The notes under the pieces: model-generated
Databases searched by the model: none
What the model was told of the DNA's origin: nothing
Seen by the model: the letters and a program-made list of their open reading frames with translations, nothing else
Position numbers and translations under genes: made by a program
Source: Candidatus Omnitrophota bacterium
GTDB lineage: Bacteria > Omnitrophota > Omnitrophia > Omnitrophales > JACQLI01
Reading direction: 5' to 3'
DNA length: 45,607 nucleotides
Assembly: GCA_016179745.1 (NCBI GenBank)
Contig: JACPCP010000015.1
Span: 1 to 45,607, forward strand
Shown: one piece after another, positions 1-45,607 of the stretch
Numbering within the stretch: position 1 is the first letter of the stretch
Layout of the letters: each line of letters starts with the position of its first letter

Positions 1-3000
1 ATCGGCTTTGTCCTGGTCGGGGATGTCCAGGTCATGACCGTCAACGGCCAGAGGATTGATTCTCCCTCGGGCCAGCTGGAGGTCACAAACCTCTTAGTCA
101 GTAATATCGTGGGCTCGGTGCTGATCCCGGCGGGGTTTGCGTTTAGACTTCAAGCCGGAAGGCTGCAAATCAGAGATTTGAAACAGGGAGGGGGTTTCTT
201 GGATGTGAATTCGGTCGAGTTTGCGAGTCTTCTGAGGGACTCGGGCAATCAGGATGCGACGGTTACGAGCTTAAGAAAGGCATTCCGGATTTCTTTTGTG
301 GCAGATGGCAGCATACTTTTCAATGGACAAGCTGCGACGGGTGAAACCGTGAATCAAGTTATCTCAGGGGTTATTTTGGCTGCCGTCTTGGTGCCGGCAG
401 GATTTGGTTTTTCTGTGGATGATGGCGGGGGGCTTCGAATTGGAAGGGACGTTGACGGCGAATTCCGCACCGTTAATGCGCCAGAGTTACTCTTTATCCT
501 GACGGATACAAACGATGGCCGAGGCGGTGCCCTGAGACAGAGGCTGGGTGTTGGGATTGATGCGACGACCGGAAATCTGGTTGCTGTCAACGACTTCGGC
601 CGGGCCCTTCTGAGCAACCAGGCATCGCAGCTCATCGCATTCTTGAATTTAACGGTTCCCACAGGCTCCCAGGTTGAGGTGACGGCAACGGGACGTATTT
701 TTGTCACGCCGCCCAGTAAAGAGTCGGCACCAGGCGAGAAGATAGAAATTCCGGTTAAAGTGTGGGGCGATTTTCTGCTGAGCGGGACCTACCAACAGGT
801 CAGGAATGCCTTGGGTCTTCGTGTTGAAAATGGCCGCTGGACCAGCTCCAATGTCGGGATTCGCGCTTTAATCGATCATTCCTCAGGCGGCTTGGGATCT
901 CTCATTGGATTTTTTATGACGGGGGAGCTGAAAGAGGTGGAGACCCGGCAGGTGAACGGAGAAGACCGGATTCTCGTGATAAAAACGGTGGGGGACCGGG
1001 TGGTGACGTATGATCTCTTGAATGCCGCCCGCACGCTGGCCGTGATGATGGGGGACAACCGGGTCTTGAATCGTCTGGGGATCAATCCCCAGACCGGAGA
1101 ATTTGACCCGGCGAACCGGCTCTCTTCCTTCTATCTCCATGAAACCAATCCCTTCCTGTCGAGCTTGATGACCCGCCTCGGATTAAGGGAAGGGAAGGTG
1201 GACCGTGAAATCATCAAGGGGAAACGGGATGAGGAGCGCCTGATTTCGGAAACCTTCGACCTGCTTAAAACTTTGGGCGAGATCGGTGGACTTTTGGAGG
1301 ACCCCGGCGTTCTTGGAAACCTCGGCCTCAAGGTGGATGGAGCGACAAAGGGAATTATCCCGGATCCAGAGTCCAATTCTCCGATCCGGAGATTCCTCGA
1401 AGATGAGCGGACCCAATCGACCGTGTTCGATTTTGCCTTCTTCCTGGCAGAAAGATCAAGACCCGGCGGCGGGGTCAGAGTGCCCGTGAGCGAAGGGCGT
1501 GAGCTGACCGTGGCGCAATATGCGGAGGGGATTGCCAAACTTGTTGCGGACCCCGTCCTGAGAGGCGTGATCGACGAAGGGCTCACGGCCGGGAGACTGG
1601 CCGAGTTGGATCGAGAGAAGGAAAAGCGGGCGCCCGGCGTCGAGATCTCCGGGGAAGAGCCGCCTGCCATCCGATCCCGGCAGCTGATCCACAATCTGGT
1701 GGCGATCACCTCGGATGAAAAGTTCCTCGAACTCTCACGGAATGAAGTCTTCATCAAGGTGCTGGGCCAGGAGAAACTGAACGGCCTGGTGCTTTTCTAC
1801 GCCTCTCTGGTGGAATTCGGAAGCCGGGGAGAGCTCCTGCTCCGGTTCCCGGATAAACAGCCGGTCCCGGCGAGGCGGTTCTTTTCGGCCTTGAATGAAA
1901 TTGTGTCGGAGGAGGCCTTCTTCCGATTGATCGGTCTTTCTGGCAGTGCCGGGCTTTATGATTTTCTGACGAGCGACAATCTTTTCATTCGAAAAGCCAA
2001 CGGTCTTTTGACGGGCCTGGCGCTCGACCGGGATGTCATCGAGGCAAACATGGAAAAAGCCGGTGTCAGACCTCTGGATGCCAAACTCGTGAAGCTCATT
2101 CAGCAGATGGTGAGAGTTCTTCCGGATGTCAACAAGATGCGGGAAGAGGCCAACCTCCGTGCGGTGGATCCCTTCAGGCCCGATGACTTTGCGCTTCTGA
2201 TTGCCATTGCCACCGAATCGCTTGTGCCGGGGGTCGATGTGAAGGACGTGCTTTTTGAGCCCACGGTCCAGCTTGCGCTGGTCGGCCGGCTGAATCTTTA
2301 TGAAACCTGGAGGCATAATGCTGCCCGGGAATCCAAGGTGCGTTGGCAGATTTTGGAGCTGATGCGGAACGCAAGGCACGATGTCGACAAGCAGGCGATT
2401 GAGACCTTCCGGGCTTTTGTTTGGGCCCACGGGGAACTTAAAGAACTCAAAGCCTCCAGGGAGCGGCTCAGCCAACTCCGGCAGGGGATGGGATACGCCT
2501 CCCTCTCTGCCCTTCAGACACTGACTCAGTCCGGACCCTACTCACCCGAAGGCGCCCTTCTACTTTGGAACCAGCTCAGGTCGGTTGAGGAGGCCATCCG
2601 GTTCAAGGAGAAAAACCTAAGGTATCTTGAAATCCGGGCCCGGTCCCTCCTCGGGGAAATTCCTGAGGCCGAGAACCTTTCGCTGGCGACGCTGAAATAT
2701 ATTTGGGGCGCCCTGGAGCTGGACCGTTCCCTGGTCAGCGAGATCAAGGCCCTCGAGAAACAGGAGGAAATCCTCAAGAAGGACCTCCCTGAAAAAATTC
2801 GTGCGGCCCTCGGCGCCCCCGATGTGCAGGCGGCGATCGACACCCTGGTGGATGTGACCCGGCTCCTCGGGCTCGATACCTATGGAACGATCTTGAAGAT
2901 CGAGCCCTTTCTCCGGGCCACGTTCAGCCCCCAGGCTTATCAGGACTCCCGGGCCCGGGGCCACGACTGGCTTCGAGCCAAAATCGAAGTGGCGCAGGCG

Positions 3001-6000
3001 AAGCACCGGCTCGTTCTCGAACGGGACAAGAATGCCGGGCTCCTCGTTCTGGCGAAGGAAGAGCTGGATGAATGGGAGAAGGCCCTGGAAGAAGCCCAAA
3101 ATCATGAGGAGGCCCTGCTCAAGGACGGGACGGTTTCACCCAAACTCAAGGCAGCGGCCAATCAAAGTGTCCGTGGAATCCTTGAGTCTTACCGGAGGGC
3201 CGAAGAAGAAGTTGCCCGTTTGGAGATTGCCGAAATGGGCTACCGGCGGGCCGAAGCGGCAGAACTGATTAGGCCCTCAACCGGCGAAGCGGTGACCGTG
3301 CGGGCGACGGTGGACGACCTCGCCCATTTTGCAAAAGCCGGTCAAATCCTCGGTCCCCAGTGGCAGCAGATTTTGGCGGCCCGGGCCCGCCTCAAGGGCG
3401 AGAAGACCGTGGTTTTAAACCGGATCGCACTCGAGGGCGCCGTCTCCTTCCCGATGGATCTCAGGAAGGACAAACACTTCGGCCAAATTTTTGATCAGGG
3501 GGTTTTCTCCTGGTCTGCCCTGATCGCCATCGTGCTCTACGATCCGGACCAGCCCGCCACGATCGAAAAGGCCCGGCTGGGCGTAAAGCTTGCGGAAACA
3601 AGTTTTGAGGATGCCGACGACCGGCTGAATCTGACCATCGCCGATTTCCTCATTCGTTTCATGGATGCCGATGAAAACGTCGAGCGGGCCGAATGGGAGC
3701 TTAAGGCCGCCCAAACCCGTCTCGACGAAACCCGGAGAAAATTGGCCCAGGCTGTGGACCCTCAATCCCGGGAAGAGCTTCAGATTCAAATCATGGCGCT
3801 GGAGCGGGAACGCCACACGAAAAAGGCTGCCGTGAACCACATGAAGATGGGGCGGCTTCACACCGAGACGGACTTGAAAGCCCTTGTCGGGCTCAGCCCG
3901 GAGGCCCGGCTTGAGATCAATCCGGAGGAGGCCTTTTCTTTTGTGAATACAAAGAGCCTTCAGGCCTACCACCGGTATTTTGAAACCGACTCCGGGGGGA
4001 ATATCCTCCGCCTGACCGGCGAGGGTGAGACGCTCCTCGGGGAGGTGCCGAAACTGCTCGACCTTCTCGAAAAAACCCTCAAGCGTCTGCCTGAGGGAGA
4101 GAAGGCGAAGCTTGGCAAAAATATCAAGATGATGCGGGAGATTTATGAGAAGGCCCTGGCGACTCAGGATGAGACGAGCGGGCTATTGGCCCGTCTCAAG
4201 GCGGAGCTGGAAAAGTCGGCCGCCCGGAAATTGACGCTGGAGGAACAGACGGAAACGCTTGAGAAAAAGTTGAATGAACTTGGGAAAATTTTGGAGAAGG
4301 CGCCGGATTCTGAAGAGGGGAGACTTTTGGAGGCCAATCTTCTTGGGCACCTTCTCGTCCTCATCGATTGGGAGGATCCGGAAAACTTTCCAAAGATCGA
4401 AGCCCGCCTGAAAGAAGCCAGGGCCGCCGTGGTCCGGCTCTATCAATTGAGAGGCGCAAGGCCCCGGGAGGACCGGGAGCTTGACGGCCTCCAGGAGGCC
4501 TTTATTGATCTCGAGACAAAGTTTCAAAGCCGGCTTCAGGAAGAAAAGGCCAAAAAAGAAGAGGCCGCTCCGCTCAAAGTGTCCACGCCGGAAGAAATTC
4601 AGACTCGATTTGGGGCCTTGAGAGGAGTTCTTCAAGATTCGAGCTTGAGCCTGGACGAACTGGAAGCCCTTGAAAAAGAACTCGGAGAGATGCTTCACCA
4701 GACAAGAGACGCCGCACTCCTTCTCGAAATTCGTCTGGTCCTGATTGAAACGGAAAACCGGCTGGCCGGGGAGGCCCTCCGCCTCCGGGACAAGTGGCAG
4801 CCCTGGAAGGGGACCCGGGAAGGCGTCAAGATCATGTTCGGTTTTATGAGAAAGGGCGAGACCTATGATTCCCGGATGACGCAATTGGCGGAACGGTCGC
4901 TTGACGCATCCCTTCGAATGACCAATGCCCTGGAGGAACCCGTGGCGGCAGCTCCGGAAGAGGCCCGGGACAAATTTTCTGAGCTGGTGGAAAATCAGAA
5001 CGCAATCTCCCAGCGCCTCCACAAGAAAGAGATCCCCTCCGAAAAAGACCGGAAAGAAGTTGGGGTGAACGTGGCAGAGAGGCTGGCTGGAATCGACAAG
5101 AAGGATCTTGTGGAAGCCTACCAGGAATACGAGAGTTTGCTTCCCTTTGCCCAGGGGAATGAGGAGCTCGAGGCCATCCGAACGGAGCTGGAGTCTGTCC
5201 GCCATTTGATGATGGAAAAAGTCTATCTCCACCTGACCGGCAGGAACTTCGTTGAAAATATCAGCGAAATCAAAACCAGGATTCAGGGGATGGAGGCCAA
5301 GGCCCTTGAAACGTTCCGGAAGAAAACCCTGGAGCCCTACGAGCCCTATCTTGAATCTGATACGGATTTCCTTCTCATAGCGAACGAAGCCCTTCTTCGG
5401 TCTGTCGGGCTGGAGGGCGAAAAGGTGACGGCGAAGACGAGCCTCAAGGAAATCGACCGCCTCCTTGCCCTTCTGGAGGAAGTCCGCTCCCTCGGCGCCC
5501 TTTACGAATCGAGAAGGGAAACTGAGAAAATTCATCTTTACACCGCCAAGATTGAAGCGCTCGAGGCCGGGGGAAAGGACCAGAGGGCGCTTGAAGTGAC
5601 CTTGCTGGCTCTGGCCGTGATCCGAAGCCTTCCGGAATCCGGACGGACAGTTTTCGAAGAGACTGAAAACCGTCTCCGAGGAAAGGAAACGGAGCTTCGT
5701 TCCAGGATTTCGGCCAAGGCGGATGAAGTCGTGAAGAAGTTGGAGGAGAAGGAACGGCCGGAGAAGGAAAAGAAAACGAAGGAAGAACAGAGCGATGCGG
5801 TTCAAGAGGCGCTTCTTCGAGAAGCGCTTGACCAGGAGAAGGCGGGAGCTGACGAAGAAGCCCTCCGCATGGCCCGCCTCCTCCTTGCCCGGAACCCCAA
5901 CCTTCGTGAAGCCGATGACCTGCGTGACCGGATTCTGACCCGGTTGATTCAGGAGACATTGGCCGAGATCCAGGAAAGACTCAAGGACCCCAACGCCTCG

Positions 6001-9000
6001 GTGGAAGACCTTTTGAAAAAAGTCACAGACCTTGCGGCCGGAGACAAGATCATCGGCCTTGAGACCGGGGTCCGGACCCCCGCCTTCATGCTCCTGCTTT
6101 TGGGCGAACTTCAGGAGTTTTCCCGTCAATTTGAAGCCGCCACGGAAAAATTCACGCCCGCCCAGAAAAGGACCCACCAGGCGCTGGAAGGCCTTCGTAA
6201 AATTCTCACGGGCGATGTCTATCCCTTTGCCGAGGGCGACATGTTGATTTATCAGATTGCCATGCGGAAGGCCGAGATCACGATGGTGAAAAAGGGAGAG
6301 GCCTGGAAGATCAAGATCGGGGCGCAAAGCTTTTTCCTCGGGGCCGCCGCAGGGCCGCTTGCCTTTATCGCCGGCTTCGACATCCCGGACAACGTCAAGG
6401 CGAGGCTCCTTCGCCATATCCCGATCGTCAATTTCGTGACCGGGGCTCTTCGCTATGAGCGGGACCGTCAAAATGAAATCAAAATCCTGAAGGATGAAAT
6501 CAAGCTCCTTGAGCTTCAACTGGACCGGCTCGCAGAACACCGGGAGAATCAGGAGATATACCTTCGCAACTACCATCAGACGGTTTATGCCGAGCACCGC
6601 CTTGCCGAGGCCTTCCTGACAAGGCAGGCCCGGGAGCTGGACCGGGTTGAAAAAAGTTTGACCGTGGGGGCGGCCCGTGAAAGCGATGTGATCGAAGCCC
6701 GGAACCGCCTCCTTCGGACCCAGGGCGAACTTGCCAAGTATCGGTATCAGATGACCTGGAACAAGGCGAGGATGGAAAAGGCGGGGATGGATCCGGCCCC
6801 TCTCGAGGAGGAGGTGGCCCAGGCTTTCCATCCGGAGGTGACCCTGGGAATCCAGCGGACGATGGGCGAAGCCCAGACTTTTTATGATCTTCAGAGAGAC
6901 CGGCTTGAGGCCCACCGGCGGGGACTCGTGGCGCAAAGCATCCGGAATATCGAAGGCCATGAGGGCGGGACCCTGCTCTTTCTTCCGCAGACGACTCCGG
7001 GGCAGCTTTCCAAGGCCGTCTCCGGAATGCCGCTCGTCGTTCTCACCGAGGTGCGGGACCAGGCACGTCCTTCCGTCGTGTCTTCCATTGCCCTTCCCGT
7101 GGAGCGTCTCTTTATGCCCGTCGCCCGTCAGGCGGTGAGCTATCAGCGGGAAACTCAAATCGAGAATGAGGAACGTGTGACCGGGCTTCGGAACTCGATT
7201 TGGCAGTCTTACGCCGGTTATGTGGTGGCAAAGAATGTGGCGGAGCTTTTGGACCCCAAAGAGAAGACCCGTGAAGAACAGCTCAGGGATGCTGAGCTGG
7301 CCCGGGAACTTCAGCAGTGGGGATACGGGGTTGTTTATTTTGCCGAATCGAATTTGAACGATGCCAAAAACGAAGCGGTCCGGGCGGCCCGTGACCTGGA
7401 CACCACCCTCCTCAATTTGCGGCACCTCCTGGGGGAGGCCGGTCTCGAGTTTAATCCGTATGACTTTCTGCCGGCGGACCTCGAAGGCCTCGGCGCCGCC
7501 GATTCCCTGATGGCCCTCGTGTTGGGGACCGACCCCTCCCATTCCCGCACGGCCGAGCTCATCCGGGAACGAATGGAACGGATCCGGCTTGGCCGCCAGA
7601 AACTTTTTATTGAGACCCTCGTTCCCGACATCGCTCTCAAGATTGAATATCCCAATCCCCAGACGAAGGAACCCCGTTTCGGCCTGTCGCTCGTTTACTC
7701 GGTTCTCGGCAGCGGTCGGCATTACGAAAAGAAGATTCTCAATGTGAGCGAAGACCAGCTCCGGTGGCAGAGGATGGCGAACCCTTCCAAAGAGATGGAG
7801 GCGCTTCAAATCCTTCAAAACGACCTCGCCTCGGCCCAGGGTCGTATGGCCGATTTGAAAAAGGAGGCTGGGGAAAGGGCCGAATTCGACCCTGTCTTCA
7901 AACAACTGGAACAGAAATTTCTCAGTCAGAGGGCCGACCTGTCGGATTTGAAAGACCTTGCGGAATACACGGTTGCCTTCGACATCCGTCTCAGGGCCGC
8001 CGCCGTCGACTACGTTCTGGCTTATGCCCGGCTCCTTGAGAAATTAAGTTCCCTCGGGGTCAAAATTCCGGCCGAACTCCGGCTCAAGGCGCCGTCCGGA
8101 AAAGAGAAAACTTCCTTTGAGAAACAAATCAGGGGCGAGGCCCAGGGCGTCGAAGGACCGAGCGCCGCTCCCAAAGTTTCGGCGCCGTCTCGAGCCGGGG
8201 CGCTGGCGCCTGAAACCGAAAAGGTCCTCGAGCGCTGGGAGGCGGCCAAAGGATCGATTCAGCAGGCCGTGGATCAGGCAGATCAAAAACCGGCCCGACG
8301 GTTTGAGCCCGAGGCAGACCTTTTACCCTTCGGTCCCGCACGGGATGCTTCTCTGGGGCTTACGAACGGCAATCGGGCGGGCGTTCAGATTTTTGAAGCC
8401 AACCTTTTCAATGCTTACCTCTGGCAGCCCGGGAGGGCGCTGGATTCCCTGGCCCGACATCAGTTTGGTGACTATGCCGATGCGAAGGCCTTACTCCAAA
8501 TCGAATATCCCCGGGCCTATCAGGAAGCCAAAGCATTGGTCCGGGACCGCTTCAGTGCCTTGTTAAAGGAAGCCCAGGAGGCCGTGAAAAAGCCCGAAGC
8601 GGAAGTCTCTCCCGAGGCGAGGGCAAAATACCAGGCCTTCCTGCAAATGGCTCCGAGGATCCGGCTTGATGAGGGAGACTTTTACGGCCACTGGTATGTG
8701 TGGAGCACCTTCGCTCTTGAGGCCGCAGACATTCCCTTCCGGCTCCTGTCGGCGCTGCCGCCCGACGTGAAGGCGGAACTCACCGCCGTTCTGACTCCCG
8801 ATTTCTTCCTTGAACGTATTCCGGATGTCGAGCGGACGGTTTTTGAAGTGCGTTCGCAGTCTTTCATCGGAGTGGTCAATTTTGCCGGCACCTCCTCCGA
8901 CGAGCTTCGAAGAGGGGCCGCCGAACTTCACCCGGTTTTTAGCCAGATCCGCAATACCCTCGGCCTTGAGCCGGTTGCCGTGGACGAACCCTTTACCCAG

Positions 9001-12000
9001 TTTGCCCTTGCGGCCTACCAGAATGCGAGCCAGCGGTGGGGTTATACCCCGGATGAATTTAAAGGGGTCCTCACGGCCGTGAACGGGATTCTGGCGGATC
9101 CTGCGAAACCCATTCAGGGTTTCTACGGCGATTTTCTTGCCCGGGACGCCGGTGGAAATTACGTGGCGCCCCTGTCCCGGGTGGCGGCCCAGGAGGGATT
9201 TACCGTGCTGGGCGGCGACATCCTGCTGGTCCAACGCTGGAACGAAGATTTGAAACTCCTTCAGACGGGAGAATTGAAACAAAAGGTGGAGCTTGCGGTA
9301 AAAACCGTGGCGGGGCTTGAAGAAGATTTTCGTGCGAGCCTGACTCTGGGCGGCGCCAATTACTGGGCCCACGCCGTCATTCAGGAAATGATGGCCGAGG
9401 GGGTCCTTACCACGCCCAAGGACATTTCCGGGCCGGCCGTGGCGGAAATCCTCTCCCGTCTGAAACAGAAATTTGACCGGCTGCGGATGCTGGAAGGAGC
9501 CACCGAGGACCTCTGGCGGACCTCCGGCGATTTGAAACCCGGCGAGGGGATCGATCACCTCAACCGGATTCAAATGGGCTCCCTCTCGGCCCGGATGGGG
9601 CTGATTGAAAAGGAAGCCCAAAAGGAAGCCGAATATCAGGCAAAGGCGAAGGAATACGGGCGTTTCGTGGATCTTGAAAAATTGATCTTTCCGGTCTTGA
9701 CTTCTGAGCCGGCCTTGAAAACTCTGAAGCTCGAGCCGGGATTCAAACTCCTGGACCCCGAAAAGGGGAGCGACGCCTCCGGCAAATGGGATTACTGGAC
9801 CCGCACGCTGGTCGAAAAGGTCTATCTCCGGGAGAAATTTACCGAAACGAAACAGCCCGAATACGAATCCTACGAGAAGTGGCTTGGGCATTTTTCAAAG
9901 GATGACGCCGGCTGGCAGACTGAATTGAAAAACGTGGAGGCCTTCAGGGAGGCCGGAAAATTCCAGCAGTTATTCAGCGATCTTGAATTCCTCGGTTCCG
10001 GACTCAGGCGTCACCCCGGTTATCTTCGGGACGACAAAGAAGTTTTCGGCTGGTATGAGGCGATCTGGAAGGAGGGCGTCTCGATCCCGGCGTATCTCGG
10101 GCTGATCGATCTTTACGAACAAAACGGCCAGCCCATCAAGCAATTGGCCCATTCCAAAATGCTTTCACCCGACCCGGCCGGCCTTTACCGGATGCAGGGC
10201 GGAACGCCGCAGGCGCTCATGGCCCTCAAAATTTACGCCGCCGGCGGTCTTGAAAAACTTCCGGACCCCGATCGAATCCTTTATCAGGCCTTCGTCGGTT
10301 CTCATCCGGTGGACGAAGTCCGGGAGGTCTTAAAAGAGGCGCAGGCAATGGAAGCCCGTCAGAGCGCCCCGGCGCTTCACGAAGGCACCCGGAAACACCT
10401 CGAGGCCCGGATCGAATCGCTCGAAGCCGATCTTCGCCACAATGCCCAAATCCAGACCGGCCTCTCCCTTTTCAAATCCCTCCTCGGAAAAGAAATCGTG
10501 AAGGAAAAGTTGAAACGGCTTGAGGAGCTTGAAGATCAGGCGTCGAAGAACCCGCTCGCCCCTGATGAAGTGAAGGAACTCGAAAAGCTTCGTGACCTGC
10601 CCCGGGCCGTGCCCCGCATTGAGGACGTCCCCAGGATGTTTGAAGAGTATCTGAAGGAGAAGGGAAAACTTGGGGGGCCGCCCTCCGCTGCCCTGCCCGG
10701 ACGGCGCCTTGAAATCTTGAGCAAAACAGGCGCCGAGTTTCTCGAGGGCGGCCTTGCGGCCCGGCTCGACACCGAAAGCCGCCCGATTGTTGAATCCGGT
10801 TATGACTCTGTCCTTACAGGGGAACCAGCCTCCGAAGCCCTGCCCGCCCCTGGGGCGGAACTGGTCACACCCGAGGAAGCCGGGGCTTTGGTGAAGGGGC
10901 TTGAAGAGAATTGGAAGGACATTCAGGAACTTTGGGATGCCCTGGAGGTGAAGGATAAAAACGGAAATCCGGCAGCCTTCAACTGGGCGGACCCCCATCA
11001 TTTCGGCGTGCTCGGGGCCACAGTGCTGGGAGGCGATCTCGAGGGGTTGACCCCCGGGCAAATCAAGACGAGGACAAAGGGCTTGATTGAAATACTCAAA
11101 GATAACAGCCTGATGGCCTCCTACGGCGGTTATCTGGACGAGGCCGTGGACACCCAGCTCATCCCGGACGGTTCCACTCTTAAAAAGGAACTGGCCGCCT
11201 CCTTCTTCGACCCGGCGAAACGGGAAACCTCCTACGAACTCTGGGGCCGGATGGCCGCCGCCGAGAAGGAACTTTTCGGGGATTACGACTGGGAGAAGGA
11301 GCTTCTGGACCGGAAAAGGGAAAATCAAAGACTGGATCCTGACAATGCCCCAATTTTTGAGGAAGGCTACCCCAAAAGCGTTGAAGAAACGAGGCAGTGG
11401 TATGGCCTGTCCCAAGCTGAGCGATTCACAAAATATGGCGAGATGCTCAAGGCCGTCAGCGGAATCAAAAAAGGGGAGGAGACGCTCCACAACGAAAAGC
11501 GGGAGCTCAGGCCCAGGGACAAAACCAAGGCCGAAGTTCAAAAAGCCCGGGACAACGAAGGCGCCCTCAAGGCCCAGGCCCGCTTTGTGGTGATGATTTC
11601 CGGCTGGGACGAAGCGAAGCTCAATCAAAGCGATTTTGGCCGGAAGATGCTCAATCTCTGGAAAGAACAACACAAAACCACAGAGGAACGCATCGAGCTT
11701 TACAACCAGCTGCTTGGAATTCAATCGAAGATCAGGGGCAGTTTGGAGGACGTGCTGCGTGAAGACTGGGGCCGAAGAGGACTGCGAAAGACGGCCCTGG
11801 ATTTGAAAAGCAAAACCGGAGTCGATTCAGGCCTTCTTTTGGTTCACTCCTTTGCGGCGTATTTGGATTATGGAGATGCCGGGACCTACAACGACGTCTT
11901 GGGGATCTTAAAAAAGATCCGGGGAGATACCGGGCAGACCGATTCGGTCGAAGGGTTGGTGGGCACGATCGACCTTTTGTCCGAGGAGGGGTCGGATTCC

Positions 12001-15000
12001 GGCCTTTTGATGAGCCATGCGGCCTTTGTCGCCGTTTTGAAAGGATTCAAAGAAACAAGCCTCGAGAAACTCCGGCTGCAGGCGGAACGGGAGCAGGCGT
12101 CCGGTAAAAAGTCCGTCTTTTTCCGGACGCTCTACCAATTCTGGAAGGAGTTTAAAGACGCCGCCCCCGCCGATCGGGTGGCCCCTTACAGGAAAATTCT
12201 CGAGATTGAGGGAAATCTCAAGCGGGCCGGCATTTTGGAAGATCTTCTGGAGCATCGATTGAATTTGAGAGGCACAGGAATTTCCGATCCTGTGCTTGCA
12301 GGGAGAGATCCGGGCCTCCTTCAGGCGCACGCTGTCGCAGCGCTCGTCAAATATGGAGGCGACACCGCCAAATACAACGAACTTCTCAAAGTGGCCAAAG
12401 ACATCAAGCCGGATATTGTGAAGCCGGCGGGCGGGCTCGATTTAATGAGTGAAGGGGGAGATGACATGGGGCTCCTTCTCGCTCACGCTGAAACCATTAC
12501 CGATCCCGAGCAAGTTTTAGACTGGGAAAAATTGAAGGCGGGTGCCGCAAAAAGTGATTTCGGCAGACAAATGCTCGAATTCTGGGAAGGCTTTGTCCGG
12601 AAGTCAATCCCGGACCGCACAGCCGATTACAAGGATATTTTGACCGTGATCGGGAAACTGAAAGAAAAGGACGGAGCGAATGAAGTGCCTCTCGAGGCTT
12701 TGATTGGAAAGGAACTCAACTTGAGAGATCCCGAAGGAATGGATTCCGGCATTCTTCTCTCTCATGCCGTGGGGGGCCTTATTCAATACAGGGAAAAACA
12801 TCCCGGTGATAAGGACCCTGAGAATGCCGCCCGGAACTATATCGGGCTCATCAATGTTGCCCGGCAGATCAAGGGGCCTTTGGAGAAATTGATCCAGCCC
12901 GATCTTAAAGCAGGCGGCCGCACCCCCGGCCCGGACGGCCTCGTGCATTTCAATCTTCTCGAAGAAGGCGGGGGAGACATGGGGATCCTGATGGGCTCGG
13001 CCGGAACCGTTTTGGATCCGAAGTATTTCAAGGGCGATGTAAAAAAGTTCGTTGAGACGGCCGGTGTGGCTGAAGAAATCAGGACGGACTTCGAGGGCCT
13101 GCTTGAGATCGATTTGAAAAAACGGAACAAAACCACGCTCGATCTTTTGGCGCCCGAGGGGGCGGACATGGGCGCCCTCATGGGGGCGGCCGGGGCCTTT
13201 CTGGAAGACAAGGAAAAGAAGGATTCAGAATTCAAGGGCGATCTTGCGGCCTACCGGGCAAGGCTCGGGCAGGCGAAGGAAGTGAGGGAAGTGACCGGCC
13301 GGATTTATGAAGCGCTGGCAGGACGGGACAAGGGGTTCACGGATTTTCCCGAGTTCGACCTTCTCCGAGAGGAGAAAGAAGGGGAAACGAAGTGGGTCCC
13401 CGAGCAGATGGGGCTCCTCATGGCCTGGGCCAAGGAAGGCAAAGTCAAAGCCGAGCAATTCCTCGGTGTCGTTCAGTCGCCCGCTTTCGGGGATTATATG
13501 CATGCCCTTGCTGATGACGCCGAAGGTTACGACTTCCGAACGGTAGTTCACGACAACTTTAAAGCGGCGATCGGCCAGCGTGACGAATCCCAGAAAAAGC
13601 AAAGTTACTTCCATCTGGTCGGCCGGATTTCCTCCTATTCAAATCTTTATCCCGATGTTTATTCGCTTGAGACCGAACTCCTCGGCAGAACTGCGCTCAT
13701 CCGGGAAACGGGCAATCTCGAGTCGGCCAGGAATTCGGCAGCAATGGGGCGGCTCTACAACCGGGTGCAGCTGGGTGAAGAGGAGGTTGCCATCGGCCGT
13801 GACAGGGTGAGCACAACGACAGAATTGGAAAAGGCATTTTATTCGTTGGTGCTGGAGCAAGCGGCTCTTCAAAAAGGCAGCTCCTGGACAGACGCTGACC
13901 GGCAGGCGGCAGAGAACGGCTTCCCCGTCTTTTTCACGGAAATGCAGTCTGGGAGAATGAACAAAATTTGGAAAAATCAAATGACCGGACTTCCCGCACC
14001 CAATCCAGACTGGACCGAGAGAGATTATCAGCAAGCGGCAGAAGTTTGGCAGGCAGCCGCAAAGCCGTGGGTTGAGGAGCACCAGAAGATTTTGGATCTC
14101 CTCGACGAGGGCGAAATCGAATTCAAGATGCATCCCACGAAGACAAAGGAGAAGCTCTATTACCCCGTTGAAATGGAGTTTGACCTTCACAAGGAAAGAG
14201 TCGGGACCCTCGATTACCTTGAGACGTGGAAGAATAAAAAATTCACCGGCCTTGATGATACCCAAAGCCCCGTCAGGAAGTCGTTTGAAGAATATTACAA
14301 ATATGACCAGCTGCAGGGTCTTGTTGACTACTGGCACCGGGCCTTGCATGAGAACCCGGAAGGGCGGACGGAACCCATGACCTTTAAAGATATTGAGCGG
14401 GTGATGGACCGGACGAAGCGGGCGTGGAAATTCTACAAGACTTACTGGGAACCCGAAGGTGTATTTCTCACCAAGGGCGACATGATGGCCATCGTCTATG
14501 GGGGGGTAAAGACGGAACAGTTGGAAGGCTACTTCGTTCAAGGCCTCCTTGTTCTGGCCCTCGCCCAAGGCAGGCAAGACAAGCTCCCAGACGAGTATCG
14601 TGAGATGATTCCGGACGTAAAATTTAAGGGTCTTGAGGAGATTGATTCAAAGCTGAAGGGGCTTGAGAAGGTTAATTTGGGCCGGAAGCTCAAATTCCGG
14701 GAACTCAACTCTTACATCTATGAACTGGACCTCCTTCTGAAGAATTACTGGCATTCCGATTTGAGAAAGTTTGGGAGTCATCTTCCCGATATGCGCTTTC
14801 TCGCCGTCAGAAAACTGGCCGGGAAAATGGGCTTTGTGGATCCCCACGATGTCGATAAGACCTACCTGCTCTATGCCGGCGATGCGGGCGAGAAACAGAG
14901 GGAAATTATGTGGCAGGCGGCCTGGCACCTGAAGCGGGCGGCCCTCCCCGGGACCGACGCTTACCAATTTTTGGAGGCTCTCTACGACAACGTCCAGGAC

Positions 15001-18000
15001 GGAGTCCGGTTCCATCAAATTCTTGAATTCGGCGAACGGGTGATGGAAGGAGTCCGGGATGCCCGCTTCAATCACAGCCTGACCTTTGATAAAGAAATGC
15101 TGGCCGATGAAGCCCAGCTTGCGAAGTTCCTCATCCTGCGTTTGGCAACCCGTCCGTCGAAACGGGACCTTGTGACTCAGGAAGAAAAGAAAGCGGCCCG
15201 TATTTACACCGAGGCGGACACACAGGAACAGAAGCGGGAGTTTCTGGACTGGCTGATCGAACAAAATCAAATCCACGGGCGGATTGACGAAGGGCTTAAA
15301 GACGAGGTTTTGAAGCTCCCGACCTCCGAAGAAATCAACGCCGTCATTAACGACCTGAAGACCCTGATGCATGAGTTTGTGGAAGAGATGAGGATTCAGC
15401 CGGAGGCGGGCCAGGTTCTGAAAGCGCTTCTCAAGATCCGCTCAGAAAAGAGCGTAGAGAATTTTCTGAAAATTGAGGAAGGAATCCTGAAATTTTACCT
15501 TCAGGAGATCCTGACCCCGGCGCCGGTGAGCCTGAATGAGAAAGAGATGGAGATGACGCCCGGAGAATTCCTCCCGGTAGAGGCAGAGCAGAATGGAATC
15601 GCACTACCCGATACCGACCGGGAAAAATGGCTGAAGGCGGTCAACTCAGAAACCATTTCAAAATACGTGGTTCGTAGGATCTTCACCGATTGGAAGCATT
15701 GGAAGGAAAGAGAGGTGGAGCTCGGCTTTCCTGCCACGGAACGGCTCCAGTGGGAAGACTTTCTCAGGATGGTGGCCCGGGTCCGGGGGGTCCCGCTCAA
15801 AGAGGCTGGGATTCTGGACGAAGCCGCCTCGCCTTCGCTGACCCAAAAGCAGCGCTCCAATCGAGACGGCTTCGAGAGCGCCCAGCGGGTCGAGGTCGAG
15901 CACACCCTCCAGCCTGTGATGGAAAGGATTGTTGCAGAAGGAAATGAGCGGGTTAAAGAAGAGCTGAGAACAGGGGAGAGGAAATTCTCCCTGGAGGTGA
16001 AATTAGAAAAAGCATCCCCTGAGAGAATAGGCACAGAGAGAATTGTAGCCGCCGGTGTCATCGCCACCCTTCTAAGCGGACTCATCTATCTCCTGGTCTT
16101 ATTGGGGGCATTTTCAGATTATCTGCAGAGGCAGGCTTTTAAACCCGATCCTTCGGGAAGAGGAGGCAAGGCGGTCAAGAGGTCAGATTGGGAGTTCGTG
16201 AAAACCCACCTCATACCAAAAGAATCTTTCAACAAATTTAAAACAATGTGGGAGCGTCTAACAGGCCGATTGCCGGAAGTTCCAAGTTTGACCTTTCGGG
16301 CGATGATTTATTTCCCCGTCCTCTTCGGACTTCCGCTTTTATTCATTTGGCGGATGTATAGCACCTTTGACCCAGCGAATTCAATTATCTGGTTGGCCAT
16401 GCTTGATCTTACCGTCACATACCCCCTGATTGTCAATAACGTTCATATCCAGCTTGACTGGATTACAACCCGACTTTTCCCTCAGAGTGCTCGTGCCGAC
16501 GACAAGGAGGCTCGTTACCGAACGATTGCCCCCGAGGCCGAAAAACACACTCCCTATTACACGGGCAAAAATGGAAGCCCCAGACATGCAGAGGATTTGT
16601 TGGAAATGAAAGGTAAAGACGTTGATCCCAATGAAATTAAAAATCAGTTTCCTCACAAGGCGGGTTTGGACGCCGATCTCCCCGGGGATGAGAGAGATAT
16701 TTTTATCAAGGTGGTGGAAGTTAACGGGCAAGAAAAAATCTTACCTCTAAGCGACCCCGAGGCACAAGCGGCGTTAGCCAATCCAGCAGGAAGGAAAGTC
16801 ACCATTATTTATACCCGCCTTTCAGTCTTCACCCCCCCCTCCTACGACAAGGTGTGGGACCGATTGGAAGCGAAGCTGAAACGCCAGATCGATGAGGCTG
16901 ATCGGAAAAAGATGCAGAAAGAGCTGCTGGAGTGGTTTGAAGAGAAGTTTGAAGCAAATTGGAGAATGAACAGGATCGAAAGAGCATTTGAAGATGATTC
17001 TTTCCGGTTGTTCGGTGTGAGGTTTTCAGGTTCAGAAAAGATCAAATTCGGAGATATCTTTGGAGACGAGTTTTTTCTCAGGAACACAATTGACAGTCTT
17101 TCCAATAACCTGGATCCCAATGGAAGAGTCACCCTGACAATACTGACACAATTTGGCGCCGATCTTGTCAAGGCAAATCGGGATTACCAAGCTGGGAGAA
17201 TCGATCAAAACCACCCAGACTATTCAAAAGTCCTTACCTATCAATTCATTATTAAAATCCTCAACTATGCAAGGAGACAGGTCATCATAATCGGGCAAAG
17301 CCGTTTCAATAGTGCCCAATACACCAATCCTTTTTATGGGGGAAGGCGGGACGACAATGCAACATTGGCTCGGAGCGGCCGGGAACTGATCTATTGGACC
17401 CCTCCGGAAGACTTTCAATTCGATAAAAAGCAGGGACACCTGGCTGCTTTTACTGACTATATGATGGGAATCGATGGCCCGCCGCCTGTCAAGGCCGGAG
17501 AACCGATTCCTGGTTTGAGAAACCAGGGCCGTGTTGAAGACCCCGTGGGAGCGCTCCTGGTTGACCTGATGGGTGTTATATTTGGATTGGTTGGCTACCA
17601 GTGGGTTGCGTCGGCCATTCTCTTATTCTTTGGTGCAAACCTTATATTGATTCCCGGATATCCGGTCTGGGTGGGGCTTGTCTTGACTTTCGTTGGATTG
17701 AGGCTTGGGAAAGAACTTATGTCCTACATCCGGCCCTCAAACTTTAAGCCGCCCCGCCGTGGAGACAAGTATTTTGTTGAGGAGTTGTATCAGACGGGAG
17801 ACACGGATTTGGGCTATAACCCCCAGCACCTTTTAAGAACCCGTGTAAGAACAGGAACTGATTCGGAAGGGAAGGCCGTGTTTTCGACAAATGCGGAAGG
17901 AAGCTGGGCGGGATTTTTATTGGACGAAAAGAATCGAGCCGGAGATAACCCCGCCGATCCCCAGTATTGGTTTGGGAAGCTTCTGTTTCCCATCCGTAAG

Positions 18001-21000
18001 GCTGTTGAAGTTGCGAGCCATAGCCGTTTCTGGCCTGCATTTTTGGTGCCGGATACGATCATTCTCACTCCGAAGAACAAAGAGACCTTATATTCCCGGA
18101 ATGAGGATTTCGCCGGACTTCTTGGCACGTTCTACAAATTGGCCGATCAGATGGTTCTTGGGGTGTCCAACATGACAGGCAAGGGGCTGGTTATCTTTGA
18201 ACCTTGGTGGGGCCAGGGTGACGCAAGAAATTTTCCGACACCCTGGTGGTTTGTTTTGGCGGGGAACCTTGCAGGCAGCATGGCGGGCCTGGCTCTCTCG
18301 GTCCTTTTTATGAATGGAAATTATCTGACTTTCTGGATGTTTGGCTTCCAATTCTTGGGACTTGTCGCAACATTGGTGATGGGCGCAAGGATTGGAGGTG
18401 CCCTTGCCACAGTTCCTCATAAGCAGTTGAGTCACGACTATAAGGAAGCCGAGCGTGCCGGAGCGATTATCGTGGTCAATATTGGTATTACAGAGCCTGC
18501 CACTACCAATCGGATGGAGACTGACACACGGGTCAATGAGCGTTGGTTTATTGGTGATTTTTTGAGATTTGTTCTTGATATTTTCAAAGCTGGCGCAAAA
18601 GCTGTCTATCGCTGGATCACCGAACAGGGACCCTTGGGGTATCAGTCCACCCTCCTCTTTGGAATATGGATCATCAAGAGATACATTGTGGACCCGGCAT
18701 TTTCTGGGCTCGCCAACTTCTACTCACATTCTATTCCTCATACAACAGAATACGATATGGGTTCCATGATTCTTTCCAGTAACGCATGGGGCACTCTTCT
18801 TGCCATACTGATTTCAATTTTCATACTAGGTTTCCTCAGGAATGTAAGGGGAGTCGGTGGCGAAAAAGACGAGGCGTCGACGCTGTCGCCTTTCGCAAGA
18901 AAAGTGAACTTTACGCTGATGGCGATCCCGCTGATTCTCCTGATGGCACATTGGATCGGTCTGCTTTCGCTCTCTGCCGGCTTACTCGAAATGGTTTTCA
19001 TTGCAGGCTTGCCCGCCTTTGGTTATTTTCCGGCGAAGATTTTGGAAAGATACAACCTTGACACAACCCCTCTCCGATTTTTAATTTTGCTTGGTTCACC
19101 TTTCCTGGGCGGGGCCGTTGCTCCCATGGTGAATCCAGGACTCGTGGTTTTCAATTTTCCGGAAGTCCTTCTCCTTTTCTTGTTAACGATACAAATGTTT
19201 TTGGTCAATCCGATTTTGTTCGGAAGCGCCAGGGGACGGATGTGGCATAAAACCGCATTTTTCTATCTCAGCACAACGCTGTCCCTGGGGAATGCGATTC
19301 GTATTTTCAAATTTTTCGTCAGGGTCGTGATCAAAACCTCCATGGTCAGTTACCAGGATTTTAAGTCGAAATGGGATCTCTCCCTGGGAGCATTGATCGG
19401 CACGCCCTATGTCCTTCTGAGTAAGTTGGCGATCTTTGTAGTTCCGCCCGTTCTGTTTTTCGATATTGGAGGATACCGGTCGGCTGTCATTGCTCCATTG
19501 TCGAAGCTGCTTAGACTTGCAGATTTCTACGGTCCTGTCAGTCTGGGTGGAATGCAGGTATTTATCACCGGGCATCCGTATGTGACCGCTGTATTTCTTG
19601 GAATGGCCGCCGTCTGGTTCCTGTATCGTTCAAGCCGCTTGGTTGACCTTCCCATTAGAGACCAGCAGCATCCGTGGGTTGCCTTTGCATCGGTTGCGGT
19701 GAGAAACATCCTGCTTCTGGGGTCTTATCTTTACTTTTGGGATGTATTTCTGACTGCCCTATTCGGAATTTCTTCGGGCATTTTCTTCCATTCGAATTTG
19801 TGGACCTTTATCTTTGGCGTCACTTTCTTATGGTCGTGGTCCATGTCGCCCTGGCATGACTGGTTTATGTCGAAGGCGCTGCCGAAAGGATACCCTGCCG
19901 CAACGGTGCCCATGTCTTTCAGGAAGGCAAAGATGCTGTTCCGGCATTTCATTAACAGTCTCCTCTTGGAGTTTTTTGATCGGGTGCAGTTGGATGAAGC
20001 AAGCATGAATGAAAAATATGCCTGGTCTTTTAAATTTAAGTCAAGCGAACAGCCGAAACCGGGTGATCCGGACATACACTACGTATTCAAGATTGCGGGA
20101 GTTCGAAACTGGAAGGAAAACAGGACCCAACTCGCTGGGTTATCGAGCGTGCCCAATATGCTGTTTAATCTTGGGTTCTATTCGGGAATCTTTTTTGGAA
20201 TGAGCTTCTTTGTAGTAACCATCTTTCTTCACTCACTCCAGTTTGGCTGGCCAAGCTTTCTCTATTATGCATTTAGCGCCATTCCGGTCACCTTCCTCCT
20301 TCCGGCCTTGGCGGGGTTTGCGGCCGTAAACATTCTGATGATCTTTCCGCTGGGGGGCCTCGTTCTTGAGGAGTATCGCCGCTACATTGCGGATGAGACA
20401 ACTTCCATTCGGGATGGTCTGGGGCCCACACGCACGGGTTATCAAGTGCTGTATGCCCTGTTTGTGAAAGGCGGGAAAAACAATCTGCCCCCTCCTGAAA
20501 ATTGGCTGAATGGTGTTGTCCGCAAAGGCTTTATCTGGGGAGGCGAGAAGGCACTGAACCTCCTCGCTCGATTGCCCTTTGGGGTTGGAAAGTCATTCAT
20601 CAGATTGCTTTCGGCGAACGATGACGGAACTCCGCTGTTCAGGGCCAAGCCGATCGGAAAGAAAACGATTGGCGACGTGATGCCTCGGGAATTCCCCAAG
20701 CCAGGACCCTGGCGAACCTGGTTAATGCTGGGACTGGAAGCCGTGGCGCTGGCCGCCGTGCTTTATTTTATGAAGGGCGTCAATAAGGACAAAGAACGCA
20801 CGACAGGTCCGGCAACGAGCCGGCCGGCGGCGGAGCAGACGGTCGATATCGTTCCGCCACGGTCGGAGGTGCGGATGCCTGAAACGGGCCGGCTCAAGCG
20901 GATTAACCCGGCGGTGCATCCCGATCCGAAGGTGGTCATTTTTGATTTGGATGGGACGCTGGTCGATTCCCTCGGGATTCAGGAAGAGGCCTTCGGCCGG

Positions 21001-24000
21001 CTCTACTACTGGATTGTGAAGGGAGACCTCCGGGGGCGGGACTCCTCAGAGTATGCGGCGGCCGGGAAAGAATTTTTGAAAAGAACCATGGGGATGCTTT
21101 TCACAGCCCAGGTTTTAAGGATGCTTAAAGAAAGCCCGGCGTCCGAAAAAACCCTCAAGGCCCGTGCCGTCCGGATTGCCGAACGATACAAGATCCCAGC
21201 GGAAAAAATTCAGGGGCGTTCTTCCGGGAACGCCTATCTGGAAATCTACGAAGCCTTCTTGACAGAGAAGCTGGCCCAGACCGGCGTCAAGCGTCTGGCC
21301 GGCGTTGAGGGGTTCTTGAATTACCTGAAAGAAAGGGATATCCCAATCCACATCTTGACCGGCGGACTTGCCAAGATGGCTTACGAGCTGCCCCGGCGGG
21401 CGGGTGTCACCCATGACTTCAAGGAACACCACGGCGCTTCTCACGAAACTTTCCGAGTCACGACGGGCAAGGCGCACTTCATTGAGAAGATCCGAGGAAT
21501 GCATCGGGCGAAACCCCATCAGGTTTTGGTCTTTGGAGACGGGGCCGGAGATATGCGGGCAACGAGACTTCGCAACCGCAAGATTGCCGTTGGGATCGGG
21601 CTCGCCAAGGGAAGCCCGGATCTTGCCCAAGAGCTTGAAGCCTCCGGAGCGGACTTCATCGGCCATTCGCTTCGAGACTGGAAATCCTGGAAGAAGACCT
21701 TAAATCTCGAAGCGGCACCGGCAAAACGTTCCGAACTGCGGACTTCGGCCCGGTCCGATTCCTATGAATTTGTGAAACAAGTTGAACATGAGGCCGGGGC
21801 CCCCGGCGATCAGCACTTTCTGGGAATTGCGGAAGAGCTGAAACTGGGGTATCTGACCCCTGAGGAGGCGAGGCAGGAAGTCGAAAGACGTGTCCGCCAC
21901 CGATACCTTGATCTTGAGAAGCTCGTTCAAGAGGGGGAGTCGTCCGTCCCGATCGCATTGTATGAAATGTTGAGACGGCAGGTGGAAGAAAAAGACAAAC
22001 TGACTTCCGATGACAGGCCCGGGTTTATCCCCGAGGGTTTCGCTCCCGGCGCCCCCTATTACCAGGGGACCACCGTTCATCTCTTTGACCGGGGGAGTTA
22101 CGAAGGGCCCCGGTATTATCTCGGTTTGAATGTGCCGGGACGAAAACTTAGATTTCGAGGAGTGAAGGGACACACCAACCGGACCGGAGACAACTGTTTC
22201 CTTTGTCAGAAAAACATTCCTCCCCGGGAGATTGGGATCAAGTTTGCCGGGCTGGCAAAAAGCTACACGATCTTTGCGAATCCCTTCCCGTATGGTTTTT
22301 TTCATTTTGTCATGGTCCACGATGACCACCGGCGTCAATTTCTTGATCAAAAGACCCTTTTGGAAGTCATCCGGTTAAGCCATGAGCTTCCGGATTTTGT
22401 CTTCATGCACAATGGAGAGGCCGGCGCCTCGATCCCCTCCCACCACCACTGGCAGGGTTTTAAAGTGGGAGCCAGTTTGAGCATGACTCGCTTTAAGGAA
22501 CACCTTGACATAGACCCCAGCCTGAACAAACCCTTGATTCATGGCGACGCCTTTACAACAAGTTATGGAGAGAAAGTGAACTATGTCATCGGGACGTTTC
22601 CGATTTATCTCTATATCAACGAAGCGCTGAAGCCGAGCTCAGGGCTGTATGGCCGTCTTGAAATCTACAGGGATGAACCCGATTTTTTGGCGGCAAAGGT
22701 CCGGGACTGGTATGAAGGAGTGTCGGCCTACCTGGTGGAGGGCACAAACCCTGAGCAGGTCGCCGAGCTCGTGGATGCCCTGGTGAGAAAACTAACCGAC
22801 GAAGTTGGCGCAGGTTACAGCCTGGCCCTTCAACAAATGGAGCGGACGACGACGAAGAGGGTCTCTGTTCTGATCTTTCCCCGTCCCATGGGGAGAAGGC
22901 CGCAGCTGGCTCAAAATACAATCTTGATCGGAGCCCCCGAAATGGGCGGCTTGATCAACATTGCGGATCACCCCGGCTATTTTACGAATTTGGCCTTAAA
23001 CCAGGTTGCCGATCTGATGCGGGACGAGAGCCTTCCCTACGATCGTCTCGGGCCTCTTGACGAGGAGCTGGCTCGAAGATTTCGAGCGAGGTCGGAAGTG
23101 AGGACGCAAGCGGCCGCTCAAGCCCGGATCCGGGCGGAGCTGACCGGGACCCAGCGTGCGCTCATTAAAAATGAGAGAGAGCTCAGGAAACGGCTGAAAG
23201 AAGTTTTGGCGGACCGGACTCAAGACTTCAGCGACATCATCCTTGTGGTCAATGAGAAGAATTCTGAGAATGCCCGGCGGCTCATCGAACGGCAATTAAT
23301 AGGAACGGTCATTCCCAAATCCATGGAGCTTGGCAGGGACATCTGGATTATCGAGCAAACCGGGGCGGGAAGCATTACCGATCCCATGCAGGCTATCCAA
23401 AAAGTTCTCGAAAGGAAGAGGGATCTTTTTATCAAGGCCGGGGAAGACCCTGAAACCGTGGACCGGCTTTTGGAAGCGTCGGCCTTTTTTGTGGTGACCA
23501 TGAGCGGAAAGGCGAGCCGCAGTTTGACCGACAAGGCCTTTCTCAGGCTCCCCCAACCAAGAGGAAAGGGCCCGATTGGAAGTTATCTGGCAAGGGTTCT
23601 CCTCCAGCGGCTTTATTACCCACGGGTCCCCGGGGCCGTTATTCACTCGATTGACACGATGAACATTCCCCGGTTCCTTCCCGGAGAGCTTGGGGCGGCA
23701 GACATTCAAATGATCGGCGCCCCCCTCGGGACCCGTAATCGGGAAGTGCCGACCCTGGGGATGGCGGCGCTCCGGCATCCGAGGCGGGCGGGGTCGCAGG
23801 CGATCGAGTTTGTCGGAGAAAAATATACAAGAGAAGAACTGGATCAATTACAAGCGGCGGGACGGATCGGAAAAGAGATTGACGTGAACCACGCCGTTTA
23901 TTTTCTCAAATGGAAGCCGATCCGCTGGCTGATCGGTGAGGTGGAAGCGATGAAGCAGGCCCCCCCCGGGGCGCCTTACAACTGGGTGGAGTCTTTCTTT

Positions 24001-25497
24001 GAACCGGCCCGCCTGTCCTTTGAGGATTTCCGGGCACGGTATCCGCTCCTGGACGAGAAAGCCGCAAAGAAGTTTCACGCCATTGCCGAACGGGCCGGGG
24101 CTCAAGGATTTAAAATAGAATTTCTGAATTTGGGCCCGGGGACCTTCTATCGGAACACCAACCAGCCGCTTCAATACTTTGAACTTCTCTCATCTCTCGC
24201 CCGTCATCCTGTGACCAAGGCGATGCTGGATAATCCGAACTCGGTGATCGGGAACGTCATCGACCCCCGGATCCCACCGAGAGGGATTGGTCCGAGGGCG
24301 GTCATATTCGGGAATGTCATCAACGGCGACCGCCCTCGTCAAGTCCGTATTCACGGGGTCGTGACCTCCAGTATCCTTGGCGGAGCCATTGAAATTCCAA
24401 AAGGGGCCATGGTCGAGCAAATGCTGGCTCCCCGGGGATTGAAAGTTCAGGTAGGGACTTACAACCAGCATATGCTTATTTTGGGGCCCACAGGGCTCCT
24501 GCTCATCCGGGTTTCCTTCCCCCCCAATACCAACCTGAAAGAGGAGCGCAACGGAAGGAAGCTGTCCGATCTTGCCATCTTTCCCCGGGAGCCGGAGAAG
24601 GAGGCCCTTCCCATGGATCCGAGCGAAGAACATCCGGATAAATTTTCCATCACCCAGCTGAAAGAAAAAATGGATCAAGACCACACCTGGCCGATTTTTT
24701 ATTCGCTCCTGCCCACGTTCATTGAAGTAAAAGATAAGGCCCCAAAGATTGTGAGCTGGCTGGAAAGTTGGCTGAAGCAAAACCAGATCCAGTGGATTCA
24801 TCCCACCTCAGAGGGGACCGGATCCGAGGATCGTTCGGAAGTGAGACAAATGACAGAGGCCCTCGGAGGGATCGAAGAGTTTCGGCTCCAGACCCTCCTC
24901 GGCTTGAGGAAGGATCTGGGAAGGGAAAGATTCGACCGGCGGATGGAAGAAGCTCTTCGGGAGGTCCTTCATGAACGTGGAATCATGGGGCTGGGGACCG
25001 CCGCTATGAACGGAATTCTGGTGCTTGAAACGGCAGACCCGGCCCTGGTCCGGCGGATGAGCGGTGAAGTTCCGGACGGTGTTCGTCTGGTCCTCTATCC
25101 GAATCCCCGGACAACGTCCCGTGAAGGGCGAAGTGAACTTCGACGAATTCAGGCAGGCCATCCCCGGGTGATTGTGCCCGGAGAAGATGAGCTGGCCTCG
25201 ATGCCGAGCTTGAGCGGGTTCGTCGAAACATTTGTCATTCAAGGACTGGCGAGACAAAGAGGAGTCCCTTCAGAAAAGGTGCTTCAGATTGTGACGGCGT
25301 CCCCCGAAGGGAAAGAGTATCCCACGGAGGCAGTTGCGCTCCTTGAGGGCGCTCTCCTCAGGCTGGCCCTGGATCGGATTGTGGTGGCCGGCCGTCAGAG
25401 AATCCAAATTGCAGGGAGCGGAGTCGAGGCCGTGGATTTTTCGGAACTCATCTCCGAGGCGCTGGAACGTCTTGAGGCCGTGGGCCATTCAGCATAA
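1..25497 (+). CDS. Giant multi-domain envelope protein, 5'-partial, at least 8,498 aa
   Basis: The frame is open from base 1, so the ATG at 34 is internal and the true start lies upstream. The stop is TAA at 25495. In order it shows: a beta-rich repeat array (about 43-850); mostly helical and coiled-coil sequence with TolC/OEP-like hairpins (about 2380-7780); helical sequence I cannot assign (7780-11590); a D-x-G-L-L-x-x-H-A tandem repeat (11590-13435); more unassigned soluble sequence (13435-16020); a polytopic membrane module (16024-20778); and enzyme-like cassettes separated by RSE(V/L)R pentapeptides at 20860, 21727, 23089, 24832 and 25129. It ends in ...GHSA. Only 21 bases separate it from the next ORF, which suggests cotranscription. 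The layout suggests a trans-envelope protein with catalytic cassettes after the last membrane helix. No overall function is recognised. One uninterrupted frame with coherent domains argues against a false ORF. Confidence 0.9.
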   Translation: MGFVLVGDVQVMTVNGQRIDSPSGQLEVTNLLVSNIVGSVLIPAGFAFRLQAGRLQIRDLKQGGGFLDVNSVEFASLLRDSGNQDATVTSLRKAFRISFVADGSILFNGQAATGETVNQVISGVILAAVLVPAGFGFSVDDGGGLRIGRDVDGEFRTVNAPELLFILTDTNDGRGGALRQRLGVGIDATTGNLVAVNDFGRALLSNQASQLIAFLNLTVPTGSQVEVTATGRIFVTPPSKESAPGEKIEIPVKVWGDFLLSGTYQQVRNALGLRVENGRWTSSNVGIRALIDHSSGGLGSLIGFFMTGELKEVETRQVNGEDRILVIKTVGDRVVTYDLLNAARTLAVMMGDNRVLNRLGINPQTGEFDPANRLSSFYLHETNPFLSSLMTRLGLREGKVDREIIKGKRDEERLISETFDLLKTLGEIGGLLEDPGVLGNLGLKVDGATKGIIPDPESNSPIRRFLEDERTQSTVFDFAFFLAERSRPGGGVRVPVSEGRELTVAQYAEGIAKLVADPVLRGVIDEGLTAGRLAELDREKEKRAPGVEISGEEPPAIRSRQLIHNLVAITSDEKFLELSRNEVFIKVLGQEKLNGLVLFYASLVEFGSRGELLLRFPDKQPVPARRFFSALNEIVSEEAFFRLIGLSGSAGLYDFLTSDNLFIRKANGLLTGLALDRDVIEANMEKAGVRPLDAKLVKLIQQMVRVLPDVNKMREEANLRAVDPFRPDDFALLIAIATESLVPGVDVKDVLFEPTVQLALVGRLNLYETWRHNAARESKVRWQILELMRNARHDVDKQAIETFRAFVWAHGELKELKASRERLSQLRQGMGYASLSALQTLTQSGPYSPEGALLLWNQLRSVEEAIRFKEKNLRYLEIRARSLLGEIPEAENLSLATLKYIWGALELDRSLVSEIKALEKQEEILKKDLPEKIRAALGAPDVQAAIDTLVDVTRLLGLDTYGTILKIEPFLRATFSPQAYQDSRARGHDWLRAKIEVAQAKHRLVLERDKNAGLLVLAKEELDEWEKALEEAQNHEEALLKDGTVSPKLKAAANQSVRGILESYRRAEEEVARLEIAEMGYRRAEAAELIRPSTGEAVTVRATVDDLAHFAKAGQILGPQWQQILAARARLKGEKTVVLNRIALEGAVSFPMDLRKDKHFGQIFDQGVFSWSALIAIVLYDPDQPATIEKARLGVKLAETSFEDADDRLNLTIADFLIRFMDADENVERAEWELKAAQTRLDETRRKLAQAVDPQSREELQIQIMALERERHTKKAAVNHMKMGRLHTETDLKALVGLSPEARLEINPEEAFSFVNTKSLQAYHRYFETDSGGNILRLTGEGETLLGEVPKLLDLLEKTLKRLPEGEKAKLGKNIKMMREIYEKALATQDETSGLLARLKAELEKSAARKLTLEEQTETLEKKLNELGKILEKAPDSEEGRLLEANLLGHLLVLIDWEDPENFPKIEARLKEARAAVVRLYQLRGARPREDRELDGLQEAFIDLETKFQSRLQEEKAKKEEAAPLKVSTPEEIQTRFGALRGVLQDSSLSLDELEALEKELGEMLHQTRDAALLLEIRLVLIETENRLAGEALRLRDKWQPWKGTREGVKIMFGFMRKGETYDSRMTQLAERSLDASLRMTNALEEPVAAAPEEARDKFSELVENQNAISQRLHKKEIPSEKDRKEVGVNVAERLAGIDKKDLVEAYQEYESLLPFAQGNEELEAIRTELESVRHLMMEKVYLHLTGRNFVENISEIKTRIQGMEAKALETFRKKTLEPYEPYLESDTDFLLIANEALLRSVGLEGEKVTAKTSLKEIDRLLALLEEVRSLGALYESRRETEKIHLYTAKIEALEAGGKDQRALEVTLLALAVIRSLPESGRTVFEETENRLRGKETELRSRISAKADEVVKKLEEKERPEKEKKTKEEQSDAVQEALLREALDQEKAGADEEALRMARLLLARNPNLREADDLRDRILTRLIQETLAEIQERLKDPNASVEDLLKKVTDLAAGDKIIGLETGVRTPAFMLLLLGELQEFSRQFEAATEKFTPAQKRTHQALEGLRKILTGDVYPFAEGDMLIYQIAMRKAEITMVKKGEAWKIKIGAQSFFLGAAAGPLAFIAGFDIPDNVKARLLRHIPIVNFVTGALRYERDRQNEIKILKDEIKLLELQLDRLAEHRENQEIYLRNYHQTVYAEHRLAEAFLTRQARELDRVEKSLTVGAARESDVIEARNRLLRTQGELAKYRYQMTWNKARMEKAGMDPAPLEEEVAQAFHPEVTLGIQRTMGEAQTFYDLQRDRLEAHRRGLVAQSIRNIEGHEGGTLLFLPQTTPGQLSKAVSGMPLVVLTEVRDQARPSVVSSIALPVERLFMPVARQAVSYQRETQIENEERVTGLRNSIWQSYAGYVVAKNVAELLDPKEKTREEQLRDAELARELQQWGYGVVYFAESNLNDAKNEAVRAARDLDTTLLNLRHLLGEAGLEFNPYDFLPADLEGLGAADSLMALVLGTDPSHSRTAELIRERMERIRLGRQKLFIETLVPDIALKIEYPNPQTKEPRFGLSLVYSVLGSGRHYEKKILNVSEDQLRWQRMANPSKEMEALQILQNDLASAQGRMADLKKEAGERAEFDPVFKQLEQKFLSQRADLSDLKDLAEYTVAFDIRLRAAAVDYVLAYARLLEKLSSLGVKIPAELRLKAPSGKEKTSFEKQIRGEAQGVEGPSAAPKVSAPSRAGALAPETEKVLERWEAAKGSIQQAVDQADQKPARRFEPEADLLPFGPARDASLGLTNGNRAGVQIFEANLFNAYLWQPGRALDSLARHQFGDYADAKALLQIEYPRAYQEAKALVRDRFSALLKEAQEAVKKPEAEVSPEARAKYQAFLQMAPRIRLDEGDFYGHWYVWSTFALEAADIPFRLLSALPPDVKAELTAVLTPDFFLERIPDVERTVFEVRSQSFIGVVNFAGTSSDELRRGAAELHPVFSQIRNTLGLEPVAVDEPFTQFALAAYQNASQRWGYTPDEFKGVLTAVNGILADPAKPIQGFYGDFLARDAGGNYVAPLSRVAAQEGFTVLGGDILLVQRWNEDLKLLQTGELKQKVELAVKTVAGLEEDFRASLTLGGANYWAHAVIQEMMAEGVLTTPKDISGPAVAEILSRLKQKFDRLRMLEGATEDLWRTSGDLKPGEGIDHLNRIQMGSLSARMGLIEKEAQKEAEYQAKAKEYGRFVDLEKLIFPVLTSEPALKTLKLEPGFKLLDPEKGSDASGKWDYWTRTLVEKVYLREKFTETKQPEYESYEKWLGHFSKDDAGWQTELKNVEAFREAGKFQQLFSDLEFLGSGLRRHPGYLRDDKEVFGWYEAIWKEGVSIPAYLGLIDLYEQNGQPIKQLAHSKMLSPDPAGLYRMQGGTPQALMALKIYAAGGLEKLPDPDRILYQAFVGSHPVDEVREVLKEAQAMEARQSAPALHEGTRKHLEARIESLEADLRHNAQIQTGLSLFKSLLGKEIVKEKLKRLEELEDQASKNPLAPDEVKELEKLRDLPRAVPRIEDVPRMFEEYLKEKGKLGGPPSAALPGRRLEILSKTGAEFLEGGLAARLDTESRPIVESGYDSVLTGEPASEALPAPGAELVTPEEAGALVKGLEENWKDIQELWDALEVKDKNGNPAAFNWADPHHFGVLGATVLGGDLEGLTPGQIKTRTKGLIEILKDNSLMASYGGYLDEAVDTQLIPDGSTLKKELAASFFDPAKRETSYELWGRMAAAEKELFGDYDWEKELLDRKRENQRLDPDNAPIFEEGYPKSVEETRQWYGLSQAERFTKYGEMLKAVSGIKKGEETLHNEKRELRPRDKTKAEVQKARDNEGALKAQARFVVMISGWDEAKLNQSDFGRKMLNLWKEQHKTTEERIELYNQLLGIQSKIRGSLEDVLREDWGRRGLRKTALDLKSKTGVDSGLLLVHSFAAYLDYGDAGTYNDVLGILKKIRGDTGQTDSVEGLVGTIDLLSEEGSDSGLLMSHAAFVAVLKGFKETSLEKLRLQAEREQASGKKSVFFRTLYQFWKEFKDAAPADRVAPYRKILEIEGNLKRAGILEDLLEHRLNLRGTGISDPVLAGRDPGLLQAHAVAALVKYGGDTAKYNELLKVAKDIKPDIVKPAGGLDLMSEGGDDMGLLLAHAETITDPEQVLDWEKLKAGAAKSDFGRQMLEFWEGFVRKSIPDRTADYKDILTVIGKLKEKDGANEVPLEALIGKELNLRDPEGMDSGILLSHAVGGLIQYREKHPGDKDPENAARNYIGLINVARQIKGPLEKLIQPDLKAGGRTPGPDGLVHFNLLEEGGGDMGILMGSAGTVLDPKYFKGDVKKFVETAGVAEEIRTDFEGLLEIDLKKRNKTTLDLLAPEGADMGALMGAAGAFLEDKEKKDSEFKGDLAAYRARLGQAKEVREVTGRIYEALAGRDKGFTDFPEFDLLREEKEGETKWVPEQMGLLMAWAKEGKVKAEQFLGVVQSPAFGDYMHALADDAEGYDFRTVVHDNFKAAIGQRDESQKKQSYFHLVGRISSYSNLYPDVYSLETELLGRTALIRETGNLESARNSAAMGRLYNRVQLGEEEVAIGRDRVSTTTELEKAFYSLVLEQAALQKGSSWTDADRQAAENGFPVFFTEMQSGRMNKIWKNQMTGLPAPNPDWTERDYQQAAEVWQAAAKPWVEEHQKILDLLDEGEIEFKMHPTKTKEKLYYPVEMEFDLHKERVGTLDYLETWKNKKFTGLDDTQSPVRKSFEEYYKYDQLQGLVDYWHRALHENPEGRTEPMTFKDIERVMDRTKRAWKFYKTYWEPEGVFLTKGDMMAIVYGGVKTEQLEGYFVQGLLVLALAQGRQDKLPDEYREMIPDVKFKGLEEIDSKLKGLEKVNLGRKLKFRELNSYIYELDLLLKNYWHSDLRKFGSHLPDMRFLAVRKLAGKMGFVDPHDVDKTYLLYAGDAGEKQREIMWQAAWHLKRAALPGTDAYQFLEALYDNVQDGVRFHQILEFGERVMEGVRDARFNHSLTFDKEMLADEAQLAKFLILRLATRPSKRDLVTQEEKKAARIYTEADTQEQKREFLDWLIEQNQIHGRIDEGLKDEVLKLPTSEEINAVINDLKTLMHEFVEEMRIQPEAGQVLKALLKIRSEKSVENFLKIEEGILKFYLQEILTPAPVSLNEKEMEMTPGEFLPVEAEQNGIALPDTDREKWLKAVNSETISKYVVRRIFTDWKHWKEREVELGFPATERLQWEDFLRMVARVRGVPLKEAGILDEAASPSLTQKQRSNRDGFESAQRVEVEHTLQPVMERIVAEGNERVKEELRTGERKFSLEVKLEKASPERIGTERIVAAGVIATLLSGLIYLLVLLGAFSDYLQRQAFKPDPSGRGGKAVKRSDWEFVKTHLIPKESFNKFKTMWERLTGRLPEVPSLTFRAMIYFPVLFGLPLLFIWRMYSTFDPANSIIWLAMLDLTVTYPLIVNNVHIQLDWITTRLFPQSARADDKEARYRTIAPEAEKHTPYYTGKNGSPRHAEDLLEMKGKDVDPNEIKNQFPHKAGLDADLPGDERDIFIKVVEVNGQEKILPLSDPEAQAALANPAGRKVTIIYTRLSVFTPPSYDKVWDRLEAKLKRQIDEADRKKMQKELLEWFEEKFEANWRMNRIERAFEDDSFRLFGVRFSGSEKIKFGDIFGDEFFLRNTIDSLSNNLDPNGRVTLTILTQFGADLVKANRDYQAGRIDQNHPDYSKVLTYQFIIKILNYARRQVIIIGQSRFNSAQYTNPFYGGRRDDNATLARSGRELIYWTPPEDFQFDKKQGHLAAFTDYMMGIDGPPPVKAGEPIPGLRNQGRVEDPVGALLVDLMGVIFGLVGYQWVASAILLFFGANLILIPGYPVWVGLVLTFVGLRLGKELMSYIRPSNFKPPRRGDKYFVEELYQTGDTDLGYNPQHLLRTRVRTGTDSEGKAVFSTNAEGSWAGFLLDEKNRAGDNPADPQYWFGKLLFPIRKAVEVASHSRFWPAFLVPDTIILTPKNKETLYSRNEDFAGLLGTFYKLADQMVLGVSNMTGKGLVIFEPWWGQGDARNFPTPWWFVLAGNLAGSMAGLALSVLFMNGNYLTFWMFGFQFLGLVATLVMGARIGGALATVPHKQLSHDYKEAERAGAIIVVNIGITEPATTNRMETDTRVNERWFIGDFLRFVLDIFKAGAKAVYRWITEQGPLGYQSTLLFGIWIIKRYIVDPAFSGLANFYSHSIPHTTEYDMGSMILSSNAWGTLLAILISIFILGFLRNVRGVGGEKDEASTLSPFARKVNFTLMAIPLILLMAHWIGLLSLSAGLLEMVFIAGLPAFGYFPAKILERYNLDTTPLRFLILLGSPFLGGAVAPMVNPGLVVFNFPEVLLLFLLTIQMFLVNPILFGSARGRMWHKTAFFYLSTTLSLGNAIRIFKFFVRVVIKTSMVSYQDFKSKWDLSLGALIGTPYVLLSKLAIFVVPPVLFFDIGGYRSAVIAPLSKLLRLADFYGPVSLGGMQVFITGHPYVTAVFLGMAAVWFLYRSSRLVDLPIRDQQHPWVAFASVAVRNILLLGSYLYFWDVFLTALFGISSGIFFHSNLWTFIFGVTFLWSWSMSPWHDWFMSKALPKGYPAATVPMSFRKAKMLFRHFINSLLLEFFDRVQLDEASMNEKYAWSFKFKSSEQPKPGDPDIHYVFKIAGVRNWKENRTQLAGLSSVPNMLFNLGFYSGIFFGMSFFVVTIFLHSLQFGWPSFLYYAFSAIPVTFLLPALAGFAAVNILMIFPLGGLVLEEYRRYIADETTSIRDGLGPTRTGYQVLYALFVKGGKNNLPPPENWLNGVVRKGFIWGGEKALNLLARLPFGVGKSFIRLLSANDDGTPLFRAKPIGKKTIGDVMPREFPKPGPWRTWLMLGLEAVALAAVLYFMKGVNKDKERTTGPATSRPAAEQTVDIVPPRSEVRMPETGRLKRINPAVHPDPKVVIFDLDGTLVDSLGIQEEAFGRLYYWIVKGDLRGRDSSEYAAAGKEFLKRTMGMLFTAQVLRMLKESPASEKTLKARAVRIAERYKIPAEKIQGRSSGNAYLEIYEAFLTEKLAQTGVKRLAGVEGFLNYLKERDIPIHILTGGLAKMAYELPRRAGVTHDFKEHHGASHETFRVTTGKAHFIEKIRGMHRAKPHQVLVFGDGAGDMRATRLRNRKIAVGIGLAKGSPDLAQELEASGADFIGHSLRDWKSWKKTLNLEAAPAKRSELRTSARSDSYEFVKQVEHEAGAPGDQHFLGIAEELKLGYLTPEEARQEVERRVRHRYLDLEKLVQEGESSVPIALYEMLRRQVEEKDKLTSDDRPGFIPEGFAPGAPYYQGTTVHLFDRGSYEGPRYYLGLNVPGRKLRFRGVKGHTNRTGDNCFLCQKNIPPREIGIKFAGLAKSYTIFANPFPYGFFHFVMVHDDHRRQFLDQKTLLEVIRLSHELPDFVFMHNGEAGASIPSHHHWQGFKVGASLSMTRFKEHLDIDPSLNKPLIHGDAFTTSYGEKVNYVIGTFPIYLYINEALKPSSGLYGRLEIYRDEPDFLAAKVRDWYEGVSAYLVEGTNPEQVAELVDALVRKLTDEVGAGYSLALQQMERTTTKRVSVLIFPRPMGRRPQLAQNTILIGAPEMGGLINIADHPGYFTNLALNQVADLMRDESLPYDRLGPLDEELARRFRARSEVRTQAAAQARIRAELTGTQRALIKNERELRKRLKEVLADRTQDFSDIILVVNEKNSENARRLIERQLIGTVIPKSMELGRDIWIIEQTGAGSITDPMQAIQKVLERKRDLFIKAGEDPETVDRLLEASAFFVVTMSGKASRSLTDKAFLRLPQPRGKGPIGSYLARVLLQRLYYPRVPGAVIHSIDTMNIPRFLPGELGAADIQMIGAPLGTRNREVPTLGMAALRHPRRAGSQAIEFVGEKYTREELDQLQAAGRIGKEIDVNHAVYFLKWKPIRWLIGEVEAMKQAPPGAPYNWVESFFEPARLSFEDFRARYPLLDEKAAKKFHAIAERAGAQGFKIEFLNLGPGTFYRNTNQPLQYFELLSSLARHPVTKAMLDNPNSVIGNVIDPRIPPRGIGPRAVIFGNVINGDRPRQVRIHGVVTSSILGGAIEIPKGAMVEQMLAPRGLKVQVGTYNQHMLILGPTGLLLIRVSFPPNTNLKEERNGRKLSDLAIFPREPEKEALPMDPSEEHPDKFSITQLKEKMDQDHTWPIFYSLLPTFIEVKDKAPKIVSWLESWLKQNQIQWIHPTSEGTGSEDRSEVRQMTEALGGIEEFRLQTLLGLRKDLGRERFDRRMEEALREVLHERGIMGLGTAAMNGILVLETADPALVRRMSGEVPDGVRLVLYPNPRTTSREGRSELRRIQAGHPRVIVPGEDELASMPSLSGFVETFVIQGLARQRGVPSEKVLQIVTASPEGKEYPTEAVALLEGALLRLALDRIVVAGRQRIQIAGSGVEAVDFSELISEALERLEAVGHSA
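43..850 (+). repeat. Degenerate beta-rich protein repeats, about 95 aa each, at the visible N-terminus
   Basis: Three tandem units begin near 43, 322 and 616, giving periods of 93 and 98 residues. Each contains a hydrophobic stretch leading into P-A-G-F-x-F (or V-P-T-G-S), then G-x-L-x-I, then a T-x-x-L-R segment ending in a strand before the next N-G-Q. The bases before 43 encode the end of another unit, so the array continues upstream of the window. The pattern of short alternating hydrophobic strands and glycines suggests a beta-solenoid or adhesin-like fold. The family is not recognised. Confidence 0.55.
2380..7780 (+). other. Coiled-coil region with repeated TolC/OEP-like helical hairpins (domain of the giant protein)
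   Basis: This stretch is dominated by E/K/R/A/L heptad-like sequence. Several sub-blocks resemble the outer-membrane efflux protein (TolC) pattern of long helices, a G-x-x-x-x-x-D-V turn, another helix and a closing L-x-x-L-x-G. Examples are around 2390-2700 (ends LLGEIPE), 2940-3920 (ends ALVGLSPEARLEI), 6340-6810 (VGAARESDVIEARNRLL) and 7120-7740 (ends with a strand-rich LSLVYSVLG segment). A TPR-like patch lies near 5830-5940. The OEP assignment comes from pattern recognition only. Generic coiled coil is the alternative. Confidence 0.45.
11590..13435 (+). repeat. Tandem protein repeat with D-x-G-(L/I)-L-x-x-H-A core
   Basis: Eight copies of a core resembling DSGLLMSHA lie near 11821, 11989, 12307, 12463, 12739, 12973, 13162 and 13405. 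The last three have lost the His (MGSA, MGAA, MAWA). A second conserved block, SDFGRQMLEFW-like and followed by DRxxxYxxIL, recurs at 11629, 12112 and 12553. The composite unit is therefore about 150-160 residues with two cores per unit. Helical sequence of the form Y-x-x-L-L-x-V-A-K-x-I follows alternate cores. I recognise no family. The conserved Asp and His could be structural or ligand-binding. Confidence 0.7.
16024..20778 (+). other. Polytopic membrane module, about 18-20 predicted helices (domain of the giant protein)
   Basis: Hydrophobic segments of about 20 residues start near 16042, 16300 and 16381. A hydrophilic insert of about 360 residues follows (16460-17545). Further segments lie near 17551, 17600, 17650, 18241, 18310, 18649, 18766, 18907, 18970, 19080, 19150, 19410, 19580, 19680, 19740, 19800, 20161, 20250, 20300 and 20719. 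The module ends in a single helix and a polar linker that runs into the first RSEVR site. It could be a transporter, a polysaccharide-handling channel or an anchor. I see no recognisable transporter signature or DxD glycosyltransferase motif. GC is visibly lower here than in the flanking sequence, including in hydrophilic parts. Confidence 0.75.
20875..21726 (+). other. HAD-superfamily phosphatase cassette (domain of the giant protein)
   Basis: This 284-residue unit lies between the RSEVR at 20860 and the RSELR at 21727. All four HAD motifs are visible: IFDLDGTLVDS (nucleophile and acid Asp, from about 20938), the Thr of HILTGG (about 21349), a Lys in TTGKAHFIEKI (about 21460) and VFGDGAGDM (about 21532). 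The insertion before motif II resembles phosphoglycolate phosphatase or beta-phosphoglucomutase-type caps. It should hydrolyse a small phosphorylated metabolite, and the substrate cannot be read from sequence. It follows directly after the last membrane helix, so it should be on the cytosolic face if it uses cytosolic substrates. Confidence 0.85.
21742..23088 (+). other. GDP-hexose phosphorylase / GalT-like HIT-superfamily cassette (domain of the giant protein)
   Basis: This 449-residue unit lies between the RSELR at 21727 and the RSEVR at 23089. Visible features are a Cys pair in NCFLCQ (about 22192), a strand FPYGFFHFVMVHDDH (about 22285) and the active-site-like SIPSHHHWQ (about 22432). 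The last matches the H-x-H-x-Q type site of galactose-1-phosphate uridylyltransferase, Ap4A phosphorylase and plant VTC2-type GDP-L-galactose/GDP-glucose phosphorylases. These enzymes transfer nucleotidyl groups between sugar phosphates or phosphate through a nucleotidyl-histidine. The spacing looks closer to the VTC2/DUF4922 group than to classical GalT. The exact sugar is unknown. Confidence 0.7.
23104..24831 (+). other. Possible sugar nucleotidyltransferase-like cassette (domain of the giant protein)
   Basis: This 576-residue unit lies between the RSEVR sites at 23089 and 24832. A GAGSITDP loop (about 23368) and VVTMSGKASRSLT (about 23491) may mark a nucleotide-binding core. FYRNTNQPLQYF (about 24148) resembles the N-T-N motif of UDP-sugar pyrophosphorylases. 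A strand-rich tail with VIFGNVINGD and GVVTSSILGGAIE (about 24300-24400) resembles a left-handed beta-helix end. The neighbouring HAD and GDP-hexose phosphorylase-like cassettes fit sugar-nucleotide chemistry. No single diagnostic motif is complete, so this is a weak call. Confidence 0.35.
24847..25494 (+). other. Two short C-terminal cassettes of unknown function
   Basis: An RSELR at 25129 splits this stretch into units of 94 and 117 residues. The first is helical and then strand-rich (GIMGLGTAAMNGILVLE, then VRLVLYPNPRT). The second has a helical middle and a strand pair (ALDRIVVAGRQRIQIAG) before a final helix and the terminus GHSA. Neither is recognised. Their small size and separation by the same pentapeptide used around full enzymes makes them look like independent folding units. 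Confidence 0.5.
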
Positions 25498-25518
25498 AAA
25501 GATGAAACTTCAGACAAG

Positions 25519-28500
25519 ATGAAACGAAACCGACGTTCGATCTCAATCCTGACGGTTTGTTTTTTTCTCTTCAATCTTTTTCTGCCTGTTCCCGGGGCTC
25601 TTATGGCGGGCCCTGCCTCGTCCGAGATTTTGCCGGGTCTTCTCAACGGAATGGACCCTTCAACGGCCAAAGTGGAGGAAGTCTCCCTGGCCCCTCCACG
25701 GGCCGGGAAGGCCCCCGTTTTCTTCTATGTTCAGGATGCTCACGCCCATCCCGATGCGCAGCAGTCGATCCGGGGGCTCCTCCATTATTTCAATGAGAAG
25801 TTCTCCGGCCGGCGCTGGGTGGTGGCGCTCGAGGGCGCCCGGGGCCCGCTTCATCCGGAGTATCTTGAATTTTTTAAAGACTATCCCGGGGCGGACAGGA
25901 AAATCCGGGAGGACCTTCTTCAAAAAGGAGAGCTGACCGGTGCCGAGCTTTTTGCGTGGGACCTTTACGAGAACGGCCGGCCCAGGGTCGTGATGGAAGG
26001 GGTGGAAGACCCCGGAACTTACCGGGCCCACCGGGAAGCCTACCTGGCTTTAACACAACAGATTCCCGAAGCTGAGCAGATCCTTCAGAAACTTTTTGGA
26101 GAGTCGGACCAGCTGGCCTCCACGGTTTTCAATCCCGAACTCAGGAAATTTGTCAAGGAGAGGACTCAAAGGGGAAGCGGCCGCTATTTGGGCCGAATCC
26201 GTCCTTTCGGCTCTTTCTCCACGGCGCTTTCCCAATGGGATGTCTATATCAGGTATTTGACTCGAAGGGCGAAGGAGGCTCTGGCCATTGATGTCGGGAA
26301 CCCCTATGAACAAATCCGTTTTCCGAATCTTCATCGGATCGCCAAGCTAAGTCAGTCGCAGAAGGAACGGCCTTCGGCGGCCCGGCTCCGTTTGAAGACG
26401 CTGGAGGAGGAAATCCGGTTTCCGGGATTGCAAAAGGAAATCGAAGCGCTTGAACGGGCCCTGGAGGCGAAGCTGGTCCATCGCAAAGAGGAAAAGGAGC
26501 TTCTTTCGATCCTCCGGGATTTGGAATTACTGCAGGGCCTTCTTTATTTGGAGTTGAAACCGGCCGAGTGGGCAAAAATCCGGGCCCGGCGGAGCGAATT
26601 CCGCCCGGCTGATTTGGCGGAGCGGCTCAAAAGACTGGGCGCCGCCGGCGAAGGGGCCGTTACGGGCAAACGCCCGCCAAAAAGCGTAGCGGGCCCGTCG
26701 GTCTTTGAGGCGGCCCTCCGATTTTATGAATCGGCCGGGCGGCGGGAACCGGTTTTGATTGAGAATGCGTTGGATCTGGCACGAAGCCATAACGCCGAAA
26801 TTCTCGTGATGATCACGGGCGGATTTCACGCCGAAGGGCTCAAGGAATCTCTCAAATCTCAAGGGGTTTCCTATGCCTCCCTCCAGCCCGCCCTCCGAAA
26901 GGCTGTTCCGCCCGGGCAGTATCACCGGGTGATGCAGGGAAAGAACGCAGACCTTTTTCAAAATGCGGGGATCCGGGCCGTTTCCAAGCAAGTCTCACTT
27001 CTGATGAAGGAAATGATCGAGGTGGGGCTTCCTGAAATTGCCAGGGACCGGAAGCTGTCGGATGATGAGCTCGGGGCCCTTCTCAAGCAGGCCGTGAACG
27101 ATCACCCGCTTCTCGGAAAAGAAATTTCTGAGGCAGGCCCGTCCGGCGGAGAGCACTCCTCCCGTCTTTCATGGCAAATCCCGGCTTTCATTTCAGGCCC
27201 TTCCCAGAGCGCCCTTCTTGAAAAAATGCTGACTCAGGATTCGCCGAATTACGCCCGCCTGGCTGATAGCGCCGGGTCCCCGGTCAACGGCAGGGCCCGG
27301 CTTGCAGTCGAAATCCGGAGCGGCCGCCCGCAAGTCTCGCTCCTGCGACCCGCTCTCCGTTCTGAGCTTAGAAATACGGGCTACCGCCCCCAGGGCCCGC
27401 CTCTGACCACCGAAGAAAGATGGAATCACTTCAACTTAAAGGCAGAGCTTCCGTTTCTTGTTAAATTCGCAGAGAAATTAAAGGAATTAAAGGCCAAGGC
27501 GGGCGTTCATGACCCCATTGCAGCGCTGGAAGAGGAAGCTTTTGAAAGGAAAGGGATCGATATCCAGCCGCCCGGAAAGGGGGATCTTGAGGTTCCCTTC
27601 GATGCTTGGCAATCAATGAAGCTTTCCTTGGGAGCGATTGCTCCCGAATTGGAGCCTGAAAAGCATGAGGCCAGGAAAGCCACTTTGGAAGGCATTGAGG
27701 CCAAGATGGCGTTGATTGACCCCATTGCATTAGAGTTGGACAAAGACGCCGGGAGAAAACTCCTCCGGGAGAAAAAACAAAGAATCATTATTCTGGCCGG
27801 GGGGATGTCGGTGCGGGGGGCGATCTGGGCCGATCAGCCCGTTTACATCCCGGGCTGGGGGATCATTCCTCTTCTGGCCCTTAAGATTTTGACCGCCTAT
27901 CATCGTGCGGACCAACTCGGTCTTCCGAGGCCCCTCATTGCCATTGCAGAAAGCGATTTTACGGCGCCGAAAGTTGAGCAGGCCCTTGAGTGGATGGTCC
28001 AAAAGGGATACCTGACTCTCGATGAAAAGGACACACAGATTGACCGTTTTCTGGTGAGCATCGTTCCCCGTCTGGACCGGGACGGCTCTTATTTCCGCCC
28101 CGGAGATTCCCAGGACGAAATCCAAACCTTTGCGAATGCCTCGCATGGAGACGGCTACCGCTACTATGTGTTAAGCGGACTTTGGGGGGACGACCAGGAG
28201 AAGGGGGTCCAGGTCGTGAGCTTTTTAAACATGAATGTCCCAACCGCCACTTTTGACGAAAGGATCCCGGGCCGTCTTTTCCGGTTGTCCCAGCCTGATG
28301 AAGACGGAACCCCCGGAAAGGCTGCGATGCTGCTCGAATTTACGGACAACCGGGGGGAACAGGGAGGTTTTTTGGCGAACGTTATTTATCGATTAAAAGG
28401 CAGACTCCGTTTTCTTCAATCGATCGAGGGCTGGCTCCTGGATGACCGGAATCTTGGCGAGATCAAGCGGAGCCAGGAGGATTTCCCTGTCTTTAACACC

Positions 28501-29736
28501 AATTCTGCGCATTTCCTGCACGCATTCATCGGAGAGATGTATGGGTTGGCAAATCTGAAGTTTATTCCCACAAGGCAGGCCTTGGAGGCTGATTCAAAAC
28601 AGCGGGAAAGGCTGCGTGATCAGGTCAACTCCAGGATCTCCCTGTTCGGGGACGAAGCACCGGGAGAAAAAATTGCAACTTATCCGGAGGAAAAATCAAT
28701 CGATGGAGAGCCCGTGGTCCAGTTGGCCCGGCTTTTGAGCGATCCCTTTAGAATCGCTGCCCGCCGGGGGGGGGCGATCGCTTACTATGTGCCACGGGAG
28801 ACATGGAAGGCCGTTCCCAGCCGGTATGACGAAGCCAAGAAAATTCAGGATATTGCCTTGAATGGGAAGGCATTCCAAGCGGCCCTCCTTCCGCAGCTGC
28901 CCCCGCCCCATTCTGACGAGCGGCCCCTCCCGGAGGCTGACGAATTGTATGACGATGTAAAAACTATTTTTAGAAAGCATCTCGAAATTTTCGACAAACA
29001 GCAAATCCCGCGCCTTAAAGCCGTCACCGAAACAATTAGCCTGCTAAAGGAGGCCGAAGAAGATCAGTGGAATGCGACTACAGAATTGGCAACAAAGCCT
29101 ATGCTGCAAGAAAGCATTGGGCTGGATGAGAAGAATATTGAATTTTATATGATGCGGAAGCAGGTAGCCGAAGAAGCGCTTTCAGCGCTTTTCGACTTAT
29201 ACCGTTATTTTTTGGCTGATTTCAAGGTGCAGGACCCAGGCAACATTCAGGCCTGGAAAGAGAAATGGGAAGGGTATGACAGTAAGGGAAGCTACGCCGA
29301 GAAGACAGCATGGGCAAAGTTTAGTATGCAGACCGACGAAACCGCCGGCGAAAAACGTTCCGAGGTGCGGGGAGAATCAAAGGTTCGGAAACAGCGCCCG
29401 ACAGCGGAACAGATAGAAATTTTAAAAAACATTTTGCATTTGAACCGGCCGGCGCTTGCCGGCCTTCCTGAAGAACTCCGGAAGGCCGTTCAAGAAGCGG
29501 CACGGACGGATTTTGAAAATGTTTACTCCGTGCCGTCTATTATTGAGGCTCTGAAAGAGTCGGGTCGTTCCGACGCTGAAGCGGGCAGGCTCGCAGTCTC
29601 TTTTGTCATGGACCAGTTGGGACGGCAGGAAAGACAGGCTGAGACCCGGCCTTTCAGTCCGGCGGAACAAGCGCCGCTCGGCCAGATGATCCTTTCCATA
29701 GAGGCTTACTATATAAAGGTAGCGGTGTCAGCTTGA
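25519..29736 (+). CDS. Secreted multi-domain protein: TraB/TIKI-like N-terminal module plus UDP-sugar-pyrophosphorylase-like domain
   Basis: This is a 1,405-aa protein 21 bases after the giant ORF, probably in the same operon. The start is chosen because residues 1-30 form a classical signal peptide (KRNRR n-region, hydrophobic core, ALMA cleavage box). A six-codon ORF at 25502 ends in a TGA overlapping this ATG, which may couple translation. Residues about 60-460 have VQDAHAHPDAQ, VVALEGA and ITGGFHAEGL, a spaced H...E...H pattern reminiscent of the TraB/TIKI/ChaN/EreA superfamily. RSELR at 27358 closes this first, 613-residue module. The middle module is a UDPGP-like nucleotidyltransferase. 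RSEVR at 29356 precedes a 121-residue tail ending AVSA. No exact function is known. A nucleotide-sugar enzyme behind a signal peptide is odd, because its substrates are cytosolic. Confidence 0.85.
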   Translation: MKRNRRSISILTVCFFLFNLFLPVPGALMAGPASSEILPGLLNGMDPSTAKVEEVSLAPPRAGKAPVFFYVQDAHAHPDAQQSIRGLLHYFNEKFSGRRWVVALEGARGPLHPEYLEFFKDYPGADRKIREDLLQKGELTGAELFAWDLYENGRPRVVMEGVEDPGTYRAHREAYLALTQQIPEAEQILQKLFGESDQLASTVFNPELRKFVKERTQRGSGRYLGRIRPFGSFSTALSQWDVYIRYLTRRAKEALAIDVGNPYEQIRFPNLHRIAKLSQSQKERPSAARLRLKTLEEEIRFPGLQKEIEALERALEAKLVHRKEEKELLSILRDLELLQGLLYLELKPAEWAKIRARRSEFRPADLAERLKRLGAAGEGAVTGKRPPKSVAGPSVFEAALRFYESAGRREPVLIENALDLARSHNAEILVMITGGFHAEGLKESLKSQGVSYASLQPALRKAVPPGQYHRVMQGKNADLFQNAGIRAVSKQVSLLMKEMIEVGLPEIARDRKLSDDELGALLKQAVNDHPLLGKEISEAGPSGGEHSSRLSWQIPAFISGPSQSALLEKMLTQDSPNYARLADSAGSPVNGRARLAVEIRSGRPQVSLLRPALRSELRNTGYRPQGPPLTTEERWNHFNLKAELPFLVKFAEKLKELKAKAGVHDPIAALEEEAFERKGIDIQPPGKGDLEVPFDAWQSMKLSLGAIAPELEPEKHEARKATLEGIEAKMALIDPIALELDKDAGRKLLREKKQRIIILAGGMSVRGAIWADQPVYIPGWGIIPLLALKILTAYHRADQLGLPRPLIAIAESDFTAPKVEQALEWMVQKGYLTLDEKDTQIDRFLVSIVPRLDRDGSYFRPGDSQDEIQTFANASHGDGYRYYVLSGLWGDDQEKGVQVVSFLNMNVPTATFDERIPGRLFRLSQPDEDGTPGKAAMLLEFTDNRGEQGGFLANVIYRLKGRLRFLQSIEGWLLDDRNLGEIKRSQEDFPVFNTNSAHFLHAFIGEMYGLANLKFIPTRQALEADSKQRERLRDQVNSRISLFGDEAPGEKIATYPEEKSIDGEPVVQLARLLSDPFRIAARRGGAIAYYVPRETWKAVPSRYDEAKKIQDIALNGKAFQAALLPQLPPPHSDERPLPEADELYDDVKTIFRKHLEIFDKQQIPRLKAVTETISLLKEAEEDQWNATTELATKPMLQESIGLDEKNIEFYMMRKQVAEEALSALFDLYRYFLADFKVQDPGNIQAWKEKWEGYDSKGSYAEKTAWAKFSMQTDETAGEKRSEVRGESKVRKQRPTAEQIEILKNILHLNRPALAGLPEELRKAVQEAARTDFENVYSVPSIIEALKESGRSDAEAGRLAVSFVMDQLGRQERQAETRPFSPAEQAPLGQMILSIEAYYIKVAVSA
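27480..28700 (+). other. UDPGP-family-like nucleotidyltransferase domain (middle of the 1,405-aa protein)
   Basis: IILAGGMSVRG (about 27787) matches the glycine-rich LAGGxGTR loop of UDP-sugar pyrophosphorylases. SHGDGYRYYVLSGL (about 28141) matches the P-x-G-H-G-D loop, VVSFLNMNVPTATFD (about 28213) matches the N-V-D-N metal strand with the Asp replaced, and FNTNSAHF (about 28492) matches the F-N-T-N motif. The usual Lys shortly after the glycine loop is not evident (the segment reads ADQPVYIPGWG). The fold is fairly convincing, but catalytic competence is doubtful. Confidence 0.55.
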
Positions 29737-29744
29737 TTACTTTC

Positions 29745-29798
29745 CCTTAGGCCCCTCTCAAGCCCGCTCATTTTTGTTCTCCTAAGGCTGTAATTTTT
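29745..29798 (+). terminator. Weak terminator-like inverted repeat downstream of the 1,405-aa ORF
   Basis: CCTTAGG at 29745-29751 pairs with CCTAAGG at 29781-29787, and a run of six T follows a few bases later. The loop of about 29 bases is long and the stem is short, so this is at best a weak intrinsic terminator. The position between a stop codon and the next promoter is appropriate. Confidence 0.25.
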
Positions 29799-29851
29799 TG
29801 TAACTTGTTACTTTGTATTAGGTTGTAGATGTATCCTTTTGTCACCCTAAA

Positions 29852-29880
29852 TTGAGAATTCGGGGTTTGCCGGCTATACT
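29852..29880 (+). promoter_or_regulatory. Sigma-70-type promoter for the 2,614-aa ORF
   Basis: TTGAGA (29852-29857) and TATACT (29875-29880) are separated by 17 bases, a near-consensus housekeeping promoter. The predicted transcript start near 29887 lies after the in-frame ATG at 29883, so that ATG cannot be used on this transcript. This supports the start at 29931. Confidence 0.6.
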
Positions 29881-29930
29881 TTATGAAGTCCGGACTTTGT
29901 AAGTCATTACCTATGAAAAGGAAAGAGAGT

Positions 29931-32900
29931 ATGCAAAACGCTCAGAGAAGACGTGTGTGCGCAGCTGTCACGGCGTGTGTTTTTTTCTGCACCCAACCGG
30001 TGTGGGCTGGAGCGGAACCCTTCCGCTCTTTACAGATTTCCGGCGAATTTGGCGAAGTCCGGGAGAGCCGGCAGGGAGAATCCGGCAAGGTCATCATTCA
30101 CATTCAGGATTCGCATTCCAATTTCGAGGCGCAGAAAAATATTGCCCGCATCATTCAGGAGTTGGCAAAGTCTGGGGTTTCCCTCGTGGGCCTGGAGGGG
30201 GCGTCGGAACCTCCCCGGATCGAGGAATTCCGGAATTACCCAAGCCCCCGGCCCAAGGAGGAAGTGGGCCTCGAATTGGTGAAGCGGGGCGATTTCACGG
30301 GCGGCGAACTCGGCGGGATCCTGAGCGTTCCCGAAGTCAGGCTTTTCGGAGTCGAGGACAAGCGTCTCTACCTCCGGAACTACCGGGCCTTTCAATCCGT
30401 GGCAGAGATCAGGAAAGAAATCCTCGATGCCTTGTCTGACCTTGAAAAAACGATCGGCAATTTCAAGGCTGTCCTTCTTTCTTCGGAATCGAGAAAGCTC
30501 GAACGGTTTCTCATGGATTACCGGAGAGGTGTGCGGAAGGCCTGGGATTATTTCAAACGGCTGGAGAAGGAAGCGGCGGCAGAGAAACTGCCGCTTGAGA
30601 GGTATCCTGCATTCTTTGAATACCTGAATTGGTTCCATGAGCAGGAAAAGATGAATGCCGCCAGGCCGGACCCGGCCCGCCTGAAGGCATCCCTCGAGAA
30701 GTTCGGGAAGATCGATTATGAAGGTCTCCTCCGGGAATCCCGTGAGATTGAGAAGGCCGTGCGTCTCGGCCTGTGTGAAAACGAGACCCAAAGAGAACTC
30801 ATCCGGCTTTCCTTCCGGCAGGAACTCTTGGCGGACCTTGTGTCGCTCGAGGCCGTCCGGGAGCAATACGGGGATTACAGAAAAAATGAATCCGGGTTTT
30901 CGGCCGGCTCGTTTTTAGGTTTCTTTGAACGGACCGCCTCCGACTACGGCATCCGCTACTCGGTCAGCCCGAAAATTCGGGAGTTGGACCGCCTTCTTCC
31001 CAAGGTCAAGGCCTTCTATGAAACCGCCCAGAAACGGGACGATGCCATGCTCCATCGTGCCGTCCGCCAATTGGAGAAGACGGGCGAGAAGGCGGCTGTG
31101 CTCGTGACGGGCGGATACCACACGCCGGGACTGGTTCAACGGATGAAGGACCAGGGCATTTCCTATTTTGTCGTGACGCCCAAAATGACCTCGTCCGCCT
31201 CCGACATCCCCTACGAGGATTTGATGACGGGAAAGATCCGGCCCGTGGAGTTTTTCCGCTCCCAATTACAGAGGGTGCTCCGGTCCGAACCCGGGCTCTT
31301 GGAAGAGACCGGTCTCCTCCACAGGATGGGCTTTCAAAGTCCCGACGAATATTGGAGGTATTTCACCGGGCAGGTCCTCTCCCGCTTTGCGGCCGTCGAT
31401 CTCCTGGATCGGCTCCAAAAGCAACTCGAGGATCGTGCAAGCCCAATTACGGATCAGGAGGTTCAACAGATTTTGCAGCAGACCCTCCAAAGGTTTTCTG
31501 AATATCTGGAGCAGCATCGTTATCAAGCCGAGATTCAAGGGTCTGCCACGACCGCTCACCTCCTGGCCCAAAAGGCCGGCCGCATCGACCGCCTCGTTCT
31601 CCGTGAAAGGAACCAGCTGATCTCCGTGATTCAAAGTGGCATTCAGAAGATTTCATTGGCAACTCCAGATACCTTGCCGGCCGTCCTTCTGGGGATCCGG
31701 TCTGACCTCGAACAGGCCCTCAGTTCTTATCTTGACAGCCTAACTCGGGCCAAGGCGGAGGCCTTTGGGCGTTCTGAGGTGCGTGGAAATTTCCTCAGGC
31801 ATGACCACGTTTCTAAACCCGGCCATACGGATGGGGTGCTTCAAGCCCTTAATGCGCAGAATCATGAGCTCTACGAATGGTTCGAAAGATTTATGGCCAG
31901 GAATGGATTTAAAGGGGTTTATATTGCTCCCGAGATTTCCAGGGATCTCTTCCAGTCAGCCGTAAAAAGCAGCTTCACTCATCCTCGGGTAATGACACGA
32001 AGCGTGGATGGTCAAACGTTCAATGTTGAGTATGCGCCGCCTCCCTACGAGATTCATAGCCACATTCTTCGACCCGAACATACGCAAGGGCTGCTGGACT
32101 CACTCGACGCCCGTGAGCTTCGAAGTCTTGAAGACCATCTCCGGGCCCGTCATTTTACAAGGGTCTACATCGATCCAGGAGTCAGCCTCGTCGTTTTAGA
32201 GGCCTGGATCAAAAGCGGTTTTACCGACCCTCAGATTCTCCCTCGGCGGGTGGATGGGACGACGGTCAATATCGAGCTTTCAAGCGTCCGGGCCCAGAAT
32301 ATCAATGAGGGGGTCCGAGAGCGATTAAAAGCCGCTCTCGAAAAGACCCGAGACCGGGGCTTCATTGGGGTGATGGAAGTCTCGATCGAAGTGCCCCTCT
32401 TTGACCTCCAGGGAAGGAAGATGAAACGGGTCGGCCCGGGCGGGGGAGGGCTTGGGCTTTTTATGGAAGAGCAGCCTTCGCTAGTTGCCGGGGAGGGGGT
32501 CTCGGTGGGCGTTGCAAGCCCTTTGTTCAGTGCCGATCTCGAAGCTTATATGCAGGCGAACCATGCCGGACTTCCGAAGGGGGCGTGGCTCGACCAGTTC
32601 CTGAAGGATTTTGGCGCTGAATTCTTGATGGACCTTGAACTCCCTGTGGGAGGCGGCACCGTTCCTTTCAAGGTCCTCGCTCTTGAACGGGAGGGCGTCA
32701 GCCATTTTCTCATCTATCATGAAGAAGGAGAATTTTTCCACACGTTGTATGACCGCCCCTACCCGAACACCTTTGGGGCTTATCTCGAGGCCTACTTTCT
32801 TCCATTGGCCGCCGTTGAAATTCCCCGGCAGCTCGGGATTCAGTTCGAGACCTACCACTTTCATGATTGGCAGACGGCATCGGGGCTCGTGATCCTGACA

Positions 32901-35900
32901 GAAAGATACCGGGATCAGACGTGGCCGCTCGGCCACCCTCCGGGCCCTACTCAAAATATCCACAGCCTGTATAAAGGGGACTTTCCAAATTTTATGAAGC
33001 CCGACGACCCGCTTAGGAAATACCTCATTCAACGCCGGGCCCTTTCTTTAGATGCCCCCGAGTCTATTGATATTTTCAGTTTAACCCACTTGGATGCCTA
33101 CAGAGGTTACCCCGTCGCCAGTCTTCGGGACCGAAAAAACAATGACGGCCTCGAATTTTTCGGTGCTCACAGTCTCTTAAAGAGCCTTATTCGTTCGCGT
33201 AAGGTTGTCTTTGTGAGCCAGGGGCATAGGAGGGAGGCCTTGACGGACCGGGGGCAGGGTTTCGACGGCATTTTGAGGACCCTGCCCGAGGGAGTTCTCG
33301 AGGCTGTCTACAATGGAATCCGGGCGGCCAAACACCGGCCCGAGAATCTGAAGGCGTTAAGACAAGACGGGTTTATCCCGGTCGATCCTTCCCGCACCCT
33401 TCCGATGATGACACCGGGGGAGCGTGCCGAATGGAAGCGGCTCAATAAAGCAGCATTACAGAGAAGGCTTGGGTTGGAACCAAATGAGAAACACATGGTC
33501 GTGGGGATCGTTACAAGAATCGTCAGTCAGAAAGGGCTTAATCTTTTAATGACGGTGATGCCCAGCGGGAAAACGCTGCTTGAAGAGCTTCTCGGCCTTG
33601 AAGACCCAAAGACGGGAGCAAAAATCCAGATTGCGGTTTTGGGGACCGCAGGAGATCAGCCCGGCAAGATACAGGCCCGGTTTCTAAGGGAATTTCTTAA
33701 ACAACATCCCGGGTATCAAGGAAGATTTGTCTTCGTTGAAAAATTCGATCCTTTACTTAAAGACCAGATGAGTGCAGGAAAGGACGTATTTTTCATGCCT
33801 TCCATTGATGAGTATGGCGGGCTTGCCAATTTGGAGTCTGCCCTCAAACTTGCGCTTGTGCTGGCCCCCAGCCGGGGTGGTTTGAATGACTTCAAGCAAG
33901 CCGGTGGCACCCCGCTTCCGCTCATTGACGGGTTTGAGATTAACGGAAGCCATGAGGCAGCCACGCCATCCGATCCAGACTATTCCGAATATCAGGCCCA
34001 GAGACAGAAATCCGGCGCTCAGACCCTGGCGATCCTCCTGGATTTGATGGTGCTTTACAACGATTACCTGGAGAAATCGAAATTGGGACCGGTTACTGAA
34101 CACCGCTATCTGGACTATCTGACCAGCGTTGCAAATTTCAATCCCGATTGGGGCGACCGGCCCAAGGAATATGTCCGAATTTACCGTGAAGCCCTCGCCG
34201 CCGTTCGTTCGGAAGTGCGCACGCAGAGAGCCGTCGAGGGGATTCCAGCAAAGCGGCCGGCAACCGCTGCCGAAGCGGTCCGAAAATGGAAGCAATATGT
34301 CCGGGAGGCGCCGGTTTCGAATTCGCCGCTTCTGACGAAGGCCCCGCTCAGCTTTTTTGTCACGACAACCCCGGAGAAGGGATGGCAGAATCCGGTTACG
34401 CACGACAGCGGATTTTATGCAAAGGTCCTGCCTCCCTTCACGCTTCGTGACGGCAGAAATATCGTTCCGATCGTCGGCGATTTCTACGAGGTGAAAACAA
34501 TTGAAGAGGTCGTGGACCCGGCTGCCAAAGAGCTTGTCGATGCGGCGGGCGGCCTCACCCGATCGGCTAGGATGTTCGAAGAAAGAGAAAAGGAATGGCG
34601 TAAACACTCCCCCGAGTCGAGACCGGCTGGTTCTCCGTCTTCCGGGCCCAGCGAGATTAAAGAGTATTTGAGAGGACTTGAAACGCTTGATGGCATGATG
34701 AACCAAATCAAGAACCTTCCAAGTCAGCAAGCGGCTCGTGGTCAAGCAGCGCCGATAAAAAAGATCGCCGCTTCAACCTTAAAATCCCTGCTCTATATCC
34801 TTAAGGAACATGATGATCCTGTGTTCAGAGAATTCTTGAAAGAGCGGCACATCAGTTTTGAGGAACTCATTTCCCTTCCCGATGGAGTGCTTGAGATTTT
34901 CGTCCCGGGACGAATTTTCTACCAAGGCGACCAGGTCCGCTGGAAAGACTACTGGGAGAAAAATAAGGGCCGTAACGAGGTCCAGGACGTCGGCCGAAAG
35001 AGGTGGGCCCACCATGAGAAGAGCCTTCTTTACAAGAAGTGGGAACTTGAAAATCGGGGCGGCTGGAAAGACAGCACTGAATGGCGTTTGTTTAAATTGG
35101 ATGAGATCGAGGATGAAAAATATGCGTTTGAAGCCGTGTCGATGTTCGAGGCCTATGAAACACTGGAAGATTACCTGGGGCCGGCCCTCCGTTTCGAGAG
35201 CGTGGAAAAAGTTACGATTCCGGGCCTCAAAGTGCGGGCGGTGATTCACCCGTTGGACGATCGTGAGATCAGAGAGCGGTTTGGACTTGAGCGCGTCTAC
35301 GACTCGTTAGGCAAGCCGCTGACCGTGGAGGCTCATACCTACAAGGATGTGGTCGGCCGGCTGGCGTTTCTTTACGGGCCGGGAGGCTTTGCCGAGGCAC
35401 AATCCGAAGAAGGCGTTCGACAGGCGATCGATACGCCGGAGGATTTTCTTTCTGCGTTATTGAAGGGAGACGCACTCTCTTTAGTTTCGGGCAGGCTCGA
35501 TATCAAATCGGCGGGAACCATCCAGCCCAAGATCCACCGGCTGAAGGCTTCCGGAATCAAACCCGGCAGAAAAGCTGAACGGGTTGTAAAGAAAATGCCG
35601 GAGGGTCTCGTCGTTGAGAAGTGGCCCGATCAACCTTGGGAGAGCTCGATTTCACTCGGAGTTAGGAGAGTCATTGGACAATCTGCCAAAATCGAGAGTG
35701 AACTTATCTTAGAGCACGACGGGAAGAGTGAGGTGATCTCATGGGAGGATTTCCTGAAACGGCCGGGTATGGTTTTTGACTCGGAATACCAGCCGGGGTT
35801 TCCCTCTCCCTCGGGCACGGAAGTGGCTCCCTTCTCGGAAGAGGCCGTTAAAGCCGAGAGGAACTTTCAGGCCCTGTCCGGAATGAGCCCTTATCACACC

Positions 35901-37775
35901 TTCTCCCGCTTCTCATTTGGCGGGCAAAAGAGTGACAAAAAAGAATTGCAGGCGAGCCTGCGGTTTACCCGTGCGGACGGGGAGGGAAGCCTCCGGCTTC
36001 ACGAGGCGTTCGAGGAATTCAGACGGGACCCGGAGAGGAGTCTTATTGGGAAATGGATCAGGGAAGGCCGGACTCAGAAAGTCCTGGAGGATTTCTTTCT
36101 CAATCTCGGCAAAAACCAGTTTGCGCTCCTGGCCGCCGGTAAAATCTGGATACGCCTCGGGGCGCAGCTTCAACACATGTCGAGCCCCGCCCAAGTCTCG
36201 CCTCTTTCAGAAACTTACCTGTTTTTTCTGAAGAATACGGATATCGTCGAGGGGCGTCAGGCTGATCTGGGAGATTTCCTCGAATTGAAGACCAATCCGG
36301 AAGACAGGAGCCTGGATGATCGAGATGTCCATGAATCGATCGCCATCCTGATCCATCTGGTGGGCCAGCTTCTTCATGACCTGGAGGCAAAGGGGGTGAC
36401 TCGTGATTCCGAAGAACTCAGGAAGCATCTGCTCGGGCGTTTCGTCGAAGGGTTTACCGGGCAGGCCGTTTCCGAGAAAGACCTACCGGATCCGCCCACG
36501 CTTGACCGGGTTCGCTACGTCCGTGAAATTCACGAGGAGCGAATGTCTTACTACGGGACGAATACTCTTATTCACCCTTACTTGGCGTTTCGACGTGAAC
36601 CTTTGAAAGAAACTGAAAAACTGGAGCCTCTCCTCAAGAAGCTCTCGGGTATCTTCGATCCCGTCCTGAAAGAATTTTGGCCGGTGGAATTTATTAACTA
36701 TGACGCAGGTGCGGACACCACTTTTACGGATCGTCTCAGCCCCTTCGACCCGCCGAATGTCTTTTACGGCAGTGCGAAAGGATTGCGGAAGACTCCAGAG
36801 GAATATTTCCACTTTATTTCCAGGATGCGCCACGGAACACGCCGCCCGGGGACTGCAATGACGGAGGAGGGGACATCCGTTCTTGGGGCGATCCAGTCCG
36901 CCCACGGGCAGGTTCGCAAAAAGGAGGCGGACTTCAGAAATGCCCTGGAGAAGGCACGGGACAGCCTGGAATCCAGCGTCCGTGAGAAATACAAGGATTT
37001 CTTCGAATTGATTTTAGCCGTGCATCAGGCATTTCAATCTCAAGGGAATCGTGTCTTCCTCAAAGACAGGGAACTTTCTCTTTCCGAGGCCCTGAATCAA
37101 ATCAATCAAATAAGACAAGCCTTGGGTGATTTCAGCGCTAACGCCGCCGTCCGCTCGGAAGTGCGCTTTACGGCGGAAAAAGTTGTTTTGGTCGACCGGG
37201 AGGTGATGCAAAGTTCGGGGATCCGGGCGGTCGATCAATGGATGAAGCTGGTTTACGGACCGGATTACGATCATTACAAGGCAAAGGTGGAAGAAGAGAT
37301 CGAAAAGAGGATGGAAGAAGAGCGGGCGGCGGTCGGTGGGAAATTAGGCCTCAGGGTCATTCCCTTCCGGAGGGGGAGTGCGGATGAAGATTTTTCACAA
37401 GCGCTTCGCCGTTCCGGAGTGACAAATCCCGAACAAGTGTTTGTGGTCGACCGGGCCCTGGAACAGGAAGGGGGGCTTCAGGATATGGGCGCCCGAGTGG
37501 CCGAAATCGAAGGTTCGGGGGTGCCGAGAAATCAAATTGGTTTTCTCAGACTCAGCCGGAGCCTTCCGGATTTGAAAGGGAAGCGGGTGGGAGACAGGAT
37601 CGAAGTACCCCTCTCGTTTTCGGACGTTATTTTTGATCTCTTGAAAAGGACAAGTCGTGGGGAAGTCCGCCGTCCCTCCTTTTATTCCACAAGGCCCATC
37701 CTTCTGACGCCGGATTATTATTCGGCCCTGAGCGAGTTGGGGAAGATCCAGGAACGCCTCGCCGCCTCGGCATAA
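29931..37775 (+). CDS. Secreted multi-domain protein: TraB/TIKI-like module, His-rich repeats, GT5 glycogen-synthase-like domain, large unknown module
   Basis: This is a protein of about 2,614 aa. In-frame ATGs lie at 29883, 29913 and 29931. I choose 29931 because a purine-rich AGGAAAGAG site (29919-29927) precedes it, the promoter rules out 29883, and it gives a compact signal peptide (QRRR n-region, VWA cleavage box near residue 26). It also makes the first module exactly 613 residues, as in the upstream ORF. That module has IQDSHSNFEAQ, VGLEGA and VTGGYHTPGL, homologous to the N-terminus of the upstream protein. RSEVR sites lie at 31770, 34206 and 37152. They delimit an 807-residue unit (two His-rich repeats plus a GT5-like glycosyltransferase), a 977-residue unknown unit and a 202-residue tail ending AASA. 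It likely makes or modifies a glucan-like polymer, but the signal peptide conflicts with a cytosolic sugar-nucleotide donor. Confidence 0.85.
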   Translation: MQNAQRRRVCAAVTACVFFCTQPVWAGAEPFRSLQISGEFGEVRESRQGESGKVIIHIQDSHSNFEAQKNIARIIQELAKSGVSLVGLEGASEPPRIEEFRNYPSPRPKEEVGLELVKRGDFTGGELGGILSVPEVRLFGVEDKRLYLRNYRAFQSVAEIRKEILDALSDLEKTIGNFKAVLLSSESRKLERFLMDYRRGVRKAWDYFKRLEKEAAAEKLPLERYPAFFEYLNWFHEQEKMNAARPDPARLKASLEKFGKIDYEGLLRESREIEKAVRLGLCENETQRELIRLSFRQELLADLVSLEAVREQYGDYRKNESGFSAGSFLGFFERTASDYGIRYSVSPKIRELDRLLPKVKAFYETAQKRDDAMLHRAVRQLEKTGEKAAVLVTGGYHTPGLVQRMKDQGISYFVVTPKMTSSASDIPYEDLMTGKIRPVEFFRSQLQRVLRSEPGLLEETGLLHRMGFQSPDEYWRYFTGQVLSRFAAVDLLDRLQKQLEDRASPITDQEVQQILQQTLQRFSEYLEQHRYQAEIQGSATTAHLLAQKAGRIDRLVLRERNQLISVIQSGIQKISLATPDTLPAVLLGIRSDLEQALSSYLDSLTRAKAEAFGRSEVRGNFLRHDHVSKPGHTDGVLQALNAQNHELYEWFERFMARNGFKGVYIAPEISRDLFQSAVKSSFTHPRVMTRSVDGQTFNVEYAPPPYEIHSHILRPEHTQGLLDSLDARELRSLEDHLRARHFTRVYIDPGVSLVVLEAWIKSGFTDPQILPRRVDGTTVNIELSSVRAQNINEGVRERLKAALEKTRDRGFIGVMEVSIEVPLFDLQGRKMKRVGPGGGGLGLFMEEQPSLVAGEGVSVGVASPLFSADLEAYMQANHAGLPKGAWLDQFLKDFGAEFLMDLELPVGGGTVPFKVLALEREGVSHFLIYHEEGEFFHTLYDRPYPNTFGAYLEAYFLPLAAVEIPRQLGIQFETYHFHDWQTASGLVILTERYRDQTWPLGHPPGPTQNIHSLYKGDFPNFMKPDDPLRKYLIQRRALSLDAPESIDIFSLTHLDAYRGYPVASLRDRKNNDGLEFFGAHSLLKSLIRSRKVVFVSQGHRREALTDRGQGFDGILRTLPEGVLEAVYNGIRAAKHRPENLKALRQDGFIPVDPSRTLPMMTPGERAEWKRLNKAALQRRLGLEPNEKHMVVGIVTRIVSQKGLNLLMTVMPSGKTLLEELLGLEDPKTGAKIQIAVLGTAGDQPGKIQARFLREFLKQHPGYQGRFVFVEKFDPLLKDQMSAGKDVFFMPSIDEYGGLANLESALKLALVLAPSRGGLNDFKQAGGTPLPLIDGFEINGSHEAATPSDPDYSEYQAQRQKSGAQTLAILLDLMVLYNDYLEKSKLGPVTEHRYLDYLTSVANFNPDWGDRPKEYVRIYREALAAVRSEVRTQRAVEGIPAKRPATAAEAVRKWKQYVREAPVSNSPLLTKAPLSFFVTTTPEKGWQNPVTHDSGFYAKVLPPFTLRDGRNIVPIVGDFYEVKTIEEVVDPAAKELVDAAGGLTRSARMFEEREKEWRKHSPESRPAGSPSSGPSEIKEYLRGLETLDGMMNQIKNLPSQQAARGQAAPIKKIAASTLKSLLYILKEHDDPVFREFLKERHISFEELISLPDGVLEIFVPGRIFYQGDQVRWKDYWEKNKGRNEVQDVGRKRWAHHEKSLLYKKWELENRGGWKDSTEWRLFKLDEIEDEKYAFEAVSMFEAYETLEDYLGPALRFESVEKVTIPGLKVRAVIHPLDDREIRERFGLERVYDSLGKPLTVEAHTYKDVVGRLAFLYGPGGFAEAQSEEGVRQAIDTPEDFLSALLKGDALSLVSGRLDIKSAGTIQPKIHRLKASGIKPGRKAERVVKKMPEGLVVEKWPDQPWESSISLGVRRVIGQSAKIESELILEHDGKSEVISWEDFLKRPGMVFDSEYQPGFPSPSGTEVAPFSEEAVKAERNFQALSGMSPYHTFSRFSFGGQKSDKKELQASLRFTRADGEGSLRLHEAFEEFRRDPERSLIGKWIREGRTQKVLEDFFLNLGKNQFALLAAGKIWIRLGAQLQHMSSPAQVSPLSETYLFFLKNTDIVEGRQADLGDFLELKTNPEDRSLDDRDVHESIAILIHLVGQLLHDLEAKGVTRDSEELRKHLLGRFVEGFTGQAVSEKDLPDPPTLDRVRYVREIHEERMSYYGTNTLIHPYLAFRREPLKETEKLEPLLKKLSGIFDPVLKEFWPVEFINYDAGADTTFTDRLSPFDPPNVFYGSAKGLRKTPEEYFHFISRMRHGTRRPGTAMTEEGTSVLGAIQSAHGQVRKKEADFRNALEKARDSLESSVREKYKDFFELILAVHQAFQSQGNRVFLKDRELSLSEALNQINQIRQALGDFSANAAVRSEVRFTAEKVVLVDREVMQSSGIRAVDQWMKLVYGPDYDHYKAKVEEEIEKRMEEERAAVGGKLGLRVIPFRRGSADEDFSQALRRSGVTNPEQVFVVDRALEQEGGLQDMGARVAEIEGSGVPRNQIGFLRLSRSLPDLKGKRVGDRIEVPLSFSDVIFDLLKRTSRGEVRRPSFYSTRPILLTPDYYSALSELGKIQERLAASA
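31800..32286 (+). repeat. Two tandem His-containing protein repeats, about 80 aa each
   Basis: Copy 1 starts at 31800 and copy 2 at 32055. Shared positions are H-x-H-(V/I)-x-x-P-x-H-T-x-G-(V/L)-L near the start, F-x-x-V-Y-I-x-P in the middle, and F-T-x-P-(R/Q)-(V/I) ... R-x-V-D-G-x-T-x-N-(V/I)-E at the end. The three aligned histidines in each copy could bind a metal. The pair directly follows an RSEVR site and precedes the GT5-like domain. The family is not recognised. Confidence 0.6.
32355..34200 (+). other. GT5 glycogen/starch synthase-like domain (within the 2,614-aa protein)
   Basis: The GT-B signatures of GT5 appear in the right order. They are a VSIEVPLF N-terminal strand (about 32379), GPGGGGLGLF where KxGGL is expected (about 32436), YHFHDWQTASG (about 32853), TQNIHSLYKGDF (about 32949), VSQGHRREAL (about 33213), TRIVSQKGLNLL (about 33511) and FFMPSIDEYGGLANLES (about 33789). 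The last matches the donor-site E-x-x-G-L of the family. GT5 enzymes extend alpha-1,4-glucan from ADP- or UDP-glucose. The Lys of KxGGL is displaced or absent. An RSEVR abuts the C-terminal helix. Confidence 0.75.
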
Positions 37776-37802
37776 TTGCGGGTCTTGGAATTAAGAATTT
37801 CC

Positions 37803-37830
37803 TTTCCACTTCCAAAAATCCATGTAAAAT
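37803..37830 (+). promoter_or_regulatory. Promoter predicting a leaderless GTG start
   Basis: TTTCCA (37803-37808) and TAAAAT (37825-37830) are separated by 16 bases. Counting seven bases from the -10 end puts +1 on the G of the GTG at 37837. The GGAG at 37831-37834 is too close (2 bases) to act as a Shine-Dalgarno sequence. Confidence 0.4.
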
Positions 37831-37836
37831 GGAGTC

Positions 37837-39006
37837 GTGTATACCAGATTAATCCGGCCCCCGAAAGACAAAAGCTTCTTTTTGTTCGGGCCTCGAGGCA
37901 CGGGTAAAACCACCTGGGTCAAAACCACCTTCCCAAAGGCCCTTTATTTGGACCTGCTGGAAGCCGAGCTCTTCAACGATCTCCTGGCCAATCCCCAAAG
38001 ACTTGAGAATCTCATTCCGAAGGATTTCAAGGATTGGGTGGTCCTTGACGAGGTTCAAAGGATTCCTGAACTTCTCAACGAGGTCCACCGGCTGATTGAA
38101 AAATATCATTTCAAGTTTGTGCTTACGGGCTCCAGTGCGAGAAGACTCAAAAGGAAAGGACCGAATCTGCTGGGGGGGCGGGCCTTGACTCTCTCTTTCC
38201 ATCCGTTGACGGCGGTAGAACTCGGGAATGATTTTAAACTCAAACATTCCTTGAGCTATGGGCAGCTTCCCTGCGCTTATACGGAATCGGATCCCAAGGC
38301 CTACCTTGAGAGTTACGTAAAAACGTATCTGGAACAGGAAGTCCAGCAAGAGGGGTTGACGAGAAACCTGAGCGCCTTCACCCGATTTTTGGAGGCGGCC
38401 AGTTTTTCTCAAGGGTCGGTGCTTAATATTTCATCCGTGTCCAGGGAATGCGCGGTGGATCGAAAGGTCGTCGAAAATTATTTCTCGATTTTGGAAGACC
38501 TCTTAATTGCCCATCGGGTGCCTGTTTTTTCAAAGCGCGCCAAAAGGCGCCTGGGGGTTCATTCAAAATTTTACTTCTTCGACGCCGGAATTTTCCGCAC
38601 CCTGCGTCCCCGAGGCCCCCTGGATATTCCGGAGGAGGCCGAAGGGCCGGCTCTCGAGACCCTTCTCTTTCAGGAATTGAACGCCGTCAACCGAAGCCTG
38701 GATTTGGGCTACAGGATTTACTACTGGAGGACATCGAATCAGACGGAAGTTGATTTTGTCTTGTATGGGGAGAGGGGACTCCTGGCCTTTGAAATCAAAC
38801 GAACCGGAAAAATCTCCAGCCAGATGCTGAAAGGGTTAAAGGCGTTCTGTAAGGACTACCCCTCTGCAAAGGCCTATTTTGCCTATGTGGGGGAACGCCG
38901 TCTGCGGGAGGGGGATATTGAAATTGTTCCGGTCCAGACAGTTCTAAAAGAACTTCCCGAGATTCTTTCCGGCAGGAGACAAAAAGGGAGAGCGGGACCT
39001 AAATAA
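37837..39006 (+). CDS. AAA ATPase of the AAA_14/DUF4143 type
   Basis: This 389-aa protein starts at a GTG. Near its N-terminus it has Walker A GPRGTGKTT (residues about 18-26), Walker B VVLDEVQ (about 68-74) and sensor-1-like LTGSSARRL (about 96-104), the usual order for this family. The C-terminal third carries EVDFVLYGE...FEIKR, the D...E-x-K pattern of the nuclease-like fold in DUF4143 proteins. The cellular role of the family is unclear, with toxin-antitoxin, defence or regulatory functions proposed. It overlaps the convergent ygfZ-like gene by 8 bases at the 3' end, with no terminator visible between them. The gene is unrelated to the giant ORFs and contains no RSE(V/L)R motif. Confidence 0.85.
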   Translation: MYTRLIRPPKDKSFFLFGPRGTGKTTWVKTTFPKALYLDLLEAELFNDLLANPQRLENLIPKDFKDWVVLDEVQRIPELLNEVHRLIEKYHFKFVLTGSSARRLKRKGPNLLGGRALTLSFHPLTAVELGNDFKLKHSLSYGQLPCAYTESDPKAYLESYVKTYLEQEVQQEGLTRNLSAFTRFLEAASFSQGSVLNISSVSRECAVDRKVVENYFSILEDLLIAHRVPVFSKRAKRRLGVHSKFYFFDAGIFRTLRPRGPLDIPEEAEGPALETLLFQELNAVNRSLDLGYRIYYWRTSNQTEVDFVLYGERGLLAFEIKRTGKISSQMLKGLKAFCKDYPSAKAYFAYVGERRLREGDIEIVPVQTVLKELPEILSGRRQKGRAGPK

Positions 39007-40084
39007 AAGGAAGGGGAGCGACTCGGGCGCCGAAGGCGTGGCGGTGGGCGGTGGTGATAATCACTTCTTCGGGAGAGTCGAAATGGCCCTTTTGGAGGTA
39101 GGCGAGGGCAATTCCTTTTCCGAGGGCGGGGGAGTGGCAGGCGCTTGTGACAAAGCCGATTTCTTCCTTCCCTTTTAAGACCTTGTCCTTTGCTCGGGGC
39201 AAATTCGTTTTATCGAAGACAAGACCGCAGAGCTTCCGGTTGAGCCCGCCGTAGGTCTTGATCCTCGCCACGACTTCCTGCCCCGGATAGCAGCCCTTCG
39301 TTTCACTCGCTGCCACGGCCTCAAGCCCCGTCTCGGGCAGCATCACCTTCTCATCCATATCGATCCCGTAACGGGGGATTCCGGCCTCGATCCTCAAGAT
39401 CTCAAGCGCCCCAAATCCGACCGGCTCAGCACCGTAAGGCCTGCCCACCTCGAGGATTCTCCTCACGATCGGCATGCCCTTTTCCCTGGGGATCAAAAGA
39501 TGAAATCCCTTTTCACCCGTGACGGAGCGGCGGATCAAAGTGGCCGGCGTCTCGAGGATTTGAAAATTCGTGTGGTGAAATTCCTCCGTGACCCTTACCG
39601 GCCCATGGATCAGGGCGCCCACGAGCGCCTCCGACTTCGGTCCCTGAAGCGAAAGGACAATCCAATCGCCCGTCACGATTTTGAATTCGACTTCCTCTGA
39701 GACGTGGAGTTTTTCGAATTGCTGGACAACTTTTTTCTCAAGCCCCGCCTCCGTTCCGAGGAGGACCGAATTGGCGAAGACATACAGATTGAGGTCGGCT
39801 AGGATCCGTCCCTGGGCATTCAGGAGCATGGCATAGCAGCCGTCTCCCATCCCGAGGCCCTGGATGTCGTTGGAAAGGATGTGGTGGAGAAAGGAAATCC
39901 GGTCTTTTCCCCGGACTTCGATTTTTCCCCGGTGTGAGAGGTCGAAGACCCCGACGTCTCTTCGCACCGTCTCGGCCTCCGAAGAAAAATTCCTGAAGAC
40001 CGAGGGCGTCAGCCAGTCCTTTTCCTTTTTAAGGGTGGCCCCCACGTTTTCCCAGAAATCCGCCAACGGAATTTTTTTAGGCAT
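38999..40084 (-). CDS. ygfZ: YgfZ/GcvT-like folate-binding protein, Fe-S cluster maintenance
   Basis: This 361-aa protein belongs to the GcvT-fold family. The signature KGCYPGQEVVARIKTYGG (complement of about 39230-39290) is the YgfZ motif with the conserved Cys. The family uses folate to support maturation or repair of certain Fe-S enzymes. The start at 40084 gives MPKKIPLADFW. A longer in-frame extension to 40432 would only re-read mutY sequence. The ATG lies inside the mutY stop region (8-base overlap, ATGCCTAA), so translation is probably coupled. MutY itself carries an Fe-S cluster, which makes the pairing functionally sensible, though that link is inference. The stop overlaps the convergent ATPase gene. 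Confidence 0.88.
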   Translation of the reverse strand: MPKKIPLADFWENVGATLKKEKDWLTPSVFRNFSSEAETVRRDVGVFDLSHRGKIEVRGKDRISFLHHILSNDIQGLGMGDGCYAMLLNAQGRILADLNLYVFANSVLLGTEAGLEKKVVQQFEKLHVSEEVEFKIVTGDWIVLSLQGPKSEALVGALIHGPVRVTEEFHHTNFQILETPATLIRRSVTGEKGFHLLIPREKGMPIVRRILEVGRPYGAEPVGFGALEILRIEAGIPRYGIDMDEKVMLPETGLEAVAASETKGCYPGQEVVARIKTYGGLNRKLCGLVFDKTNLPRAKDKVLKGKEEIGFVTSACHSPALGKGIALAYLQKGHFDSPEEVIITTAHRHAFGARVAPLPFI

Positions 40085-41195
40085 GGGCTTGAATCTGACG
40101 GGCAATTTTCTGGTGCGGGGCGGGGAGGGGAAGGCGGGCGAGGCGGCTGGGATTGACCCAGGAATAAAAGGGGGCGGTTCCGTTTTTCCCCTGGGGGTTA
40201 AAATCAGAGCCGCCTCCCCGGACGGCGCTTCCCTCGTAGACCTCAAGATGGACCCGGTATTTCGTGAAACCGTGCTCAATCGAAAATCGAGGGCGGAGAT
40301 TTTCGACTTGAAGGCCCAGTTCTCCGCCCGCTTTTTTCCTGAGGAATTCAGCCGGTGGCTTTCCGTGGGCCAAAATCCATTGGGGGAACATCCAGAGCCC
40401 GCCCCAGCGGCTTTGAAGCGGCTGCTTTTCAAGGAGCACCCGCCCGTTTTTCCAGGCCACGAGCGCCACGGTTTTTAATTCCTCCGTTTTTTGGTTTCTC
40501 AATTTCACCGGAAATTCGGTCTCCCTTTTTAAACGATGCGCTTTGCAAAGGGTTTTGACGGGGCAGGCGCTGCATCTCGGATTTTCCGGAAGACAGACCA
40601 GGGCCCCCAGTTCCATCAGGGCCTGGTTGAAATCGCCATAAGAGCCCTTTGCTCCTGAGACCAGTTGCCTTGAAATTTCCCACAGCCGCTTTTCTCCGGC
40701 CTGGGTATCAACCGCCTCCTTGAGGGCGAAAAGGCGGGAGAGCACCCGTTTGACGTTCCCATCGAGAATCGGCTCCGGCTGATTGAAGGCAATGCTTGCA
40801 AGGGCCCCGGCCGTGTAACGTCCGATTCCGGGGAGCTTCCTTAATTCAGCTGCCTGAGCGGGGAACTTTCCGTGGAATTTCCTTGTGACAATTTTTGCCG
40901 TCTTGTGGAGATTCCTGGCCCGGGCGTAATAGCCGAGCCCTTCCCAGAGTTTGAGGACCCGTGCGAGCGGTGCGGCCGCAAGCCGCCTCACGCCGGGAAA
41001 GCTTTTGAGCCAGCGCTCATAATAAGGCAGCACGGTGTCGACCTGCGTTTGCTGGAGCATGATCTCCGAGATCCAAATTTTGTAAGGGTCCTTCGTCTTC
41101 CGCCACGGAAGGGGGCGCTTGGCCCTTTCATACCAAACAAGGAGATTGGTCGAGATTTCTTGAAATGCCCGGCCCCCTTTTTCCATAAAAGGCAT
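40077..41195 (-). CDS. mutY: A/G-specific adenine DNA glycosylase MutY
   Basis: This 372-aa protein is full length for MutY. Visible features are EIMLQQTQV with the catalytic Glu (residues about 44-52), the helix-hairpin-helix LPGIGRYTAGA (about 119-129), ILDGNVKRVLSR with the catalytic Asp, and the Fe-S ligand array C-x6-C-x2-C-x5-C in CLPENPRCSACPVKTLC (about 204-220). The C-terminal third is the NUDIX-like 8-oxoG recognition domain (LLEKQPLQSRWGGLWMFP). MutY removes adenine mispaired with 8-oxoguanine. It starts one base after the stop of the upstream minus-strand ATPase and overlaps ygfZ, so the three genes form an operon. ATG 41186 is an alternative start. Confidence 0.95.
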   Translation of the reverse strand: MPFMEKGGRAFQEISTNLLVWYERAKRPLPWRKTKDPYKIWISEIMLQQTQVDTVLPYYERWLKSFPGVRRLAAAPLARVLKLWEGLGYYARARNLHKTAKIVTRKFHGKFPAQAAELRKLPGIGRYTAGALASIAFNQPEPILDGNVKRVLSRLFALKEAVDTQAGEKRLWEISRQLVSGAKGSYGDFNQALMELGALVCLPENPRCSACPVKTLCKAHRLKRETEFPVKLRNQKTEELKTVALVAWKNGRVLLEKQPLQSRWGGLWMFPQWILAHGKPPAEFLRKKAGGELGLQVENLRPRFSIEHGFTKYRVHLEVYEGSAVRGGGSDFNPQGKNGTAPFYSWVNPSRLARLPLPAPHQKIARQIQAHA

Positions 41196-41196
41196 G

Positions 41197-42387
41197 TTAG
41201 CTTTGAATTCTGCCTGTGTCCAGTTTCCCCAGGCATTGGATCAGGTTCGAAAGCGTCAGATATTCAACCAGGATTTCTCCAAAATGTTGCTTGTGACTTC
41301 GGTCAACATCATGGCTTACGACAAAATTCCTCCCCTCAGGATAAGCTCGTCGGAAGGCTTTTAAGTGAGCGGGGTCGAAGCTGTTGCTTGACCACTTGCA
41401 TTCAATGGCGGTCGGGGGCAGCCCTCTTTTCATGAGAACAAAATCGAGCTCGTGGCCTGACTTGTTGCGCCAATAACGGATCGCCCGTGTTTGGAATTTT
41501 GCGTGGATTTCATTGAGAACAAAGTGTTCCCAAAGAGAACCCAGATCTTCCGTTCTCAGGGCATGCCAGCCCCGGTGATAACAAACGAATCCCGTATCAA
41601 AACCGTAAACTTTTGGGGCCGAGACAATTTCAGTCGGCCGGTGAGTGCTAAAGGGGCGGATAATATGAGCGACGAATGTCGCTTCGAGGACTCGAAGGTA
41701 ATTTTGGATCGTGAGCCGGCTTACCTCGCAATCAGCCGTGAATTGAGTCGCCTCAAAAATTCCTCCGCTTTGCGCCATTAAGAGTTCCACAAACTTTTGA
41801 AAAGAATAACGCCGCTCCAACCGGAATAATTCCTGAATGTCCTTAGCCCAGTAAGCATCAATCCATTCCTGGAAATCTTTTTCTGGCAAAGACTCTGCCA
41901 GGAAAAAAGGGGGAAGCCCCCCATGAAGGAAACGGTGTGGGAGATTCTCTTCTTGAAAATCAGAAAGGTCATTCGTCATCATAGGTGTGATCCAGACCTC
42001 AACCTTCCTTCCTGTCAGGGTGTCCCGAAACTTTCGAGAAGCGCTCAACGTTGAAGACCCTGTGGCAAGAATTTTGACATTGGGGAAATGATCCGCAGCG
42101 ATTTTGAGCAGCTCAGCGGGGGCCCGGAGACGATGGATCTCGTCAAGGACGACTCGTTTTCCCTCAAGAGAGGCAAGAAATTCTTCCGGGTCGTTCATCA
42201 ATTTCCGAATCCGGGGGAGTTCACAGTCGAAATATTCAATTTTTTCGAGGGTGCGGCAAAGGGAGGTTTTCCCTGTTCGACGGACGCCCGAAAGCCAAAT
42301 AATGGAACGCCGTTGCCAAGCCTGCTCGATCTGTTCAAGCCAAAACCGTCTTTGAACAAGTTTTTCCATACGAAAGGAGGCTAGCAT
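41197..42387 (-). CDS. AAA ATPase of the AAA_14/DUF4143 type (second copy)
   Basis: This 396-aa protein has Walker A SGVRRTGKTSL, Walker B RVVLDEIHRL and sensor-1-like LATGSSTLS, followed by a C-terminal DUF4143 domain with HELDFVLMKRG...AIECKW, the nuclease-like D...E-x-K pattern. It is only distantly similar to the ATPase at 37837. The start is uncertain between 42387 and ATG 42370. No good Shine-Dalgarno sequence precedes either. It is the first gene of a minus-strand operon with mutY and ygfZ, diverging from endonuclease Q. A weak promoter (TTGAAC, 16 bases, TAAAAG on the minus strand, about 42461-42434) and an inverted repeat at 42393-42426 lie upstream. Confidence 0.85.
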   Translation of the reverse strand: MLASFRMEKLVQRRFWLEQIEQAWQRRSIIWLSGVRRTGKTSLCRTLEKIEYFDCELPRIRKLMNDPEEFLASLEGKRVVLDEIHRLRAPAELLKIAADHFPNVKILATGSSTLSASRKFRDTLTGRKVEVWITPMMTNDLSDFQEENLPHRFLHGGLPPFFLAESLPEKDFQEWIDAYWAKDIQELFRLERRYSFQKFVELLMAQSGGIFEATQFTADCEVSRLTIQNYLRVLEATFVAHIIRPFSTHRPTEIVSAPKVYGFDTGFVCYHRGWHALRTEDLGSLWEHFVLNEIHAKFQTRAIRYWRNKSGHELDFVLMKRGLPPTAIECKWSSNSFDPAHLKAFRRAYPEGRNFVVSHDVDRSHKQHFGEILVEYLTLSNLIQCLGKLDTGRIQS

Positions 42388-42392
42388 ATAGT

Positions 42393-42426
42393 TCTACTAA
42401 ATGCAAGTATGGTTTCTTATAGTAGA
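42393..42426. promoter_or_regulatory. Inverted repeat upstream of the minus-strand ATPase operon
   Basis: TCTACTA (42393-42399) is mirrored by TAGTAGA (42420-42426) with a 20-base spacer, just upstream of the ATPase start and overlapping its likely promoter zone. It could be an operator or a chance repeat. Confidence 0.25.
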
Positions 42427-42475
42427 GCCCCGTCTTTTAATGCGTTGTTCGCTAAGTTCAAGTGATATTCCAAGT

Positions 42476-42543
42476 TGTCATTCTGAGGCCCAACGGGCCG
42501 AAGAATCTCGGCGTTGAGATCCTTCGCTCCGCTCAGGATGACA
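42476..42543. repeat. Palindromic interspersed repeat (TGTCATTCTGAG ... CTCAGGATGACA)
   Basis: The 68-base element begins TGTCATTCTGAG and ends CTCAGGATGACA. The 12-base arms are complementary with one mismatch, which would be a G-U pair in RNA. An inner pair, GAATCTCGGCG...GAGATCC, surrounds the centre. This sequence type is familiar as a short palindromic repeat scattered between genes in many bacterial genomes. It lies between divergent genes and carries no ORF. Confidence 0.75.
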
Positions 42544-42613
42544 TTCGAATTTGTCGAACGTGTTATTAACTGTGCCGTTCCTGCCCGATTCCCAAATCGC
42601 ATTTGCAGCTTGT

Positions 42614-42643
42614 TTGCGTCTGAGTGGTCGAAGGGCCTATTAT
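42614..42643 (+). promoter_or_regulatory. Promoter predicting a leaderless ATG start for endonuclease Q
   Basis: TTGCGT (42614-42619) and TATTAT (42638-42643) are separated by 18 bases. The predicted +1 is the A of the ATG at 42650. No Shine-Dalgarno sequence precedes this ATG. Confidence 0.4.
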
Positions 42644-42649
42644 ACCGCT

Positions 42650-43903
42650 ATGAAAATCATCGCTGATTTTCACATTCACTCCAAATACAGCCGGGCCACG
42701 TCCCGGCAGATGGAGGTGGAAACGGTGGCGCTCTGGGCTGAAAAGAAAGGGATCGATCTTCTCGGAACCGGTGATTTCACGCATCCGCAATACTTTGCGG
42801 AACTTCAGGGGGCGCTGGCCCCCCTGGGAAACGGGTTTTTCAAATTGAAAAGCCGCCCGTCTCCGGTTCACTTCATCCTGACGGTTGAGGTCAGCAATAT
42901 TTTCTCCGTCAAGGGGGCCGTCAAAAGGATCCACACGATTATTTTCGCCCCCTCGTTTGAGACGGCCCAGAAAATCAATTCCCAGCTCTCACGCCTCGGA
43001 AAGCTCGGAAGCGACGGCCGGCCGATCTTCGGTTTTCACGTCAAGGACATTGTGAAGATCGCACTCGACGCCTCGGCCGATTGCCTCATCGTCCCGGCCC
43101 ACGCCTGGACCCCGTGGTTTTCCGTCTTCGGCTCCAATTCCGGTTTCGATTCGATCGAGGAATGTTTCGAGGAGCAGGCAAAAAATATCTTCGCTATCGA
43201 GACCGGCCTTTCTTCGGACCCGGCCATGAATTGGCGCCTCTCCGGCCTCGACCGGATCACGCTCCTTTCCAATTCGGATTCTCACTCCCCCTCAAGAATC
43301 GGGCGGGAGGCGAATGTCTTTGATTGTGAGATGGACTACTTCGAGATTGTCCGGGCCATTCGTGAAAAGGACCGGAAGAAAATCCTCCACACGATCGAAT
43401 TCTTTCCGGAAGAGGGAAAATACCATTATGACGGCCACCGGGTCTGCGATTTGGTCCTGCCGCCCCGGGAGTCAAAGAAGCTCAACAAGGTCTGCCCCCG
43501 CTGCGGGAAGAAACTGACGATCGGCGTCCTTCACCGGGTGGAGGATTTGGCGGATCGGCCGGAAGGCTTTCGGCCGGAAGACCCCGTCCCTTTTAAGAAT
43601 ATGATTCCGCTGGACGAGATCCTTGCGGATGCGCTCGGCCAGAATGTCGGCACCAAGGCCGTGGACCAGGCCTACGAAACAATGGTGAAACAAATCGGGC
43701 CCGAGCTTTCGATTTTATTCGACCGGTCCCGGGAGGAGCTCGCCGCCGTTTCAGGCGAACGGGTGGTCGACGGAATTCTCCGGGTGCGGGAGGGCCGGGT
43801 TGAAATCAAGCCCGGTTATGACGGCGTCTATGGAAAGATCAAGGTTTTCAAAGAAGAGGAGAAGCCGGCCGCCTCTTCCAAACGTCAAATGGAATTCTTT
43901 TAA
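42650..43903 (+). CDS. Endonuclease Q-like PHP-domain DNA repair nuclease
   Basis: This 417-aa protein matches the EndoQ family along its full length. Motifs in order are ADFHIHSKYSRATS (PHP metal site, residues about 5-18), TGDFTHP, HAWTPWFSVFGSNSGFDS, ETGLSSDPAMNW, SNSDSHSPSRIGREAN, FFPEEGKYHYDGHRVC and a zinc-type CPRCGKKLTIGV. EndoQ cleaves DNA 5' of deaminated bases (uracil, hypoxanthine, xanthine). It is best known from archaea and is sporadic in bacteria. I chose the start at 42650 because the protein begins right at the PHP strand. A longer frame from 42551 reads through the promoter and has no family similarity. The last residues, RQMEFF, look like a sliding-clamp-binding peptide. 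It neighbours mutY, making a small base-repair cluster. Confidence 0.92.
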   Translation: MKIIADFHIHSKYSRATSRQMEVETVALWAEKKGIDLLGTGDFTHPQYFAELQGALAPLGNGFFKLKSRPSPVHFILTVEVSNIFSVKGAVKRIHTIIFAPSFETAQKINSQLSRLGKLGSDGRPIFGFHVKDIVKIALDASADCLIVPAHAWTPWFSVFGSNSGFDSIEECFEEQAKNIFAIETGLSSDPAMNWRLSGLDRITLLSNSDSHSPSRIGREANVFDCEMDYFEIVRAIREKDRKKILHTIEFFPEEGKYHYDGHRVCDLVLPPRESKKLNKVCPRCGKKLTIGVLHRVEDLADRPEGFRPEDPVPFKNMIPLDEILADALGQNVGTKAVDQAYETMVKQIGPELSILFDRSREELAAVSGERVVDGILRVREGRVEIKPGYDGVYGKIKVFKEEEKPAASSKRQMEFF

Positions 43904-43991
43904 GATGCGTCCGCATCAGAATCTTCCATGCCCTCCGGAGACATTCCAAGCAAACCAGCAATCCGGTCCCTCCGGCCTCCGGCGGACGCAC

Positions 43992-44445
43992 GTCTGTCCG
44001 ACAACAGTGGTTTGTAAGGAGAAATTCTCCGAGACTCTCGGCGCTCAATCGCTTTGGATTCGGAAAGGTCTAAGGGCGATCTCGCAGGGGCCCCTCGCCG
44101 TTCCCCGTCCAGTCTCTGCCCGGGGCCGGCGCTTCCCCCAGCGATCTAATTTCTCCCGAGGAATCCGACGCGGCTTTGCCACACTCGAAGACGTGTTCGG
44201 CCCGTGGTGAGGGCCTTCCCGGATTTGAAACGTTACGAGGGAGAAATTCTCCTTCCCCGACGCCAATCAGGGGCCGATTGGGTCCTACAACTCTTGCGAT
44301 TTCGGGGATGGGAAAACCCGGCCGAAAGGCTTAAGCGTAGGACCGGGTGGGCCCCGTCCCCGGAATCGCTTAGAGTTGTCAACGTGAGGCCCCGGCGGAG
44401 GGGAAGGGAGAATTTCTCCTTCCAAACCACTGTTGTCAGACAGCC
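43992..44445. mobile_element. Noncoding element of about 0.45 kb with long terminal inverted repeats (MITE-like candidate)
   Basis: The arm at 44000-44030 (starts GACAACAGTGGTTTG, ends GGAGAAATTCTCC) is the reverse complement of 44407-44437 with one mismatch over 31 bases, and weaker pairing extends several bases outward. The inner core GGAGAAATTCTCC recurs near 44239-44252, and a partial copy lies at 44148-44158. There is no credible ORF inside. A nonautonomous transposable element or a large structured RNA would both fit. I see no clear target-site duplication. Between the endonuclease Q stop and the left arm (43904-43991) there is only a small GATGCG-TC-CGCATC hairpin. Confidence 0.5.
44280..44379. 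repeat. Interlocked inverted repeats inside the 0.45-kb element
   Basis: 44287-44312 (ACAACTCT...GGGGATGGG) pairs with 44353-44379 (CCCGTCCCC...AGAGTTGT) with a few mismatches and a one-base length difference. GGTCCTAC (44280-44287) pairs with GTAGGACC (44337-44344). The arms are interleaved and not nested, so they could form either alternative structures or a pseudoknot. Confidence 0.55.
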
Positions 44446-45607
44446 GAGCGTTTCTGGGAGGCGGAGGAGGTTCTGCTTATATTTTCTTTTGTGGCTGGCA
44501 TTGTCTTTGGGAATTAATGGAGAGATACTCGCTGAAGAGAAGGCGTATGATTATGTGATTAAAGGGGCGCTCGTGTTTGACGGAGAGTCGCTCGTCCCGA
44601 AACGGCAGGACCTTGCGATCTCCGGCGACCTGCAGGGTGTCACGACCGAGGTCATCGGAAATTGCGGGATGTCGGCCGCTCCGGTGGAGGGCCCGCACAC
44701 CGGAGAAATCGCCGCCGTCTGGCGCCGGGAAGGGGTCGAGATTCCCTCTGAACTTCCCTGGAAGAGTTTCAAGGAATACGTGAACGAGAGCGAATTCCAG
44801 GGTCTTGAGACCAATTTCGCCGGCCTCGTGGGGCACGGGAACCTCCGGTCTTCCGTGATGGGAATGGCGCCCCGGGCCGCAACGTCGCAGGAAATCGAAT
44901 CGATGCGGGCGTTGTTGGGGGAGGCCCTCGACCAAGGCGCCTTCGGCATCAGCTTTGGCCTGGTTTACCTGCCGGGGATCTTTGCCTCTCGTGAGGAACT
45001 GGTCCGTCTCTGCACGGAAACCGCTAAACACGATGGGCTTTGTGTCTTCCATATTCGAGGTGAAGGGAAGGGGCTCGTGGAGGCGGTCCGGGAGGCCGTC
45101 GAAATCGGGAAGGCGGCTAAGGCCCGGATCCACATTTCCCATTTGAAAGCGGCCGGACAAAACAATTGGCCCAAGATTGACGAGGCCTTCCAGGTGATTG
45201 AATCCGCCCGGGCGGAAGGGCTTTCCGTGACGGCGGACGCCTACCCTTATACGGCCAGTTTCGCCGAATTGGGCGTCGTCCTTCCCGACGAACTTTATCA
45301 GGACCCCAACCGGCTGAACCGTTTGAAAGACCCGGTGGAGAAGAAGAAAATCCTGGAGAAGCTGGAAGCCCACTATCGGCAAAGCCCTGTTTCCTGGGAC
45401 AAAATCCGGGTGGCAACCGTGGCCGGAAAAAGAAATTTTACTTTACAGGGAAAGTCCCTTGCCGAAATCGCCGCCCTTTTCCGCAAATCCCCCGTTGAGA
45501 TGCTGATCGATCTTCTCACGATGGAAGAATTCAAAGTCAGCGCCTTTTTCCATTCTCAAAGTGAAGCGGTGGTTGAGAAGGTCTTTTCGAAACCCTACGT
45601 GGCCGTG
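44384..45607 (+). CDS. N-acyl-D-amino-acid deacylase (D-aminoacylase) family, 3'-partial, with internal deletion
   Basis: The reading frame runs to the window edge. YDYVIKGALVFDG (from 44546) and QGVTTEVIGNCGMSAAP (from about 44633) are classic for this amidohydrolase family. LVGHGNLR, GAFGISFGLVYLPG, HIRGEG, ISHLKAAG and TADAYPYTAS follow in order, keeping the bridging Cys and two later His ligands. However, the roughly 50 residues normally between the first strands and QGVTTEV are absent, including the D-x-H-x-H metal site. A signal-peptide-like core (RRRR, then a 15-residue hydrophobic run) lies at 44462-44515. The only in-frame start upstream of it is the GTG at 44384, inside the repeat element, so the start is uncertain. 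The gene is probably inactive, or affected by an assembly error. Confidence 0.65.
   Translation, partial: MRPRRRGRENFSFQTTVVRQPSVSGRRRRFCLYFLLWLALSLGINGEILAEEKAYDYVIKGALVFDGESLVPKRQDLAISGDLQGVTTEVIGNCGMSAAPVEGPHTGEIAAVWRREGVEIPSELPWKSFKEYVNESEFQGLETNFAGLVGHGNLRSSVMGMAPRAATSQEIESMRALLGEALDQGAFGISFGLVYLPGIFASREELVRLCTETAKHDGLCVFHIRGEGKGLVEAVREAVEIGKAAKARIHISHLKAAGQNNWPKIDEAFQVIESARAEGLSVTADAYPYTASFAELGVVLPDELYQDPNRLNRLKDPVEKKKILEKLEAHYRQSPVSWDKIRVATVAGKRNFTLQGKSLAEIAALFRKSPVEMLIDLLTMEEFKVSAFFHSQSEAVVEKVFSKPYVAV

Follow-up and report, generated by a model that had tools for sequence, protein, structure and literature searches.

In viral and other processed polyproteins, a single ORF encodes functional units that are split by a repeated short motif, and a protease-like domain is part of the chain. 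Among giant proteins, a 39,678-aa protein of V. archaeovorus was reportedly described by Kizina 2022, and West-Roberts 2023 is said to have treated the giant ORFs of Omnitrophota. Giant ORFs are established for this phylum, and coats, adhesins and predation have been proposed as their roles; scarce domain annotation and poor conservation obscure their functions, and what these proteins do remains a standing question in the field (PMC10066038). Here we analysed a window of 45,607 nucleotides (the whole stretch of DNA under study) from an Omnitrophota genome, which begins with such an ORF. From sequence comparison we put the chances at about even that this giant ORF is the C-terminal part of a member of an exported, polyprotein-like family that is processed at a short linker motif. 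The family is apparently undescribed, giant Omnitrophota ORFs as such being already known.

The giant ORF is a stop-free run of 8,498 codons with an open 5′ end. At 25.5 kb, it exceeds the 20 kb mark for Omnitrophota giant ORFs, and the chance of such a frame at the composition of the window is ~10^-158. In-frame GC1/GC2/GC3 periodicity runs along its whole length, and the number of N bases in the ORF, as in the entire window, is zero. The window begins where contig G000:C12 of the source genome (121,221 bp) begins, so the true start lies off the contig. In G013, another genome of the same order, an intact protein of 11,896 aa encoded in one frame (contig G013:C60) is collinear with aa 211-6818 of the giant ORF in five blocks (~6,600 residues), with 30-36% identity in the long blocks and 23-24% in two weaker ones. 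Further alignments were obtained with G038 (aa 4469-6789) and G031 (parts of aa 4467-8056). The occurrence of the same segments in the same order and in one frame in independent genomes argues against misassembly. The G013 homologue has ~2,600 additional N-terminal residues that start with a signal peptide. The complete protein would accordingly be ~11,000 residues long, of which the giant ORF probably covers the final three quarters. The missing N-terminus was not found elsewhere in the source assembly, where only the head domain described below and fragments matched, and a first scan of genome contigs with the C-terminal enzymes returned no relatives.

An artefact, either a misassembly or a read-through of the frame, might be suspected from the source genome being a 25-contig MAG that is 79% complete, with contig ends lying within these ORFs. 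In addition, a 35,113-aa ORF in G037 and two ‘22-kaa’ ORFs in the source genome itself turned out to be N runs and were dismissed as genes; contigs G000:C7, G000:C15 and G037:C37 consist of N wholly or over long stretches, and frames there are therefore no evidence of giants. For the ORF studied here, we regard this explanation as extremely improbable, since it is N-free and shows coding periodicity throughout, and since collinear homologues exist, including an intact one. The giant gene is thus confirmed as real and as a continuous single ORF. The original prediction of one frame of at least 8,498 codons was borne out, as was its remark that giant ORFs are known in this phylum (PMC10066038). 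The signal peptide that it proposed to look for, of the Sec type, is visible by eye at the N-termini of the intact homologues.

Table 1 Features of the giant ORF and of the two ORFs that follow it (positions in the window)
Feature	Position	Strand	Basis
Giant ORF, 8,498 aa, C-terminal part of a longer protein	1..25497	+	stop-free frame, open 5′
Duplicated ~60-residue unit, beta-rich by eye, aa 26-83 and ~114-172	76..516	+	alignment vs shuffles
OEP (PF02321) repeat, aa 1121-1277	3361..3831	+	28-30 bits, cut-off 22
Weak OEP repeat, aa 2156-2259	6466..6777	+	15.5 bits, under gathering score
OEP repeat, aa 2376-2478	7126..7434	+	24.8 bits, cut-off 22
Helical tandem repeats, aa ~3930-4460	11788..13380	+	
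Membrane module, aa 5348-6924, 14-15 hydrophobic segments	16042..20772	+	hydropathy
Stretch like OpgH-type glucan synthase (TGKG...SHDYxE...RxxxRWxxGD), aa 6057-6186	18169..18558	+	
RSEVR linker motif, aa 6954, directly after last membrane helix	20860..20874	+	
HAD-type phosphatase/mutase domain, aa 6977-7187	20929..21561	+	
RSELR linker motif, aa 7243	21727..21741	+	
DUF4922 domain, aa 7398-7486; weak GalT-like similarity	22192..22458	+	
RSEVR linker motif, aa 7697	23089..23103	+	
RSEVR linker motif, aa 8278	24832..24846	+	
RSELR linker motif, aa 8377	25129..25143	+	
C-terminal tail GHSA (...EAVGHSA), fits family ending [SA]A	25483..25494	+	
ORF2, 1,405 aa: signal peptide, TIKI-fold head, RSELR (aa 614), RSEVR (aa 1280), ends VSA	25519..29736	+	
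TIKI/EreA/ChaN-fold head (‘QDAH’ domain) of ORF2	25597..26976	+	model, pLDDT 80
ORF3, 2,630 aa: signal peptide, TIKI-fold head, RSEVR at aa 630, 1442, 2424, ends ASA	29883..37775	+	
TIKI/EreA/ChaN-fold head of ORF3	29970..31268	+	
Glycogen/starch-synthase-like domain of ORF3, between RSEVR at aa 630 and 1442	32445..33863	+	

Near its open end, the giant ORF carries a duplicated unit whose alignment scored 74 compared with 29.5 ± 5.8 in shuffles; it was not recovered by self-BLAST at E 1e-3. This unit is what we found of the beta repeats that had been predicted. Two PF02321 matches exceed the gathering score and, at the level of sequence profiles, show homology to efflux-protein hairpins rather than prove a barrel. 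The predicted TolC-like part shows up in these matches as separate hairpins rather than a full TolC protomer, and no match to the OEP region was found among PDB sequences. Hydropathy reduced the predicted ‘about 20’ membrane helices to 14-15 hydrophobic segments. The membrane module that they form is conserved in G013, G038, G031 and G021; a search for plasmid-borne relatives of it gave no match, and its structure model (pLDDT 33) was unusable. The stretch within it that resembles OpgH-type glucan synthases was aligned by hhalign with an E value of 0.0017 and a probability of 15%, and Pfam, NCBIfam and PDB sequences gave no match, so this weak resemblance may serve as a lead only.

The order from the OEP repeats through the helical region and the membrane module to soluble enzymes is present as predicted and recurs in the relatives, and the HAD-type and DUF4922 domains are there as claimed, with additional unassigned sequence behind them. 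All five linker motifs of the giant ORF are located past the last membrane helix. They bracket the enzyme domains, none of them falls within a domain, and aa 1-6953 contain zero. This arrangement, a motif behind the last helix of the membrane module, holds for four genomes, G013, G031 and G021 among them. These data bear on the original prediction of one chain that crosses the envelope uncut, with an OEP channel outside, the membrane module, and the catalytic domains attached inside. The conserved order of OEP, helices and enzymes in the relatives is in line with it, and the motif-free part from OEP to membrane would remain one piece. However, the enzymes are bracketed by the motif, the OEP matches are separate hairpins rather than a full TolC protomer and have no PDB sequence match, and the motif also stands between enzymes of soluble exported relatives that have no membrane helices. 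We therefore consider the uncut chain quite unlikely: its order is real, but the chain probably does more than end in enzymes that stay in the cytosol for good. Since the motif also splits enzymes in soluble exported proteins, the layout of the giant ORF, which had been thought unusual, is one case of a larger family and not an isolated trans-envelope design.

The linker has the consensus R-[SA]-E-[LVA]-R and is often followed by S/T/A and then by an acidic residue. In 310 unique contexts, R, E and R are strict, and 69% of the flanks are disorder-prone compared with 54%. We counted RSE[ALV]R over the whole source genome, read in stretches (contigs C7 and C15 read as N): 26 ORFs with a length of 1,300 aa or more (88,300 aa) hold 81 copies, whereas 1,033 shorter ORFs (365,740 aa) contain 3; the reversed motif as a control occurred once in the long ORFs and once in the others. 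A pattern scan at the DNA level found the motif enriched in many of the order's genomes (218 vs 14 in G021, where motif repeats are dense, and 101 vs 7 in G013). Beyond the order, counts did not exceed the control, with G079 (9 vs 2) as the only possible exception. In 14 proteins with 133 motifs and 50 recognised domains, no motif falls within a domain, compared with 22.7 expected from a simple coverage estimate with head borders placed by eye. Synonymous codons of the motif vary, showing that selection acts on the peptide and ruling out a DNA-level repeat or recombination scar. The same motif parts enzymes in wholly soluble, signal-peptide-bearing proteins of the source genome. Several family members lack membrane helices within the chain; provided that the signal peptide is functional, everything they carry should be exported. 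Some units between motifs are just 15-80 residues long, and long motif-free stretches hold several enzymes, for example two GAPDH-like domains within 2,265 residues. Motif-poor genomes of the same order still encode the head, and no substitute motif was found in these lineages. The pentapeptide looks like a cutting or docking site.

Three family ORFs lie in tandem within the window, separated by gaps of 21 and 146 bases. AAA_14/DUF4143-type ATPase genes are located nearby, one at 37837-39006 (+) identified by Pfam and one at 41197-42387 (-) by resemblance. A fourth family ORF on the contig (G000:C12:48785-54330, L094) contains a head, a kinase domain and the motif and then appears to continue, through a frameshift, in a second motif-bearing frame. 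Elsewhere in the source genome, G000:C8:20934-64883 (-) encodes 14,650 aa with TIM, aldose epimerase, PGK, three GAPDH-like, FBA-like and PGM/PMM domains. The family ORF at G009:C88:18416-90000 (-) (L317-L320) is 23,964 aa long and ends with ESA; it has 8 motifs and zero N in the 23,861 residues read. In G021, a motif-free ORF of 5,559 aa with a signal peptide (G021:C44:2-16678 (-), L018) adjoins two motif-rich ORFs.

Motif-bearing ORFs with an intact start begin with a signal peptide (by eye), which is followed by a head of ~450 residues that we call the ‘QDAH’ domain; both are present in the homologues from G013 and G021 and in ORF2 and ORF3. The head is encoded by 173 of the 384 sampled genomes of the phylum, including all 47 of the order, and some heads sit in frames of only ~520-560 aa. 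Named records with a head belong to Omnitrophota except for three labelled Elusimicrobia (L146, L152, L199), which are either mislabelled bins or indicate a wider range. The AlphaFold model of the ORF2 head (pLDDT 80) matched HopBA1 (Z 9.2), an EreA-like protein (7.9), ChaN (7.8) and EreC (7.1), and six of its eight best structural matches were to the TIKI superfamily (Z 7-9). The top Foldseek match was EreC (probability 0.92, E 0.03). Sequence profiles hardly reach the family (best E with Pfam ChaN 0.016), and a profile search against PDB sequences gave chance-level matches only. The head is thus predicted to have a TIKI/EreA/ChaN fold, with moderate scores (Z under 10). In alignment numbering, H49, E79 and H411 are each conserved in 15/15 heads and D47 in 14/15. 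RRSP is a TIKI endopeptidase whose relatives include HopBA1, Bcr135 and ChaN and whose active site consists of E-x-H, E and H (PMC6254334). D47-x-H49, E79 and H411 appear to correspond to this active site in order and roughly in spacing. At the other end of the chain, 36/42 motif proteins finish with [SA]A compared with 36/1,290 others (p = 4e-44). One of the exceptions, C12:48785-52870, overlaps a shifted motif-bearing frame that ends with RRSA, and the deviation is therefore probably due to a frameshift. The grammar of the family is thus a signal peptide, a protease-like head, domains split by R-[SA]-E-[LVA]-R, and an [SA]A end.

In the processing that we favour, the Sec-type signal peptide would lead each family member out, and the pentapeptide would be cut during or after export, probably after its second arginine. 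Among the candidates for the enzyme that would cut at R-[SA]-E-[LVA]-R, the head comes first, because the Arg-specific or trypsin-like protease families that we tested do not track the motif: C11 gave none, and S1 and S8 are patchy and absent from the motif-rich G013 and from G000. As all motifs of the giant ORF come after the last helix, cuts would leave the body from OEP through the helical region to the membrane module whole and set free the HAD and DUF4922 domains and those that follow. The least certain step is where the freed enzymes would work, whether outside the cytoplasm or inside a host or prey cell. Several findings speak against processing: the very short units between some motifs, the motif-free stretches that hold several enzymes, the motif-poor genomes of the order that nevertheless encode the head, the moderate fold scores of the head, and the loss of active-site residues from some of the cargo.

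Docking without cutting would account for most of the same facts and is the main rival. The pentapeptide would then be a docking or anchoring tag, each copy bound by an envelope partner, and the intact chain would form a beads-on-a-string scaffold at the surface or in the periplasm. The motif is short, exposed, strictly conserved, linear and placed between domains, it is densely repeated in G021, and the conserved head and tail suggest that the whole chain is recognised; moreover, giant Omnitrophota proteins have been proposed to form an extracellular coat (PMC10066038). Yet such a tag needs no bracketing at near-native length, whereas the TIM domain in G000:C1 is flanked by RSEAR on both sides at distances of 7 and 4 residues, so that the unit between the motifs measures 277 residues and the enzyme ~255. 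In addition, the head resembles a superfamily with sequence-specific endopeptidases. We consider docking a real possibility, though an improbable one.

The cargo comprises many domains, often similar to soluble enzymes. In the source genome these include domains like TIM, GAPDH (three), PGK, PEPCK, FBA, PGM/PMM, iPGM, glycogen synthase, aldose epimerase, epimerases, a PLP enzyme, methyltransferases, protein kinases and an SNF2 helicase, as well as sigma-70 regions and HEAT repeats. Searches with E. coli seeds found TIM, PGK and GAPDH of the source genome only in family ORFs. However, we withdrew the claim that these glycolytic enzymes occur solely there, since relatives carry gap-pgk-tpi as a cluster, the MAG is incomplete at 79%, and C7 and C15 are N. 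The TIM of G000:C1 keeps every catalytic residue examined. Other cargo copies are strongly diverged: one TIM has lost Asn, and Cys and His are kept in two of the three GAPDH copies, Cys being lost in the third.

Such divergence could mean that duplicated genes drifted into fusion with exported giants, that their cargo is mostly decaying, and that the motif is a by-product of joining. The long branches of the polyprotein TIMs and the GAPDH without Cys agree with this, and a role outside the cytoplasm is hard to see for helicase and sigma-factor-like domains. On the other hand, the peptide is fixed while its codons vary freely, one TIM has all examined catalytic residues, and the [SA]A tails and head residues are maintained, so that we hold drifting accretion to be rather improbable. 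Returning to processing, a more tentative extension, possible but doubtful, is that the order exports a second, diverged set of central-metabolism-type and regulatory enzymes as self-processing polyproteins, each with a TIKI-type protease head, R[SA]E[LVA]R as cut sites and the shared C-terminal tail, and that the enzymes set free act outside the cytoplasm, perhaps in host or prey cells. No cofactor supply for central-metabolism-type enzymes outside the cytoplasm is obvious.

The common head, motif and tail provide a handle for telling which giants belong together. Splitting at the motif offers a route to domain-by-domain annotation of giant Omnitrophota ORFs and marks where mature products would begin and end, and thus suggests targets for assays. 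If cleavage does occur at the motif, bacteria make many enzymes together as polyproteins, of which we found no report; the open literature, bioRxiv lying outside it, gave no pertinent description of the head, the motif, the tail, RSELR, RSEVR or Omnitrophota polyproteins.

Compared with known systems, the family shares phylum and size with the published Omnitrophota giants and, like them, has membrane helices, few annotated domains and poor conservation. For those giants, the portions of the reports that we consulted describe neither a common head nor a linker pentapeptide, and no rule for the C-terminus or series of metabolic enzymes. The giant ORF has PF02321 repeats in common with TolC/OEP outer-membrane efflux proteins, here as separate hairpins in a chain of 8,498 aa, and a stretch among its membrane helices resembles, with a weak profile match, the SHDxxE ... 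RxxRWxxG pattern of OpgH/NdvB-type membrane glucan synthases. With the TIKI/EreA/ChaN superfamily (RRSP, EreC, Bcr135, ChaN, HopBA1), the head shares the predicted fold and the D/E-x-H ... E ... H arrangement; unlike those members, it fronts large exported multi-domain proteins. Finally, unlike viral polyproteins, in which one ORF is likewise divided by a repeated motif, this family, whose cutting we infer, is encoded on a bacterial chromosome, carries metabolic-type cargo and occupies many loci per genome.

Follow-up and report, generated by a model that had tools for sequence, protein, structure and literature searches.

The locus and its pentapeptide

The window analysed here is the whole of a 45,607-nucleotide stretch (contig C12, positions 1-45607) of a Candidatus Omnitrophota MAG (G000; 1.5 Mb, 25 contigs, 79% complete). 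Three consecutive ORFs on its + strand carry copies of a pentapeptide, each located by sequence match. ORF1 (34..25497), the giant of the three, is truncated at its 5' end by the contig start, has 8,498 visible residues and terminates in ..GHSA, with the final Ser-Ala at 25489..25494. Its first 6,900 residues (34-20859) contain no copy of the pentapeptide and no cysteine, and the sole domain recognised there is a TolC-like outer membrane efflux (OEP) domain at 3361..3828 (Pfam PF02321, E 2.2e-6). The five copies of ORF1 all lie at or beyond residue 6,953, and a hydrophobic segment (residues ~6,905-6,927) immediately precedes the first of them, an RSEVR at 20860..20874 that is followed by Met. 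Together with an RSELR at 21727..21741, this copy brackets a HAD hydrolase cassette (20929..21561; PF00702, E 1.3e-13), which lies 18 and 55 residues from the two motifs. A DUF4922 domain (22192..22458; PF16269, E 5.9e-14) is flanked in turn by the second copy and by an RSEVR at 23089..23103, and its start holds the only two cysteines of the 8,498 residues, a CxxC pair at residues 7398 and 7401. The remaining copies of ORF1 are an RSEVR at 24832..24846 and an RSELR at 25129..25143.

ORF2 (25519..29736; 1,405 residues) ends in ..AVSA (Ser-Ala at 29728..29733) and begins with a putative Sec-type signal peptide (..PGALMA; 25519..25608), followed by an N-terminal TIKI-like domain at 25606..27285 (E 1.9e-164 with profile A1, which itself includes ORF2). 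An RSELR sits immediately past this domain (27358..27372) and an RSEVR further downstream (29356..29370). ORF3 (29883..37775; 2,630 residues) ends in ..AASA (Ser-Ala at 37767..37772); its start codon is uncertain, with 29883, 29913 and 29931 as candidates, and a likely Sec-type signal peptide (..TQPVWA) spans 29913..30008. Its own TIKI-like domain (29988..31670; profile A1) has H52, E79 and H387 in A1 numbering, and is again immediately followed by a motif copy, RSEVR at 31770..31784. That copy and a second RSEVR (34206..34220) flank a Glyco_transf_5 domain of the starch/glycogen synthase type (32445..33278; PF08323, E 6.6e-13), and a third RSEVR lies at 37152..37166.

The initial annotation of the window had listed these ten RSE(V/L)R copies and put their chance expectation well below one. 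All ten were recovered at the same positions and with the same codons, against 0.06 expected in the 12,533 residues of the three ORFs; 2,000 shuffles of these residues gave a mean of 0.06 and a maximum of 2. The reported absence of the motif from the first 6,900 residues of ORF1 extends to its broader form, and none of the six ordinary ORFs checked to the right has a copy. The definition itself was real but too narrow, since the family is better described as R-[SA]-E-[VALTIM]-R, with 117 copies versus 1.9 expected in the 64,171 residues of G000 ORFs of at least 1,300 residues. An unbiased count of 5-mers over these ORFs ranks RSEVR (39 versus 0.14 expected), RAEVR (36 versus 0.19) and RSEAR (24 versus 0.18) at the top, with RSELR close to them (11 versus 0.24). 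Summarised overall, the motif is R-[SA]-E-[V/A/L/M/T]-R; its two Arg and its Glu hardly ever change, with Lys almost never standing in for either Arg, and the segments delimited by the motif have a median length of 262 residues.

Counts for the whole genome were obtained with a DNA pattern and from those stretches of contigs that were read, with expectations derived from residue composition. The pattern CGNTCNGARGTNCGN occurs 30 times in G000, compared with 3 occurrences of the reversed control. The annotation had asked whether ordinary proteins carry the motif equally often, and the ordinary ORFs of the contigs read have none. Below 1,300 residues, five copies were found in only two ORFs (864 and 585 residues), both of them devoid of cysteine and ending in [SA]A, traits that place them in the same protein class as the giant carriers. 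A chance origin, a composition artefact or a plain Arg/Glu-rich expansion is left with practically no probability by the counts in the window, in the genome and in ordinary ORFs, and counts are at background level in those Omnitrophota that lie outside the order; nothing was found in favour of such an origin. In a full-text search of open-access papers, RSEVR appears just as chance strings.

Cassette borders and the carrier proteins

Pfam scans of the giant ORFs of G000 and five relatives (about 77,000 residues) recognise a minority of the cassettes, and reveal several independently folded units per giant ORF. The domains found include HAD, DUF4922, GT5, TIM, PGK, GAPDH, PFK, PALP, iPGM and GPI, as well as sigma-70 regions, response regulators, protein kinase, SNF2 helicase, methyltransferases and epimerases, among others. 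The suggestion that the motif lies at or near domain edges is borne out by its position relative to 41 of these domains: not one of 209 motif copies falls inside a domain, against 23 predicted by chance, and zero was never reached in 20,000 random placements. Cassette homology between otherwise unrelated giant proteins tells the same story: of 17 cases, 9 have an edge no more than 15 residues from a motif on both sides of the comparison, versus 0.4 for random positions. This coincidence of homology edges with the motif indicates that the units are shuffled as cassettes. In nearly all ORFs having both, moreover, the first motif lies shortly C-terminal to the common N-terminal domain. The motif is hence a cassette delimiter between independent, enzyme-sized units.

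The clearest-cut arrangement is that of a complete triosephosphate isomerase (TIM) in locus L046 (contig C1), which reads RSEAR, seven residues, TIM, four residues, RSEAR and then Met. Every position that does not vary across 28 TIMs from the phylum is kept in this one, and its predicted structure is a TIM barrel; in the model, the upstream motif falls in a low-confidence stretch, and the downstream motif where the last helix ends, with low confidence beyond. The cassette is devoid of the cysteines that stand-alone relatives keep. G000 has two TIM copies, both within giant ORFs: that of L046 (residues 1181-1441) and one in L034 (contig C8; residues 1175-1422), from which the active-site Asn and loop 6 are missing and whose activity has probably been lost. 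Most relatives have a stand-alone TIM, while none was found in G000 at its 79% completeness. The C8 ORF (L034/L033; 14,650 residues) combines TIM, PGK, the C-terminal GAPDH domain and an aldose epimerase-like unit, a glycolytic series in a single chain. At the contig edges, the end of C20:67-13752 (L039; ..GDWEPAI) resembles the start of C25:3-8447 (L041; GDWEPAA..), and the two contigs may adjoin.

The proteins carrying the motif form one class, defined by a Sec signal peptide, the TIKI-like N-domain, cysteine depletion and a C-terminal [SA]A. Sec-type signal peptides, read by eye, are apparent in the complete N-domain motif ORFs of G000 and in relative G036, and in those of G000 they precede an N-domain with the signatures ..QDAH...EAQ.., ..EG.. 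and ..GGFH... Cysteine makes up 0.04% of residues in motif ORFs (27 of 60,042) versus 0.99% in other G000 ORFs (423 of 42,559), a depletion of about 25-fold, and many of the remaining ones belong to CxxC pairs or to the signal region. The C-terminal [SA]A is present in 11 of the 14 motif ORFs of G000 with a natural stop, compared with 2 of 93 other ORFs, and in 17 of 18 large cysteine-poor ORFs of other genomes, motif-free ones included. Across the phylum, these ends are preceded by a short hydrophobic or helical stretch (in the three window ORFs and in L096, L097, L101, L105, L108, L112-L113, L132, L136 and L137), and the tail looks like a C-terminal signal, be it for secretion, for a tail-specific protease or for ssrA-like recognition. 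Because of the signal peptides and the loss of cysteine, export appears likely, and the features of the class fit proteins that work outside the cytoplasm.

Profile A1 detects 10 N-domains in G000. Numbers per genome range from 1 to 31 among relatives of the order, two genomes of the same class have 7 and 27, and the rest of the phylum has between 0 and 7; relatives sharing the domain are, where named, all Candidatus Omnitrophota MAGs. Contigs of relatives were scanned with a two-row alignment as query, an eight-row alignment being too diverse. The AF2 model of the domain (pLDDT 75) gave weak but specific Foldseek matches (E 0.07-0.9) to EreC (6xcs), HopBA1 (5t09), 3b55 and ChaN (2g5g), all members of this superfamily and including the proteins named as TIKI-superfamily neighbours in the VvRRSP paper (PMC6254334). 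Pfam returned a weak ChaN match below its cut-offs, and a PDB sequence search with the domain profile nothing useful. The weak fold matches and the conserved His, Glu and His tentatively liken the domain to the TIKI/EreA/ChaN superfamily. Active-site residues H52, E79 and H387 are invariant, but the 2His/2Glu set of TIKI is incomplete, with the first Glu, two residues before the first His, replaced by D, T or N. As opposed to known members, the domain would constitute a new branch below Pfam cut-offs, in which one catalytic Glu is not kept and which here heads giant exported ORFs.

Constraint on the peptide and distribution in the Omnitrophota

From the variety of codons among copies, the initial annotation had concluded that selection acts on the peptide. 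Relative G021 provides sound support for this view, since its 37 copies all read RSELR in 34 distinct 15-mer DNA spellings, and an invariant peptide spelled in so many ways implies selection at the protein level. The conclusion needs qualifying in that the copies also share DNA ancestry, as seen in the serine codon, which is TCN in 237 of 242 copies over five genomes, with AGY nearly absent. TCN and AGY serines cannot be interconverted through single synonymous changes, and the TCN serines hence agree with inheritance of an old TCN motif whose peptide was kept under constraint. G000 over-uses the spelling CGC-TCC/GCC-GAG-GTG/GCG-CGG (including CGC-TCC-GAG-GTG-CGG): CGC encodes the first Arg in 62 copies versus 16.5 expected, TCC the Ser in 52 versus 20.6, GTG the Val in 65 versus 26.1, and CGG the last Arg in 72 versus 41.7. 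This fits a more recent copying of the motif in this genome. The codons of G021, by comparison, show no Glu bias and a weak Arg bias.

The synonymous bias of G000, the scarcity of AGY serines in five genomes and the homology edges at the motif could also be taken to mean that the motif acts mainly at the DNA level, as a site of some 15 bp (CGCTCCGAGGTGCGG) through which cassettes recombine or spread and of which the peptide is the translation. We regard this as improbable. It is strained by G021, where the peptide is constant while synonymous sites vary; the absence of AGY is equally expected from common descent under peptide constraint; there is little DNA conservation outside the 15 bp; and every copy lies in the same frame.

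The fourth residue of the motif differs by genome. It is Leu in all 37 copies of G021 and all 8 of G032, Ala in 10 of 14 copies of G004 and Thr in 7 of 12 of G009, an unevenness matched by none of 5,000 permutations in which copies were treated as independent. This test used only stretches chosen by N-domain or by size, irrespective of the motif. Other stretches of relatives were picked for RSEVR clusters or for the N-domain, which biases their motif densities and Val share upward, and genomes sampled with the RSEVR pattern lean to Val because of how they were picked.

The motif is conserved in homologous giant proteins of relatives, another point raised by the initial annotation. The DNA pattern is frequent in families f1, f4 and f8, and at background level in Omnitrophota outside the order. 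Covering CGN, TCN and GTN codons only, it under-counts genomes such as G021, and the idea that motif-poor genomes simply do without the system proved partly wrong, as their proteins show RSELR (G021), RSEAR (G004) or RSETR (G009). Families f2, f3 and f7 have giant cysteine-poor ORFs of the same kind that end in [SA]A wherever a stop is visible, and their genomes encode the N-domain, but these ORFs show no motif and no substitute 5-mer; giant ORFs can thus exist without the motif. Since giant proteins of a similar kind occur in these motif-free families of the order, the motif is most simply read as a derived trait that was added to a pre-existing class of giant exported proteins. In G189, a member of the same phylum (f20), the RSEVR pattern has 13 scattered, unclustered matches compared with 2 for controls.

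Possible processing or docking, and parallels with known systems

The sequence context of 393 non-redundant motif copies narrows down what such a delimiter may do. Order-promoting residues become rarer only within about 12 residues of the motif, creating a narrow disorder-promoting context. Proline is found once at position +1 (19.2 expected) and is enriched from -3 to -1, Asp and Glu are scarce at -1 (12 versus 52 expected), and serine is in excess at both -1 and +1 (75 versus 25 at each). Met at +1 (18 versus 6.8) suggests former start codons past the motif. The scarcity of proline at +1 and of acidic residues at -1 is compatible with endoproteolysis. The initial annotation had suggested a processing site, with a conserved linker or recognition tag as the alternative; the delimiting role, the constraint on the peptide and the position outside domains support its view in part. 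With a probability of about 0.58, we propose that the motif is a spacer between independently folding cassettes, and that an endoprotease most likely cuts it behind the second Arg (R-x-E-x-R↓x). We infer the position of the cut from the subsite pattern, the strictness of the motif and the completeness of the cassettes. An endoprotease acting just behind the last Arg would be expected to ban proline on that side only, and this is the main reason for preferring cleavage to a plain linker.

The main rival to this proposal is a recognition tag or linker that stays uncut and serves as a docking or folding signal for a chaperone, for the secretion machinery or for a surface scaffold, with cassettes held apart and the giant chain intact. 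The same position at borders and the narrow disorder-promoting context would be shared by such a linker, a strict R-x-E-x-R suits any binding partner, and giant proteins of V. archaeovorus are discussed as coat or predation proteins (PMC10066038). A generic linker, however, needs no invariant Arg, Glu and Arg, nor does it account for a proline ban confined to the C-terminal side; a whole enzyme with short flanks, TIM for example, seems more useful once released, and the motif-free families manage without any such element. We therefore consider an uncut linker unlikely, if clearly less so than a DNA-level site.

Candidate proteases were sought by co-distribution over 58 genomes, and none emerged among C11, C14, S1 and S8. 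Peptidase_C11 occurs in none of the 58; Trypsin (S1) occurs in 35, being both present and absent in motif-rich and in motif-free genomes alike; Peptidase_C14 (3 genomes) and Peptidase_S8 (14) bear no relation to motif counts. The TIKI-like N-domain is equally abundant in the motif-free families f2, f3 and f7, and hence not particular to genomes with the motif. Endopeptidase activity is proven for VvRRSP, a member of the TIKI family (PMC6254334).

Under the preferred reading of the motif as a cleaved spacer, the giant chain would be exported via Sec, as its signal peptide suggests, and the N-terminal TIKI-like module and the cassettes would fold outside the cytoplasm, in keeping with the signal peptides and the loss of cysteine. 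A protease would then recognise the exposed spacer and free the cassettes; the TIKI-like module may itself play this part, or a periplasmic enzyme with housekeeping duties. Recombination at borders, where homology breaks at the motif, would have spread and shuffled the cassettes, and the drift of residue 4 by lineage may track the specificity of the recognising factor. Taken at its broadest, this would amount to a genome-wide extracytoplasmic polyprotein system in a group of families within one order, in which dozens of exported chains, purged of cysteine and built of exchangeable enzymes that include glycolytic ones, would be cut at one shared pentapeptide whose residue 4 co-evolves in each lineage with a dedicated protease. 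We put forward this joint proposal tentatively, at somewhat below even odds.

Viral polyproteins, such as those of picornaviruses and potyviruses, also carry several enzymes per chain with a short, repeated and strict recognition sequence between them. The likeness lies in enzymes joined in one chain by such a spacer; the chains described here, on the other hand, are bacterial, apparently exported and encoded by dozens of genes per genome, with cassettes shuffled between genes, a genome-specific residue 4 and no embedded protease identified. MARTX toxins are exported giant bacterial proteins that carry exchangeable effector units and are processed. They share with the apparently exported Omnitrophota proteins the giant chain of exchangeable units, and one of their effectors, VvRRSP, is an endopeptidase of the TIKI family (PMC6254334). 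Pfam found no match to RTX repeats or to the inositol-phosphate-induced cysteine protease domain of MARTX in the approximately 77,000 residues scanned; here the delimiter is an Arg pentapeptide, and many cassettes resemble ordinary metabolic enzymes. Secreted chains of the gingipain type are processed at Arg, as is proposed here for a secreted bacterial chain, and the PGK-TIM of Thermotoga is a natural enzyme fusion with TIM inside a longer chain, but both are single genes with few units and without a genome-wide spacer common to many genes.

Giant ORFs of the Omnitrophota have been described in a previous study (Nat Microbiol 2023, PMC10066038) as poorly understood and poorly conserved, with few annotated domains. 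The ORFs of Omnitrophota and Velamenicoccia covered there agree with ours in phylum, in a length of at least 20 kb and in their few annotated domains. Coats, adhesion and predation are treated in that study; a keyword search of its text returned no match for 'polyprotein', 'cysteine', 'cleav' or 'signal peptide', and no recurrent delimiter. Among the open-access papers searched, none contains both 'polyprotein' and 'Omnitrophota'.

The delimiter described here lets the giant ORFs of the Omnitrophota be parsed into units for annotation, expression and assay. If the site is cut, these ORFs would represent polyproteins in bacteria that rival in scale those so far familiar from viruses, and the cleavage code of each lineage could identify the protease through co-variation. 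More generally, the purge of cysteine, the signal peptides and the intact TIM point to enzymes of central metabolism acting outside the cytoplasm, and such extracytoplasmic metabolism would bear on the dealings of these bacteria, presumed to be predators or symbionts, with other cells.
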